In this document: in pieces, positions 1 to 45,328 of the stretch
How positions within the stretch are numbered: position 1 is the first letter of the stretch
How the letters are laid out: each line of letters opens with the position of its first letter
DNA from: Opitutaceae bacterium
GTDB lineage: Bacteria > Verrucomicrobiota > Verrucomicrobiia > Opitutales > Opitutaceae
DNA: 45,328 nucleotides
NCBI GenBank assembly: GCA_005792355.1
Contig: SXSC01000237.1
Coordinates: 1 to 45,328 of the forward strand
Reading direction: 5' to 3'
Position numbers and translations under genes: made by a program
Notes under the pieces: model-generated
What the model was told of the DNA's origin: nothing
The model's database searches: none
Seen by the model: only the letters and a program-made list of their open reading frames with translations

Positions 1-92
1 CAGCGTCCCTGCGTGGCCCCAATCCGCGCACTCCCGCGCCAAACACAAAACGCAATAGGCGCGGTCGGAAGCCCGACGTCATTTCCGGGCTT

Positions 93-145
93 GTTCAACA
101 AGAGTCGTGTGACGGCTTCGCGTCACACAACTCTCCGGGTTGGGC
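93..145 (-). repeat. attC: Integron attC site (short), downstream of the lipoprotein cassette
   Basis: On the plus strand the site starts with GTTCAAC (93-99) and ends with GTTGGGC (139-145), matching the RYYYAAC and GTTRRRY boxes that bound attC sites. Inside is a strong imperfect hairpin: 101-105 pairs with 130-134, 107-114 pairs with 121-128, and one unpaired position (106/129) interrupts the stem, as attC recognition requires. The loop is 115-120. It lies 29 bases past the stop of the lipoprotein gene and reads in the same direction as the cassettes. At 53 bases it is at the short end for attC. No gene is visible between it and the left edge. Confidence 0.65.
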
Positions 146-174
146 ATCTGAGCAATCGAAGGTCAGGACGCGAG

Positions 175-693
175 TCACTTCATGCGACGCAGCTTCAGCT
201 TCTCTCGAGTGGCATCGTAGTTCGGCGGGACGATGCCACTAGATGTCCTTTCATCGACCGCCTCAAGGAAGAGCATATCTCGTTCAATGCGGAACTCGTA
301 AGTCAACTGGCCTCCAGGGAAGTTCGGGTTCTTCGCGACTACCGGCCGAATCGTGATTCGCGAGCCGGCTACGTCGTACGTGCCACTATTTGCAGCAAAA
401 GACTGGTAGTGCATGACCATTTCATCCCGTGTTGGCGCCCATGGGTTCACCGATAGAGTGCGCGGCTGGCTCTGCGTGACCCAGACTGCTGCGTATCGGG
501 TCTGCGTGAAAATGAACTGGCCAGGCTGCGCACTCATGGTCCCGGTATCCTCGCCACCGCTCCCGAATCGAACGTCAACTAAGAGCCATGCACCTTCTAG
601 CGGACTTCTGGATGCCTGGCTGTTTTCTGCGCACGAACAAAGCAACACGAGCGACAGACCGAGTGCACACATGAATGATGGAGTAGGCTTCAT
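175..693 (-). CDS. Lipocalin-like lipoprotein (integron cassette gene)
   Basis: A 172-residue protein. The start at 693 gives a hydrophobic leader ending in a lipobox (LLCSC, Cys about residue 21), so it is probably a lipidated envelope protein. The rest (LEGAWLLVD near the N-terminus, then a YDVAGSRITIRP strand and a long basic end) resembles the small lipocalin-like beta-barrel domain that opens with a G-x-W motif; this is a family-level guess and no ligand can be inferred. An in-frame start further upstream (750) would bury the leader and was not used. The gene sits between two attC sites, reads away from the integrase and is clearly less GC-rich than the genes beyond 2.2 kb, as expected for a captured cassette. 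Confidence 0.6.
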   Translation of the reverse strand: MKPTPSFMCALGLSLVLLCSCAENSQASRSPLEGAWLLVDVRFGSGGEDTGTMSAQPGQFIFTQTRYAAVWVTQSQPRTLSVNPWAPTRDEMVMHYQSFAANSGTYDVAGSRITIRPVVAKNPNFPGGQLTYEFRIERDMLFLEAVDERTSSGIVPPNYDATREKLKLRRMK

Positions 694-721
694 CGATGTA
701 TTTAGTGTATTCGTTTTTTTT

Positions 722-848
722 GCCCAACGTCCGAGGTCAGCCACGCCCACCGGGCTGACGGTTGATGATCACTTCAACCATGAAAACGAAATCTTGGCAT
801 CGCCGAAGCCCCCGACGGTGGGCGTTGCGCTGTAGCGACTGGTTCGGC
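722..848 (-). repeat. attC: Integron attC site between cassettes
   Basis: The plus strand shows GCCCAAC (722-728) and, 127 bases on, GTTCGGC (842-848), the outer boxes of an attC. A perfect 9-bp inverted repeat (743-751 with 817-825) and an extra GGGCT/AGCCC pairing (752-756 with 807-811) form the inner stem. A smaller GGTTGA/TCAACC hairpin sits at the tip (760-779). Read on the minus strand, the right half ends GGCTGACCTCGGACGTTGGGC-like, very close to the canonical L'/R' end of attC sites. It follows the stop of the zinc-finger gene (868) by 19 bases, and the next cassette gene starts 29 bases later. Confidence 0.82.
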
Positions 849-867
849 GGTCTTCTCGTCGACGAAA

Positions 868-1170
868 TTAAACGGCTGGGCGTGCGGCCCGTGGGACTCC
901 CCGTGGCCCAGGATTGGTAATAAAGCGTCGCACCAAGACATGAGTAACGACTGTTCGCTTCTCACTCGTCGAAACAGAGTCGTCCCAACCATCTGCGATA
1001 AGCGTCCGGACGTCGTCGCCGTAAAAACACTTCTTGTAATCGTCGTAGTCGATATCGTGAGCACTCTTGATATGCTTTTTCAAAGGGCCACCTCTGCCAC
1101 AATTCTTACCACAGATATTGCACATGGTGCCGTGGCCCGGTCTTACTGCTCCTTTTTTTCGTCGCGACAT
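868..1170 (-). CDS. Small C2H2 zinc-finger protein (integron cassette gene)
   Basis: A 100-residue basic protein starting MSRRKKGAVRPGHG. Residues about 17-38 read C-X2-C-X12-H-X4-H, the spacing of a classical C2H2 zinc finger, followed by AHDIDYDDYKKCF. That tail resembles the HxxxxHGLTxEEY segment that follows zinc ligands in prokaryotic Ros/MucR-like and phage-encoded proteins. DNA or protein binding is likely but the target is unknown. An in-frame start at 1335 exists, but it overlaps the TPR gene and lacks any domain there, so 1170 is preferred. The gene lies 41 bases downstream of the TPR gene with no attC between them, so the two probably share one cassette; the attC at 722-848 follows. 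Confidence 0.62.
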   Translation of the reverse strand: MSRRKKGAVRPGHGTMCNICGKNCGRGGPLKKHIKSAHDIDYDDYKKCFYGDDVRTLIADGWDDSVSTSEKRTVVTHVLVRRFITNPGPRGVPRAARPAV

Positions 1171-1211
1171 AGTGATGCTGGGTTCTTTGTTTTGATGACT
1201 GCTTCGACTTT

Positions 1212-2018
1212 CTAAAACTCCACCTTCCTTAGCCGACGTTCGGCAAGATCGCGATAGAAAGAATCGGTGCCACCGGACTTGTCGATGACAAGGGCAAGCC
1301 ATTTTCGGGTATTCGGCCAATCCTCCTTCCGCCAAAACTCCTGCGCGATCTGAAACCTAAAAGACTGCAGCGATCCGCTTTCAGGAAAATCTCCCTCAAA
1401 CGCAGTAAATGTCTCGATGAGAATCGGTAAATATTTTTCGGGCGCACCTTTCATTCCCGTCTTCTCACCATAGCGTCCGGGTTGCTCCCACCCAAGGATT
1501 GTCCGAAATTTTTCTTCATATGCGACTCTTGCGGCGACACTCTTCGGAAACTCGGCAATCACCCGATCATACCACTTTAGAGACGCTTCAACCTGATCGA
1601 TCCAGCTCGAATCTATCGTAAACGCTCGGTCCTTTCCCCGTGACCAAAAATCTGCGTGCCTGAGATACGACTGCGCGATCGCATTGTCGACGTTCTCGCG
1701 CTTAGATTCGCCGACGATCTGAGCAAGTTCTTTGATTCGATCTTTAACTATCTTGGCTTCCTCGGAATTCGGATACTTCAGCACGAGTTGTCGCCATGTG
1801 TCCAATGCCTGGGCTGCTTTCGATTCTTCAAACGCAATAACGCCCAAAAGATAATAGCACTTCGCTTTTGTGGCGTCGGCTTCTTTCGAAGTAACGAGAA
1901 GGATGAGTTCACGCTTAGCGTCATCAGTAAGGCCGTGCTCTTTGAATAAGGTGGCGCGGTCGAAAGACTGCGCTTCGAGAAGCGCAACCGATAGTAGCAG
2001 CAGGATGAGGTATTTCAT
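1212..2018 (-). CDS. Secreted TPR-like protein (first integron cassette gene)
   Basis: A 268-residue protein with an N-terminal signal peptide (MKYLILLLLSVALLEAQS). Helical repeats follow that look like degenerate TPRs: AKCYYLLGVIAFEESKAAQA and the LVLKYPNSEEAKIVKDRI type of helix pair, repeated near IAEFPKSVAARVAY. The layout recalls YbgF/BamD-like periplasmic scaffold proteins, but nothing specific enough to assign a role. The start at 2018 is chosen because it opens the signal peptide; the frame is open much further upstream, but that stretch is the integrase promoter and start read backwards. As the gene next to the integrase it is the first of the array, and it is lower in GC than the integrase. 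Confidence 0.62.
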   Translation of the reverse strand: MKYLILLLLSVALLEAQSFDRATLFKEHGLTDDAKRELILLVTSKEADATKAKCYYLLGVIAFEESKAAQALDTWRQLVLKYPNSEEAKIVKDRIKELAQIVGESKRENVDNAIAQSYLRHADFWSRGKDRAFTIDSSWIDQVEASLKWYDRVIAEFPKSVAARVAYEEKFRTILGWEQPGRYGEKTGMKGAPEKYLPILIETFTAFEGDFPESGSLQSFRFQIAQEFWRKEDWPNTRKWLALVIDKSGGTDSFYRDLAERRLRKVEF

Positions 2019-2189
2019 GGAGACTTTTGGCCGAACAGTGTTATTGGGACCAACTGAGTTTGTCTTTTGCAGGGAGGGACGGCATGGCGGGCGCAACAGA
2101 CAAAAGCGGGACAGATCTCGGCAAGTTGTTGAAGCACAAAATGCCGGGTAGGTTATACCCAAAATTGGGTAGAGCGGAGCCTTCCGAAA
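2019..2189. promoter_or_regulatory. Integron control region between the cassette array and intI (probable attI/Pc region)
   Basis: This divergent gap must hold the promoter of the integrase, the cassette promoter and probably attI. A 7-2-7 inverted repeat, TACCCAA-AA-TTGGGTA (2156-2171), lies 18 bases before the integrase start codon and could be an operator. The exact recombination point is not settled. GCCGAAC (2030-2036) is a near match to the RYYYAAC box. A full match, GCCCAAC, identical to the outer box of the attC at 722, lies at 2222-2228, inside the first codons of the integrase as called. Confidence 0.4.
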
Positions 2190-3566
2190 TTGTCCTCGCA
2201 ATGCCCAAGTGGGCGAATGCAGCCCAACCAACCGGCAACCGACCCGAATAGCGTCCCGCTCTTCTTCCCGCACTGGAAACACGCCCTCCAAGGGTCGCGG
2301 ATGCCTCCGGCTACCGAAGCCACCTATTGTCGGGAAATTCTCCAGTTTCTCCATCATTGTAAAACGCAAGGGGCGCCGGCAACAGTGCTGCGCGCCAAGC
2401 GTTACCTCGAGGTCAGTGAACTCGACGATGCCGCCTGCGCCCGCGACGCCCTGCGTTGGTTTGTGCGGGCCGCACGCGTCGCGATGGCGGCCACTGCGTC
2501 CGAGGCCGGGTTGGCGGCGCGGTCCACTCCGGCGCCCACCTCGCCGGCCGCGGCGGCATCAACCGTGTCGTTCCGCCAGAAGGAGCCGCCCCGCGCGCGC
2601 AACGACCTCGGTAGCGTCGAATGGGAGCGCGCACTGATTGCGGCGGTGCGGCGCAAGGGACTTCTCTGGCGGACGGAACAGACCTATCGTGAGTGGGCCG
2701 CGCGATTCGCGCGGTTCATCGCTCCGCGACCACCGCGCACGGCGGACCAACGCGAGGTCGGCGCGTTTCTGAGTGCGCTGGCGGTTGAGCAGCGCGCCAG
2801 CCAGAGCACGCAAAAGCAGGCCCTCAACGCGCTGGTGTTTCTGTTCCAAGAGGCATTTGGACGTCACCTCCCTGAGATTCCGTTTCAACGGGCCAAGGCG
2901 GGCCGCAAGATCCCTACCGTGCTCACCCAAAACGAAATGACCGGCTTGTTCCGCCGGCTCGACGGCCGTACCAAGCTCATGGCCGAACTCGCATACGGCG
3001 CGGGCTTGCGCCTGATGGAATTGCTTCGTCTGCGGGTGCACCATGTCGACCTGCCGCGTTTGCAACTCCAAATCTACGACGGCAAGGGCGCGAAACATCG
3101 CGTGACCGTCCTGCCCGCCGTCCTTGTGCCGGAGTTGGAGTTGCAGCTTGAGCGGCTGCGTCAATTGCATGCCGAGGACCGCACCGCCGGCTTGCCGGGA
3201 GTCTGGTTGCCTGAGGGGCTCGCACAGAAATACACGCGGGCCGGCGAAACGTTCGAATGGCAGTGGTTGTTTCCCTCGCGCGAAGCGGCCATTGACCCCG
3301 CCTCCGGGCTCAGGCGCAGGCACCACGTCAGCGATGCCGCATTCCAGAATGCCATCCGCGCGGCCGCCCGTGCTGCCGGCATCACGAAGCGCGTGACGCC
3401 GCACGTGCTTCGACACAGTTTCGCGACGCACCTGCTCGAGAGTGGCACCGACATCCGCACGGTGCAGGATTTACTCGGGCACGAGAGCGTGGAGACGACG
3501 CAGATTTACACGCACGTGATGGTGAAGCCGGGGTTGGGGGTGCGGAGTCCACTCGATCGCGTATAG
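2190..3566 (+). CDS. intI: Integron integrase (tyrosine recombinase) with an extra N-terminal core-binding domain
   Basis: A 458-residue tyrosine recombinase. The catalytic set is complete: Arg274 (GAGLR), Lys302 (GAKHR), His405 and Arg408 (HVLRHS), His431 (LLGHE), Tyr440 (TQIYTHV). Residues about 333-363 (LPGVWLP to WQWLFPS) are the insertion between boxes I and II that separates integron integrases from XerC/D, and the C-terminus GVRSPLDR is also IntI-like. It cuts and joins attI and attC sites. Typical IntI has 320-340 residues. The surplus is an N-terminal region (about 25-100) that looks like a second SAM-like core-binding domain, joined by an Ala/Pro linker to the usual one (about 143-235). 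Start 2190 or 2217 is possible; ATG 2301 would cut into the first domain. It diverges from the cassette genes, the classical integron arrangement. Confidence 0.93.
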   Translation: MSSQCPSGRMQPNQPATDPNSVPLFFPHWKHALQGSRMPPATEATYCREILQFLHHCKTQGAPATVLRAKRYLEVSELDDAACARDALRWFVRAARVAMAATASEAGLAARSTPAPTSPAAAASTVSFRQKEPPRARNDLGSVEWERALIAAVRRKGLLWRTEQTYREWAARFARFIAPRPPRTADQREVGAFLSALAVEQRASQSTQKQALNALVFLFQEAFGRHLPEIPFQRAKAGRKIPTVLTQNEMTGLFRRLDGRTKLMAELAYGAGLRLMELLRLRVHHVDLPRLQLQIYDGKGAKHRVTVLPAVLVPELELQLERLRQLHAEDRTAGLPGVWLPEGLAQKYTRAGETFEWQWLFPSREAAIDPASGLRRRHHVSDAAFQNAIRAAARAAGITKRVTPHVLRHSFATHLLESGTDIRTVQDLLGHESVETTQIYTHVMVKPGLGVRSPLDRV

Positions 3567-3603
3567 GCTGCGCCACGCGGTTCGTGGTGACAAACGCGTC
3601 GCG

Positions 3604-5082
3604 TTGCGCCACTCCCATGTTGTGCTTCGCCTCCTGCTCCGCTGCCTGCCGCTCGCGCTCGTCACTGTCGCGGCGCTCTGGCTGCGCACGCACGATCTGG
3701 CGCGGCGGCCGATGCATGCCGACGAGGCGAATCAAGCCGTCAAGACCGGCGAACTCCTCGAGGCGGGCCGCTACGTCTTCGACCCGCGCGATCATCATGG
3801 TCCCACGCTGTATTTTTCCGGCGCCGCGCTCGCGCGTATCCGCGGCGAGCGTACCCTGGCGCAGCTCTCCGAAACCACCGTGCGCCTCGTGCCGGCGATT
3901 TTCGGCACCGTCTCAATTCTTTTGCTCGCCTGGCTGGCCGCCCCGCTCGGCCGCTGGCCCGCCCTCGCCGCCGCCGCGTTTCTCGCGCTGTCGCCGCCGG
4001 TGGTTTACTACAGCCGCTACTACGTCCAGGAGACCCTGCTGGTCACATTCACCCTTGCCACGCTGCTGTGCGGGCGACGTTGGTGGCATAGCGGACTCTC
4101 CCGCTGGGCTCTGGCAGCGGGAGCGGGCGCAGGTCTCATGCAGGCCACCAAGGCCAGCGCGCCACTCTTCCTCGCCACCGCCCTCCTCTCGCTGCTCGCG
4201 GTCCGCGGTCGCGCGCGTCCCACGACCCGCCGCCCTGGACGCGACGCCCTCGCCGCCGTGGGCGCGGCACTCCTGACCGCGGCCCTGCTGTATTCTTCCT
4301 TTGGAACGAATTTGGCCGGAGCTCGCGACGCGCTCGGCACGTATGCCCACGCGTTGACCCGGTTCGGCGCCGACGCCGCACCCACGGGCCACGAAAAACC
4401 CTGGTGGTATTATCTGCGGCTCTTCGGCTGGTTTCGCGACGGCGGCCTCGTCTGGCACCAGGCGGCCTTCTCCTCGCTCGCTTTGGTCGGCGGCCTCATC
4501 GCCCTCGCCCGGCGCGAGGCGTTCTTGCGGGGCGTGGCATGCTACGGCGTGATCATTGCCACCGTGTTTTCGTTGTTCGCCTACAAAACCCCGTGGCACG
4601 CGATCCACTTCGTACCCGCTCTCGCCATCCTCGCCGCCGCCTCCCTCGCGGCGATCGCGCGACTGAGGACCGGGCGACTGGTGTCGGTCGCGTTTGCCCT
4701 GATCGTCACGGCGACGCTTTTCCAGCAGACGTGGCGCACTTCGTTTCTTCGGCCCGCAGACTGGCGCAATCCTTACGCCTACGTGCACAGTTCGCCGGAC
4801 GTCTTGAAATACCGCGCGCTGGTCGACGCCGCGTTGACCCGGTCGCCGGGACAGCCGATCCGGGTCATCAGCGAAGAATACTGGCCGCTGCCGTGGTATC
4901 TGCGCGGCCTGCCCTCTGTCGGTTTCTGGATCTCGCCGCCCGACGATTGCGATGGCGCGCTGATCATCACGTCTGGCGCACAAGCCGACGCCGTGCGCGC
5001 GAAACTGCGTCGCAACTATCGCGAGACATTCCTGGGCTTGCGACCGGGGTTTGTCTGCGTCGTCTTCACTCTGGAACCGTGA
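3604..5082 (+). CDS. Agl23-like membrane glycosyltransferase (TIGR03663 type)
   Basis: A 492-residue polytopic membrane protein, about ten hydrophobic segments. After the first membrane segment comes MHADEANQAV (Asp40, Glu41), then YVFDPRDHHGPTLYFS, the signature I associate with the TIGR03663 'flippase activity-associated protein Agl23' family. These have a GT-C fold related to ArnT/oligosaccharyltransferase-like enzymes that move sugars from polyprenyl carriers; the acceptor is unknown. The C-terminal 120 residues (from about SSPDVLKY) form a soluble domain. The start used is TTG at 3604; GTG 3622 is an alternative. The next gene overlaps or nearly touches it and is a GT2 enzyme of the kind that makes polyprenyl-phosphate sugars, so a donor/transferase pair is plausible. 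Confidence 0.72.
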   Translation: MRHSHVVLRLLLRCLPLALVTVAALWLRTHDLARRPMHADEANQAVKTGELLEAGRYVFDPRDHHGPTLYFSGAALARIRGERTLAQLSETTVRLVPAIFGTVSILLLAWLAAPLGRWPALAAAAFLALSPPVVYYSRYYVQETLLVTFTLATLLCGRRWWHSGLSRWALAAGAGAGLMQATKASAPLFLATALLSLLAVRGRARPTTRRPGRDALAAVGAALLTAALLYSSFGTNLAGARDALGTYAHALTRFGADAAPTGHEKPWWYYLRLFGWFRDGGLVWHQAAFSSLALVGGLIALARREAFLRGVACYGVIIATVFSLFAYKTPWHAIHFVPALAILAAASLAAIARLRTGRLVSVAFALIVTATLFQQTWRTSFLRPADWRNPYAYVHSSPDVLKYRALVDAALTRSPGQPIRVISEEYWPLPWYLRGLPSVGFWISPPDDCDGALIITSGAQADAVRAKLRRNYRETFLGLRPGFVCVVFTLEP

Positions 5083-5087
5083 CCCGC

Positions 5088-5780
5088 ATGCTTTCGCTCG
5101 TCATTCCCGTCTACAACGAGTCCGGCAACATTCTGCCGCTCGCCGCGAGCGCGGTGGAGGTTTTCACGACGCTCGGGCGCGAGTACGAAATTATCTTCGT
5201 CAACGACGGCAGCACCGATGGCACCGCCGCTGAGATCACGGACGCCACCGGCCGCTGGCCTCACTGCCGCGAACTGCGCCTGCCGCGAAATTCCGGTCAG
5301 GCCGCGGCGCTCCTCGCCGGTCTGCGGGAGGCCCGCGGTGAGTTGATCGTCATGATGGACGGCGACGGCCAGAACGATCCGCGCGACATCCCCGAACTGC
5401 TCGCGCTCGTCGAGGGCGGCACGGTCGACCTCGCCTGCGGCTGGCGCGTCGACCGGCACGATTCCACGCTGCGCCGCATCATGTCGCGCGTGGCCAATGC
5501 GGTGCGCGGCCGGTTGCTCGGCGACGGCGTGCACGATTCCGGCTGCCAGCTGCGGGTGATGCGCCGCGCGGTGCGCGACGCGTTTTATCCAATGGAGTTG
5601 ATGCAGAGCTTTGTGCCGGCCCTCGCGGTCGCGGCCGGATTCCGCGTGGGCGAAAGACCCGTGCGCCACCACGCGCGCCACCGGGGCGATTCCAAATACG
5701 GCCTCGGCCGACTGTGGTGGCGGCCCGCCGTCGCCATGCTCGGTCTCCGCTGGCGCATGTGGCGGAATTCACGACCGTGA
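5088..5780 (+). CDS. GT2 glycosyltransferase, dolichol/polyprenyl-phosphate mannosyltransferase-like
   Basis: A 230-residue GT-A fold enzyme. It opens with SLVIPVYNESGN, followed by FVNDGSTDGT (Asp40, nucleotide binding) and MMDGDGQNDP (Asp91/Asp93, the metal-binding DxD), the standard layout of the DPM1-like branch of GT2. There is no C-terminal membrane domain, so it is the short soluble form, probably membrane-associated. Expected role: transfer of a hexose or similar from a nucleotide sugar to a polyprenyl phosphate, which the upstream Agl23-like protein could then use. A GTG at 5079 overlaps the upstream stop (GTGA) and would add three residues; ATG 5088 is used here. The stop overlaps the apbE start. 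Confidence 0.85.
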   Translation: MLSLVIPVYNESGNILPLAASAVEVFTTLGREYEIIFVNDGSTDGTAAEITDATGRWPHCRELRLPRNSGQAAALLAGLREARGELIVMMDGDGQNDPRDIPELLALVEGGTVDLACGWRVDRHDSTLRRIMSRVANAVRGRLLGDGVHDSGCQLRVMRRAVRDAFYPMELMQSFVPALAVAAGFRVGERPVRHHARHRGDSKYGLGRLWWRPAVAMLGLRWRMWRNSRP

Positions 5781-6613
5781 CGCACCCCGTTTTCCAGCAC
5801 GAGGCGATGGCGACTTTTTTTGAAATCGCCATCGCGGAGCAACCCCGCGACTACGCCCGCCAGGCCGCCGCCGCCGCGTTTCGTGAACTCGACCGCCTGG
5901 AGCGCGAACTCAGCCGCTTCGACGAATCGAGCTACATCTCCCGCGCCAACCGCCTCAGCCAGGGCGAGTCGATCACCCTTTCGCCGGACGCGCTGGAGTG
6001 CCTCCTGATCGCGACGGACATCACCCTCGCCACCGGCCGTGCGTTTGACCCCTCCTATGCCTCGGTGCGCCCCCCCGATCTGCCACCGGACCTTCCTCCG
6101 TTCACCCTTGATCCGGCAAACCATACGCTCACCTCCCACGCCCTGACCCTGCACCTCGATCTCGGAGCAGTTGGCAAAGGCTTCGCGCTCGACCGCCTCG
6201 GCGACACCCTGCGGGAATGGGGCATCGCATCCGCCTGCCTGAATGCGGGCGGCAGCAGCGTCCTGGCGTTTGGAGCGATCGATCCGGCGGAGCGTGGCTG
6301 GCCCGTTGGCGTCGGAGAAGGCCGGTCCCATCGGACGTTTCCCCTTGCCAGCGCCTCGCTCAGCGGCTCCGGCACCGCCGTGCAAGGCGCCCACCTGATC
6401 GACCCGCGCACGGGCGAACCGGCGGCACGCACGGCCCGCACCTGGGCGCTGGCCCCGACGGCCGCACAGGCGGACGCGCTCTCGACGGCGTTTTTTCTGA
6501 TGAACGAGGCCGACATCGCCGCATTGTGTGCCACCCACCCCCACCTCGGCGCGGCATTGGTTGGCCCCGACGACGGGCTCAGTGAGCACGGCGCGCTGCG
6601 GGCACCGGCCTGA
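5777..6613 (+). CDS. apbE: FAD:protein FMN transferase (ApbE)
   Basis: A 278-residue ApbE-family protein. Visible signatures are RELDRLERELSRFDESSYISRAN (start of the fold), LDLGAVGKGFALDR (129-140), CLNAGGSSVLAFG (155-166), the ASLSGSG...HLIDPRTGEP segment that lines the FAD site, and the closing DALSTAFFLM. The enzyme attaches FMN through a phosphoester to Thr/Ser of target flavoproteins such as NqrB, NqrC or RnfG. No target protein is encoded in the window. The GTG start at 5777 overlaps the glycosyltransferase stop by 4 bases; ATG at codon 11 is an alternative. No signal peptide is visible with either start, unlike many ApbE lipoproteins. Confidence 0.88.
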   Translation: MTHPVFQHEAMATFFEIAIAEQPRDYARQAAAAAFRELDRLERELSRFDESSYISRANRLSQGESITLSPDALECLLIATDITLATGRAFDPSYASVRPPDLPPDLPPFTLDPANHTLTSHALTLHLDLGAVGKGFALDRLGDTLREWGIASACLNAGGSSVLAFGAIDPAERGWPVGVGEGRSHRTFPLASASLSGSGTAVQGAHLIDPRTGEPAARTARTWALAPTAAQADALSTAFFLMNEADIAALCATHPHLGAALVGPDDGLSEHGALRAPA

Positions 6614-6680
6614 CGGTTCCGCCGGCAAATGTCTCCTTCCTTAACCTTGCCTTCAGGTGGCAAAATGCTACCGTTTGCCG

Positions 6681-7055
6681 ATGGGCCAACCTGTGAAGCT
6701 CTCCGAAAGTCTGGTGCTCGACGCGCGTGTGACGGGCGAGGTGGCTGAACGATCCATCGCCGGGCAGATCGAATTTTGGGCCGGCCTGGGTCGCGCCGTG
6801 GAGTCGGTTCTACGCGGCGACAAGGCGCTGGCCTTGAAAAAACGTGGGGAGGCGGTGCCGCTCTCGGCGTGCCTGAAATCAGTCAGCACGCGGGCCGGCC
6901 AGACGCGGCTGTCCGCCGTTCTCGCGGCTCGTCCGTATCCGCAATTTGAAGCCGCGACGGTGCCGGGCCTCCTTGTCAGGATTGACGCCGACGGCACGCG
7001 CACGAACGGACGTTTCATCCATCGCGAGTTTCGCCCGGTAAAAAGCTCCCGGTGA
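6681..7055 (+). CDS. ParD-like antitoxin of a zeta-toxin pair
   Basis: A 124-residue protein. The first 60 residues (GQPVKLSESLVLDARVT, then ERSIAGQIEFWAGLGRAVE) match the ParD-like antitoxin family seen with several toxin types: a ribbon-helix-helix-like DNA-binding start plus a toxin-binding helix. The second half (about 85-124) is less conserved and may be the toxin-binding tail. ATG 6681 is preferred over an in-frame GTG at 6657 because the family begins right before PVKLS. Its stop overlaps the toxin start by 4 bases (GTGA), so the two are translationally coupled. Autoregulation from the 67-base gap after apbE would be usual for such operons. Confidence 0.75.
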   Translation: MGQPVKLSESLVLDARVTGEVAERSIAGQIEFWAGLGRAVESVLRGDKALALKKRGEAVPLSACLKSVSTRAGQTRLSAVLAARPYPQFEAATVPGLLVRIDADGTRTNGRFIHREFRPVKSSR

Positions 7056-7624
7056 CGCTTCCGCTCGATTCGCGCCCCGTCATTGTCGCGCTGGCTGGCC
7101 CGAACGGCGCGGGCAAATCGACATTCTTCCAAGCGTTTCTGCAACCGGCCGGCCTCCGTTTCGTGAATGCCGACGATCTCGCGCGCGAAGTTGGAGTCGG
7201 CGCCTACGAAGCCGCAGAGCTGGCGGACCAATTGCGCCGCGCGCTGGTGGCGCAGCGCGAGAGCTTTGTCTTCGAAACCGTTTTTTCCGACCCCGTGGGC
7301 GACAAAGTGGAATTTCTGCGCAACGCGGCCCGGGCCGGCTACACCGTGGTGCTCTGCTTTGTCGGCCTCGACAGCGCGGAGACCTCCGAAGAGCGCGTGG
7401 CGATGCGGGTTCTCCAAGGTGGCCACGATGTGCCGCCTGAAAAACTCGCGGCGCGATTTGCCCGCACTTTGATCAACCTCCAGCGGGCGATCCGGGACCT
7501 ACCCTACGTCCAGGTGTTCGATAACAACGATCTGCGGCAGCCATTCCGCAAAGTGGCGGAATTCGCGGACGGCAGGGCGGTGTCGATTATCAAGCCCCTG
7601 CCAGGTTGGTTGAAGATGCCATGA
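7052..7624 (+). CDS. Zeta-toxin family P-loop kinase
   Basis: A 190-residue P-loop protein with Walker A GPNGAGKST (16-24), FVNADDLAREVG (Asp41/Asp42), SFVFETVFS (about 72-80) and an arginine-rich lid (ARFARTLINLQRAI). This is the arrangement of zeta toxins and 'predicted ABC-type ATPase' kinases, which phosphorylate UDP-N-acetylglucosamine or other small molecules. The substrate here cannot be told. It starts at GTG 7052 inside the stop of the ParD-like antitoxin. Classical zeta is paired with epsilon, so this is the non-canonical ParD-like/zeta combination. Confidence 0.82.
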   Translation: MTLPLDSRPVIVALAGPNGAGKSTFFQAFLQPAGLRFVNADDLAREVGVGAYEAAELADQLRRALVAQRESFVFETVFSDPVGDKVEFLRNAARAGYTVVLCFVGLDSAETSEERVAMRVLQGGHDVPPEKLAARFARTLINLQRAIRDLPYVQVFDNNDLRQPFRKVAEFADGRAVSIIKPLPGWLKMP

Positions 7625-7965
7625 GGGCACCGCTGCGGACGAAATTGGGCCGCGCCGTCTATTGCGAACGCGGAGGCGGATTATGAAGTCAAAACCCGTC
7701 GGGTGGCCGGATGATTAGTTCCGCGCTGCCGGACGCGACCGAGCGATAAGTGGAAAGCGTTTGAATTGCATCGGGCGGACTGTTGATTGAATTTGTGCAC
7801 TGCTCCGCTTCAATCCGTCCAAACACCCTGTGACTTCACGCTCAGCCGACATCTTCACGAACAAGTTACTCTGTCCGCAACCGATGCGGTGCCTTCACCG
7901 AAAAAAGGACGCGATTCGGCTTTGAGCGCGCGTTTCTCCAGCCAAGACTGCCTTTCCCTTTATTG
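7625..7965. other. 341-base non-coding gap upstream of the first nuo cluster
   Basis: No credible gene on either strand. By position it must carry the promoter of the first nuo cluster, but I see no convincing -35/-10 pair and no strong terminator for the zeta-toxin operon. A T/A-rich stretch around 7755-7800 (TTGAATTGCA, TTGATTGAATTTG) is the most promoter-like part. Confidence 0.5.
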
Positions 7966-8337
7966 ATGACCAGCCACCCTTACGCCTTCCTTGCCCTCTT
8001 TGCCGTGGTGGCGGTGGCCGTTCCGTTGGTGCTCCTGGGTGTCGCCCAGCTCTGGTTTCGATTCTTCCAACCCGCCAAGCCCAGCGCGGTGAAAAACGAT
8101 GTCTACGAGTGTGGCGTCGCACCGACCGGCGATTCGTGGATTCAATTCAAGGCGCATTATTACCTCTACGCCATTCTCTTTCTGATTTTCGACGTCGAGG
8201 TGCTCTTTCTCCTGCCGTTCGCCGTCGCGTTCACCGGGCTGCCCACCGGAGCGTTGCTGGCGATGCTCGTCTTCATCCTCTTGTTGGCCGAGGGGCTGGT
8301 CTGGGCCTGGCATCGCGGTCATCTTGAGTGGAAATAG
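7966..8337 (+). CDS. nuoA: NADH-quinone oxidoreductase-type subunit A, cluster 1
   Basis: A 123-residue membrane protein with three hydrophobic segments. It carries [12 protein letters not shown] (48-58) and [16 protein letters not shown], with the conserved acidic pair Asp76/Glu78 of NuoA. It sits at the quinone-site/membrane-arm junction of complex I together with NuoJ and NuoK. The ATG at 7966 is used; a TTG lies directly before it. It is the first gene of the A-B-C-D-I-H-J-K-L-M-M-N cluster, and nuoB starts 1 base after its stop. Confidence 0.93.
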
Positions 8338-8338
8338 C

Positions 8339-9001
8339 ATGAGCGACACCACCACCAGCCCTGAACCTGCGGTGCAGGTCCCCGTCATTTCCCAGGCCGA
8401 GCGCGACGAACTGCGTCGCCAGGGCATCCTCCTCACCAGCATGGAGGAGCTCTACAATTGGGGCCGCAGCCACTCCGTGTGGCCGCTCAATTTCGGGCTC
8501 GCCTGCTGCGCCATCGAGATGATCGCCGCCTCGATGGCCCGCTTCGACATCGCCCGGTTCGGCTCGGAGGTTTTCCGGCCGTCGCCCCGGCAGGCAGACT
8601 TGCTCATCGTGTCCGGCACCGTGACGAAAAAGATGACGCCCCAGGTCGTGCGCCTCTGGAATCAGATGCCCGAGCCCAAGTACTGCATCGCGATGGGCGC
8701 CTGCGCGATCTCCGGCGGTCCGTTCAAGCAGGGCTACAACGTCCTCAAGGGCATCGATCGCTTCATCCCGGTCGACATCTACATCCCCGGTTGCCCGCCC
8801 CGCCCCGAGGCGCTGCTGCACGGCCTCATGCAGTTGCAGGAGAAGATCCGTGGACAAAAAATTTCCGGGCCCGACGCCCCGCGTCATCTTCAACCCGACG
8901 CGACGTGCGAATATCCCGTCCCCGAGTTCGGCGAGCACGATTTGCTGCCGCCAAAGAATCCCGCGGTGTGGCAGCCGCCGGTCATTGTGCGCAAAGATTG
9001 A
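8339..9001 (+). CDS. nuoB: Complex I subunit B (N2 cluster), cluster 1
   Basis: A 220-residue protein that carries the terminal [4Fe-4S] cluster N2, which passes electrons to quinone. The four ligands are present: Cys56-Cys57 (ACCAIE), Cys122 ([10 protein letters not shown]), Cys152 (PGCPPRP). Compared with the second copy in the window it has about 45 more residues, at both the N-terminal part (Thr/Pro-rich) and the C-terminus. The ATG at 8339 follows the nuoA stop directly. Confidence 0.95.
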
Positions 9002-9014
9002 CCGCACCTCCGCG

Positions 9015-9683
9015 ATGCACTCTCCCGAACAAATTCGCGACCTCCTCCTCGCCCGCTTTCCGGGCGCCGAGGTCACCCTCGTGACCAATCCGGGACCTTC
9101 CGCCCAGCATTCGCTGCTGCTTGGCGCCAGCCATGCGGCCGATATGGCCGCGTGGCTCCGCGACGACCAAGCGCTGCGTCTCGATTATTGCTCCAATGTC
9201 ACCGGCATCGACTGGCCGGAAAAGGAAATCACCGAAACGACGAAGACCACCGTCCCCGATCCGGCGGGCGGCACGCCCAAGGTCGTCGAAACAAAAACCA
9301 AGCGGATCCAGCCCGGCTGCCTCGAGGTCGTCTATCATCTCTACTCGATGGCGCTGAAGCATGGACCGGTCATCATCCGGTTGCGCACGGGCAATCGCAC
9401 CGACCGTGTCACGCTCCCGTCGCTGACCCCCGTCTGGCGCGCCTGCGATTTTCAGGAACGCGAGGTCTTCGATCTCTACGGCGTAATCTTCACCGGCCAC
9501 CCCGACCTCCGTCGCATCCTGATGTGGGATGAGTTCAAGGACCACCCGATGCGCAAGGACTACGTCGAACCCGACGACTACGAGTGGGAGCCCACGCCGC
9601 ACGATGCGGTGCTCGCCAAGGCGAAGGCGCACTATCCGGCGGCGGCGGCGGCCGCGCCGGTGGCCGAAGGGCTAAAAAGCTGA
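9015..9683 (+). CDS. nuoC: Complex I subunit C, cluster 1
   Basis: A 222-residue NuoC (30-kDa subunit), part of the peripheral arm. The hallmark is the C-terminal [23 protein letters not shown] segment followed by HPMRKDY. Between the [12 protein letters not shown] strand and [10 protein letters not shown] there is a Thr/Lys-rich insertion of about 27 residues (roughly 75-101) that the copy in cluster 2 lacks. The C-terminus ends in an alanine run. The start at 9015 is chosen because upstream codons in frame overlap nuoB and have no NuoC similarity. Confidence 0.92.
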
Positions 9684-9693
9684 ACGGCTGACC

Positions 9694-10911
9694 ATGGAAT
9701 CCAATTTTCAGACGACGGCGGAAGAGAGGGCTAATTTCAGCTCTTCCGCCCTTCAGTCCTTCAGCCTCCCCAACCCCGGCGCCTCGGTGCGCGAGGTCCA
9801 CGACCCGTTTCACGGCGACTTGCTCGAGGTCTCGATGGGGCCGCATCATCCGTCGACGCACGGCGTCTTCCGGATGATCGTCACGCTCGATGGCGAGACG
9901 ATCGTTAAGCTAAAGCCCGTTTTCGGTTACCTGCACCGCAATCACGAGAAGCTCGGGGAGAACACGACCTACCTCGCCTCGATGCCGTACACCGACCGGC
10001 TCGATTACCTGAACTCGATGACGAACAACTGGGCCTACGCGATCGCCGTCGAGAAGCTCGCCGGTCAGGCCGTGCCCGAGCGGGCCGAATATCTTCGCGT
10101 CATCCTCGCCGAGCTCACCCGCCTGCTCAATCACACCTGCCTCGCCGGCTTCCTCATGCAGGACTGCGGCTGCAGCGGCACCCCGCTGATGTACGCGTTT
10201 CGCGAGCGCGAAAAAATCCTCGACCTGTTCGAGTCCCTCAGCGGCTCCCGGATGATGTGCAACTACCAGCGCTTCGGCGGCTGCCGCCTCGATGCCACGC
10301 CCGATTGGCTCGCCGCCGCGCAGCAACTGACCGACGGCTACGGTCGCTTCCTCGACGAGTACGAGACCCTGCTCACGGGAAATGAAATCGTGATGGCGCG
10401 CACGCAGGGGATTGGCGTGCTCAGCCCCGGCCTCGCCGTCAGTGCGGGCGTCACCGGCCCGATGCTCCGCGCCACCGGCGTCGATTACGATCTCCGCCGC
10501 GTCGACGGCTACGGGTTTTACCCGCGCTTCGAGTTTCGCGTGCCGCTGGGTGACCACGGCGACACCTACGACCGTTACATGATCCGCGTCCTGGAGATGC
10601 GGGAGTCGATCAAAATTCTCCAGCAGGCCTTCCGCAGCCTGCCCGCCGGGCCAATCATGGATCCCAAGGCGAAGCTCCGCGGCTTCCGCCCCAAGGCCGG
10701 TGAAGCCTACGGCCGGATCGAGGGGCCGAAGGGGGAAATCGGTTTCTATCTCGTCAGCGATGGCGGCCCCAACCCCTATCGCTACCGCGTGCGCCCGCCT
10801 TCCTTTGTCAACCTCACCATCCTCGAAGACATGTGCCTCGGCCAGACCGTGGCCGACGCCGTGATCATCCTCGGCAGCGTGGATATCGTTCTCGGCGAGG
10901 TCGACCGATAG
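9694..10911 (+). CDS. nuoD: Complex I subunit D (49-kDa, quinone site), cluster 1
   Basis: A 405-residue Nuo[14 protein letters not shown] (49-61) holds the conserved histidines of the quinone pocket, and DRLDYLNSM holds the quinone-binding Tyr. The C-terminus ends GEVDR, as in the family, where the final Arg is conserved from hydrogenase ancestry. The N-terminal 40 residues are unconserved. NuoC and NuoD are separate genes, not fused as in E. coli. A 146-base gap containing two hairpins follows before nuoI, the largest break in the first half of the cluster. Confidence 0.95.
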
Positions 10912-10944
10912 GTTTTCGCGAAGTTTTCGCGCAACGCGAAAACC
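10911..10944. repeat. Nested hairpin right after nuoD (cluster 1)
   Basis: GGTTTTCGCG (10911-10920) is the exact reverse complement of 10935-10944. A second copy of TTTTCGCG (10924-10931) can pair with 10935-10942 across a 3-base loop, so two mutually exclusive stems are possible. TAATTTT follows. This may be an RNA processing site, a weak terminator or a repeat element. A related but imperfect pair, GGTTTTC/GAAAACC, lies after nuoN at 20679-20701. Confidence 0.55.
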
Positions 10945-10996
10945 TAATTTTCCAATCAATCAAACTCAACTCATGACCTCCCAAGCTCCTCAGATC

Positions 10997-11036
10997 GATT
11001 CTCCGGCTCGGCGGAGAATCATTAGGGTTTTTTCGG
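10997..11036 (+). terminator. Terminator-like hairpin between nuoD and nuoI (cluster 1)
   Basis: GATTCTCCG (10997-11005) pairs perfectly with CGGAGAATC (11012-11020) across a 6-base loop, and a run of six T starts about 7 bases after the stem (11028-11033). It looks like an intrinsic terminator, although the T run is not directly adjacent. If functional it would lower expression of nuoI-N relative to nuoA-D. Confidence 0.45.
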
Positions 11037-11057
11037 AGTCTGCGGAGTAAGAACCTC

Positions 11058-11720
11058 ATGTTGGGAACAGGACTAATCAAGGGCCTCGGCGTCACCGCGA
11101 AGAACTTCGTGGGGAGTTTTCACGATCCCACCCGTCTCGTGACCGTGGAGTATCCCGAGCAGAAGACGAAACTCCCCGAGAACTACCGCAATTTTCCGTT
11201 TTTGGTTTTCGACGAGGAGCAGGACCCGCTGGGCACCCTGCGGTGTGTCGCCTGCCGGATCTGCGAAGCCGAGTGCCCGCCCCAGTGCATCTACATCGTG
11301 ATGGAGCGCGACGACAAGGGGAAGGCGATGAAGCGGCCCAAGGTGTTCGACATCGATATTTCCGTCTGCATGAGCTGCCAGATTTGCGTCGAGGTCTGCC
11401 CGTTCGACGCGATCAAGATGGATCAACAGTACGAGATCGCGGAGGCGGACCGTTTTCAGGCGCTGCTGCTGAACCGCGAGGCGCTCGCCAAGTCCAACCA
11501 GTACTACCATCAGATTCATCCCACCGAGGCCGCCGGGGTCGACGCCCTGTTGGCCGAGCAGAAGGCCAAACAAGCCGCGAGTCGCGCGGCCGCCGCCGCC
11601 GCGAAGTCGGCGGCCGTTCCGAAACCGGCCGCCGCCGCGACGCCACCGTCCGCTCCCGTCGCCCAACCGCCCGCCGCGCCCAGCGCGGAGGCCCCGAAAA
11701 ATCCGCCGGCCACCGCATGA
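11058..11720 (+). CDS. nuoI: Complex I subunit I (two [4Fe-4S] clusters), cluster 1
   Basis: A 220-residue 8-iron ferredoxin-like subunit with two binding motifs, CVACRICEAECPP and CMSCQICVEVCPF (clusters N6a and N6b). These receive electrons from the NADH module in the 14-subunit enzyme. No nuoE, nuoF or nuoG is present here, so NuoI is the likely docking point for ferredoxin. After about residue 165 there is an unusual Ala/Pro-rich tail of about 55 residues, which could be a flexible tether. The order D-I-H differs from the usual D-H-I order and from cluster 2. Its stop overlaps the nuoH start (ATGA). Confidence 0.94.
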   Translation: MLGTGLIKGLGVTAKNFVGSFHDPTRLVTVEYPEQKTKLPENYRNFPFLVFDEEQDPLGTLRCVACRICEAECPPQCIYIVMERDDKGKAMKRPKVFDIDISVCMSCQICVEVCPFDAIKMDQQYEIAEADRFQALLLNREALAKSNQYYHQIHPTEAAGVDALLAEQKAKQAASRAAAAAAKSAAVPKPAAAATPPSAPVAQPPAAPSAEAPKNPPATA

Positions 11721-13015
11721 GCCCTGTCTTACTCGATGCCGCCACCCGTGCCAGCGAGTGGACCAGCGCGGGCCTTCCCCACTCGCTGGCGCTCGCGGCC
11801 ACTTACGCTGATTCCACCCTGGAGCGTCTGCCAATTCTCGCCCGCGATCTGCTCACGGGCTGGCTCCCCGAGCCGTGGCGCTGGCTGGTCAACAGTCTCG
11901 TGGCGATTGTCACCGTCGTGCTCGTGTTCGCGACGCTGTTTGCCCTGCTCACCCTCGCGGAACGAAAAATCCTCGGCCGCGTGCAGAACCGACCCGGCCC
12001 GAACCGCACCGGGATACCCTTTACAAAACTCAAGCTCTTCGGTCTCGGACAACCGCTGGCCGACGGCATCAAGATGCTCACCAAGGAGGACATCGTCCCG
12101 CGGGCCGCGGATCAGGTCCTGCACTTTCTCGCCCCCGTCGCCCTGCTCGCCCTCTCGATTCTCACCTTTGCGGTGATTCCCTTCGGCCGGAATCTGCTGC
12201 CCGTCCACCTCGACGCCGCGGTGCTCTACTTCTTCGCCGCCGGCGCCGCCACCGAGCTCGCCGTCTTCATGGCGGGCTGGGCCAGCCGGAACAAATACTC
12301 CCTGCTCGGGGCCATGCGCGCGCTGGCGCAGATGATCAGTTACGAGCTGCCCCTGCTGCTGGCCATCGTCCCCGTCGTGATGCTCGCCGGCACGCTGTCG
12401 ACCAGCGGCATCGTGGAAAAGCAGGGCGGATGGCTGTTCGGTTTCCTGCCGCAATGGCACGTGTTCACGCCGTGGGGCTTCGCGGGTTTCCTGATTTTCC
12501 TGGTCGCGGCCCTCGCCGAGTCCAACCGCTCCCCCTTCGACTTGCCGGAGGCGGAGAGCGAGCTCATCGCCGGCCACCTCACGGAGTACTCGGGTTTCAA
12601 ATACGCCCTGTTCTTCATGGCGGAGTATTTCGGCATGTGCGCCCTCAGCGGCATGGGCGTGACGCTCTTCCTCGGCGGCTGGCAGGCTCCCCTCCCCTTC
12701 CTCGAATTCATCCCGTCCTATGCGTGGTTTGCCGCCAAGCTCCTCTCGCTGCTGCTGGTCTTCATCTGGATTCGCGCGACGTTCCCGCGCCTGCGGATGG
12801 ACCAGCTCACGCGCCTGGCCTGGAAGTTCCTCGTGCCACTCGCGTTGATCAACCTCGGCACAGCCGCTTTCTGGTCGCTCACCTCCGGCTGGGGCGGCGC
12901 CCTGCAGCTCGTGCGCTGGGCCGTCGCCCTCGCACTGGTGGCGGGACCGTTTTTCCTCATGGGCCGCAAACTCAGCGCCGGCGTCGCGCCGCGCACGTAT
13001 CGCTACGCGTCATGA
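11717..13015 (+). CDS. nuoH: Complex I subunit H, cluster 1
   Basis: A 432-residue membrane subunit that forms the quinone tunnel with NuoB and NuoD. Seen are LAERKILGRVQNRPGPN, QPLADGIKMLTKE, and AESNRSPFDLPEAESELIAGHLTEYSG with the conserved glutamates. It is about 90 residues longer than the cluster 2 copy, mainly because of an N-terminal extension of about 60 residues (including ATYADSTLERLPILARD) before the first conserved membrane helix. It starts inside the nuoI stop codon. Confidence 0.94.
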   Translation: MSPVLLDAATRASEWTSAGLPHSLALAATYADSTLERLPILARDLLTGWLPEPWRWLVNSLVAIVTVVLVFATLFALLTLAERKILGRVQNRPGPNRTGIPFTKLKLFGLGQPLADGIKMLTKEDIVPRAADQVLHFLAPVALLALSILTFAVIPFGRNLLPVHLDAAVLYFFAAGAATELAVFMAGWASRNKYSLLGAMRALAQMISYELPLLLAIVPVVMLAGTLSTSGIVEKQGGWLFGFLPQWHVFTPWGFAGFLIFLVAALAESNRSPFDLPEAESELIAGHLTEYSGFKYALFFMAEYFGMCALSGMGVTLFLGGWQAPLPFLEFIPSYAWFAAKLLSLLLVFIWIRATFPRLRMDQLTRLAWKFLVPLALINLGTAAFWSLTSGWGGALQLVRWAVALALVAGPFFLMGRKLSAGVAPRTYRYAS

Positions 13016-13157
13016 GATTTTTGAATTTTGCTTTTGGATTTTTGCTTGCGGGTACGCCGCTGGCGGTTGGCGGCGAAGATGGATCGGCCTCGCGGAACGC
13101 GCCGCCCCTCGAAAAATCCGGCTGGGCAAATCGAAATTCGAAAATCCAAAATCGAAA
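13016..13157. repeat. A/T-rich inverted-repeat filler between nuoH and nuoJ
   Basis: This 142-base gap starts with a T-rich run holding TTTTGGATTTT (about 13033-13043) and ends with its exact complement AAAATCCAAAA (about 13144-13154). A GC-rich centre lies between them. The composition is unlike the flanking genes. No gene is visible here. Confidence 0.5.
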
Positions 13158-13673
13158 ATGACCCTCGCCCTCCTCGCCATCGCGCTCTTCACGCTCACGA
13201 CCGCCACGGTCGCGATGGCGCTGCGCAATCTCATTCACAGCGCGCTGCTGCTGATTGCGAGCTGGGGTGGCATCGCGGCGTTTTATCTCTGGGCCGGGGC
13301 CGAGTTTGTCGCCTTTGCCCAGGTGCTGGTGTATGTCGGAGCGATCTCGATGGTCGTCCTCTTCGCCGTGCTGCTGACGCGGCAGTCCCGCGCCGATCTG
13401 GAAGTCGCCCCCGACGCCATGGGCCGGATCTTTCCCGCTTTAATCACCGGGGGCGCCGTGCTCGGCGTGCTGTTCGGGGCGATCATGAGCACGCCGCTTC
13501 GCCCCGCCGTCGGTCACGCCCCGTCAATTCCCGTGCGCGAACTCGGACTGCAACTCATGGGACCGCACGCCGCCGCCCTGCTCGTCGTCGGCGGTCTGCT
13601 CACGGTCGCGCTGCTCGGCGCCGTGGTGATTGCCTCGGTGGATCGCCGGCCGAACAAGGAGGACGCCTCGTGA
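13158..13673 (+). CDS. nuoJ: Complex I subunit J, cluster 1
   Basis: A 171-residue protein with five hydrophobic segments. The central EFVAFAQVLVYVGAISMVVLF is the conserved TM3 region of NuoJ, including the pi-bulge tyrosine and glycine that link quinone chemistry to the proton pumps. The C-terminus is short and charged (RRPNKEDAS). The nuoK start overlaps its stop. Confidence 0.93.
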   Translation: MTLALLAIALFTLTTATVAMALRNLIHSALLLIASWGGIAAFYLWAGAEFVAFAQVLVYVGAISMVVLFAVLLTRQSRADLEVAPDAMGRIFPALITGGAVLGVLFGAIMSTPLRPAVGHAPSIPVRELGLQLMGPHAAALLVVGGLLTVALLGAVVIASVDRRPNKEDAS

Positions 13674-13987
13674 TGCCCGGCCCGCTGCAACTCTGCCTGT
13701 TGTTTTCGAGCGCGCTCTTTTGCATCGGGCTCATCGGGGCGCTGTCGCGCAGCAACACCATCCTCGTGCTCCTCGGCATCGAGCTGATGCTGAACGCGGC
13801 GAACCTCAACTTCATCGCGTTCTGGCGCTTCGGCCCCGCGCCAGCCGCGGGCACGGGAGTCATTTTTGTAATTTTCTCCATCGCCGTCGCCGCCGCCGAG
13901 GCCGCCGTCGGTCTCGCCCTGGTGATCGCCATTTACCGCCACCAGAAAAATATCCGGCTCCAGGACGCCGTTCGCCTCAAAGGCTAG
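13673..13987 (+). CDS. nuoK: Complex I subunit K, cluster 1
   Basis: A 104-residue protein with three membrane helices. It keeps the two intramembrane glutamates of NuoK in LLGIELMLNAANLN and AVAAAEAAVGLAL. The ATG at 13673 is used; an in-frame GTG directly before it (13670) would add one residue. It lies in the proton-transfer axis between NuoJ and the antiporter-like subunits. A 146-base repeat-filled gap follows before nuoL. Confidence 0.93.
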   Translation: MPGPLQLCLLFSSALFCIGLIGALSRSNTILVLLGIELMLNAANLNFIAFWRFGPAPAAGTGVIFVIFSIAVAAAEAAVGLALVIAIYRHQKNIRLQDAVRLKG

Positions 13988-14133
13988 AAAAAAATGACCA
14001 AGGCCCAATTCCCAATGACCAAGGAGTCTTTCGCAATTCGCCTCGCGCGCGCGTCGCGGCGCGGCCATTGGTCTTTGGTCATTGGTCATTGGTCATCGGG
14101 CATTGGACGTTGGTCCTTGGGCATTGGTCATCC
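13988..14133. repeat. CATTGGTC-type repeat block between nuoK and nuoL
   Basis: The left end reads ATGACCAAGGCCCAATTCCC and repeats CCAATGACCAAGG. The right end (about 14070-14133) holds several near-tandem copies of TTGGTCATTGG and GGGCATTGG, the complement of the left end. The block can fold into a long imperfect hairpin. There is no credible gene in it; an in-frame reading through the block belongs to the reading frame upstream of nuoL. Confidence 0.65.
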
Positions 14134-16149
14134 ATGAGCCTTCCGGTCCACCTTCTCTGGCTCATCCCCGCCCTGCCGCTCCTCGCCGCCGGCATCGGCG
14201 CCTGCACGCCGCGGCGCGGTCGCGCGCTGGCCGCCGGTGCCGCCATCGCCGCGATGGCCCTCGCCTTCGTGCTCGCCTGTGGCGCCCTCGTGACCGCGCT
14301 GCAGGATCCGGCCGCCCACCTCACCTCCAATTTTGCCTGGTTTGATCTGGGCACCAGCCCCGTGCGCCTGGGCTGGCTCCTCGACCCGCTCACCGCGCTG
14401 ATGTGCGTCATGGTCACGTTCGTCAGCCTGCTGATTTTCATTTTCAGCACGGGCTACATGCACGCGGACGTAAACTTCAAGCAGTTCTTCTGCTTCCTCA
14501 GCCTCTTCGCCGCGGCGATGCTGGGCCTGCTCGTGGCCAACAGCCTCCTGCTGCTCTTCATCTGCTGGGAACTCGTCGGTCTCGCCTCCTATCTCCTGAT
14601 CGGATTCTGGTTCCACAAGCCCTCCGCCGCGGCCGCCGCGAAAAAAGCGTTCATCACCACGCGCATCGGTGACCTCGGACTCTTGCTCGGCATGCTCTGG
14701 CTCTACGACGCCACCGGCTCGCTGCTCTTCTACGATGGCGGCAACGGCGTGCTCGAGTCCGGGGCGCTCTCCGCCCTCGTCGCGCAAACCACCGTCGGCG
14801 GGCTGGCCGTCTCCACCGCGATCGGCCTCTTGATCTTCTGCGGGGCCGTCGGCAAGTCCGGCCAGTTTCCGCTGCACGTATGGCTCCCCGACGCCATGGA
14901 GGGTCCGACGCCGGTCTCCGCCCTCATCCACGCGGCCACGATGGTGGCGGCGGGCGTCTTTCTCGTCGCGCGGGTTTATCCGCTGATGTCCGTCGATCAG
15001 GGCCTCGCGAGCGCGCCGCTGCATGCGCTCTCGGTGGTCGCGTTCATCGGCGCCATCACCGCGCTGCTTGGTGCGCTGATTGCCGTCGCGCAGCACGACA
15101 TCAAGCGCGTCCTCGCGTTTTCCACCGTGTCCCAGCTCGGCTACATGATGCTCGCCCTCGGCGTCGGCTCGTGGGTCGCCGCGATCTTCCACCTGCTGAC
15201 CCACGCCTTCTTCCAGGCGCTGCTCGTCCTCGGGGCCGGTTCGGTGATCCACGCGGCCCATCACGAGCAGGACATCCGTCAGCTCGGCGGACTGCGCCGG
15301 CCGCTGCCAATCACGTTTGCCACCTTCGCCGTCGGCATGATGGCGCTCGCCGGGGTGCCGTTTCTTTTCTCCGGTTTTTGGAGCAAAGAGGCGATCCTCC
15401 ACGCCGCGCACGGCTGGGGCGTTTCCCATCTGCCGTTCTTCACCGGGCTCGCCGCCGTGGTGCTGACGGCGTTCTACATGACGCGCCTCGTCGTTGAGAC
15501 CTTCTTCGGCGCGCCGCGCAGCGAGGCGGCCGGCCATGCCCACGAGAATTCCTCCGCGATGACCGTGCCACTCATTTTGCTCGCCGTCTGCGCGGTGCTG
15601 CTCGGCTTCCTCGGCACACCGTATTGGCCGTGGCTGCAGCAAACGCTCGATCCCACTTTCCGCAGCGAGCCGGGTGGCGCGGGGTTGATGATCACTTCAA
15701 TCGTGCTCGTCGCGCTCGGCCTCGGCAGCGGCTGGGCTGTCTACGCCCGCCGACTGCGGACCAAGGCGACCGCTCCCGATCCGCTGGAGACGGCAGCCCC
15801 GGGCACCTTTGCCGCCCTCGCCGCGCGGCTCGGCTTTGACCAACTCTACGCGGCCACCGTTGGCCGGTTGAACGAGACCACGGCCGTGTTCGCCGACGCA
15901 CTCGATCGCTACGTCTGGGACGGCCTGGTGCGATTCATCTCCCGCCTCGGCGAGTACGTCGGCGTCGTGACCCGCGAAACCGACGAGGAAATTCTCAACG
16001 GCGGCTTCAATGCTACGAGCGGGAAACTGCGAGGCGGCGGCCAGATGTATTCACGGGCCCAGAAGGGCGACGCCCATGGCTATCTGCGGATGGTTGCCGT
16101 GGGTTTCGTGCTGCTCGTGCTGGCCGTGCTGCTGGGAGGTGGACGATGA
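14134..16149 (+). CDS. nuoL: Complex I subunit L with a long C-terminal lateral-helix region, cluster 1
   Basis: A 671-residue antiporter-like pump subunit. The key residues are present: Glu146 in TM5 (FICWELVG) and Lys241 in TM7 (GKSGQFPLHVWLPDAMEGPTP). The C-terminus has TM15 (about 518-541), a soluble or amphipathic stretch of about 110 residues (about 540-651), and a final TM (about 652-669). In NuoL this stretch is the lateral helix that runs along the other pumps. It appears about 30 residues longer than in E. coli NuoL as I remember it (about 80), which would suit a membrane arm with one extra pump. The ATG at 14134 follows the repeat block; the stop overlaps the next gene by 4 bases. 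Confidence 0.94.
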   Translation: MSLPVHLLWLIPALPLLAAGIGACTPRRGRALAAGAAIAAMALAFVLACGALVTALQDPAAHLTSNFAWFDLGTSPVRLGWLLDPLTALMCVMVTFVSLLIFIFSTGYMHADVNFKQFFCFLSLFAAAMLGLLVANSLLLLFICWELVGLASYLLIGFWFHKPSAAAAAKKAFITTRIGDLGLLLGMLWLYDATGSLLFYDGGNGVLESGALSALVAQTTVGGLAVSTAIGLLIFCGAVGKSGQFPLHVWLPDAMEGPTPVSALIHAATMVAAGVFLVARVYPLMSVDQGLASAPLHALSVVAFIGAITALLGALIAVAQHDIKRVLAFSTVSQLGYMMLALGVGSWVAAIFHLLTHAFFQALLVLGAGSVIHAAHHEQDIRQLGGLRRPLPITFATFAVGMMALAGVPFLFSGFWSKEAILHAAHGWGVSHLPFFTGLAAVVLTAFYMTRLVVETFFGAPRSEAAGHAHENSSAMTVPLILLAVCAVLLGFLGTPYWPWLQQTLDPTFRSEPGGAGLMITSIVLVALGLGSGWAVYARRLRTKATAPDPLETAAPGTFAALAARLGFDQLYAATVGRLNETTAVFADALDRYVWDGLVRFISRLGEYVGVVTRETDEEILNGGFNATSGKLRGGGQMYSRAQKGDAHGYLRMVAVGFVLLVLAVLLGGGR

Positions 16150-17687
16150 ACTCCCTCCCGCTGCTCTCCCTCGTCATCTTCACCCCATGGGCCGGCGCCG
16201 TGCTGCTGACATTGCTTCGACGCGCTCCGGCGGCGACCAGCCGGGTCGCCGCGCTGGTTTTCAGTCTCTCAACGCTCGCGTTGTCGTGCGTGCTCCTGGC
16301 GGCGTTCGAGCCGGCGCGCACCGCGCCGCAGTTCGTCGAACGCCACGCGTGGATCGCCGCCCTCAACGTCCACTATCACCTCGGCCTCGACGGTCTCAGC
16401 CTTGTGCTGGTGTTGCTCACCGGCTTCATCACGCCGGCGGCGTTGCTCGCCTCGTGGCGCCTCGGGCATTCGGAGCGGCTGTTTGGCGCGCTCTTTCTCG
16501 TCCTGCAGGGCGCGGCGCTCGGCGTGTTTCTCGCCCTCGATTTTTTCCACTGGTTTGTGTTCTGGGAGCTGAGCCTCGTGCCGGCGTTCTTCCTGATCAA
16601 ACTTTGGGGCGGCCCGGGCGCGACCCGCGCCGCGTATCAGTTCGTGATCTACACGATTGGGGGCAGCGCCTTCATGCTGCTGGGCTTTGCCGCGCTCTTT
16701 GCCGCCACCGGCACGCTCGATTTTCTCCAACTCGCCCAACTTGGGGCCGACGGCACGCTCGCGCAAAAACTCGCCGCGACCGGCAGCTGGTGGCCGCAAG
16801 CCGTCTTCCTCGGCGTCTTCCTCGGGCTCGCCGTGAAGGTGCCGCTCTGGCCGTTCCACACCTGGCTGCCGCCGGCGTACGCCGAAGCGCCGACGGGCGC
16901 CTCGATGTTCCTGACCGGGGTCATGTCGAAAATGGGCGTCTACGGTTTCCTGCGCATCCTCTGGCCGCTTTTCCCGGCGGAACTCCACGCCGCGGCCCCC
17001 TACCTCCTCGCCCTCGCCCTCGGCGGGGTCGTGCTCGGTGCCTGGGCCGCCCTGCGCCAGACCGATCTCAAGCGCATGGTCGCGTATTCATCGATCAACC
17101 ACCTCAGCTACTGCCTGCTGGCGCTCTTCGCCGTCTCCTTCGCGACCGGACGCCCGGGCCTCTCGGGCGAAGCCGCCACCGCCGCCCTCAGCGGCACGAT
17201 CCTCCAGCTCTTCAACCACGGGCTCTCCGCCGCCGCCCTGTTCTCCTGCGTGGGTATTCTCGAAGCGCGCGCGGGCGGCAAGCGTGGCCTGAACGATTTT
17301 GGCGGCGTGCGCACCGCCGCGCCGATTTTCGCCGGACTCTGCGGCGCCTCGCTATTTTCCTCGCTCGGCCTGCCGGGGCTCAACGGCTTCGTGGGCGAGT
17401 TCCTGATCTTCCGCGGCGTCTTCGGCCTCGTCCCCGCCGCCGCCGCCGCCGCCTGCCTCGGTCTGCTCGCGACCGCGCTCTTCCTGCTGACCTTCTGGCA
17501 ACGCGTCTTCCACGGTCCGGTCAGTGGCGCCACCGCCGTAGGCTTTCAGGACCTGACGCTCCTGGAAGTCGCCACCTTGGCGCCCCTGGTCGTGCTGATG
17601 TTCGTCCTCGGCATTTTTCCGCAATTGCTCGCGGGCCTCATCAACCCCCTCGTCACCTCCTGGGCGGGTCACCTCACGCTGCCATGA
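16146..17687 (+). CDS. nuoM: Complex I subunit M, first copy, cluster 1
   Basis: A 513-residue antiporter-like subunit. Glu141 (FVFWELSLVPAFFLIKLWG) and Lys231 (AVKVPLWPFHTWLPPAYAEAPTG) are both present, so this copy should be an active proton channel. The TM12 acidic residue is also present (GLPGLNGFVGEF). It overlaps nuoL by 4 bases and the second nuoM by 4 bases, so the three are tightly coupled. Confidence 0.93.
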   Translation: MNSLPLLSLVIFTPWAGAVLLTLLRRAPAATSRVAALVFSLSTLALSCVLLAAFEPARTAPQFVERHAWIAALNVHYHLGLDGLSLVLVLLTGFITPAALLASWRLGHSERLFGALFLVLQGAALGVFLALDFFHWFVFWELSLVPAFFLIKLWGGPGATRAAYQFVIYTIGGSAFMLLGFAALFAATGTLDFLQLAQLGADGTLAQKLAATGSWWPQAVFLGVFLGLAVKVPLWPFHTWLPPAYAEAPTGASMFLTGVMSKMGVYGFLRILWPLFPAELHAAAPYLLALALGGVVLGAWAALRQTDLKRMVAYSSINHLSYCLLALFAVSFATGRPGLSGEAATAALSGTILQLFNHGLSAAALFSCVGILEARAGGKRGLNDFGGVRTAAPIFAGLCGASLFSSLGLPGLNGFVGEFLIFRGVFGLVPAAAAAACLGLLATALFLLTFWQRVFHGPVSGATAVGFQDLTLLEVATLAPLVVLMFVLGIFPQLLAGLINPLVTSWAGHLTLP

Positions 17688-19198
17688 ACGCGCTGCCGTG
17701 GACCATTTACTTCTCGTTTGCCGGCGCCGCCCTCGCGCTGCTGGCGGGTTCGCATTCCGCCGCGCTGGTCCGGCGGGTGGCCCTCGTCACCGCCCTCGCC
17801 GGTTTCGCCGCGGCACTGCTCGCCGCCGCCCGTTTCGCCCCCGGCCCCGGCCTGCAGACCATCGTAGACATTCCGTGGATACCCGAGCTCGGCATCCGCT
17901 ATCATCTCGCCGCCGATGGCATCAGCATGACGCTGATCATCCTCACCGGGATCGCCGCCACCGCGGGCGTGCTCTTCTCCTGGAACATCGAGGAACGCGT
18001 CGGCGAATTCTTCGCCCTTTACTTCGCGCTGATCGGCGGGGTCTACGGGGTGTTTCTCAGCTCCGATGCGTTCGTGCTCTTTGTCTTCTACGAAATCGCC
18101 ATCGTCCCGAAATATTTCCTGATCGCCAACTGGGGTTCCACCAACCGCGAGTACGGCGCGATGAAGCTCGTCCTCTACTCGTTTGCCGGCAGCGCCCTGG
18201 TCCTCGCGGGCCTGCTTTGGGCGTATGCGGCGGGTGGCGGCCAGAGTTTTGGGTTCAGTGAGCTCGCCCGCGCCGCGACCAATTTCTCGCGCATGGAGCA
18301 GATCGGAATGTTCGGGCTCGTGTTTCTGGGTTTTGCCGTGCTCGCGGGCCTCTTTCCGTTTCACACCTGGGCGCCGACGGGCCACGTCGCCGCCCCCACC
18401 GCGGCCTCGATGCTGCTCGCCGGTGTCGTGATGAAACTCGGCGCGTTTGGCTGCCTGCGCGTGGCGATGCCGCTCTTTCCCGTCGGCTTTGTCTACTGGC
18501 AGCCGGTCATCGCCTGGCTGGCCATCGCCGGCATCCTCTACGCCGGACTCGTCGCGCTCGTGCAGGAGGATTTCAAGTTCGTCATCGGCTACTCAAGCGT
18601 CAGCCACATGGGTTTCGTGCTGCTTGGGCTCGCCGCCGCCAATTCGCAAGCCGTCAGCGGCGCAGTCCTGCAGATGTTCTCCCATGGAGTGATCGCCGGC
18701 CTGTTGTTCGCCGTCGTCGGCCGGATGGTCTACGAGCGCACGCACACGCGCCGTCTGGCGGATCTGCGCCGGATGCCCCTGCACCAGTTGATGCCATTTG
18801 CCGCCCTGACCTTCGTGCTGGCGGGGCTCGCTTCGATGGGCATGCCCGGCTTCAGCGGTTTCCCGGCGGAACTCACGATCCTCATCGGCACCTGGAAGAC
18901 ATCGCCACTCTGGGCGGTGTTTGCCGCGGCCGGCATCTTGGTGGCCGCCGCCTTCACCTTACGCGTGATCCAAGTATCGTTCTTCGGCACCACCGACCAC
19001 TCGACGAACTCCTCCGCGGGCGCACCCGCCCACCTGGACCACGTTGAGCCCATCACCTGGCCCGAACGCGCCGGAGCCCTGCTGCTGATCGCGGCAACCG
19101 TTTACATCGGCCTGAAACCCGACGTCCTGCTGAGCTGGATTAATCCCGCACTGCAATCGCCGCTCATGCAGACGGTGCTGAAGGGAGGCTTGCCGTGA
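17684..19198 (+). CDS. nuoM: Second NuoM-like subunit lacking the TM7 lysine, cluster 1
   Basis: A 504-residue NuoM paralogue. TM5 Glu137 (FVFYEIAIVPKYFLIANWG), TM8 Lys251 (VVMKLGAFGCLR) and TM12 Glu396 (GFPAELTIL) are kept. The TM7 lysine, which in the other copies is nine residues before the Trp of PFHTW, is Leu220 here (FAVLAGLFPFHTWAP). The alignment needs no gap. Two M genes in tandem between L and N is the gene order I recall for the '2M' complex I described in Nitrospira and relatives. The subunit may be structural, or may pump by another route. ATGA overlap with the first nuoM, GTGA overlap with nuoN. Confidence 0.92.
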   Translation: MNALPWTIYFSFAGAALALLAGSHSAALVRRVALVTALAGFAAALLAAARFAPGPGLQTIVDIPWIPELGIRYHLAADGISMTLIILTGIAATAGVLFSWNIEERVGEFFALYFALIGGVYGVFLSSDAFVLFVFYEIAIVPKYFLIANWGSTNREYGAMKLVLYSFAGSALVLAGLLWAYAAGGGQSFGFSELARAATNFSRMEQIGMFGLVFLGFAVLAGLFPFHTWAPTGHVAAPTAASMLLAGVVMKLGAFGCLRVAMPLFPVGFVYWQPVIAWLAIAGILYAGLVALVQEDFKFVIGYSSVSHMGFVLLGLAAANSQAVSGAVLQMFSHGVIAGLLFAVVGRMVYERTHTRRLADLRRMPLHQLMPFAALTFVLAGLASMGMPGFSGFPAELTILIGTWKTSPLWAVFAAAGILVAAAFTLRVIQVSFFGTTDHSTNSSAGAPAHLDHVEPITWPERAGALLLIAATVYIGLKPDVLLSWINPALQSPLMQTVLKGGLP

Positions 19199-20661
19199 GC
19201 GTCAACTACTCCGAACTGCTGCGTGCGTTGCTTCCCGAGGCGTGCCTCGTCGTCGGCGCCTTGGTCGTGCTCGGCGTCGATCTCATCGCCTGCCGCGGGC
19301 GTGGTCAGGCCGTCCGGATGACTGCCGCCAGCTTGATCGGGGTGGTTGCCCTCGTGGGCGCAATGTTCGCCGTCATCATGGTGGGTTGCGGTGGCCCGAT
19401 GTTTGGCGGAGTCTTGACCCTCGATCCTCTCACCTTCGCCACGCGGTTGGGCGTGCTGGGGCTGGCGTTGCTGACGGTGGCGATGTGTGGCGACGTCGTG
19501 CGCCTGCCCAATCCCGCCGAGTATGTGGCCGTGCTCCTGTTCGCCACCACCGGCTTCACCTTGATGGCGGCGGCGCAACAGCTGCTGCTCGCCTTTCTCG
19601 CCCTCGAACTCGCCAGCCTCTCGCTCTACGTGCTCGCCGGCTTCGACAAGTCCCGCCGTGAATCCGCGGAGGCCGCACTCAAGTATTTCCTGTTTGGCGG
19701 AATCTCCGCGGCTTTTCTCCTCTTCGGCTTCAGCCTGATCTACGGGCTGACCGGTTCGATCGAGCTCCTGGAAATCTCGCGCCAGATCGGCACGCAACCG
19801 GCCAGCACTTTGCTTGTCGTTGCGCTCGTGATGATCTTGGTCGGGTTCGGCTACAAAGCCGCCGCCGCGCCGTTTCACCTCTGGGCACCCGACGTGTATC
19901 AGGGAGCCCCGGCGTCCTCGGCCGCCCTCATCGCATCCGCCTCGAAGCTCGCCGGCTTCACGCTGTTTGTCCGTCTCCTCTGGGGCGGCTTCGGGGCGGC
20001 TCCAGGTCATTCCTCGATGCCTTCCTGGCTGCCCGTCGTCGCCATCATCGCCGCAGTCTCGTTGGTGCTCGGCAATGTCGCGGCGCTGGCGCAATCGAAT
20101 GTCCGCCGGCTGCTCGCGTACTCGGCCATTGGCCATGCGGGCGGGTTGCTGCTCGGGGTCATGGTGGCGGGTCGCGCCGGCCCCGGGCCGCTTTTTTATT
20201 ACGCCGTCACCTACGGGCTCGCGGCGGTCGGCGCCTTCGGCGTCATCGCCGTTGTCGACCGCGCCGGCTCGTGTCAGAATATCACCGACTTGGCCGGACT
20301 GCACCGCCGCTCGCCGTTGCTCGCGGGTTGCCTGGCGATCTTTGTTTTGTCGCTCGCAGGGATTCCGCCGCTCGCGGGGTTTTTCGGCAAGTTCATCGTG
20401 TTTGCCGAGGCCCTGAAATCCGGCGGTCTCGCCACTTCGACGGGCTGGCTCGCGCTCCTCGCCATTGCGATGAGCGCCGTCGCGCTCTACTATTATCTGC
20501 TCATCCTCAAGCAGGCGCTGGTGGCGCCGCCGGCCGGATCCGCCGCGCGCCTCAAGGTGCCCGCCGACGCCGGCATCGTGCTCGTCGTGACCGCGCTCTT
20601 GCTTCTGCTGCTGGGACTTTCCCCCTCGATTGTTCTACAGCTGCTATCACGCACGACGTGA
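19195..20661 (+). CDS. nuoN: Complex I subunit N, cluster 1
   Basis: A 488-residue antiporter-like subunit with Glu138 (LALELASLSLYVLAGF), Lys221 (GFGYKAAAAPFHLWAPDVYQGAP) and Lys in the TM12 region (GFFGKFIVFAEALKSG), the NuoN pattern. It starts at GTG 19195, overlapping the second nuoM. It is the last gene of the cluster. The 88-base gap after it holds a GGTTTTC/GAAAACC stem (20679-20701) without a T run. Confidence 0.93.
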   Translation: MSVNYSELLRALLPEACLVVGALVVLGVDLIACRGRGQAVRMTAASLIGVVALVGAMFAVIMVGCGGPMFGGVLTLDPLTFATRLGVLGLALLTVAMCGDVVRLPNPAEYVAVLLFATTGFTLMAAAQQLLLAFLALELASLSLYVLAGFDKSRRESAEAALKYFLFGGISAAFLLFGFSLIYGLTGSIELLEISRQIGTQPASTLLVVALVMILVGFGYKAAAAPFHLWAPDVYQGAPASSAALIASASKLAGFTLFVRLLWGGFGAAPGHSSMPSWLPVVAIIAAVSLVLGNVAALAQSNVRRLLAYSAIGHAGGLLLGVMVAGRAGPGPLFYYAVTYGLAAVGAFGVIAVVDRAGSCQNITDLAGLHRRSPLLAGCLAIFVLSLAGIPPLAGFFGKFIVFAEALKSGGLATSTGWLALLAIAMSAVALYYYLLILKQALVAPPAGSAARLKVPADAGIVLVVTALLLLLLGLSPSIVLQLLSRTT

Positions 20662-20706
20662 CGTTGGATTCGCGTTGGGTTTTCACGCCGCACGAAAACC
20701 TGCAGG

Positions 20707-20735
20707 TTGACAGCAAGCGACCTGAGGTCTGTTTC
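20707..20735 (+). promoter_or_regulatory. Possible promoter of the nucleotidyltransferase-like gene
   Basis: A perfect -35 hexamer TTGACA (20707-20712) lies 38 bases before the GTG start. The -10 position 17 bases on is TGTTTC, a poor match, so the call is weak. The gene differs in composition from the nuo cluster and probably has its own promoter. Confidence 0.25.
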
Positions 20736-20749
20736 TTCGCATCGTAAAC

Positions 20750-21610
20750 GTGAAAACAATTTCAGGAAATCACATCGTGGTTCTAAAAAACCAGATGGTT
20801 TTGGCCACCACCGAAATCGAAGCCCGGCCAGACGGTGTCGCCCTTAAATTCGCCGGCACGGAAACTTCCGTGCGGGTTGAAGACATCGCGGTTATTTATC
20901 AGACCGGTAAGATTGACCACATCCCGATCGACCCGGCGATACTCTCCACGCTCGCCACCCTGGAGGTTGGAATCAGGAAATACGAAGCCAGCGGAGGGCG
21001 GCGTTTCCCCTATACAATTTGCGGGGGGGTATCGCTCGCCCTGACCCTGATCCCCAATCGGACGACCGAAGATATCGATATCGTAGCCCGGGAACCGATT
21101 GAAGAATTCTTGAGCAGGGAAAACCTCCACTGGGACTATCGGGTTGAGTTCCTTGACGAATCAGCCCTCTCGCTCATGGGGGACTGGCAAGCGCGAACCT
21201 CGATTGCCATCGGGCCAACCGGACTCGAGTTCCGGCTTATGCATCCCCTGGACACCATCATGCAAAAGCTGCTGCGTTGGAGCGACCGGGATTTTGCGGA
21301 AAGGGACTGGCCGGACATCAAAGCGATCGTCTCGGCCCTGCAGCCGACGGAGGACACGCTGAAAAAACTCCTCACGGAGAACCCATTTCGCTATACCAAA
21401 GGCACGGGGCCGATGGCAATTGCGACGGACGCCATCGACGCGAACACCCGAGCATTTATTGCGGAGTTTATGCCGGATACGACGTACGAGAAACTTGCCG
21501 AGCTGGCATTCGCCAATCTTGCCAAAAAATTGGGGCGGGCACATCTTCTTCCGCTCGCAACGCCGAATGTCGACCTTAGACAGAAAATCAAACCTGTGGA
21601 ATTGGAATGA
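20750..21610 (+). CDS. Nucleotidyltransferase-like protein (AbiEii/MNT type)
   Basis: A 286-residue protein. The middle part reads YTICGGVSLALTL, then NRTTEDIDIVA (about 91-115), the G-G...D-x-D core of nucleotidyltransferase-fold proteins such as AbiEii-like toxins and minimal nucleotidyltransferases. Further on, LEFRLMHPLDTIMQKLLRW and DWPDIKAIVSAL fit the conserved C-terminal helices of this group. The first 90 residues (FAGTETSVRVEDIAVIYQTG and following) are not recognised. The GTG start at 20750 is used. The sequence is lower in GC than the nuo genes. Possible AbiE-type defence or toxin function is suggested only by the fold; no classical AbiEi antitoxin is adjacent. Confidence 0.55.
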   Translation: MKTISGNHIVVLKNQMVLATTEIEARPDGVALKFAGTETSVRVEDIAVIYQTGKIDHIPIDPAILSTLATLEVGIRKYEASGGRRFPYTICGGVSLALTLIPNRTTEDIDIVAREPIEEFLSRENLHWDYRVEFLDESALSLMGDWQARTSIAIGPTGLEFRLMHPLDTIMQKLLRWSDRDFAERDWPDIKAIVSALQPTEDTLKKLLTENPFRYTKGTGPMAIATDAIDANTRAFIAEFMPDTTYEKLAELAFANLAKKLGRAHLLPLATPNVDLRQKIKPVELE

Positions 21611-21623
21611 CCCAAGATGCCCC

Positions 21624-21845
21624 TTGGGCGTGTTGCGAGTCAAGTGGACTGAGGGTGCGACCTTGGGAGCGGAGGAAATCGAGGAGCTTCAGGATAACCG
21701 AAACCTGAACCCCGACAGCCGCATCCGCAAATCCGCGGGAGACCTCCTCAATGCCATCGCGGGCCGAGACTCCGGGCACGCTGCCCACCTGATGGAAACA
21801 AGGAACTTTCAACACGTGAAGAGACTTATCACGCAATTGCCGTAA
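21624..21845 (+). CDS. Small protein downstream of the nucleotidyltransferase
   Basis: A possible 73-residue protein starting at TTG 21624 or GTG 21630, 13-19 bases after the nucleotidyltransferase stop. It is hydrophilic (WTEGATLGAEEIEELQDNR near the start, then LLNAIAGRDSGHAAHLMETR) with helix-like segments and no known family. Placement right behind the nucleotidyltransferase suggests an accessory or antitoxin partner, but that is inference. The same frame is open far upstream inside the nucleotidyltransferase gene, which is a shadow. Confidence 0.35.
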   Translation: MGVLRVKWTEGATLGAEEIEELQDNRNLNPDSRIRKSAGDLLNAIAGRDSGHAAHLMETRNFQHVKRLITQLP

Positions 21846-21959
21846 GTCGGGGGCCATGAATGCTGGTTCTCCCGAGGCGAGAAGGGCGGAGAGGCGCCAG
21901 GACCAACTGCGGGTTTCAGGATAATCCCAAGCCAGCGAAAAACGATCGAGCGGGGCACC

Positions 21960-24269
21960 TCAAAACAACGGCGTGTTGTTCTTCGGATCGTTGAGCAGGG
22001 CCTCGAACCGCGGGTCGCCGCGCAGCGGGAAATAGGTGGGGTCGAGTCGCATCTCGAACACATAACATCCTGAATTCGGAATCGCGAGCAGCCGGGCATA
22101 GATCGCGATCGCCGCTTCCTTGTGCCCCGTCCATGACTCCACAAAGGCCTCCGCGCTCGGAACGGCGCTCGAGGCGCCTTCTGGCTGTCGTCCTGTGGCA
22201 TCAATCTCCTTTGCCCGGAGAAAGCAGCGCAGCGCTTCTTCCCGACGGCCGAGGAGAGCTTCCATTTTTGCGAGGCGCGTCCAATCCACCCTTCTCATTG
22301 TCGCGTCATTCACCCGGGTTCGAGCCTCGTCGGCATCGTCGCTGATCCGAGCGCGGGCGGCGGCCGTGTTTCCTTTGGCCGCCAATGCAATTGCCGCGTC
22401 GAGCGCGGACGCGGACCGCACCACTTCCTCCAATTTCCCGTGGGCCATGGCCCACTCTGCACGGACACGCTTGCCGTCGTCTGAGTTCGACTGCTCCGGA
22501 GACAGTCGCTCGAAAAATGCCTCAAGTTCGCGCGCCGATCCCCGCGCCAGAAAAGGAATCCGTGCGAGGGTGTAAGCATACGCCAAATCGTCGGGCGCCA
22601 TCTCCACGAGCCGGCGCTGCACCACCAATGCTTCTTCGAAGCGACGGACGGCACGGAGCGCCCCAGCCAACGGCCATGTTGTGTTGGGACGGGATGGATC
22701 CAGTTGCACGGCTGTTCGGCTGCTGTCCAACGCTTCCCGCCAAAGCCCTTGTTCCCTCTGGACACGGGCAAGTCCGTTGTGGGCTTCGGGGGCGTTGGGT
22801 TGGAGACGTATCGATTTTTCAAACGCCGCCTTGGCGCGGTCTAAATCCCTCATTCCCACAACATAAAACCAACCGAGGCTGCGGGAGACCTCGGGCGCCT
22901 CGGGGTCGAGCCTCAAGGCGGTATCGAGTGCCGGTCTTGACCGGGCCAGCGCCTCCGCAGATCCTCTCCCGAACGCATCGCTGAGATCGCACCAAGCAAC
23001 CGTGAAACGCGGATCCAACGCCACGGCCCGCTCGAGCAACGACACTCTTTCACGACGAGAGTCGTCGCTCAGGGCCTGGGCGCGTCGATGGAGAATCGCA
23101 CGCGCCTGCAACCACAAATCGTAGGCCGCGAGATTTTCGGTCGGCCGGCGCTCCAAGAGCTTCTTCGTCTCCGGTGAAATTACCGCCTGCAGCGCGCCGG
23201 CGATCTCGGTGGCGAGGGCGGCTTGGATCGTGAAAATTTCCTTCGACGAGAGTTCGCGGTCGTAGCTCTTCGCCCAGAGATGCTCGTCGTTCGCCGCGCG
23301 GATCAGCTGACCGGTGATGCGCAATTGATTGCCCGCCCGGCGCACGCTGCCCTCCAAGATGTAGGCGACGCCCAGTTCGCGTGCAATCAGCGGGATCTTT
23401 TTCGTCGTGCTGCGATACTCCATCACTGACGTGCGCGAATTGACGCGCAGCCCTGGGATGTTGGAGAGGTGGATGAGAATATCCTCATGCATGCCGTCGG
23501 AGAAAAACGCCGTGTTATCCTTGTCATCGCTCATGTTTTCAAACGGCAACACCGCGATGGATTTGTCCGTGGCGAGCGGCGCCGGGGCGACTGCACTTGG
23601 CACGGCCGCGGCGGGAACAGCAGCCGCCGCCGGCGCTGGCTTCGATTCAGCGATCGTCCTTGGGGCTGAGGCTGTCTCCCTGCCGGCCGGCCGCAGCGCG
23701 AAGTAAACGACCAGCGCGAGCACCGCGGCGCCGAGCGTGGCGGTGGCCCAGAGCGGCAAGCCTGGCTTCACGGCCAGAGTCTGCGCGCCCGGGTGCGAGG
23801 TAACGGGCGCGGCGGTTGCGGCCGGTGCGCCCGCACCGGCCAGCAGTTTTTGCACACGGGTCACGAACGCCGTCGAGGTTACGCCTCCTGGCAACTTGGT
23901 CCACTGCACTTCACGGAACTTGTCAGGCACACGGGCGGCAGCGTCGGTGGTGTCGTCGATCACCACGGGCATCAAGAACGCCTTGTCCTGCGCCATGTCC
24001 AACGTGCGGTTCACCGCCAGATTCCACTCCCGGCGAAAATAACCTTCCTCGCGCTGCTGGGTGCTCGCCGAAATCACCGGCACGAACAACGCGCAGGACT
24101 GGATCTGCTTTTTGATTTTGGCATCCCACGCATCGCCGCCGCCAAGTTCGCTTTGGTCGAACCAAACTTCGACGCCGCCCGCGCCCAGCGCCTGGCAAAT
24201 GCGCGTCGCCGCCACCGCATCTTGCGACGCGTAGCTGAGGAAGACGGCTTTACCTGCGGATTCGGACAT
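21960..24269 (-). CDS. TIR domain-transmembrane-TolB/FlgO-like-TPR protein
   Basis: A 769-residue modular protein. Residues 7-142 are a TIR domain (AVFLSYASQD, VEVWFDQSELGGG; a candidate catalytic Glu is Glu81 in FRREWNLAV). Residues about 171-192 are a transmembrane helix. An Ala/Pro linker leads to a TolB-N/FlgO-like domain (about 232-360: KSIAVLPFENMSDD, LRVNSRTSVMEYR, AYILEGSVRR, LIRAANDEHLWAKSYDREL). Residues about 385-765 are TPRs (IRLQPNAPEAHNGLARVQRE). The TolB-like plus TPR part is common at the C-terminus of adenylate cyclase and kinase receptors; here TIR replaces the output domain. It reads against the surrounding genes. Confidence 0.85.
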   Translation of the reverse strand: MSESAGKAVFLSYASQDAVAATRICQALGAGGVEVWFDQSELGGGDAWDAKIKKQIQSCALFVPVISASTQQREEGYFRREWNLAVNRTLDMAQDKAFLMPVVIDDTTDAAARVPDKFREVQWTKLPGGVTSTAFVTRVQKLLAGAGAPAATAAPVTSHPGAQTLAVKPGLPLWATATLGAAVLALVVYFALRPAGRETASAPRTIAESKPAPAAAAVPAAAVPSAVAPAPLATDKSIAVLPFENMSDDKDNTAFFSDGMHEDILIHLSNIPGLRVNSRTSVMEYRSTTKKIPLIARELGVAYILEGSVRRAGNQLRITGQLIRAANDEHLWAKSYDRELSSKEIFTIQAALATEIAGALQAVISPETKKLLERRPTENLAAYDLWLQARAILHRRAQALSDDSRRERVSLLERAVALDPRFTVAWCDLSDAFGRGSAEALARSRPALDTALRLDPEAPEVSRSLGWFYVVGMRDLDRAKAAFEKSIRLQPNAPEAHNGLARVQREQGLWREALDSSRTAVQLDPSRPNTTWPLAGALRAVRRFEEALVVQRRLVEMAPDDLAYAYTLARIPFLARGSARELEAFFERLSPEQSNSDDGKRVRAEWAMAHGKLEEVVRSASALDAAIALAAKGNTAAARARISDDADEARTRVNDATMRRVDWTRLAKMEALLGRREEALRCFLRAKEIDATGRQPEGASSAVPSAEAFVESWTGHKEAAIAIYARLLAIPNSGCYVFEMRLDPTYFPLRGDPRFEALLNDPKNNTPLF

Positions 24270-24493
24270 GGTCGGGGGAAAGTGGGTGGCGCCGGGAACG
24301 GTCCTACCTTTTCGAGGAGGGCCGGCACTTGCGAGTTCATTGTTTCCGATCGGCCAGCGGCAGTTCGATCTGATCGTTTGATGCTAAGAAAAGGGGCGCT
24401 GACGGAGCCACCTCGCGCATTGCGGTTGACCGCAAACCGGAGCCGGGCGGCTCGTCCATTGAATGCGGCCGAAAGTGTGCGGCAGAGGCGGGG

Positions 24494-24787
24494 TCAATCC
24501 TGTGGATCGATGAAGTCGCGGAGCCGGGCGGCCATGACTTCATAGACGATCGAGCGGGCGGCCGCGTATACGCAGACGATCGAACCGTCCAACACATGGC
24601 GGTAAACCACCCGGTGGGTGCCGACGCGAAGCCGGTAGTAGCCGGCCAAGTTATCCTCGAGCGGCTTGGTGTCTCCCCGGCCGTGCGCCAGGCCGAGGAT
24701 CGCGGCCTTCAGAGCCCGGCGCGGTTCGGGGGCCAGCGTGCGCTGGTAGTCGCGCACTTGTTGACGGACTTGTACTTCAGTCGGCAA
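24494..24787 (-). CDS. RelE/ParE-family toxin
   Basis: A 97-residue protein with the RelE/ParE pattern: RDYQRTLAPEPRRALKAAILGLAHG (helices), then KPLEDNLAGYYRLRVGTHRVVYRHV, where the YRLRVGxxRVVYR strand pair is typical, and YAAARSIVYEVMAARLRDF. Such proteins cleave mRNA at the ribosome (RelE) or poison gyrase (ParE); which one applies cannot be told. It overlaps the upstream Phd-like gene by 11 bases. Confidence 0.82.
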   Translation of the reverse strand: MPTEVQVRQQVRDYQRTLAPEPRRALKAAILGLAHGRGDTKPLEDNLAGYYRLRVGTHRVVYRHVLDGSIVCVYAAARSIVYEVMAARLRDFIDPQD

Positions 24788-25025
24788 GGGCAGAAGCTGG
24801 GTATAACTTGCCCTTGCCGGCCTTGTCCGCCCTCCAGGCGCGGACGAAGGCGGGATCGGCGAGGAGTTCCATCGTCTCGGCGATGCCTTCCATCCGCTCC
24901 CGTGAAATCACGAAAGCGACGGTCTCGTTGTGCTTCGTCACTCCCACCACCCTGCCTTTTTGCGCGGCGCGGACGACGGCGGGAAATTTGGCCTGGGCGG
25001 CAGTGATGGAATACGTAGTTTGCAT
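24777..25025 (-). CDS. Phd/YefM-like antitoxin
   Basis: An 82-residue protein starting MQTTYSITAAQAKFPAVVRAA, the YefM/Phd fold, with the KHNETVAFVISRERM strand. The C-terminal half (about 50-82) would wrap the toxin. The start at 25025 is chosen because the domain begins there; an in-frame ATG at 25061 adds an unconserved stretch. The gene precedes and overlaps the RelE/ParE-like toxin, the normal order, and probably represses its own promoter in the 25026-25258 gap. Confidence 0.8.
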   Translation of the reverse strand: MQTTYSITAAQAKFPAVVRAAQKGRVVGVTKHNETVAFVISRERMEGIAETMELLADPAFVRAWRADKAGKGKLYPASALAD

Positions 25026-25258
25026 CGAAAATCTACTAAGCCGACGGACCGACGGGGTCAAGCCGGCAGCGCCGCAGTGGGGCGAAGAGCACGGCCAACG
25101 AAGAATACGTAGCGCTCGAGCGTCGGCGCAGCGTGGCTAAAACTCGTCCCGGATCCGATCCGCCGGAAAATCCGCTCTCCGATCAACAGGCCAAAATCTG
25201 CGTAGTAAATCTCAGGCTTTGCACGGCAGATTCCGGACCCCGGTGGTAGGGTTTGCGC

Positions 25259-25492
25259 ATGGCAACTTTTTCCGATCGCACCCCGGACAACGTCCCCGGG
25301 CGCTACTACATCGACACAACTTGCATCGACTGCGACCAGTGCCGGGTGATGGCGCCCGAGTTCTTCGCGCGCAACGAGGACTCCGGTCTCTCGTATGTGC
25401 AGCGGCAACCGCTGTCGGCGGAGGAAATCGCCCTCGCGGAAGAGGCCCTCGGAGTCTGCGCGACGGCGTCAATTGGCAACGACGGGGTCTGA
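25259..25492 (+). CDS. Single-cluster [4Fe-4S] ferredoxin
   Basis: A 77-residue ferredoxin with Cys22, Cys25 and Cys28 (TCIDCDQCRV) and Cys67 (LGVCATASI), the ligand set of one [4Fe-4S] cluster; position 68 is Ala where Pro is frequent. The rest (PGRYYIDTT, APEFFARNEDSG) matches the small monocluster ferredoxins. It ends 15 bases before the oxidoreductase alpha gene, so it is probably the electron carrier for that enzyme and a candidate donor to the NuoI subunits. The ATG at 25259 is used. Confidence 0.88.
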   Translation: MATFSDRTPDNVPGRYYIDTTCIDCDQCRVMAPEFFARNEDSGLSYVQRQPLSAEEIALAEEALGVCATASIGNDGV

Positions 25493-25507
25493 GCCCCGCC
25501 CCCACTC

Positions 25508-27295
25508 GTGACGAACGACCTGATTATCGGCATGGCCGGCTCAGGCGGAGACGGCATTGTCTCCGCCGGCGAATCCCTCATCGGCGCCTCCGCCCGCGAA
25601 GGGTATTACGCCATCCTGACCAAGAGCTTTGGTTCCCAGATTCGCGGCGGAGAGTCCTCCTGCCGTTTGCGCGTGGCCACGACACCCGTCCTCAATCCGG
25701 GCGGCACCCTCGATGTCGCCGTCGTGCTCAATTGGGAGGACTTCCTGCGCTTCGGCGATGAACTCCCGGTCGGCCCGGACACCGTGGTGATTTACGAGAC
25801 CAAGACCAAAATCGAGCCCGCCGCCATTCCGCTGAAAGTAAGACCAGCCATCGTCCTCGCGGTGCCCATGGCCGATCTCGCGATGAAAGCGGCCGGCACG
25901 CTCCAGGCGAAGAACAATGTCGTCCTCGGACTCCTCGCCGGCTGGTTCGGTCTCGGCCGCCAGGCCATCCTGGAGGGCATCCGCCGAAAATTCGGGAAAA
26001 AAGGCGCTGAGATTCTCCTCGGCAACGAACGGGCCTACACCGCCGGATTCGAATACGCCGAACAACATCCCCTGGGTCAGGAGAAACGTTTGGCCCCACC
26101 GGCAATGACTGGCGGTAAACGTGAAGTGACCGACGGCAACGAGGTGTGCGCCTCGGCCGCGCTGTTCGCCGGCTGCAAGTTCTTCGGCGGTTATCCCATC
26201 ACGCCCGCCACTGAGATCATGCAGCATCTGCAGAAGGAAATCTGGAAGCACGGGGGCTCGCTCCTGCAGGCCGAGGATGAAATCGCCGGCATCGCGGCCG
26301 CCGTCGGCGCGTCGTACGCCGGGCGCAAGGCGATGACCGCCACCTCCGGCCCGGGCTTGTCCTTGAAAGCCGAGGTGCTCGGCCTCGCCAGCGTGGTCGA
26401 ACTACCACTCGTGTGTGTCAACGTGCAGCGCGGTGGTCCGTCCACCGGGCTGCCGACCAAGTCGGAACAGGCGGACCTGTTCGCCGCCGCGTTTTCCGCA
26501 CATGGCGACACCGTCCGCCCGATCCTTGCCCCGATCAGCGTCGAGGATGTGTTCGGCGTCACTGTCGAGGCGTTCAACATCGCCGAGGAATTCCAGACTC
26601 CGGTCATTGTGCTCTCCGATCAGGAGATCGCCCAGCGCAAGGACGTCATCGATCCGGTCGACACCTCGCGATTCCACCTGGTCGATCGGCTGCAACCGAC
26701 CGAGCAGCAACTGGTGGATTACACGCGTTTTCAGATGACGGAATCCGGCGTCAGCCCGATCAGCCATCCGGGGATGAAGGGCGGCAGCTACCTCGCCGCC
26801 GGCATCGAACACAACGAGCGCGGTGCGCCCAGCAGCAGCGGCGAGATGCACGCCCGGATGAACGACAAGCGACTCCACAAGCTGGATCCGCTGAAACAGC
26901 GGCGCAGCCTCTTCGTGCAGGAAGGCGATGCGGATGCCACCGTGGGCCTGATCAGCTGGGGTAGCATTGCGGGTGTCGCGTTGGAAGCGGTGCGCGCGGC
27001 CCGGGCGCAGGGCGTGAGCGTAAAGCTCCTGATCCCCAAGCTCGTCTACCCGGTGGCGGAAGACGTGTACCATGACTTCTTCGCCTCGCTGCGACACTGC
27101 CTGGTGGTGGAGCAGTCACATCAGGGCCAGCTGCATCGTATCATCCGGATGTGGGCGAGCGTGCCGGAAAATTTCGCCGCCATGGCCAAGAGTGGCGCGA
27201 ATCCCATCACGCCAGACGAAGTCCTCCGGAAGATAATCCAACTAACTCACGCATCAGCATCGGCCGCGTCTGTGGGCACGGTACCTACCCACTAG
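25508..27295 (+). CDS. korA: 2-oxoacid:ferredoxin oxidoreductase, fused gamma-alpha subunit (probably 2-oxoglutarate)
   Basis: A 595-residue protein. Residues 1-190 are the gamma domain (GMAGSGGDGIVSAGE, KSFGSQIRGGESSCRLR). From about 208 follows the alpha pyrimidine-binding domain (FFGGYPITPATEIMQHL, EDEIAGIAAAVGASYAGRK, TSGPGLSLKAEVLG) and then the C-terminal TK-like domain. Together with KorB it catalyses 2-oxoacid + CoA + oxidised ferredoxin to acyl-CoA + CO2 + reduced ferredoxin. The gamma-alpha fusion is common in the 2-oxoglutarate and 2-oxoisovalerate groups; 2-oxoglutarate is the most likely substrate but is not proven. It starts at GTG 25508. Confidence 0.9.
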   Translation: MTNDLIIGMAGSGGDGIVSAGESLIGASAREGYYAILTKSFGSQIRGGESSCRLRVATTPVLNPGGTLDVAVVLNWEDFLRFGDELPVGPDTVVIYETKTKIEPAAIPLKVRPAIVLAVPMADLAMKAAGTLQAKNNVVLGLLAGWFGLGRQAILEGIRRKFGKKGAEILLGNERAYTAGFEYAEQHPLGQEKRLAPPAMTGGKREVTDGNEVCASAALFAGCKFFGGYPITPATEIMQHLQKEIWKHGGSLLQAEDEIAGIAAAVGASYAGRKAMTATSGPGLSLKAEVLGLASVVELPLVCVNVQRGGPSTGLPTKSEQADLFAAAFSAHGDTVRPILAPISVEDVFGVTVEAFNIAEEFQTPVIVLSDQEIAQRKDVIDPVDTSRFHLVDRLQPTEQQLVDYTRFQMTESGVSPISHPGMKGGSYLAAGIEHNERGAPSSSGEMHARMNDKRLHKLDPLKQRRSLFVQEGDADATVGLISWGSIAGVALEAVRAARAQGVSVKLLIPKLVYPVAEDVYHDFFASLRHCLVVEQSHQGQLHRIIRMWASVPENFAAMAKSGANPITPDEVLRKIIQLTHASASAASVGTVPTH

Positions 27296-27545
27296 CCCAC
27301 ATCAATCGCACTTTTCGTGAAGATTTCTTGTCACAGAGCGTACAGAGTTCGGACCCAGAGTTCACAGAGCCAAACACGCAGTCTTGCTCTGTGGCCTCTG
27401 TGGCTGGGCTCCGTGTCCTCTGTGGCAATGCCTTGGCTTGATTAAGGTGTGAATTATTCCCGCTAGCTGCTCGGCGTAATTGCACCTTGGGCTCCACCGC
27501 AACCAGCGAATCTTCAAACTCACAACCCGACAGTATTCTAACGCC
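27296..27545. repeat. CACAGAG/CTCTGTG palindromic repeat between korA and korB
   Basis: The left part has CACAGAG at 27332-27338 and again at 27364-27370. The right part has GCTCTGTGGCCTCTGTGG (27386-27403) and CCTCTGTGGC (27418-27427), the complements. The block from about 27330 to 27430 can fold into an imperfect hairpin. It interrupts the otherwise compact kor pair. No gene is seen here. Confidence 0.6.
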
Positions 27546-28421
27546 ATGTCATCAACCCACACCGACTGCGGCTGCACGCCGGCCGCCTTGCCACTCACGG
27601 TCAAAGATTTCCGCAGCAACCTGAAGCCGATCTGGTGCCCGGGCTGTGGCGATTATGGAGTCGTCACGGCACTCTACCGCGCCCTGATCAACATCGGACG
27701 CCCGCCCCACGAGATCGCCTTTGTCTCGGGCATCGGCTGTTCGAGCCGCATTCCCGGCTACACGACGGCGTACGGTTTCAACACCGTGCACGGACGCGCG
27801 CTGCCGATCGCCCAGGGGATCAAGATGGCCAACCCCGATCTGCTCGTGCTCGTCGCCGGTGGCGACGGCGACGGTTTCTCGATCGGCGGCGGCCACGTGC
27901 CGCACGCCATCCGCCGCAATCTCGATCTCACGTACATCGTGATGGACAACCATATTTACGGCCTCACGAAGGGCCAGTTGTCCCCGACCACACCCCGCGG
28001 GTCCAAGACCCCCACCAGTGCCTATGGCAGCATCGAGGAACCGGTGAACCCGCTCCTCTACGTCCTCGCCTACGGCGCGGGTTTCGTCGCCCAAGGCGTG
28101 CCGGCCGACATGGAAGGTCTGTCCAAGATGATCGAGGAGGCCATCCGGTATCCAGGATTCTCCTTCGTCAACATCCAGTCGCCGTGCGTCACGTTCGGCG
28201 ATCCCGAGGATCAGATGAAGGTCCAGAAAACCAGGATGCGCAAACTCGCGGCCGAGGGCCACGATCCGGCCAACCGGCTGCGCGCGATGGATCTCGCCCA
28301 AGGTTACGGCACGGAGCTCTACACCGGGGTGTTCTATCGCAACCCGAATCCGCCGCCCACCTACGACCAACAGATCCGCGAGCGGCAGGAAGTGCTGCAG
28401 CCGAAGCCGGTGGCGGCGTAG
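27546..28421 (+). CDS. korB: 2-oxoacid:ferredoxin oxidoreductase beta subunit (TPP and Fe-S)
   Basis: A 291-residue beta subunit. Four cysteines for the [4Fe-4S] cluster are in place: Cys31 and Cys34 (WCPGCGDYG), Cys65 (GIGCSS), Cys214 (QSPCVTFG). The thiamine diphosphate motif is GGDGDGFSIGGGHVPHA (106-121) and the substrate loop is MDNHIYGLTKGQLSPTT. The C-terminal piece is 'FGDPEDQMKVQKTRM' and a Pro-rich end. The ATG at 27546 is used. The enzyme is cytoplasmic. The 250-base gap after korA implies a separate signal or a late insertion of the repeat. Confidence 0.92.
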   Translation: MSSTHTDCGCTPAALPLTVKDFRSNLKPIWCPGCGDYGVVTALYRALINIGRPPHEIAFVSGIGCSSRIPGYTTAYGFNTVHGRALPIAQGIKMANPDLLVLVAGGDGDGFSIGGGHVPHAIRRNLDLTYIVMDNHIYGLTKGQLSPTTPRGSKTPTSAYGSIEEPVNPLLYVLAYGAGFVAQGVPADMEGLSKMIEEAIRYPGFSFVNIQSPCVTFGDPEDQMKVQKTRMRKLAAEGHDPANRLRAMDLAQGYGTELYTGVFYRNPNPPPTYDQQIRERQEVLQPKPVAA

Positions 28422-28472
28422 GTTTGGTTTTTGGCTTGGAGATAACGAGGGAGTTTCAGGGGGCGATCTTCC

Positions 28473-28505
28473 AGGGACAAAAACGACGAAAGGGACCGCA
28501 GGGAC
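28473..28505. repeat. GGGAC-rich repeat arm left of the four-helix-bundle gene
   Basis: AAAGGGACC (28489-28497), followed by GCAGGGACGC, is nearly complementary to GGTCCCCTTT at 29172-29181 on the other side of the gene (one extra base). It might belong to a small mobile or duplicated unit. It is in a non-coding stretch after korB. Confidence 0.35.
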
Positions 28506-28526
28506 GCAAGGGGCTGCGGAAGAATT

Positions 28527-29090
28527 TCATCGGCGGTTTTGTCTGGCGCGTTCGGCGAGACGGGCGCGGGTCATGCGCTCGCGCAGGCCGCCTTCGTTGA
28601 GAAAGGCTTGCTCCAACTGGCGGAGTTGCTGGTCGAGCAGGTAGTTGGTCAGCTTAATCAGGCCAATCATCACATTGGCGGCGATTGCAGGGTCCGAGTG
28701 CTCGATACCCTTCTTGAACGTGTCGTAGTTGGCGTTGGGTGTGCGGTTCAGTTGCCGGAGCCGCCGCGTATGGGAGTGCTCCTTGGTCCACTCCTCAAGA
28801 CGGCGAACCCGTAGGAAATCGCGATAGTCTTCGAGCAATTCTTCCAGACTGGCCCGGGCGACGTTGGTGAGCTTGATTTCGGTTTCCTTGGACGTGCCTG
28901 ATGCCTGGCTGCCCTCGAGGATATTCTGCTTCCCGGAGCGGGCGGCCTGCACCATCTGATCGGTCGTGCGGGAGCGTTTGTCCACGAAGCGCTCGCAGAA
29001 GCGCACCGTGCCATCATAGACAATGCGGGCTTTCTGGAATGAGAGGAGATTCTCGTAGCCGCCGTGTGGTGGAATGAAATGCTCGGGCAT
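28527..29090 (-). CDS. Four-helix-bundle protein (23S rRNA intervening-sequence protein family)
   Basis: A 187-residue protein starting MPEHFIPPHGGYENLLSF. The run SFQKARIVYDGTVRFCERF, TTDQMVQAARSGKQNILEG and ASLEELLEDYRDFLR matches the IVP-type four-helix-bundle family found in 23S rRNA intervening sequences and, as orphan copies, in many Bacteroidota and Verrucomicrobiota. A C-terminal extension (RQLNRTPNANYDTFKKGI to ERARQNRR) forms the 'suffix' domain. Function is unknown. It reads against korB and the second nuo cluster. An in-frame ATG at 29102 would add four residues; a further upstream start (29264) has no homologous sequence. Confidence 0.8.
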   Translation of the reverse strand: MPEHFIPPHGGYENLLSFQKARIVYDGTVRFCERFVDKRSRTTDQMVQAARSGKQNILEGSQASGTSKETEIKLTNVARASLEELLEDYRDFLRVRRLEEWTKEHSHTRRLRQLNRTPNANYDTFKKGIEHSDPAIAANVMIGLIKLTNYLLDQQLRQLEQAFLNEGGLRERMTRARLAERARQNRR

Positions 29091-29102
29091 GGGGTTCAGC
29101 AT

Positions 29103-29373
29103 GGGGTAGGCACCGAAGAGGCGCAAGCGACGGAAGAACTGCCAGCACCAGCTCTGCGAAAAAATCACTTGGGTCCCCTTTGTCCTTTGAGTCACTTGGC
29201 TCACACCGTGACCTCCTTGAGCATTTGGCAATCGATGCGGCAGGGGGCCCACCAAGTCCCGCAATTAATGCGGATTGAAGGGCAAGGCGTGCGATGCGGC
29301 GCCGTCCGCTCCCTGCCATGATTGAACCGCACCCACACTCCAATCGGCCAATGGTACCCACCCAGTCGCAACC
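29103..29373. repeat. Repeat-containing gap upstream of the second nuo cluster
   Basis: This 271-base gap contains GGGTCCCCTTTGTCCTTTGAG (29171-29191), partner of the arm at 28489. The second half (29215-29373) must carry the promoter of the second nuo cluster; no clear -35/-10 was recognised. No gene is seen. Confidence 0.35.
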
Positions 29374-29760
29374 ATGAACGAAACCCTCCAAGGCGATCTG
29401 ATTTACATCCTGGCGTTCTGCCTCGGAGGTTTCGCGTTCGCCCTCGGCCCGTTTGTCCTCGTCTACTTTCTCGCCCCGCGCTGGACGCGCAACACCCTCG
29501 GCAAGACCGGCCAGGCCATCGAATGCGGCATGGAGCCAATCGGCGATGCGTGGATCCGCTACAGCGCCGTCTACTACCTCTACGCCCTGGTCTTCGTGGC
29601 GTTTGCCGTCGATGTCCTGTTCCTGATTCCCGTCGCTCTGGTATACGGTCGGCTTTTTGAAATCCGCGATTTTGTCGAGCTCGTGATCTTCGTGGGCATT
29701 CTCTCCCTCGTCATCGTTTACGCCTGGAAAAAAGGAGTCTTCGAATGGAAACGTCACTGA
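29374..29760 (+). CDS. nuoA: Complex I subunit A, cluster 2 (divergent)
   Basis: A 128-residue three-helix protein with [16 protein letters not shown] and [16 protein letters not shown]. The conserved acidic pair of NuoA (FDVE in cluster 1, Asp76/Glu78) is changed: Ala78 stands in place of the Asp, and Asp80 in place of the Glu. This may be a subfamily trait. It starts the cluster A-B-C-D-H-I-J-K. The nuoB start lies 16 bases inside it. Confidence 0.9.
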
Positions 29761-30275
29761 ACGGCAACCCCCACCCGGAGATCCCGGTCGAGTGCTCGCA
29801 AATCGTCAAATTTGCCGTGCTCGACGATTTGCTGGCCCTCGGTCGCGCGAACTCACTTTGGCCGCTGACCTTCGGTCTCGCCTGCTGCGCCATCGAAATG
29901 ATGGCCGCCGGCATGGCCCGCTTCGATCTATCCCGCTTCGGCGCCGAGGTGTTTCGCCCCTCCCCGCGCCAGGCTGACGTGATGATCGTTGCGGGCACGG
30001 TGAACAAGAAAATGGCACCCGCCGTAAAGCTCCTCTACGATCAGATGCTCGAACCCAAGTGGGTCATCGCGATGGGCAACTGCGCCCTCTCCGGCGGCCC
30101 CTTCAAGTACCCAGGCCAATACGCCGTCATCGAGGGCGTCGACCAGTTGTTTCCCGTCGACGTCTACGTGCCCGGCTGCCCCCCGCGCCCCGAGGCGCTG
30201 ATCGAAGGCATCCTGAAGCTGGAGGAGAAAATCACCGGCAAACGCCGTTTCCCGGTCGCGAAACTGCAAGAATGA
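29745..30275 (+). CDS. nuoB: Complex I subunit B (N2 cluster), cluster 2
   Basis: A 176-residue NuoB. Cluster N2 ligands Cys47-Cys48 (ACCAIEMM), Cys113 ([11 protein letters not shown]) and Cys145 (PGCPPRPEA) are all present. It is shorter than the cluster 1 copy at both ends. It overlaps nuoA by 16 bases and nuoC by 4 (ATGA). Divergence between the two NuoB copies shows that the clusters are not a recent tandem duplication. Confidence 0.95.
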
Positions 30276-30838
30276 ATCCTAAACTCGCGTACCTCACGGA
30301 CCAGTTCACCGCGCTGATCGGAAGTGCGGCGCCGGCGGTTGCTCCGACCGCCGTTCGCTTGGTCGCCACCCCAGCTGAGGCCGCTCCGGGGTCGGCGACC
30401 CCGGCTCCAGCCGCTCCGGTCACTGTGGCGACTCCGCCGCCAAACTCGATCCAGTCCGTCGATCACGCCCTCAAGGGCTACCACCTCGACGCCACCGTCA
30501 CCCCACCTCAAGTCGTCGCGGCCGCCGAAATCCTCGACCGGGCCGGGTTCGCCCTGGACACCATCACGGGCGTCGACTGGATCGCCCAGCACGAGATGGA
30601 GGTCGTCTACGACTACTTTCATCCGACGTCGCCCCTCCGGGTCGTCGTCCGCGCCCGCCTGCCCCGAGCCAACCCGGAACTGCCGACCATTGCCGGCGTG
30701 TTCCCCGGCGCCAACTGGCACGAGCGCGAGACGCATGATTTCTTCGGAATTCGTTTTGCCGGACACCCGAATCTCAAGCCGTTCCTTCTCCCGGAGGACG
30801 CCGACTTCCACCCGCTCCTGAAGGATTACAAACCGTGA
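30272..30838 (+). CDS. nuoC: Complex I subunit C, cluster 2
   Basis: A 188-residue NuoC. The family signature is [26 protein letters not shown]. An Ala/Pro/Val-rich stretch (about 19-60) precedes the conserved domain, replacing the mid-protein insertion of the cluster 1 copy. It starts in the nuoB stop codon and ends in the nuoD start codon. Confidence 0.9.
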
Positions 30839-31974
30839 TCGCTCAAAAGGATTCCCTTTCCACCAGTTCGTCCGGCGATCCGTCGCACGAGACTTTCGTG
30901 CTCAACCTCGGGCCGCAACACCCGGCCGCCCATGGCGTGCTGCGCGTGTTGATGACGATGGATGGCGAGTGGATCCAGCGCGCCGAACCGGTCATCGGCT
31001 ACATCCACCGGATGCACGAGAAGATGGGCGAGAACCGCTCGTGGGCCAAGTTTCTCCCCAACACCAGCCGCATCGATTACCTCTCCGCGATGCACTACAC
31101 GCACGCCTTCGTCGGCGCCGTGGAGCGGGCCGCGAAAATCGAAGTGCCCCCGCGCGCGGAATACGTCCGCGTCATCACCTCCGAACTCAACCGCATCTCG
31201 AGCCACATGGTCTGGTGGGGGGCGCTGTTGCTCGACCTCGGCGGCTTCACCCCGATCCTCTACGCCTTCGACGATCGCGAAAAAATCCTCGACCTGCTCG
31301 AAGGCCTCTGCGGCGCACGACTGACCTACTGCTACTATCGCTTCGGCGGGCTCTACAACGACGTCGACGAGGCCTTCCTCAAAGGCACGCGCGAGTTCGT
31401 AACGCACATGAAGCCGCGGCTGCAGATGTATCGCGACCTCGTCACCGATAACATCATCCTGCGCAAGCGCCTCACCGACATCGGCCGGATCGACGCGGAG
31501 ATGTGCCGGCGCTACGGCGCCACCGGCCCGGTCATCCGCGGCGCTGGCGTCTCCTACGACGTACGCCGGGCCGAGCCCTACTCAGTGTATCCGAAATTCG
31601 ATTTCAAGATTCCGGTCTACCCGGAATGCGACTCGATGGCGCGCTACCTCGTGCGCATGGATGAGATGGAGGAAAGTCTCCGCATCATCGAACAGGCGCT
31701 CGACGGCCTGCCCGAGGGACCGTTCATCGGCAAGGTGCCGCGCGTGTTGAAGCTGCCCGCCGGCGACACGTGTTACGCCGTCGAGGCCGCCCGCGGCCGG
31801 TTCATGGTGCGCATCGTGAGCGACGGCAAGGAAGTGCCCTACCGCGTAAAGCTGCGCACCCCGTCCTTCTCCAACCTGAGTCTCTACGAGGAGGCGAGCA
31901 AAGGCATGATCCTCCCCGACGCCCTCGCGATGATGGGGAGCCTCGACCTGGTCATTCCCGACATCGACCGCTAA
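30835..31974 (+). CDS. nuoD: Complex I subunit D, cluster 2
   Basis: A 379-residue NuoD. GPQHPAAHGVLRV carries the quinone-site histidines, with Ala-Ala in place of the Ser-Thr of cluster 1. IDYLSAMHYTHAF carries the Tyr. The C-terminus LVIPDIDR ends in the conserved Arg. The GTG at 30835 starts it, overlapping nuoC by 4 bases. The nuoH start overlaps its stop by 1 base. Confidence 0.95.
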   Translation: MIAQKDSLSTSSSGDPSHETFVLNLGPQHPAAHGVLRVLMTMDGEWIQRAEPVIGYIHRMHEKMGENRSWAKFLPNTSRIDYLSAMHYTHAFVGAVERAAKIEVPPRAEYVRVITSELNRISSHMVWWGALLLDLGGFTPILYAFDDREKILDLLEGLCGARLTYCYYRFGGLYNDVDEAFLKGTREFVTHMKPRLQMYRDLVTDNIILRKRLTDIGRIDAEMCRRYGATGPVIRGAGVSYDVRRAEPYSVYPKFDFKIPVYPECDSMARYLVRMDEMEESLRIIEQALDGLPEGPFIGKVPRVLKLPAGDTCYAVEAARGRFMVRIVSDGKEVPYRVKLRTPSFSNLSLYEEASKGMILPDALAMMGSLDLVIPDIDR

Positions 31975-33002
31975 TGAGCTTCCTCGCCCTCGAGCCCATC
32001 CGGATCCTGCTCTACCTCGTCGGCATCTGCGCGTTCGTCGGCGCCAACGCCGCCTACCTGGTGCTCGCCGAGCGCAAGGGCGCCGGGCGCATCCAGCGCC
32101 GGCCCGGCCCCAACGAGGCCGGCTGGGGGGGCGTGCTGCAGCCGCTCGCCGACGGCATCAAGCTCCTCGCCAAGCAAATCATCGTGCCACCCGGCACCGA
32201 CGCCCTGCTGTTCCGCGCGGCCCCGCTCATGGTGATGGCGCCGCCCTTGATGTGTCTCGCCACGATTCCGTTCGGCGAGGACATCGTCGCGCGCAACCTC
32301 AACGTGGGTCTGCTCCTGGTCTTCTCGTTCGGCTCCATCAACGTCATGGCGCTCATGCTCGGCGGCTGGGCCTCGCGCAACAAGTTCGCCATCATCTCAT
32401 CCGCCCGCGTCGTTTCGCAAAACGTCGCCTACGAAATCCCGATGCTGCTCGTCGTCATCACGCTGCTGATGGTGACCGGCACCATGGACCTCAACGAGAT
32501 CATCAAGCAGCAGGCCGGCTGGTTCTGGCACTGGAACGTTTTCAAGATCTGGGTGAATCCGCTCATGCCGGTGACGTTTCTCATCTTTTTCATCTGCATG
32601 CTCGCCGAGACCAATCGCGCGCCCTTCGACATGGCCGAGGCTGAGAGTGAACTCGTGGCCGGCGCGTTCACCGAGTATGGTGGCATGGGCTTCGGCGTCT
32701 TCTTCATGGCCGAGTACGCCAACATCGTCGTCGGCTGCTGTCTCGCCACCATCCTCTTTCTCGGCGGCTGGCAGAGCCCGTTTGGCGCGCTCTCGGGCGG
32801 TTGGTGGGGCCCCGTCTGGTTCCTCCTGAAAATGTACGGGCTCATCTTCACCGTTATCTGGATCCGCTGGACCTTCCCGCGCACCCAATTCTACAGCCTC
32901 CTCAATCTCTCCTGGAAGATCCTCATTCCGCTCTCCCTGGTCACGCTGCTGCTGACCGGCGCGATGATGAAACTGCCGGTGCTGATGACCAAACTCTTCT
33001 GA
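31974..33002 (+). CDS. nuoH: Complex I subunit H, cluster 2
   Basis: A 342-residue NuoH of usual length. LAERKGAGRIQRRPGPNEAG, QPLADGIKLLAKQ and AETNRAPFDMAEAESELVAGAFTEYGG are present. It follows nuoD directly, so the order is D-H-I, unlike cluster 1. The stop is followed by a 119-base gap with GTCTGTC/GACAGAC arms before nuoI. Confidence 0.95.
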   Translation: MSFLALEPIRILLYLVGICAFVGANAAYLVLAERKGAGRIQRRPGPNEAGWGGVLQPLADGIKLLAKQIIVPPGTDALLFRAAPLMVMAPPLMCLATIPFGEDIVARNLNVGLLLVFSFGSINVMALMLGGWASRNKFAIISSARVVSQNVAYEIPMLLVVITLLMVTGTMDLNEIIKQQAGWFWHWNVFKIWVNPLMPVTFLIFFICMLAETNRAPFDMAEAESELVAGAFTEYGGMGFGVFFMAEYANIVVGCCLATILFLGGWQSPFGALSGGWWGPVWFLLKMYGLIFTVIWIRWTFPRTQFYSLLNLSWKILIPLSLVTLLLTGAMMKLPVLMTKLF

Positions 33003-33121
33003 CCCATGGCCCCCATGATGAACCCACGCGCGTTCGGTTGTACGGTGTCTGTCTGGCGGACGCCACGGTCGATTCGCCGCACAACGTCGGCGGGACAGAC
33101 GCGCTGCAAAAGGAGCACCCC

Positions 33122-33817
33122 ATGAGCATGCTTACCGTCCTTCGGGAAACTCTCGGCGGCTTCAAGAGTCTGCTGGTGGGCATGCGCATCACCGCGCGCG
33201 AGGCCGCCAAGCCCCTCATCACCGTCCAGTACCCGCATGAAACGCTCAAAATGCCCGGGCGCTTCCGCGGTCACGTAAAGCTCATCCTCGATCCAGCGAC
33301 CGGCAAGTCGCGCTGCACGGCGTGCAATCTCTGCGTCCGCGCGTGCCCCAGCGATTGCATCGATGTCGAAGGGCTGAAGCGCGAGGGCGAAAAAAAGAAG
33401 TCCGTGACGGAATATGTTTTGGATTTCACCACGTGCAGCCTGTGCGGCTCGTGCGTCGAGGCCTGCCCGAGCGACGCCATCGAATATTCCAAGGACTACA
33501 ATGTCGTCAGCCGAAACCGCGAAGACTTCGGTCGCATTGATCTGGTCAAGAATTTGCAGGGTGAAGCCGCGGTCTGGACCAAAAATCACCCAACGCCGCA
33601 ACCGGCGCCCGCCACGGCCGCAAGCACCGGCCTCCCGGCCGCCGGAAATCCGGTCGCCGCAAGCCCGTCGGCATCTGCCTCCGCACCGACAACTCCGGCA
33701 TCCGCATCTGCTAGCGCTGCAACCGTCTCATCCGTTCCCGCGACGACACCGCCGGTCGCCGGGTCTGCAACGACCGTCGGGGCCCCGCCCCAGGTCCCGG
33801 AACAGAAGTCGACATGA
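33122..33817 (+). CDS. nuoI: Complex I subunit I with long Ser/Ala/Pro tail, cluster 2
   Basis: A 231-residue NuoI. Two [4Fe-4S] motifs are CTACNLCVRACPSDC and CSLCGSCVEACPSDA. The last about 75 residues (from about 155) are almost pure Ala/Pro/Ser/Thr low complexity, a different tail sequence but the same design as in cluster 1. A strong ribosome-binding site, AAAGGAG at 33108-33114, supports the ATG at 33122. With no nuoE, F or G in the cluster this subunit probably accepts electrons from ferredoxin or an unlinked partner. It overlaps nuoJ by 4 bases. Confidence 0.94.
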   Translation: MSMLTVLRETLGGFKSLLVGMRITAREAAKPLITVQYPHETLKMPGRFRGHVKLILDPATGKSRCTACNLCVRACPSDCIDVEGLKREGEKKKSVTEYVLDFTTCSLCGSCVEACPSDAIEYSKDYNVVSRNREDFGRIDLVKNLQGEAAVWTKNHPTPQPAPATAASTGLPAAGNPVAASPSASASAPTTPASASASAATVSSVPATTPPVAGSATTVGAPPQVPEQKST

Positions 33818-34347
33818 AACCCTTCCCGTTCGCGGATTACCTCGTTGTCGTTATCTTTGCGTTCGTCGTTGGAATCACTGTGGTCGGCGCGCTGATCGCT
33901 GCGCTCTCTACCCGACTCATCCGCGGGGTGTGCGGACTCATGATCTGCTGCGTCGGCCTGGCGGGGCTCTATTACTTCCTGCACAGTCCGTTTCTGGCGC
34001 TGATGGAGATCCTCGTCTACGTCGGCGCGGTCTGCGTCACGATTGTCTTCGGTGTCATGCTCTCCGAGACCGATGAGCCGCCGCATCAGGAGAAGCGCAG
34101 CCACGCCATTCTGTGGGGTGGTTCCGCGCTGCTCTTGTGTCTCGCACTCTGGTTGGCGCTCTCGCGGTTGGGTCTCGCCGGACCGTGGCCGACGACACCC
34201 ATTCGCGTGAACGACGGCTCGGTGCCTGCGATTGGAGCCGCCTTGCTCACCACCTACAGCCTGCCCTTCGAGCTGATTTCCGTCGTGCTCCTCGTCGCCA
34301 TCTTGGGGGCGCTGGTGGTGGCCCGCTCCGGGAGGACCAAAGAATGA
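33814..34347 (+). CDS. nuoJ: Complex I subunit J, cluster 2
   Basis: A 177-residue membrane protein with the NuoJ signature HSPFLALMEILVYVGAVCVTIVFGVML (central helix). The overall layout is five helices. It overlaps nuoI and nuoK by 4 bases each. Confidence 0.92.
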   Translation: MKPFPFADYLVVVIFAFVVGITVVGALIAALSTRLIRGVCGLMICCVGLAGLYYFLHSPFLALMEILVYVGAVCVTIVFGVMLSETDEPPHQEKRSHAILWGGSALLLCLALWLALSRLGLAGPWPTTPIRVNDGSVPAIGAALLTTYSLPFELISVVLLVAILGALVVARSGRTKE

Positions 34348-34670
34348 ATCTCCTGCAACTTCACCAACAGCCCGGCGTTTACCTCGTCGTCGCCGCGTTT
34401 CTCCTCGTAGTCGGCATCTATGGGCTGATCCGACGCCGGACCTTGATCGGCATGCTCATCGCCGGCGAACTGATCTTCTCCGCCGCCTCGCTAAATCTCC
34501 TGGCGGTGAATCGCTTTTTTGCGCCCGACCCCACGGTGGGCCAGATCTTCGTCCTCTTCATCATGGGCCTCGCCGCCGCCGAGGTTGCCATCGCCCTAAG
34601 CATCATCATCGCGGTTTACCGCAACTATCGCTCGATCCACTCGGGCGACATGTCGGAGCTGAAAGGCTAG
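34344..34670 (+). CDS. nuoK: Complex I subunit K, cluster 2
   Basis: A 108-residue three-helix protein. The two intramembrane glutamates are in MLIAGELIFSAASLN and GLAAAEVAIALSIIIAVYRN. It ends with ELKG, close to the end of the cluster 1 copy (RLKG). The gap that follows contains a dispersed palindromic element. Confidence 0.93.
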   Translation: MNLLQLHQQPGVYLVVAAFLLVVGIYGLIRRRTLIGMLIAGELIFSAASLNLLAVNRFFAPDPTVGQIFVLFIMGLAAAEVAIALSIIIAVYRNYRSIHSGDMSELKG

Positions 34671-34796
34671 CCAAGCCGCCGGGCAAGACCGCGATGAACG
34701 CCAAACCTCCTCTTCAAGTCTCGCTTGCAATCGCCAGCGGTCCCCCTGCCCGGCGGCTTAAGCAGCGCTGCGCGCGCCAGTTCGTCCCCGCCTTTC

Positions 34797-34870
34797 GGCG
34801 CCGACAAAGCGGCGCCCTCCGAAAGGAGACGCATCCCTTTTTTCGGAGGGCTGCGCTTTGTCGCAGCCGC
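34797..34870. repeat. Dispersed palindromic element, copy A (after nuoK)
   Basis: CCGACAAAGCGGCGCCCTCCGAAA (two blocks, 34801-34824) pairs with 34841-34862, which reads TTTCGGAGGGCTGCGCTTTG and continues, with two mismatches over 22 bases. The right part, GCTGCG CTTTGT CGCAGC, is itself a small hairpin. The same element with the arms swapped occurs at 44522-44592. It looks like a BIME/REP-type mobile repeat. It lies in a 288-base gap that separates nuoK from the MrpD-like genes. Confidence 0.8.
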
Positions 34871-34958
34871 GTATCGCCGGTAGTGATAACCGGAGCGCAC
34901 GGCCGCCGGTCAACCCAGTCATCCCAAAGCCCGCACTAGGAACTCGGAACCTGTGGAC

Positions 34959-36434
34959 ATGACTGCGCCCTCCGACCTCCGCCTCCTGCTGGCCATTCTC
35001 GCTCCGCTCGTCGGAGCGGGGCTGGTGATGGCCTCTGGCAAGCGCCCCAACCTCCGCGAGGCCTGCTCGTTCCTCGCCGCGGTGACGCTCTTTGGCGTGG
35101 TGATATCGCTAATCCCCGACGTCCTCGCGGGCCGCACTCCACGCTGCACACTTTTCGAGCTCCTGCCCGGTCTGAGCTTCTCCCTGCGCGCGGACCCCCT
35201 CTCAATGATCTTCGCGGTCGCCGCGTCGTTCCTCTGGATCCTTACGGTCTTCTACGCGGCGGGTTACATGCGCACCCTCGAGGAACACGCGCAGACGCGG
35301 TTCAACGCCTGCTTCGCCCTCGCCCTCTTCGGCGCGATGGGCTGCGCGTTCTCGGACAATCTTCTCACGCTCTATCTTTTCTACGAGATCGTCAGCATCA
35401 CCACCTACCCGCTCGTTGCGCACCATCAGGACGCCGAGGGTTACGAGGGCGGCCGGAAGTACCTCACCTACCTGACCACCACGGCCAAGGGCCTGATTCT
35501 CCCAGCCATGGTGCTGATCTATGTGCTCTCCGGCACGCTCGATTTCGCCACCAACGTCCACTCCGGCATTTTGCCCGCGAGCGCCCACAACGGCGTCATC
35601 ACCGTTCTCTACATCTGCTGCATCCTCGGTTTCGCCAAGAACGGCATCATGCCGCTCCACCACTGGCTGCCCGGTGCCATGGTGGCGCCCACGCCTGTCA
35701 GCGCGCTGCTCCACGCCGTCGCCGTGGTGAAGGTCGGCGTGTTCTCCACTGTCCGCGTGATGCTCCACGTCTTCGGCGTGGATCTCATGGACCGGCTCAA
35801 CCTCGGAATGCCCACCGCGTATTTTGTCTCCATCACGATTCTCGGCGCCTCCATCATCGCGCTGAGCAAGGATAACCTGAAGCTGCGACTCGCCTACTCC
35901 ACCGTCAGCCAGCTGTCCTATATTATCCTCGGTGTGGCCCTGCTCACCCCCACCGCCGTGGCAGGCGGGCTGGTCCACATCGCCAATCACGCGTTTTCCA
36001 AGATCACCCTGTTCTTCTGCGCCGGTGCCATCTACGTGGCCACGCACAAAAAGAACATCTCCGAGATGAACGGCCTCGGCCGCGCGATGCCTTGGACGTT
36101 TGGCGCTTTCTCCGTCGCCGCGTTGAGCATGATCGGCGCGCCGCCCGTCGCCGGATTCATTTCCAAACTCTATCTGCTGATCGGCGCCCTCGATGCCGGA
36201 GCCATCGGCATCATGATCGTGCTCGTCGCCAGCACGCTCCTGAACGCCGCCTATTTCGTGCCGGTAATCTACCACGGCTTCTTCGGCCAACCGTCCGCCG
36301 AAGACGCCCGCCATCACCACCACGAGGCGCCGCTCGCGATGGTGATCCCCCTCTGCCTCACCGCCGCAATCTCGGTACTCCTCGGCTTGTATCCTGATTT
36401 ATTCATGCAATTCGCCCTGGCTGTCGTGAAATGA
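34959..36434 (+). CDS. MrpD-like antiporter subunit, first copy, replacing NuoL in cluster 2
   Basis: A 491-residue proton-conducting membrane subunit closer to MrpD/NuoM-like antiporter subunits than to NuoL. TM5 Glu143 (LYLFYEIVSITTYPLVAHH) and TM7 Lys227 (GFAKNGIMPLHHWLPGAMVAPTPVSALLH) are both present. There is no C-terminal lateral-helix extension. The ATG at 34959 is used; a GTG two codons before it is in frame. It overlaps the 86-residue gene by 4 bases. Confidence 0.88.
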   Translation: MTAPSDLRLLLAILAPLVGAGLVMASGKRPNLREACSFLAAVTLFGVVISLIPDVLAGRTPRCTLFELLPGLSFSLRADPLSMIFAVAASFLWILTVFYAAGYMRTLEEHAQTRFNACFALALFGAMGCAFSDNLLTLYLFYEIVSITTYPLVAHHQDAEGYEGGRKYLTYLTTTAKGLILPAMVLIYVLSGTLDFATNVHSGILPASAHNGVITVLYICCILGFAKNGIMPLHHWLPGAMVAPTPVSALLHAVAVVKVGVFSTVRVMLHVFGVDLMDRLNLGMPTAYFVSITILGASIIALSKDNLKLRLAYSTVSQLSYIILGVALLTPTAVAGGLVHIANHAFSKITLFFCAGAIYVATHKKNISEMNGLGRAMPWTFGAFSVAALSMIGAPPVAGFISKLYLLIGALDAGAIGIMIVLVASTLLNAAYFVPVIYHGFFGQPSAEDARHHHHEAPLAMVIPLCLTAAISVLLGLYPDLFMQFALAVVK

Positions 36435-36691
36435 AACTGCTCCGCCTCATCGAATTTCTGCGCCGCCACCTCAAGACCGTCATCCGGGTCTGCCTCGCGC
36501 TGCTCGTGCTCCTCGTGCTCGTCGACGCGATTCCCTACTTCGTCGACAAACAGCACGCGCACACGAAGGCCGAGCACATCCCCGGTTTCTGGGCCGCCTT
36601 CGGGTTCGTCGCGTGTGTCGTGATAGTTCTCGTTTCCAAGGCGTTTGGCCACGCCGGGATCATGACCCGGGAGGATTATTACGATGAGTGA
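36431..36691 (+). CDS. Small two-helix membrane protein between the MrpD-like genes
   Basis: An 86-residue protein with two predicted helices (about 15-40, CLALLVLLVLVDAIPYFV; about 53-77, FWAAFGFVACVVIVLVSK) and a conserved-looking C-terminus GHAGIMTREDYYDE. I recall similar small proteins with PGFWxxFG and xREDYYD next to paired antiporter subunits in deltaproteobacterial gene clusters, so it may be a fixed accessory subunit of this complex. No established function. It overlaps both neighbours (4 and 8 bases), which implies stoichiometric translation. Confidence 0.8.
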   Translation: MKLLRLIEFLRRHLKTVIRVCLALLVLLVLVDAIPYFVDKQHAHTKAEHIPGFWAAFGFVACVVIVLVSKAFGHAGIMTREDYYDE

Positions 36692-38516
36692 TTTTCCCGC
36701 CATCATCGGCGCCCTGGCCTCCGACCTCTGGCCTCAGTCCTCCGGTTTCTGGCTCCACCCGTCCTTGATCCTGATCGTCGGCGGCCTCGTGCTGCCGCTG
36801 GTGCCCGCGCGCCTGCGCCAGGGCTGGCTGCTGCTCGTGCCCATCCTCACCTTCGCGCGCATCGTCGCGATGACCAAGGGCACGTTCGGTGAGGTCCACT
36901 TTCTGCAATTCACCCTGATCTTCGGGCGCGTGGATGCGCTGAGCCTGGTCTTCGCCTACATCATGGGGCTGATGTGCCTCCTCGGCTCGCTGTACGGCCT
37001 GCACGTCAAACGCGCCATCGAACACACCGCGGCGTGGATCTATGTCGCCGGTTCCCTCGGTGCCATCTTCGCGGGCGACTTGGTCACGCTCTTTCTTTTC
37101 TGGGAGATCATGGCGCTCTCCTCGGTTTTCCTGATCTGGTTTCGCGGACGCGACGAATCGCTCCGTGCGGGCTATCGTTATCTCCTCGTCCACATGGCGG
37201 GCGGCGTGGCCCTGCTCGCTGGCATCATGCTCCACTACCAGGCGTCGGGCAGCATGGCCTTCGCCGCCTTCGACGTGCAGCATCCCACCGCGGCGATCTA
37301 CCTGATCATGATCGGCTTCATCCTGAACGCCGCCGTGCCGCCGCTGCACGCCTGGCTGCCCGACGCCTACGGTGAGGCCACGTTCAACGGCTCCGTCTTT
37401 CTCTGCGCTTTTACCACCAAGACCGCCGTGTACGCGCTCATCCGCGGATTCGCCGGGATGGAAATCCTCGTGGTGCTCGGCGTCGTCATGGCCCTCTACG
37501 GCGTGGTCTACGCCGTGTTGGAAAACGACTGCCGCCGTCTGCTCGCCTATCACATTGTCAGCCAGGTCGGCTACATGGTGGCCGGCGTCGGCCTCGGCAC
37601 CGAGCTCGCGATCAACGGTGCCTGCGCGCACGCCTTCGCGCACATTCTTTACAAGGGCCTCCTCTTCATGGGCTGCGGCTCCGTGCTGCACATGACCGGG
37701 AAAAGCAAGTTCACGGAGCTCGGCGGACTCTACGCGAAGATGCCGTGGACCTTCCTGTTCACGCTCATCGGCGGACTCTCGATCTCCGCGTTTCCGCTCT
37801 TCAGCGGCTTCGTCAGCAAGTCGATGATCGTCCAGGCCGGCTTCGAGGATCACAAGCTCTGGGCCGCGTTCCTGCTGATGCTCGCCTCGGCCGGGACCTT
37901 CCTGCACACGGGCCTGAAGGTTCCGTACTTCATCTGGTTTGGAAAAAATCATTGCACCAAGGAAACCTGGGACCGCGCCGCCGAGCCGCCGTGGAACATG
38001 ATCACGGCCATGGCCGTCACCGCGTTTCTCTGCATCTTCATCGGCTGCTACACGCCGTACCTTTACCGGATGCTGCCCCACCCCGTGGACTATCATCCGT
38101 ACACGGCGTACCACGTTTCCGAGACGCTGCAGATTCTGCTCTTCACCGCCCTCGGCTTCTTCCTGCTGATCAAGAAACTGGAGCCGGAAGCCAAGATCAG
38201 CCTCGACCTCGACTGGCCCTACCGCATCGGCGGCCGCGCCTTCCTTTGGCTCGCGCAGAAACCCATCCAGTTTGTGGATAATTTCGTCGGCGAAATCTAC
38301 CGCGTGGGCGGACTGCTGCCGCTCATGGTCTCCGCGCGGTGGTCCGCTGTATTTGACAACCACGTAATCGACAGCGCGGTCGATGGCTTCGCCGCCACCA
38401 TTCGTAGTTTTGGCGGCCGGCTGCGCAGCGCCCAACGCGGCGCGTTGCAGGAGAACCTCACCGTGGCCTTCGGCGTCGGTGCGGTCCTCGTCCTCATCTT
38501 TGTCCTGATCTTCTGA
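36684..38516 (+). CDS. Second MrpD-like antiporter subunit with C-terminal extension, lacking the TM7 lysine
   Basis: A 610-residue antiporter-like subunit. TM5 Glu141 (LFLFWEIMALSSVFLIWF) and TM8 Lys246 (AFTTKTAVYALIRGF) are present. At the TM7 position nine residues before the Trp of the LHAWLPDAYGEAT motif, Asn215 stands where Lys is usual. After the pump core there is a TM helix (LQILLFTALGFFLLIK), about 94 soluble/amphipathic residues, and a last TM (AFGVGAVLVLIFVLIF). This is the layout of the NuoL lateral helix, so it may take the NuoL role. It starts inside the small gene. Confidence 0.9.
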   Translation: MSDFPAIIGALASDLWPQSSGFWLHPSLILIVGGLVLPLVPARLRQGWLLLVPILTFARIVAMTKGTFGEVHFLQFTLIFGRVDALSLVFAYIMGLMCLLGSLYGLHVKRAIEHTAAWIYVAGSLGAIFAGDLVTLFLFWEIMALSSVFLIWFRGRDESLRAGYRYLLVHMAGGVALLAGIMLHYQASGSMAFAAFDVQHPTAAIYLIMIGFILNAAVPPLHAWLPDAYGEATFNGSVFLCAFTTKTAVYALIRGFAGMEILVVLGVVMALYGVVYAVLENDCRRLLAYHIVSQVGYMVAGVGLGTELAINGACAHAFAHILYKGLLFMGCGSVLHMTGKSKFTELGGLYAKMPWTFLFTLIGGLSISAFPLFSGFVSKSMIVQAGFEDHKLWAAFLLMLASAGTFLHTGLKVPYFIWFGKNHCTKETWDRAAEPPWNMITAMAVTAFLCIFIGCYTPYLYRMLPHPVDYHPYTAYHVSETLQILLFTALGFFLLIKKLEPEAKISLDLDWPYRIGGRAFLWLAQKPIQFVDNFVGEIYRVGGLLPLMVSARWSAVFDNHVIDSAVDGFAATIRSFGGRLRSAQRGALQENLTVAFGVGAVLVLIFVLIF

Positions 38517-38528
38517 CGCCATCGCGCG

Positions 38529-40025
38529 ATGACGACACTTTCCACCATCACTTCCGGTCTCCCTCTGCTCAGCGTGCTGATCTTCAGCCCGCTGGTGGCC
38601 GCCGCTGGGGCCGCCCTGATTGGCAGCGAGCGCCTGCTGCGCTGGTGGACGCTCGCCTGCACCACCGGGATCGCGGCGCTGTCGCTGCCGCTCTGGTGGC
38701 GCTTCAATCCGGACACCGCTGATTTTCAATTTCGCGAGCAAGTCGCGTGGATTCCCTTCCTGAAGGTCGACTACAAACTGGGCATCGATGGAATCAGCCT
38801 CCTGCTCGTGCTGCTGACGACGCTGATCATGCCGCTCTGCGTGCTCGCGTCGTGGAACTACATCAAGCACCGCTTGAAGGAGTTCATGATCTGCCTGCTG
38901 GTCATGGAGACGGCGATGATCGGTGTGTTCTGCGCCCTCGATGCGATTTTGTTCTTCGTGTTTTGGGAGGCAATGTTGATCCCGATGACGCTGCTCATCG
39001 GTGTCTGGGGTGGACCGCGCAAGATCTACGCCGCGATCAAGTTCTTCATCTACACGATGGCGGGCTCCATCTTTCTCCTCGTCGCGCTGATCGCGCTGCG
39101 CATCAAGACCGGGAGCTTCGCCCTCGAAGGGATGATGGGCCAGAACTTCGAGCCCGGGCTCCAGCTCTGGGTCTTTGCGGCGTTCTTCCTGTCCTTTGCG
39201 ATCAAGGTTCCGATGTTCCCGTTCCACACGTGGCTGCCCGCCGCCCACGTCGAGGCGCCGACCGCCGGCAGCGTGGTGCTCGCCAGTGTGTTGCTCAAGA
39301 TGGGCACCTACGGTTTCCTGCGCTTCTGCCTGCCGATTACGCCGTACGCGACCCAGACGCTGGCGCCGTACGTCCTCGCCCTCTCCGCGATTGCCATTCT
39401 CTACGGTGGCTTCACGGCCCTCGCCCAAAGCGACCTGAAGAAGCTCGTGGCGTATTCCAGCGTGAGCCACATGGGCTTTGCCACGCTCGGCATCTTTGTT
39501 CTCAACGCCAGCGGCCTCGAGGGCGCCGTGCTCGTGATGATCAATCACGGCGTGACCACCGGCGCCTTGTTCATCTGTGTCGGCATCATCTATGAGCGCC
39601 TGCACAGCCGCGAACTGGCCGCCGCCGCCGGGATTGGGAAATTCATGCCCGTGTTCGCCGGCTTCTTCGGCGTGTTCTGCCTCTCATCCCTCGCCTTCCC
39701 CGGCACCAACAGCTTTATCGGCGAATTCCTCGTCCTCGCCGGCAGCTTCGCCCGCTCGCAGGTGCTGACGATCTGCGTCGTGCCCGGTGTCGTCATCGCC
39801 GCCGCGTACACGCTGCGGATGCTGCAACGGGTCGCTTGGGGCGGCACCAGCAACCCGGCGCACTCCGGGCTCAAGGACCTCGAGTTCCGCGAAATCGTCA
39901 CCCTCGCGCCATTGCTCGTCTTCGTTTTCTGGATCGGCCTCCACCCGCAACCGTTCGTCCGTGTCATGCACGCGACCGTGCTCCACCTCCTCCAGCAGGC
40001 CGGCCAGGCGGCCTCCGTGCCCTAG
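38529..40025 (+). CDS. nuoM: Complex I subunit M, cluster 2
   Basis: A 498-residue NuoM with Glu147 (FVFWEAMLIPMTLLIGVWG), Lys226 (FAIKVPMFPFHTWLPAAHVEAPTAGS) and the TM12 acidic residue (GTNSFIGEFLVLAG). All key residues are intact. The 12-base spacing to the upstream gene is short. The stop is followed by a 437-base repeat-rich gap before nuoN. Confidence 0.95.
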   Translation: MTTLSTITSGLPLLSVLIFSPLVAAAGAALIGSERLLRWWTLACTTGIAALSLPLWWRFNPDTADFQFREQVAWIPFLKVDYKLGIDGISLLLVLLTTLIMPLCVLASWNYIKHRLKEFMICLLVMETAMIGVFCALDAILFFVFWEAMLIPMTLLIGVWGGPRKIYAAIKFFIYTMAGSIFLLVALIALRIKTGSFALEGMMGQNFEPGLQLWVFAAFFLSFAIKVPMFPFHTWLPAAHVEAPTAGSVVLASVLLKMGTYGFLRFCLPITPYATQTLAPYVLALSAIAILYGGFTALAQSDLKKLVAYSSVSHMGFATLGIFVLNASGLEGAVLVMINHGVTTGALFICVGIIYERLHSRELAAAAGIGKFMPVFAGFFGVFCLSSLAFPGTNSFIGEFLVLAGSFARSQVLTICVVPGVVIAAAYTLRMLQRVAWGGTSNPAHSGLKDLEFREIVTLAPLLVFVFWIGLHPQPFVRVMHATVLHLLQQAGQAASVP

Positions 40026-40462
40026 CCGCAAACAAAGGACCACTCCTTGAACCACAATGGCACAGAGATCCGGCGGGGCGCAGCCGCAACCAAACTTGAA
40101 CTCCAATCCTTTGCACAGAAGGCAACGAAGCAAACGAAGCGAGCCGAGACGCATGACTCTTCATTCTCTTTGTTGCCTTCTGTTCAAATTTCGTGGCTTG
40201 AAGATGCACGTAGGAAAACAACATGTGCAGGCCTTGTTGCATGGGCCAAAACCGGCGCGAGTATGCTAACATCGGTTCGAGTCGTTCATCGTTGCGGCGA
40301 TTTGGCCGATTCATTTTCCAGGCACTTAACCACGGATTTCACGGATCAATCCCGGATGAAGACGGCCTTTATCCGTGCTGATCCGTGCCATCCGTGGTCA
40401 AGAATCAGCCGTTTCCCCTGTGGTTGCGACCGCCGCGATACGAACGATTCGGTCTAACGCCT
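40026..40462. repeat. 437-base gap in cluster 2 with two unrelated palindromic repeats
   Basis: Two families lie here. CAGAAGGCAACGAAG (40116-40130) pairs with CTTTGTTGCCTTCTG (40168-40182) in 14 of 15 positions. ACCACGGATTTCACGGATCA (40329-40348) pairs with 40379-40398 (18 of 20). Neither has a T-run behind it, and each could fold in RNA. No gene could be supported: the open frames either lack conservation or run into nuoN. Any promoter for nuoN would have to be here. Confidence 0.7.
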
Positions 40463-41923
40463 ATGTCACTTTCCTCGTTCCAGGCCTTTCTCCCCGAGCT
40501 CGTGCTGCTGGCCGGCGGACTCGTGCTTTTTTTCGTCACCCTCGGCGAAGGCCTGGCCCGGCGCGCGCGGCTCGTGGCGCTTGTCACCGCGCTGGTCACA
40601 TTGGTGACATGCGCTTGCTGCCTGGGCCAACAGGCGGTGCTCTTCAGCGGCGCCTACCGCGTCGATGCCTTCTCGCAGCTGCTGAAACTGATTCTGGCCT
40701 TTGGCTTCACCGCCATTCTGCTCCTCAGTGGGCGCCTCCCCGACATCCGTGAACGCATTCAGCCGGAATACTACCTCTTCCTCACCCTGAGCGTGTCCGG
40801 CCTCCTGATGCTCGTGAGTTGCGTCGATCTCATCGCGCTGGTCATCGCCCTCGAGTTGTCCTCCTTCCCGCTTTACCTGCTCGTCCCCATGCGCCGCGAA
40901 CGCGAGGGCCAGCGCAACCAGATGGAATCGGCCATCAAGTACATCATGTTCGGCGTCGCGGCCAACGGCCTCATGCTCTTCGGCCTGAGCTACCTGTTCG
41001 GCCTCACCGGCACGACGTCGCTCCCCCTCATGGCGGCCAATCTCAAGCCCCTCATCCAGTCCCCGCTCGCCGTGGTGGGTCTGGCCCTCGCGTTTTGCGG
41101 GCTCTACTACAAGCTGGCCATCTTCCCCTTTCACTTCTGGACGCCCGACGTCTACCAGGGCTCCTCAAACGAGACGGCGAGCCTCATCGCCTCGCTGCCA
41201 AAAATCGGCGCCGTCGCCGTCCTCGTGCGTCTGGTCTCGCTCGCGACGCCCGACCACGCAACCATTGCCCTGCTGCTCACGGGCCTGGCCATCGCCTCGA
41301 TGTTTTACGGCAATCTTCTCGCGCTCGGCCAGACGGACTTCAAACGGTTGCTCGGCTTCTCCGGCATCGCCCACGCCGGCTATGCCGTGGTCGGCTTCGT
41401 CACCCTCAGCGATCCGGGCTTCGCCGCGGCGCTGTATTACATCACCGGCTACATGCTGATGGTGCTGGCCTGCTTCGTGGTGATTTCACGCGTCTCGCGC
41501 GATGGCACCAACGTGGCCATCGCGGAACTCGCCGGACTTCATCGCCGGTCGCCGTTGCTCGCGGTGACGCTGTTGGTCGGCGTGTTCGGCCTCGCCGGCA
41601 TTCCACCCTTCGTGGGTTTCTTCGGCAAACTCTCGCTGCTGACCGCCGCCCTGGCCAAGGGACACCTCCTGCTGGTCATCATCACGATGATCAACGCCGC
41701 CATCGCGGTGTACTATTACCTCCGCGTGATCCGCGAGGCCGTGTTCGGCGAACCGGTGGGGAAAGCCGGACCCATCCCGCTCGATTCTTCCACCCGCGTG
41801 CTCTGCCTCGCGCTGATCATCGCCATCGTCGCTCTCGGCGTGGCACCCGCCGTGGTCATCGACGCCCTGGCGCATTCCCTGGCCGGACTAAATCAGCCGC
41901 TGGTGTGGGTTCCTGCGCAGTAG
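40463..41923 (+). CDS. nuoN: Complex I subunit N, cluster 2
   Basis: A 486-residue NuoN with Glu131 (VIALELSSFPLYLLVPM), Lys217 (GLYYKLAIFPFHFWTPDVYQG) and a Lys in the TM12 region (GFFGKLSLLTAALAKG). ATG 40463 is preferred; an upstream in-frame ATG (40385) would include part of a palindromic repeat. It closes the second cluster. Confidence 0.94.
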   Translation: MSLSSFQAFLPELVLLAGGLVLFFVTLGEGLARRARLVALVTALVTLVTCACCLGQQAVLFSGAYRVDAFSQLLKLILAFGFTAILLLSGRLPDIRERIQPEYYLFLTLSVSGLLMLVSCVDLIALVIALELSSFPLYLLVPMRREREGQRNQMESAIKYIMFGVAANGLMLFGLSYLFGLTGTTSLPLMAANLKPLIQSPLAVVGLALAFCGLYYKLAIFPFHFWTPDVYQGSSNETASLIASLPKIGAVAVLVRLVSLATPDHATIALLLTGLAIASMFYGNLLALGQTDFKRLLGFSGIAHAGYAVVGFVTLSDPGFAAALYYITGYMLMVLACFVVISRVSRDGTNVAIAELAGLHRRSPLLAVTLLVGVFGLAGIPPFVGFFGKLSLLTAALAKGHLLLVIITMINAAIAVYYYLRVIREAVFGEPVGKAGPIPLDSSTRVLCLALIIAIVALGVAPAVVIDALAHSLAGLNQPLVWVPAQ

Positions 41924-42357
41924 CACCGGGGATGGTCTGCAAGTCAGAACGGCTCGACGAAATCACCTGTGTCGCTTCGCTTCGGCTCCCCCCGCGCTCA
42001 CTGTCGCAAAGGTGAACAAGACGGCAACGATCTCTCGCGCGCCGGTGGCGAGCACGGTTGCAGGGTGTGCCGTCACCGGCTGATTGGGGATTCACGCGTG
42101 CACGTGCAAACTTGAGAATGCCGGGGCCTCGCAGCCCGGCACCCGCAAGCATCTTCTTCTCCCGGAAAATGGCCGGGGCAGTGTCAATGGCTGCGGGAAT
42201 TGATCTGCGCCGCAGGCTTGCCCAAAGCGGTTTTCTGATTGCGTCCCCCGGACGACAGCCACCATGTCGATCCAGTCTCACCCCGGGGTTCCCACTCGAC
42301 CTCCCTGCTCCCCGGCTTTCCGTCCCTCCCCCTCCGTCCCCAATCAGCTCCCATCCC
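41924..42357. other. 434-base non-coding gap after the second nuo cluster
   Basis: I see no credible gene. GCCGGG (42120-42125) and CCCGGC (42135-42140) form a small hairpin without a T run. The right part (42290-42357) is C/T-rich and probably leader of the dioxygenase gene. No clear promoter. Confidence 0.45.
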
Positions 42358-43044
42358 ATGACCTCCAATCCCACACCCCGCGCTTTTCAGATCTACGCTC
42401 CCCGCCGCCAATTTCTCCGCCAGCTCGCCTGGGGTTCGGCGCTGGTGGCCGTGCCCGGGCTGTTTGCTGAGCAGCTCACGCTCACACCACCCCAGACGGA
42501 AGGACCTTTTTATCCCGACCAACTGCCCCTCGATACGGACAATGATCTCGTCACACTTAACGACTCGCTGACACCCGCCGTCGGGAAGATCACGTGGCTT
42601 GGCGGGCGCCTGCTCACCGCCGCCGGCAGCCCGATCCGCAACGCCACAATTGAAATCTGGCAATGCGACAGCACGGGGGTCTACCTCCATACCAAGACCG
42701 GCGGCGACAAGGCTAAACGCGACCTCCACTTCCAGTGCTTCGGTCGCTTCGTCACCGGCTCCACCGGCGAATATGTTTTCCGCACGATCAAGCCCGTGCC
42801 CTACACCGGTCGCGCTCCGCACATCCACGTCGCGGTCAAAATCAAAGGGAAGAAGGAGCTGGTCTCGCAGTGCTATATCAAGGGACACCCGGGCAACGCC
42901 AATGACGGCCCGTGGAAAGGCATCAAGGATCAACGCCAGCGCGAATCGGTGACGATCGACTTCGCACCACTTTCCGGATCGAAAGCCGGCGAGCTCACCG
43001 CCCGCTGGGATCTCGTGATGGGGTTGACCCCGGAAATCACCTGA
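42358..43044 (+). CDS. Intradiol ring-cleavage dioxygenase-like protein with Tat-type leader
   Basis: A 228-residue protein. The N-terminus (RRQFLRQLAWGSALVAVPGLFA, Arg16-Arg17) looks like a twin-arginine leader, so export is likely. The core reads TEGPFYPDQLPLD, WQCDSTGVYLH (Tyr109), IKPVPYTGRAPHIHV (Tyr149, His155, His157), the two-Tyr two-His Fe(III) ligand set of protocatechuate 3,4-dioxygenase/catechol dioxygenase proteins. Compared with enzymes known from aromatic degradation it belongs to the short exported branch whose substrates are poorly known. No aromatic catabolism genes are nearby. The stop is 4 bases from the stop of the convergent neighbour. Confidence 0.86.
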   Translation: MTSNPTPRAFQIYAPRRQFLRQLAWGSALVAVPGLFAEQLTLTPPQTEGPFYPDQLPLDTDNDLVTLNDSLTPAVGKITWLGGRLLTAAGSPIRNATIEIWQCDSTGVYLHTKTGGDKAKRDLHFQCFGRFVTGSTGEYVFRTIKPVPYTGRAPHIHVAVKIKGKKELVSQCYIKGHPGNANDGPWKGIKDQRQRESVTIDFAPLSGSKAGELTARWDLVMGLTPEIT

Positions 43045-43048
43045 ACGC

Positions 43049-44299
43049 TTACGGCGCTTTGACGTCGTAGCAGTAGATCAAATCCTGGTCGCGGAGGTAC
43101 AGCTTGCCGTGGCTGATGACGGGATGCGTCCAGATTTTTCCCCGCTCGCTGCGAATCTTGGTCTGGGGCGTGAGTTTGAAACGGCCGTGTTCCTTCCAGC
43201 CTTTGGGTGAGGCGTCGACCAGCACAACCGTTCCGCTGCCTTCCTCGAGGCAGTAGAGCATGCCGTCGGCGGCGCCGATGCCGCCTTTCTTCAGGCCGGC
43301 GTGACTCCAGACTTCCGCGCCGGTCGCGAAGTCTTGGCAGACCCAGCCGGCGGGGTCGTTGTGCCCGTAGACGTGGTCGCCGATCAGAATCGCACCGCCA
43401 TGATGGTTCTTCATGACCTTGTTTTCATAGACCACGGTCACCTCGTTGCCGGCACCGATCGTCACGAGCTTGGACCCGGCCCCGTAGCCGGCGGTGACGT
43501 AAACCGCGTTACCCTTGACGATGGGGGTCGGGATCACCGCCGTCCGGCCCTGAAACGACGTCTGCCAAAGCAGGCTTCCGTCCTTGACCGCGATTCCCAC
43601 GACGCTCTTTTCCGTGCGCTGGACGTATTGGTCCGTGTTGTTGATCCGGGCGGGAACAACCGAGGAATAGTGCGCAGGATCGGTAAATTTCGTCGATTGC
43701 CAACGCAGCTTGCCCGTCAGCTTGTCGAGCGCGGCCACGGCTCCCATGGAACCACCGGGTGTGCAGATGACCAACGCGCCATCCACCAACACGGACTCAC
43801 TGAACCCCCAATTCGGCTTCTTGCCGCCGAGATCACTCATGCTGACCTGCCAGAGGATTTTCCCATCCGCGACGTTCACACAGACGAGGTTTCCCGGTCC
43901 GCTCAAGGAGTAGACGCGATCGCCGTCCACCGTCGGCGTCCCTCGCGGACCGTTGCCCCAGCCGTTGTCGAGGACCTCGCCCAGTTTGGCGGTCCAAAGT
44001 TCTTTCCCCGTGTTGGCGTCGAGCACCAAAAGAACCTCGCTTCCCTCCCGCGTGCCGAGCGTGAAAAGTTTTCCATTCGCGATCGCCGGACCCGAATATC
44101 CGCTGCCGGCATTTTCAAAAAGCCAGACCCGCTTCGGTCCCGCAGCCGGCCACGTCTTGAGCAGGCCGGTTTCCGGCGAGACATCCGTCCGATCCGCGCC
44201 GCGCCATTGGGGCCAGTCGGAGCCGGCGGCGTTCAGGCCAAACGGGGAAATGGTGGCGAGGGTCAGCAGGACGGCCAGGGACTGCAGAGATGTTTTCAT
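43049..44299 (-). CDS. Secreted PQQ-like beta-propeller protein
   Basis: A 416-residue protein with a signal peptide (MKTSLQSLAVLLTLATISPFGLNA). DWPQWRGADRTDVSPETGLLKTWP is the start of the family often annotated 'PQQ-binding-like beta-propeller repeat protein', common in Planctomycetota and Verrucomicrobiota. Blade motifs of the type LDANTGKELWTAKLGE, ADGKILWQVSM and LDKLTGKLRWQS repeat through the protein. It is probably a periplasmic or secreted propeller; no catalytic function can be assigned, and real PQQ binding is doubtful. Its stop faces the dioxygenase stop. Confidence 0.85.
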   Translation of the reverse strand: MKTSLQSLAVLLTLATISPFGLNAAGSDWPQWRGADRTDVSPETGLLKTWPAAGPKRVWLFENAGSGYSGPAIANGKLFTLGTREGSEVLLVLDANTGKELWTAKLGEVLDNGWGNGPRGTPTVDGDRVYSLSGPGNLVCVNVADGKILWQVSMSDLGGKKPNWGFSESVLVDGALVICTPGGSMGAVAALDKLTGKLRWQSTKFTDPAHYSSVVPARINNTDQYVQRTEKSVVGIAVKDGSLLWQTSFQGRTAVIPTPIVKGNAVYVTAGYGAGSKLVTIGAGNEVTVVYENKVMKNHHGGAILIGDHVYGHNDPAGWVCQDFATGAEVWSHAGLKKGGIGAADGMLYCLEEGSGTVVLVDASPKGWKEHGRFKLTPQTKIRSERGKIWTHPVISHGKLYLRDQDLIYCYDVKAP

Positions 44300-44653
44300 T
44301 TTATACTGGGAAACATATTTAAGGAATCAGGCTAGACGGCTGCCACCGTCAGAGGGAACGAAGGAATTGGCCGGGAGCCAGAATTTTCAATTTCGACCGG
44401 CAAGACAGGCGGCGGTTTTCGCGGCAAAATTCGAGTGTCCGTTCCGGCGGGACGCGCCGCTCGGTCGGCGGATCGGAAATCCGAGATTAGAGGGTGTCGA
44501 AAAAGGTCCGGGCGATGCGTATTTTTCGGAGGGCTGCGCTTCGTCGCAGCCGTTTTTCTATTCGCGGCACCGACGAAGCGGCGCCCTCCGAACGACCTTA
44601 TTCGATGCCCTCTGACAGATGTCCGATGCCAGACTTCAAGATTCCCAAATTCT
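44300..44653. other. 354-base gap holding the second copy of the dispersed palindrome
   Basis: The left 200 bases (44300-44520) should carry the promoter of the propeller gene on the minus strand. The right part contains the repeat described separately (44522-44592). No gene is seen. Confidence 0.5.
44522..44592. repeat. Dispersed palindromic element, copy B
   Basis: TTTCGGAGGGCTGCGCTTCG (44524-44543) continues as TCGCAGCCG and is followed by a short spacer and CCGACGAAGCGGCGCCCTCCG (ending about 44590). The arms are those of copy A (34801-34870) in reverse order, with T/C and A/G changes that pair with each other (CTTCG/CGAAG instead of CTTTG/CAAAG), a compensatory change that supports a folded structure. 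Confidence 0.82.
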
Positions 44654-45139
44654 TTAGGTGGAGGGCCCGGAATTCAGCACAGGATAATCGGTATAACCCC
44701 GCGCACCCGGGCTGTAGAAAGTGCGCGCATCCGGCTCGACCAGCGCCGCACCGGTCTTCACGCGCTCGACGAGATCCGGGTTGCTGACGTAGTGGTGGCC
44801 GAAGGCGACGGCGGCGAGCGTGCCGTCCGTCACCGCCTGGGCGCCCTCTTCGGGAGAGTAACCCATGTTGCCAATCAGCGCGCCCTTGAAGGCGGCGCGC
44901 GCCGGAGTGACGACATCACCTTGTTGCACGCCAAAGAAATCGCCGCGCATGAGATGCAGGTAGGCGATGCCGCGTTGATCAAGCTGGGCGGCAACGTGGC
45001 TCGTCACGCCCGCGGGGTTGCTGTCCTTCATGTCATTGTAGCTGTTCAGCGGCGAAATGCGAACCCCCACCCGGCCGGCGCCCCAGACGCCGATTGCGGC
45101 GTCGACCGCCTCGAGCAGGAGGCGCGCGCGGTGTTCGAT
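44654..45139 (-). pseudogene. C-terminal part of an alkene reductase (Old Yellow Enzyme), 5' part missing
   Basis: The minus-strand frame carries the C-terminal half of an NADH:flavin oxidoreductase/OYE: IEHRARLLLEAVDAAIG, GVRISPLNSYNDMKDSNP, IGNMGYSPEEGAQAVTDG, FGHHYVSNPDLVERVKTGA and RGYTDYP at the end. In OYE these follow a GGSIENRAR motif about 200 residues into the protein. Here similarity stops right after AIEHRAR (at about 45139), and the N-terminal half, with the flavin and substrate residues, is absent. The frame stays open to 45250 but the added residues (MKHRARPRAG to IVHA) are the shadow of the SRPBCC gene on the other strand. The product would be inactive. Confidence 0.8.
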
Positions 45140-45328
45140 CGCATGAACGATCTTCGTCGCTTCAACGATTGGAACCCCTTTCCGGCGATGGACCCTTCGA
45201 CGACCTCGAGCCACGAGGGGCCCGGCGCGGGGCCTGGCGCGGTGTTTCACTACGAGGGCCAGCGCCTCGGCAAGGGCCGTATGGAGATCGTCGGCGTCGA
45301 CGAGCCTCGGCGTATCGACATTGCCATG
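45131..45328 (+). CDS. SRPBCC-family protein, partial at both ends
   Basis: The plus strand from about 45131 reads VFDRMNDLRRFNDWNPF, then MDPSTTSSHEGPGAGPGAVF and GKGRMEIVGVDEPRRIDIAM. It resembles the middle of polyketide-cyclase/START-like (SRPBCC) proteins, where NDLRNWxxWSPW, DP...YEGPxxGVGA and GEGRMTI motifs follow each other. The usual 25 N-terminal residues are missing: similarity starts abruptly at about 45131, exactly where the OYE fragment on the other strand begins. The 3' end runs off the window. Confidence 0.65.
   Translation, partial: MFDRMNDLRRFNDWNPFPAMDPSTTSSHEGPGAGPGAVFHYEGQRLGKGRMEIVGVDEPRRIDIAM

Follow-up and report, generated by a model that had tools for sequence, protein, structure and literature searches.

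Two NuoEFG-less complex I clusters flank ferredoxin and KorAB genes in an Opitutaceae bacterium and form a putative ferredoxin-linked energy island

Gene content of the locus

We analyzed a 45,328-nucleotide stretch of contig SXSC01000237.1, hereafter the window. As shown in Table 1, cluster 1 is followed along the plus strand by a ferredoxin gene, korA, korB, and cluster 2. Both clusters contained NuoA-D and NuoH-N and lacked NuoE, NuoF, and NuoG, as in 11-subunit complex I, with the NuoL place of cluster 2 being MrpD-like; each encoded four antiporter-like subunits. A preliminary description of this DNA had placed all the genes it named correctly, and the gene calls bore out its order D-I-H in cluster 1 versus D-H-I in cluster 2. 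Furthermore, local identity between the clusters was just 27-59% over A, B, C, D, H, I, J, and K, confirming that they are not a tandem duplication. The description was right that neither cluster encodes E, F, or G, but it overlooked a second NuoM in cluster 1, and the NuoL that it assigned to both clusters was found in cluster 1 only.

Table 1. Coordinates of the features in the analyzed region
Feature	Position	Strand	Remarks
Whole region	7966-41923		Opitutaceae bacterium, Verrucomicrobiota
Cluster 1	7966..20661	+	A-B-C-D-I-H-J-K-L-M-M'-N; without NuoE/F/G; four antiporter-like subunits; recurs in relatives
NuoA, cluster 1	start 7966	+	
NuoB, cluster 1	start 8339	+	
NuoC, cluster 1	start 9015	+	
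NuoD, cluster 1	9694..10911	+	GPHHPSTHG His and DRLDY Tyr retained
NuoI, cluster 1	11058..11720	+	two 4Fe-4S motifs (by eye); C-terminal tail Ala/Pro-rich
NuoH, cluster 1	start 11717	+	
NuoJ, cluster 1	start 13158	+	
NuoK, cluster 1	start 13673	+	
NuoL, cluster 1	14134..16149	+	671 aa; 26-residue insert, lateral amphipathic helix
NuoM, cluster 1	16146..17687	+	
Second NuoM (M'), cluster 1	17684..19198	+	TM7 Lys replaced by Leu
NuoN, cluster 1	19195..20661	+	
Ferredoxin	25259..25492	+	77 aa; one 4Fe-4S cluster domain; PF13370
KorA	25508..27295	+	fused gamma-alpha 2-oxoacid:acceptor oxidoreductase; TIGR03710, 555 bits (cut-off 483)
KorB	27546..28421	+	TPP-binding beta subunit; TIGR02177, 288 bits (cut-off 262)
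Cluster 2	29374..41923	+	A-B-C-D-H-I-J-K-P-s-L-M-N; without NuoE/F/G; four antiporter-like subunits; recurs in relatives
NuoA, cluster 2	start 29374	+	
NuoB, cluster 2	start 29745	+	
NuoC, cluster 2	start 30272	+	
NuoD, cluster 2	30835..31974	+	HPAAHG and SRIDY retained
NuoH, cluster 2	start 31974	+	
NuoI, cluster 2	start 33122	+	
NuoJ, cluster 2	start 33814	+	
NuoK, cluster 2	start 34344	+	
P, MrpD-like	34959..36434	+	PRK08375.1-1, 835 bits (cut-off 663)
s	36431..36691	+	86 aa; between P and L in relatives too
L-like, MrpD-like	36684..38516	+	PRK12668, 765 bits (cut-off 564); extended at the C-terminus; Asn in place of TM7 Lys
NuoM, cluster 2	38529..40025	+	
NuoN, cluster 2	40463..41923	+	

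Both NuoM reading frames of cluster 1 matched TIGR01972 best (458.7 and 427.6 bits; cut-off 263.8). The NuoL insert occupied 26 alignment columns that were filled in 14/14 cluster-1 rows and empty in 5/5 canonical NuoL. Judged by its sequence, cluster 1 thus bears the published marks of 2M complex I, namely the doubled NuoM and the helix insert of NuoL. In cluster 2, P and the L-like subunit scored at best 227.7 and 161.4 bits against the NuoL model, under its cut-off of 556. The NuoL place is taken by two MrpD-like subunits and the 86-aa protein s, as in descriptions of rhizobial "green" complex I. No NCBIfam or Pfam model matched s, and an AlphaFold prediction of the L-like subunit, made with no alignment supplied, had a mean pLDDT of 40.

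It is conceivable that the Mrp-like pair makes cluster 2 a sodium pump and cluster 1 a proton pump, so that together the complexes trade both gradients. Homologues of P and L with a small gene between them do occur in the Mrp antiporter operons of two relatives (G048 and G012). However, the L of these operons, whose other Mrp genes were named by eye, differs in its C-terminal part, and ion choice is not readable from these sequences; we regard this explanation as very unlikely.

The NuoD motifs containing the His and Tyr positions, which we take to be quinone-site residues, were kept in both clusters. Likewise, the TM5 Glu and TM7 Lys positions presumably mark ion-pumping antiporter-like subunits. 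The TM5 Glu was present in 8/8 of these subunits and the TM7 Lys in 6/8; the latter was replaced by Leu in all 13 rows of the second NuoM and by Asn in all 19 rows of the L-like subunit. The absent lysine in these two subunits counts against the favoured reading given below, that of two ion-pumping complexes. Its consistent loss from one pump subunit per complex also allows a direct check on whether having four such subunits gives more ions per electron pair.

The nearest solved structure to KorA was 6n2n (match over residues 3-576, E 8e-114), which, with 6n2o, we take to be the Magnetococcus two-subunit 2-oxoglutarate:ferredoxin oxidoreductase. The listed title is 'Pyruvate flavodoxin/ferredoxin oxidoreductase domain protein'. 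The predicted substrate of KorAB is most likely 2-oxoglutarate. A bifurcating role was dropped, since NCBIfam showed no flavin domain in KorAB.

Recurrence of the island in relatives

Next, we compared the locus with related genomes. The order cluster 1-ferredoxin-KorAB-cluster 2 was found on one contig in 6/150 family genomes, namely this one (G000), G006, G021, G043, G115, and G140; in G043, cluster 1 leaves the contig at C. Contig L028 showed the same order, covering cluster 1 from H onward and cluster 2 up to P. The head-to-tail arrangement of NuoN and ferredoxin, with tblastn matches 109-497 bp apart, was kept in the five relatives just named, in G123, and on L028 and L038. In G021, the spacing is short on both sides, with 126 bp from NuoN of cluster 1 to ferredoxin and about 55 bp from KorB to NuoA of cluster 2. 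The recurring order is more than chance. These results support the EFG-less, ferredoxin-linked island of the preliminary description, which is syntenic in some relatives. Its Kor genes are syntenic there as well, so the refuting condition that the description set for them does not apply.

Among the 23 Kor-bearing family genomes, Kor adjoined cluster 1 and/or cluster 2 in 11. A ferredoxin gene lay beside Kor in 11/11 of these and in 3/11 of the others, with one more cut (Fisher p 0.001). In 12/23, no nuo gene was seen beside Kor within the stretches inspected, several of them being at contig ends. Across the 150 genomes, and with shared descent ignored in these as in the neighbourhood counts, Kor and cluster 2 occurred together in 17 genomes versus 4.0 expected, and Kor and cluster 1 in 13 versus 9.7, which was not significant. 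Clusters 1 and 2 coincided in nine genomes versus 10.9 expected, i.e. not beyond chance, and 49 of the 63 cluster-1 genomes lacked both Kor and cluster 2 at the thresholds used. The Kor link is thus strong for cluster 2 and weaker for cluster 1. Accordingly, the earlier proposal that Kor feeds one or both complexes is supported in part only, with co-occurrence favouring cluster 2.

These numbers would also suit three blocks that are neighbours without a shared function, cluster 1 having merely settled beside a Kor-cluster 2 unit. In line with this, G003 has ferredoxin-KorAB-cluster 2 and no cluster 1 match at threshold, and G122 and G136 carry all three blocks on different contigs. Nevertheless, the conserved head-to-tail order speaks against such an accident, as does a separate arrangement of cluster 1 with ferredoxin-KorAB in G085, G107, and G114; we therefore consider it unlikely.

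Four kinds of Kor-complex I neighbourhood were observed, and they look independent. The first is the present island, whose KorA rows belonged to a single clade with 10 rows in a quick tree (SH-aLRT 86). In the second, that of G085, G107, and G114, ferredoxin-KorAB is divergent from cluster 1. The third has a different KorAB upstream of cluster 2 (G257), its KorA being 36% identical to the island KorA and 57% to the second KorA of our own genome. In the fourth, on myxobacterial contigs L048 and L049, KorAB adjoins a complex I that has three pumps and neighbouring D and H genes. Furthermore, other low-potential enzymes were seen as neighbours: pyruvate:ferredoxin oxidoreductase near cluster 1 in G085 and G017, and GltD-like and presumably NfnA-like genes around cluster 2 of G009. 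No recognisable ferredoxin-type neighbour was seen in 8/15 cluster-2 and 6/8 cluster-1 flanks inspected.

Electron donor and proposed mechanism

The genome was then searched for NADH-module genes. A lack of nuoEFG was rejected, as the genome encodes NuoE, the first part of NuoF, and a portion of NuoG: contig C369 carries canonical NuoB, C, and D followed by E and F, and C267 carries canonical G followed by H-L. The genes that the preliminary description had proposed searching for thus exist elsewhere, but as parts of a third complex I, the canonical one, and the refuting condition tied to them does not apply either. In 139/150 family genomes, NuoD was matched at canonical strength (E 1e-98 or better). 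Further NuoF-like matches were assigned to a partner of an A6 [FeFe] hydrogenase (C294), a partner of formate dehydrogenase (C136), a NuoE-NuoF fusion (C219), and an RnfC-like protein adjoining a gene for a microcompartment shell protein (C218, by eye); no RnfC exceeded its cut-off in the genome. NuoG matches lay on C267 (canonical), C294 (hydrogenase), C136 (formate dehydrogenase), C322, and C219, and no NuoG with additional 4Fe-4S clusters was found in or beside cluster 2 within the window.

The clusters could be NADH-linked by borrowing NuoEFG from the canonical complex, or a diaphorase of the hydrogenase or formate dehydrogenase type, as the genes above provide candidates for both. However, E and F follow the canonical D and G precedes the canonical H, and in five relatives, 3.6-4.1 kb separate canonical D from H, a distance that would fit E-F-G. 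NuoI and NuoD of clusters 1 and 2 were also just 31-49% identical to their canonical counterparts. Moreover, with menaquinone as acceptor at 180 mV, NADH was calculated from assumed potentials to pay for 2.7 H+ and ferredoxin for 3.8-4.7, so NADH would be too weak for four pumps; with ubiquinone, it would be enough (4.8 H+). Taken together, we judge borrowing to be a highly improbable explanation.

Instead, we consider it reasonably likely that the island encodes two ion-pumping ferredoxin:quinone oxidoreductases that take their electrons from reduced ferredoxin rather than from NADH. As both clusters lack the NADH module, ferredoxin and its reductase lie between them, and the arrangement is kept in some relatives, the membrane of this cell is probably energised by electrons from ferredoxin rather than from NADH. 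KorAB would oxidise a 2-oxoacid, most likely 2-oxoglutarate, and reduce the neighbouring ferredoxin, which would dock on the bared NuoI. Electrons would then pass through the iron-sulfur clusters of NuoI and NuoB to quinone at NuoD/NuoB/NuoH, and the large ferredoxin-quinone drop would power L-M-M-N in cluster 1 and P-L-M-N in cluster 2. The sequences themselves show gene content and order, the helix insert, the conserved quinone residues of NuoD, synteny, and the repeated neighbourhood with ferredoxin enzymes; the donor, the forward (oxidative) direction, the substrate, and the assembly of functional complexes are predictions. Of the two clusters, the second offers the firmer case for this reading.

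Alternatively, one or both complexes may run in reverse, with ion-motive force driving electron flow from quinol onto ferredoxin; KorAB would then make 2-oxoglutarate reductively, or the ferredoxin would serve biosynthesis. Proposals of reverse running exist for the 2M complex I of Nitrospira and for a Manganitrophaceae complex (PMC6606698, PMC9040806, PMC7784846). In principle, the enzymes can work in either direction, and a set of four pumps would suit the steep uphill step. On the other hand, 136/150 family genomes have a 2-oxoglutarate dehydrogenase E1 match at E 1e-100 or better. The oxidative step therefore exists in the family, a count that concerns this step and not the direction of Kor. 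Opitutaceae are regarded here as heterotrophs, which also argues against reversal, and we hold it to be decidedly unlikely.

The present genome gave no E1 match at E 1e-100. Absence of the dehydrogenase was nonetheless rejected: its first ~356 model positions lie at the very end of C104, where the match reaches base 17011 of the 17046 in this contig and the assembly cuts the gene off. Because the genome also holds three further POR-type proteins, one being the second KorA, the island KorAB is not the sole route.

The two separately evolved routes to a fourth pump, a doubled NuoM and an MrpD pair replacing NuoL, might be joined around Kor as one two-complex ferredoxin:quinone module with divided labour. 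The membrane arms would set this division, e.g. one proton- and one sodium-linked complex, or one forward and one reverse. We offer this as a speculative and improbable extension.

Comparison with known complex I forms

The island touches on two open questions, the electron donor of NuoEFG-less complex I and the use of a fourth pump, as a donor enzyme, a carrier, and two different four-pump complexes stand together in a single block found in several genera. Known complex I without an NADH module has three pumps. For that form, available descriptions propose ferredoxin reduced by PFOR as the donor; both present clusters likewise lack the NADH module, but an adjacent donor enzyme is not among the features those descriptions report, whereas the island has adjoining ferredoxin-KorAB. 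The main text of a 2025 complex I survey (PMC12361115) contains neither 'Verrucomicrob' nor 'oxoglutarate'.

Cluster 1 shares with 2M complex I (Chadwick et al. 2018, via PMC6606698 and PMC9040806) the second NuoM and the lengthened NuoL. PMC9040806 gives 26 residues for an insert in MrpD2, to which the 2M NuoL insert is similar in length and position; the lateral-helix insert of cluster-1 NuoL has that same length. In contrast, the clade-3 2M operon of Nitrospira retains an enlarged NuoG in the account of PMC6606698, whereas cluster 1 has no NuoG and adjoins ferredoxin-KorAB. Cluster 2 resembles the green form, likened here by description (PMC9040806, PMC7415380, PMC4967309, PMC5419562), in having an MrpD-like pair for NuoL and four antiporter-like subunits. 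The green form, however, is described as owning a NuoG with extra clusters (PMC4967309), and cluster 2 has no adjoining NuoE/F/G. Both ideas, the MrpD pair and the doubled NuoM, occur together in Complex_I_3 of 'Ca. Manganitrophaceae' as presented in PMC9040806, although that is one complex with five pumps, whereas here two separate clusters have four each.

A functional parallel comes from Campylobacterota, whose complex I is not NADH-linked but is supplied by 2-oxoglutarate:acceptor oxidoreductase; the partners there are Oor/Por and either flavodoxin or ferredoxin (PMC6682613). According to the same source, NuoX/Y take the place of NuoE/F in that complex, whereas the island clusters have no visible replacement and carry linked donor genes.

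Gene content and the third complex I

All of the genes named in the preliminary description were present in the window (G000:C194, 45,328 bases), which belongs to an assembly of 8.4 Mb in 416 contigs, 98% complete and 5.06% contaminated. Searches against NCBIfam assigned NuoA, B, C, D, I, H, J, K, L, M, a second M, and N to cluster 1. Cluster 2 was assigned NuoA, B, C, D, H, I, J, and K, followed by an MrpD-like subunit (P; PRK08375.1-1), an 86-aa protein (s) for which the NCBIfam search returned no match, another MrpD-like subunit (L-like; PRK12668), NuoM, and NuoN. The 23 gene junctions within both clusters comprised 13 overlaps of 1-16 bases, four gaps of 1-13 bases, and six spacers of 119-437 bases. 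Imperfect inverted repeats were observed inside operon spacers, and one kind recurred downstream of cluster 2; they are probably small mobile or palindromic repeat elements.

Between the clusters, the ferredoxin carried one 4Fe-4S cluster domain (PF13370), and KorA and KorB were assigned to the 2-oxoacid:acceptor oxidoreductase family by NCBIfam. The closest solved chain to KorA was 6n2n, and its nearest named relatives were MAGs of Verrucomicrobiota, several of which bear the label Opitutaceae or Opitutae. Cluster-1 NuoN and the ferredoxin gene were 4.6 kb apart in the window and 109-497 bp apart in eight relatives; the interval resembles an insertion peculiar to this lineage that carries defence or toxin-antitoxin genes. 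A gene for an ApbE family protein preceded cluster 1 by about 1.3 kb, and an ApbE-like protein adjoined cluster 1 in G054 (L106, by eye).

Features of the window discussed in the text
Feature	Positions	Strand	Remark
ApbE family protein	5714-6613		
Cluster 1	7966-20661		
NuoD, cluster 1	9694-10911		
NuoI, cluster 1	11058-11720		
NuoN-ferredoxin interval	20662-25258		
DUF6036/AbiEii-like nucleotidyltransferase	20750-21610		in interval
TIR-TPR protein	21960-24269	minus	in interval
Phd/RelE-like pair	within 20662-25258		read by eye
Ferredoxin	25259-25492		77 aa
KorA	25508-27295		
KorB	27546-28421		
Cluster 2	29374-41923		
NuoD, cluster 2	30835-31974		
NuoI, cluster 2	33122-33817		
P	34959-36434		MrpD-like
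s	36431-36691		86 aa
L-like	36684-38516		MrpD-like
Spacers with inverted repeats	13988-14133, 27296-27545, 34671-34958, 40026-40462		
Recurring repeat	near 44514-44592		

Both clusters had been described as lacking NuoE, F, and G; elsewhere in the genome, E, F, and G were found on C369 and C267 with a third complex I. C369 held the third of three NuoD copies alongside B, C, E, and the first part of F, and C267 carried part of NuoG together with H, I, J, K, and the beginning of L; therefore, E, F, and G exist here as part of an ordinary enzyme. Five relatives had canonical B, C, D, and most of H-N together, with a 3.6-4.1 kb gap between D and H. Some NuoD match was obtained in 148 of 150 family genomes and a canonical-strength match in 139. 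G140, which carries the full island (L091, L092) and is listed as 95% complete, gave no canonical-strength match (best 1.1e-61); it may have no complex I besides the island, or its assembly may lack the canonical one. Elsewhere in G000, an RnfC-like protein (L006:468-2522, C218) was followed by a bacterial microcompartment shell protein gene (by eye).

Conservation, neighbours, and origin of the island

In 150 family genomes drawn from a larger group, cluster-1-type NuoL was found in 63 (E 1e-190 or better) and KorA in 23 (E 1e-100 or better). The L-like subunit was found in 26 at no less than 60% identity; the matches of 12 further genomes at 45-50%, two of which were inspected, were assigned to the Mrp-operon kind. 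The proposed synteny of kor with complex I was borne out in relatives, as Kor adjoined cluster 1 and/or cluster 2 in 11 of the 23 Kor genomes. Six carried the full island on one contig (G000, G006, G021, G043, G115, G140), one had cluster 1-ferredoxin-KorAB up to the contig end (G123), one had ferredoxin-KorAB-cluster 2 (G003), and in three ferredoxin-KorAB diverged from cluster 1 (G085, G107, G114). The stretches read in the other 12, several at contig ends, showed no nuo gene adjoining Kor. A ferredoxin gene adjoined Kor in 11/11 of the former group versus 3/12 of the latter (G122, G017, G129; eight without, G014 cut; p 0.001, ignoring shared descent). The gap between KorB and cluster-2 NuoA varied widely, from about 55 bp in G021 through 2 kb in G115 and G043 up to 5.3 kb in L026.

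Among 60 KorA loci of named genomes, nine had complex I genes within the stretch covered. Five of these were Verrucomicrobiota loci (L025, L026, L028, L038, and L074), and the other four were myxobacterial or deltaproteobacterial contigs (L047-L050). In L048 and L049 the complex I genes formed a three-pump cluster in which D adjoins H, in L047 they formed a convergent cluster, and L050 showed only a NuoN end. The L-like subunit occurred in 15 of 387 sampled genomes of the phylum (E 1e-150). Cluster 2 was read in six genomes outside the family, one of which (G257, L148:1515-16235, another family of the order) had directly upstream a KorAB of another kind, with 57% identity to the second KorA of G000 (C278).

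Flanks were inspected for 15 copies of cluster 2 and eight of cluster 1. The neighbours of cluster 2 were KorAB (G257, G003), GltD-like and presumably NfnA-like genes on its two sides (G009), an upstream GltD-like gene (G136), hypC and hypD no more than 2 kb away (G122), and a FixC-like flavoprotein (G464, G280); no such neighbour was recognised in the remaining eight (G276, G210, G256, G060, G016, G106, G010, G013). Cluster 1 stood between PFOR with a GltD-like gene and ferredoxin-KorAB in G085, and beside PFOR in G017, with no such neighbour recognised at six of eight.

Shared descent being ignored, Kor and cluster 2 occurred together in 17 of the 150 genomes versus 4.0 expected (Fisher p 2e-11), Kor and cluster 1 in 13 versus 9.7 (p 0.17), and clusters 1 and 2 in 9 versus 10.9 (p 0.51); eight genomes had all three. 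In a KorA tree built by a quick method, the island rows included fell in a clade of 10 (SH-aLRT 86) within one of 11 (97), so that the island probably arose by a single assembly event. The island clade also takes in L027 (taken as G122:C56), where cluster 1, Kor, and cluster 2 are spread over different contigs; L029, the row of the 11 outside the 10, has no nuo. Rows with divergent cluster 1 and myxobacterial rows lay away from the island clade.

Membrane arms and quinone-site subunits

Alignment revealed a 26-residue stretch in the NuoL lateral helix of 14/14 cluster-1 rows (the window and 13 from relatives; 12 different, as two row pairs share a contig) versus 0/5 canonical NuoL of the family. 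In published 2M complex I, NuoL is lengthened and a second NuoM is present (PMC6606698), and the NuoL insert resembles in length the 26-residue MrpD2 insert (PMC9040806). Cluster 1 thus has both 2M marks examined. Cluster 2 lacks NuoL and has instead an MrpD pair, given in PMC9040806 as the mark of rhizobial green complex I; however, the NuoG reported for green complex I is absent, and we therefore call cluster 2 green-type rather than a green complex I. Homologues of P and L-like (46-52% identity), separated by a small gene, lay in operons carrying MnhB, C, and D in G048 and G012, and additionally E, F, and G in G012 (by eye); the small gene was 39% identical to s in G012 and matched by place only in G048. 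Together with the Nitrospira Mrp operon, where additional nuoM/L-like genes follow mrpD according to PMC7784846, this indicates that cluster 2 shares the set with Mrp antiporters.

The TM7 lysine was replaced by Leu in the second NuoM (13/13 rows) and by Asn in L-like (19/19 rows), same-contig duplicates being among the rows, and the TM5 Glu was present in all eight antiporter-like subunits. On the functional meaning that we assume for the TM5, TM7, and TM12 positions, these TM7 losses speak against the idea that four such subunits simply pump more. At the TM12 place of cluster-1 NuoL, the window has Gln and the other 13 rows have Lys. Canonical NuoM of the family was also missing the TM7 lysine in the three of five rows where the motif search matched (L125, L129, L130), and in these the TM12 glutamate was missing too, where read.

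The His and Tyr of NuoD, which we take to be quinone-site residues, were retained in 12/12 cluster-1 rows, 19/19 cluster-2 rows, and the window. The NuoD motif was HRGDEK in 5/5 canonical rows, HRNHEK in all aligned cluster-1 rows, and HRMHEK in all aligned cluster-2 rows; the latter two may be a signature of these EFG-less forms. NuoI of both clusters ended in an Ala/Pro-rich tail whose length varied and which some cluster-2 relatives lacked; it could serve flexible docking or simply reflect drift.

Direction and comparison with known complexes

In the simplest reading, electrons would pass from KorAB through ferredoxin and NuoI to quinone, with pumping. At 180 mV, the computed proton payment was 2.7 for NADH to menaquinone and 3.8-4.7 for ferredoxin to menaquinone, and 4.8 and 5.9-6.8, respectively, with ubiquinone; the midpoint potentials are our assumption, and the quinone of the organism may be either. 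The reverse direction appears in published proposals for 2M forms (PMC6606698, PMC9040806, PMC7784846), and the forward one in those for the 11-subunit Desulfitobacterium enzyme (PMC11238625) and for Campylobacterota complex I (PMC6682613). We consider the forward direction quite likely for the island and prefer it over the reverse.

Each component of the island is of an already known kind. Literature searches, with most subscription papers outside their scope, found no precedent for an EFG-less 2M/green-type pair around ferredoxin-KorAB.
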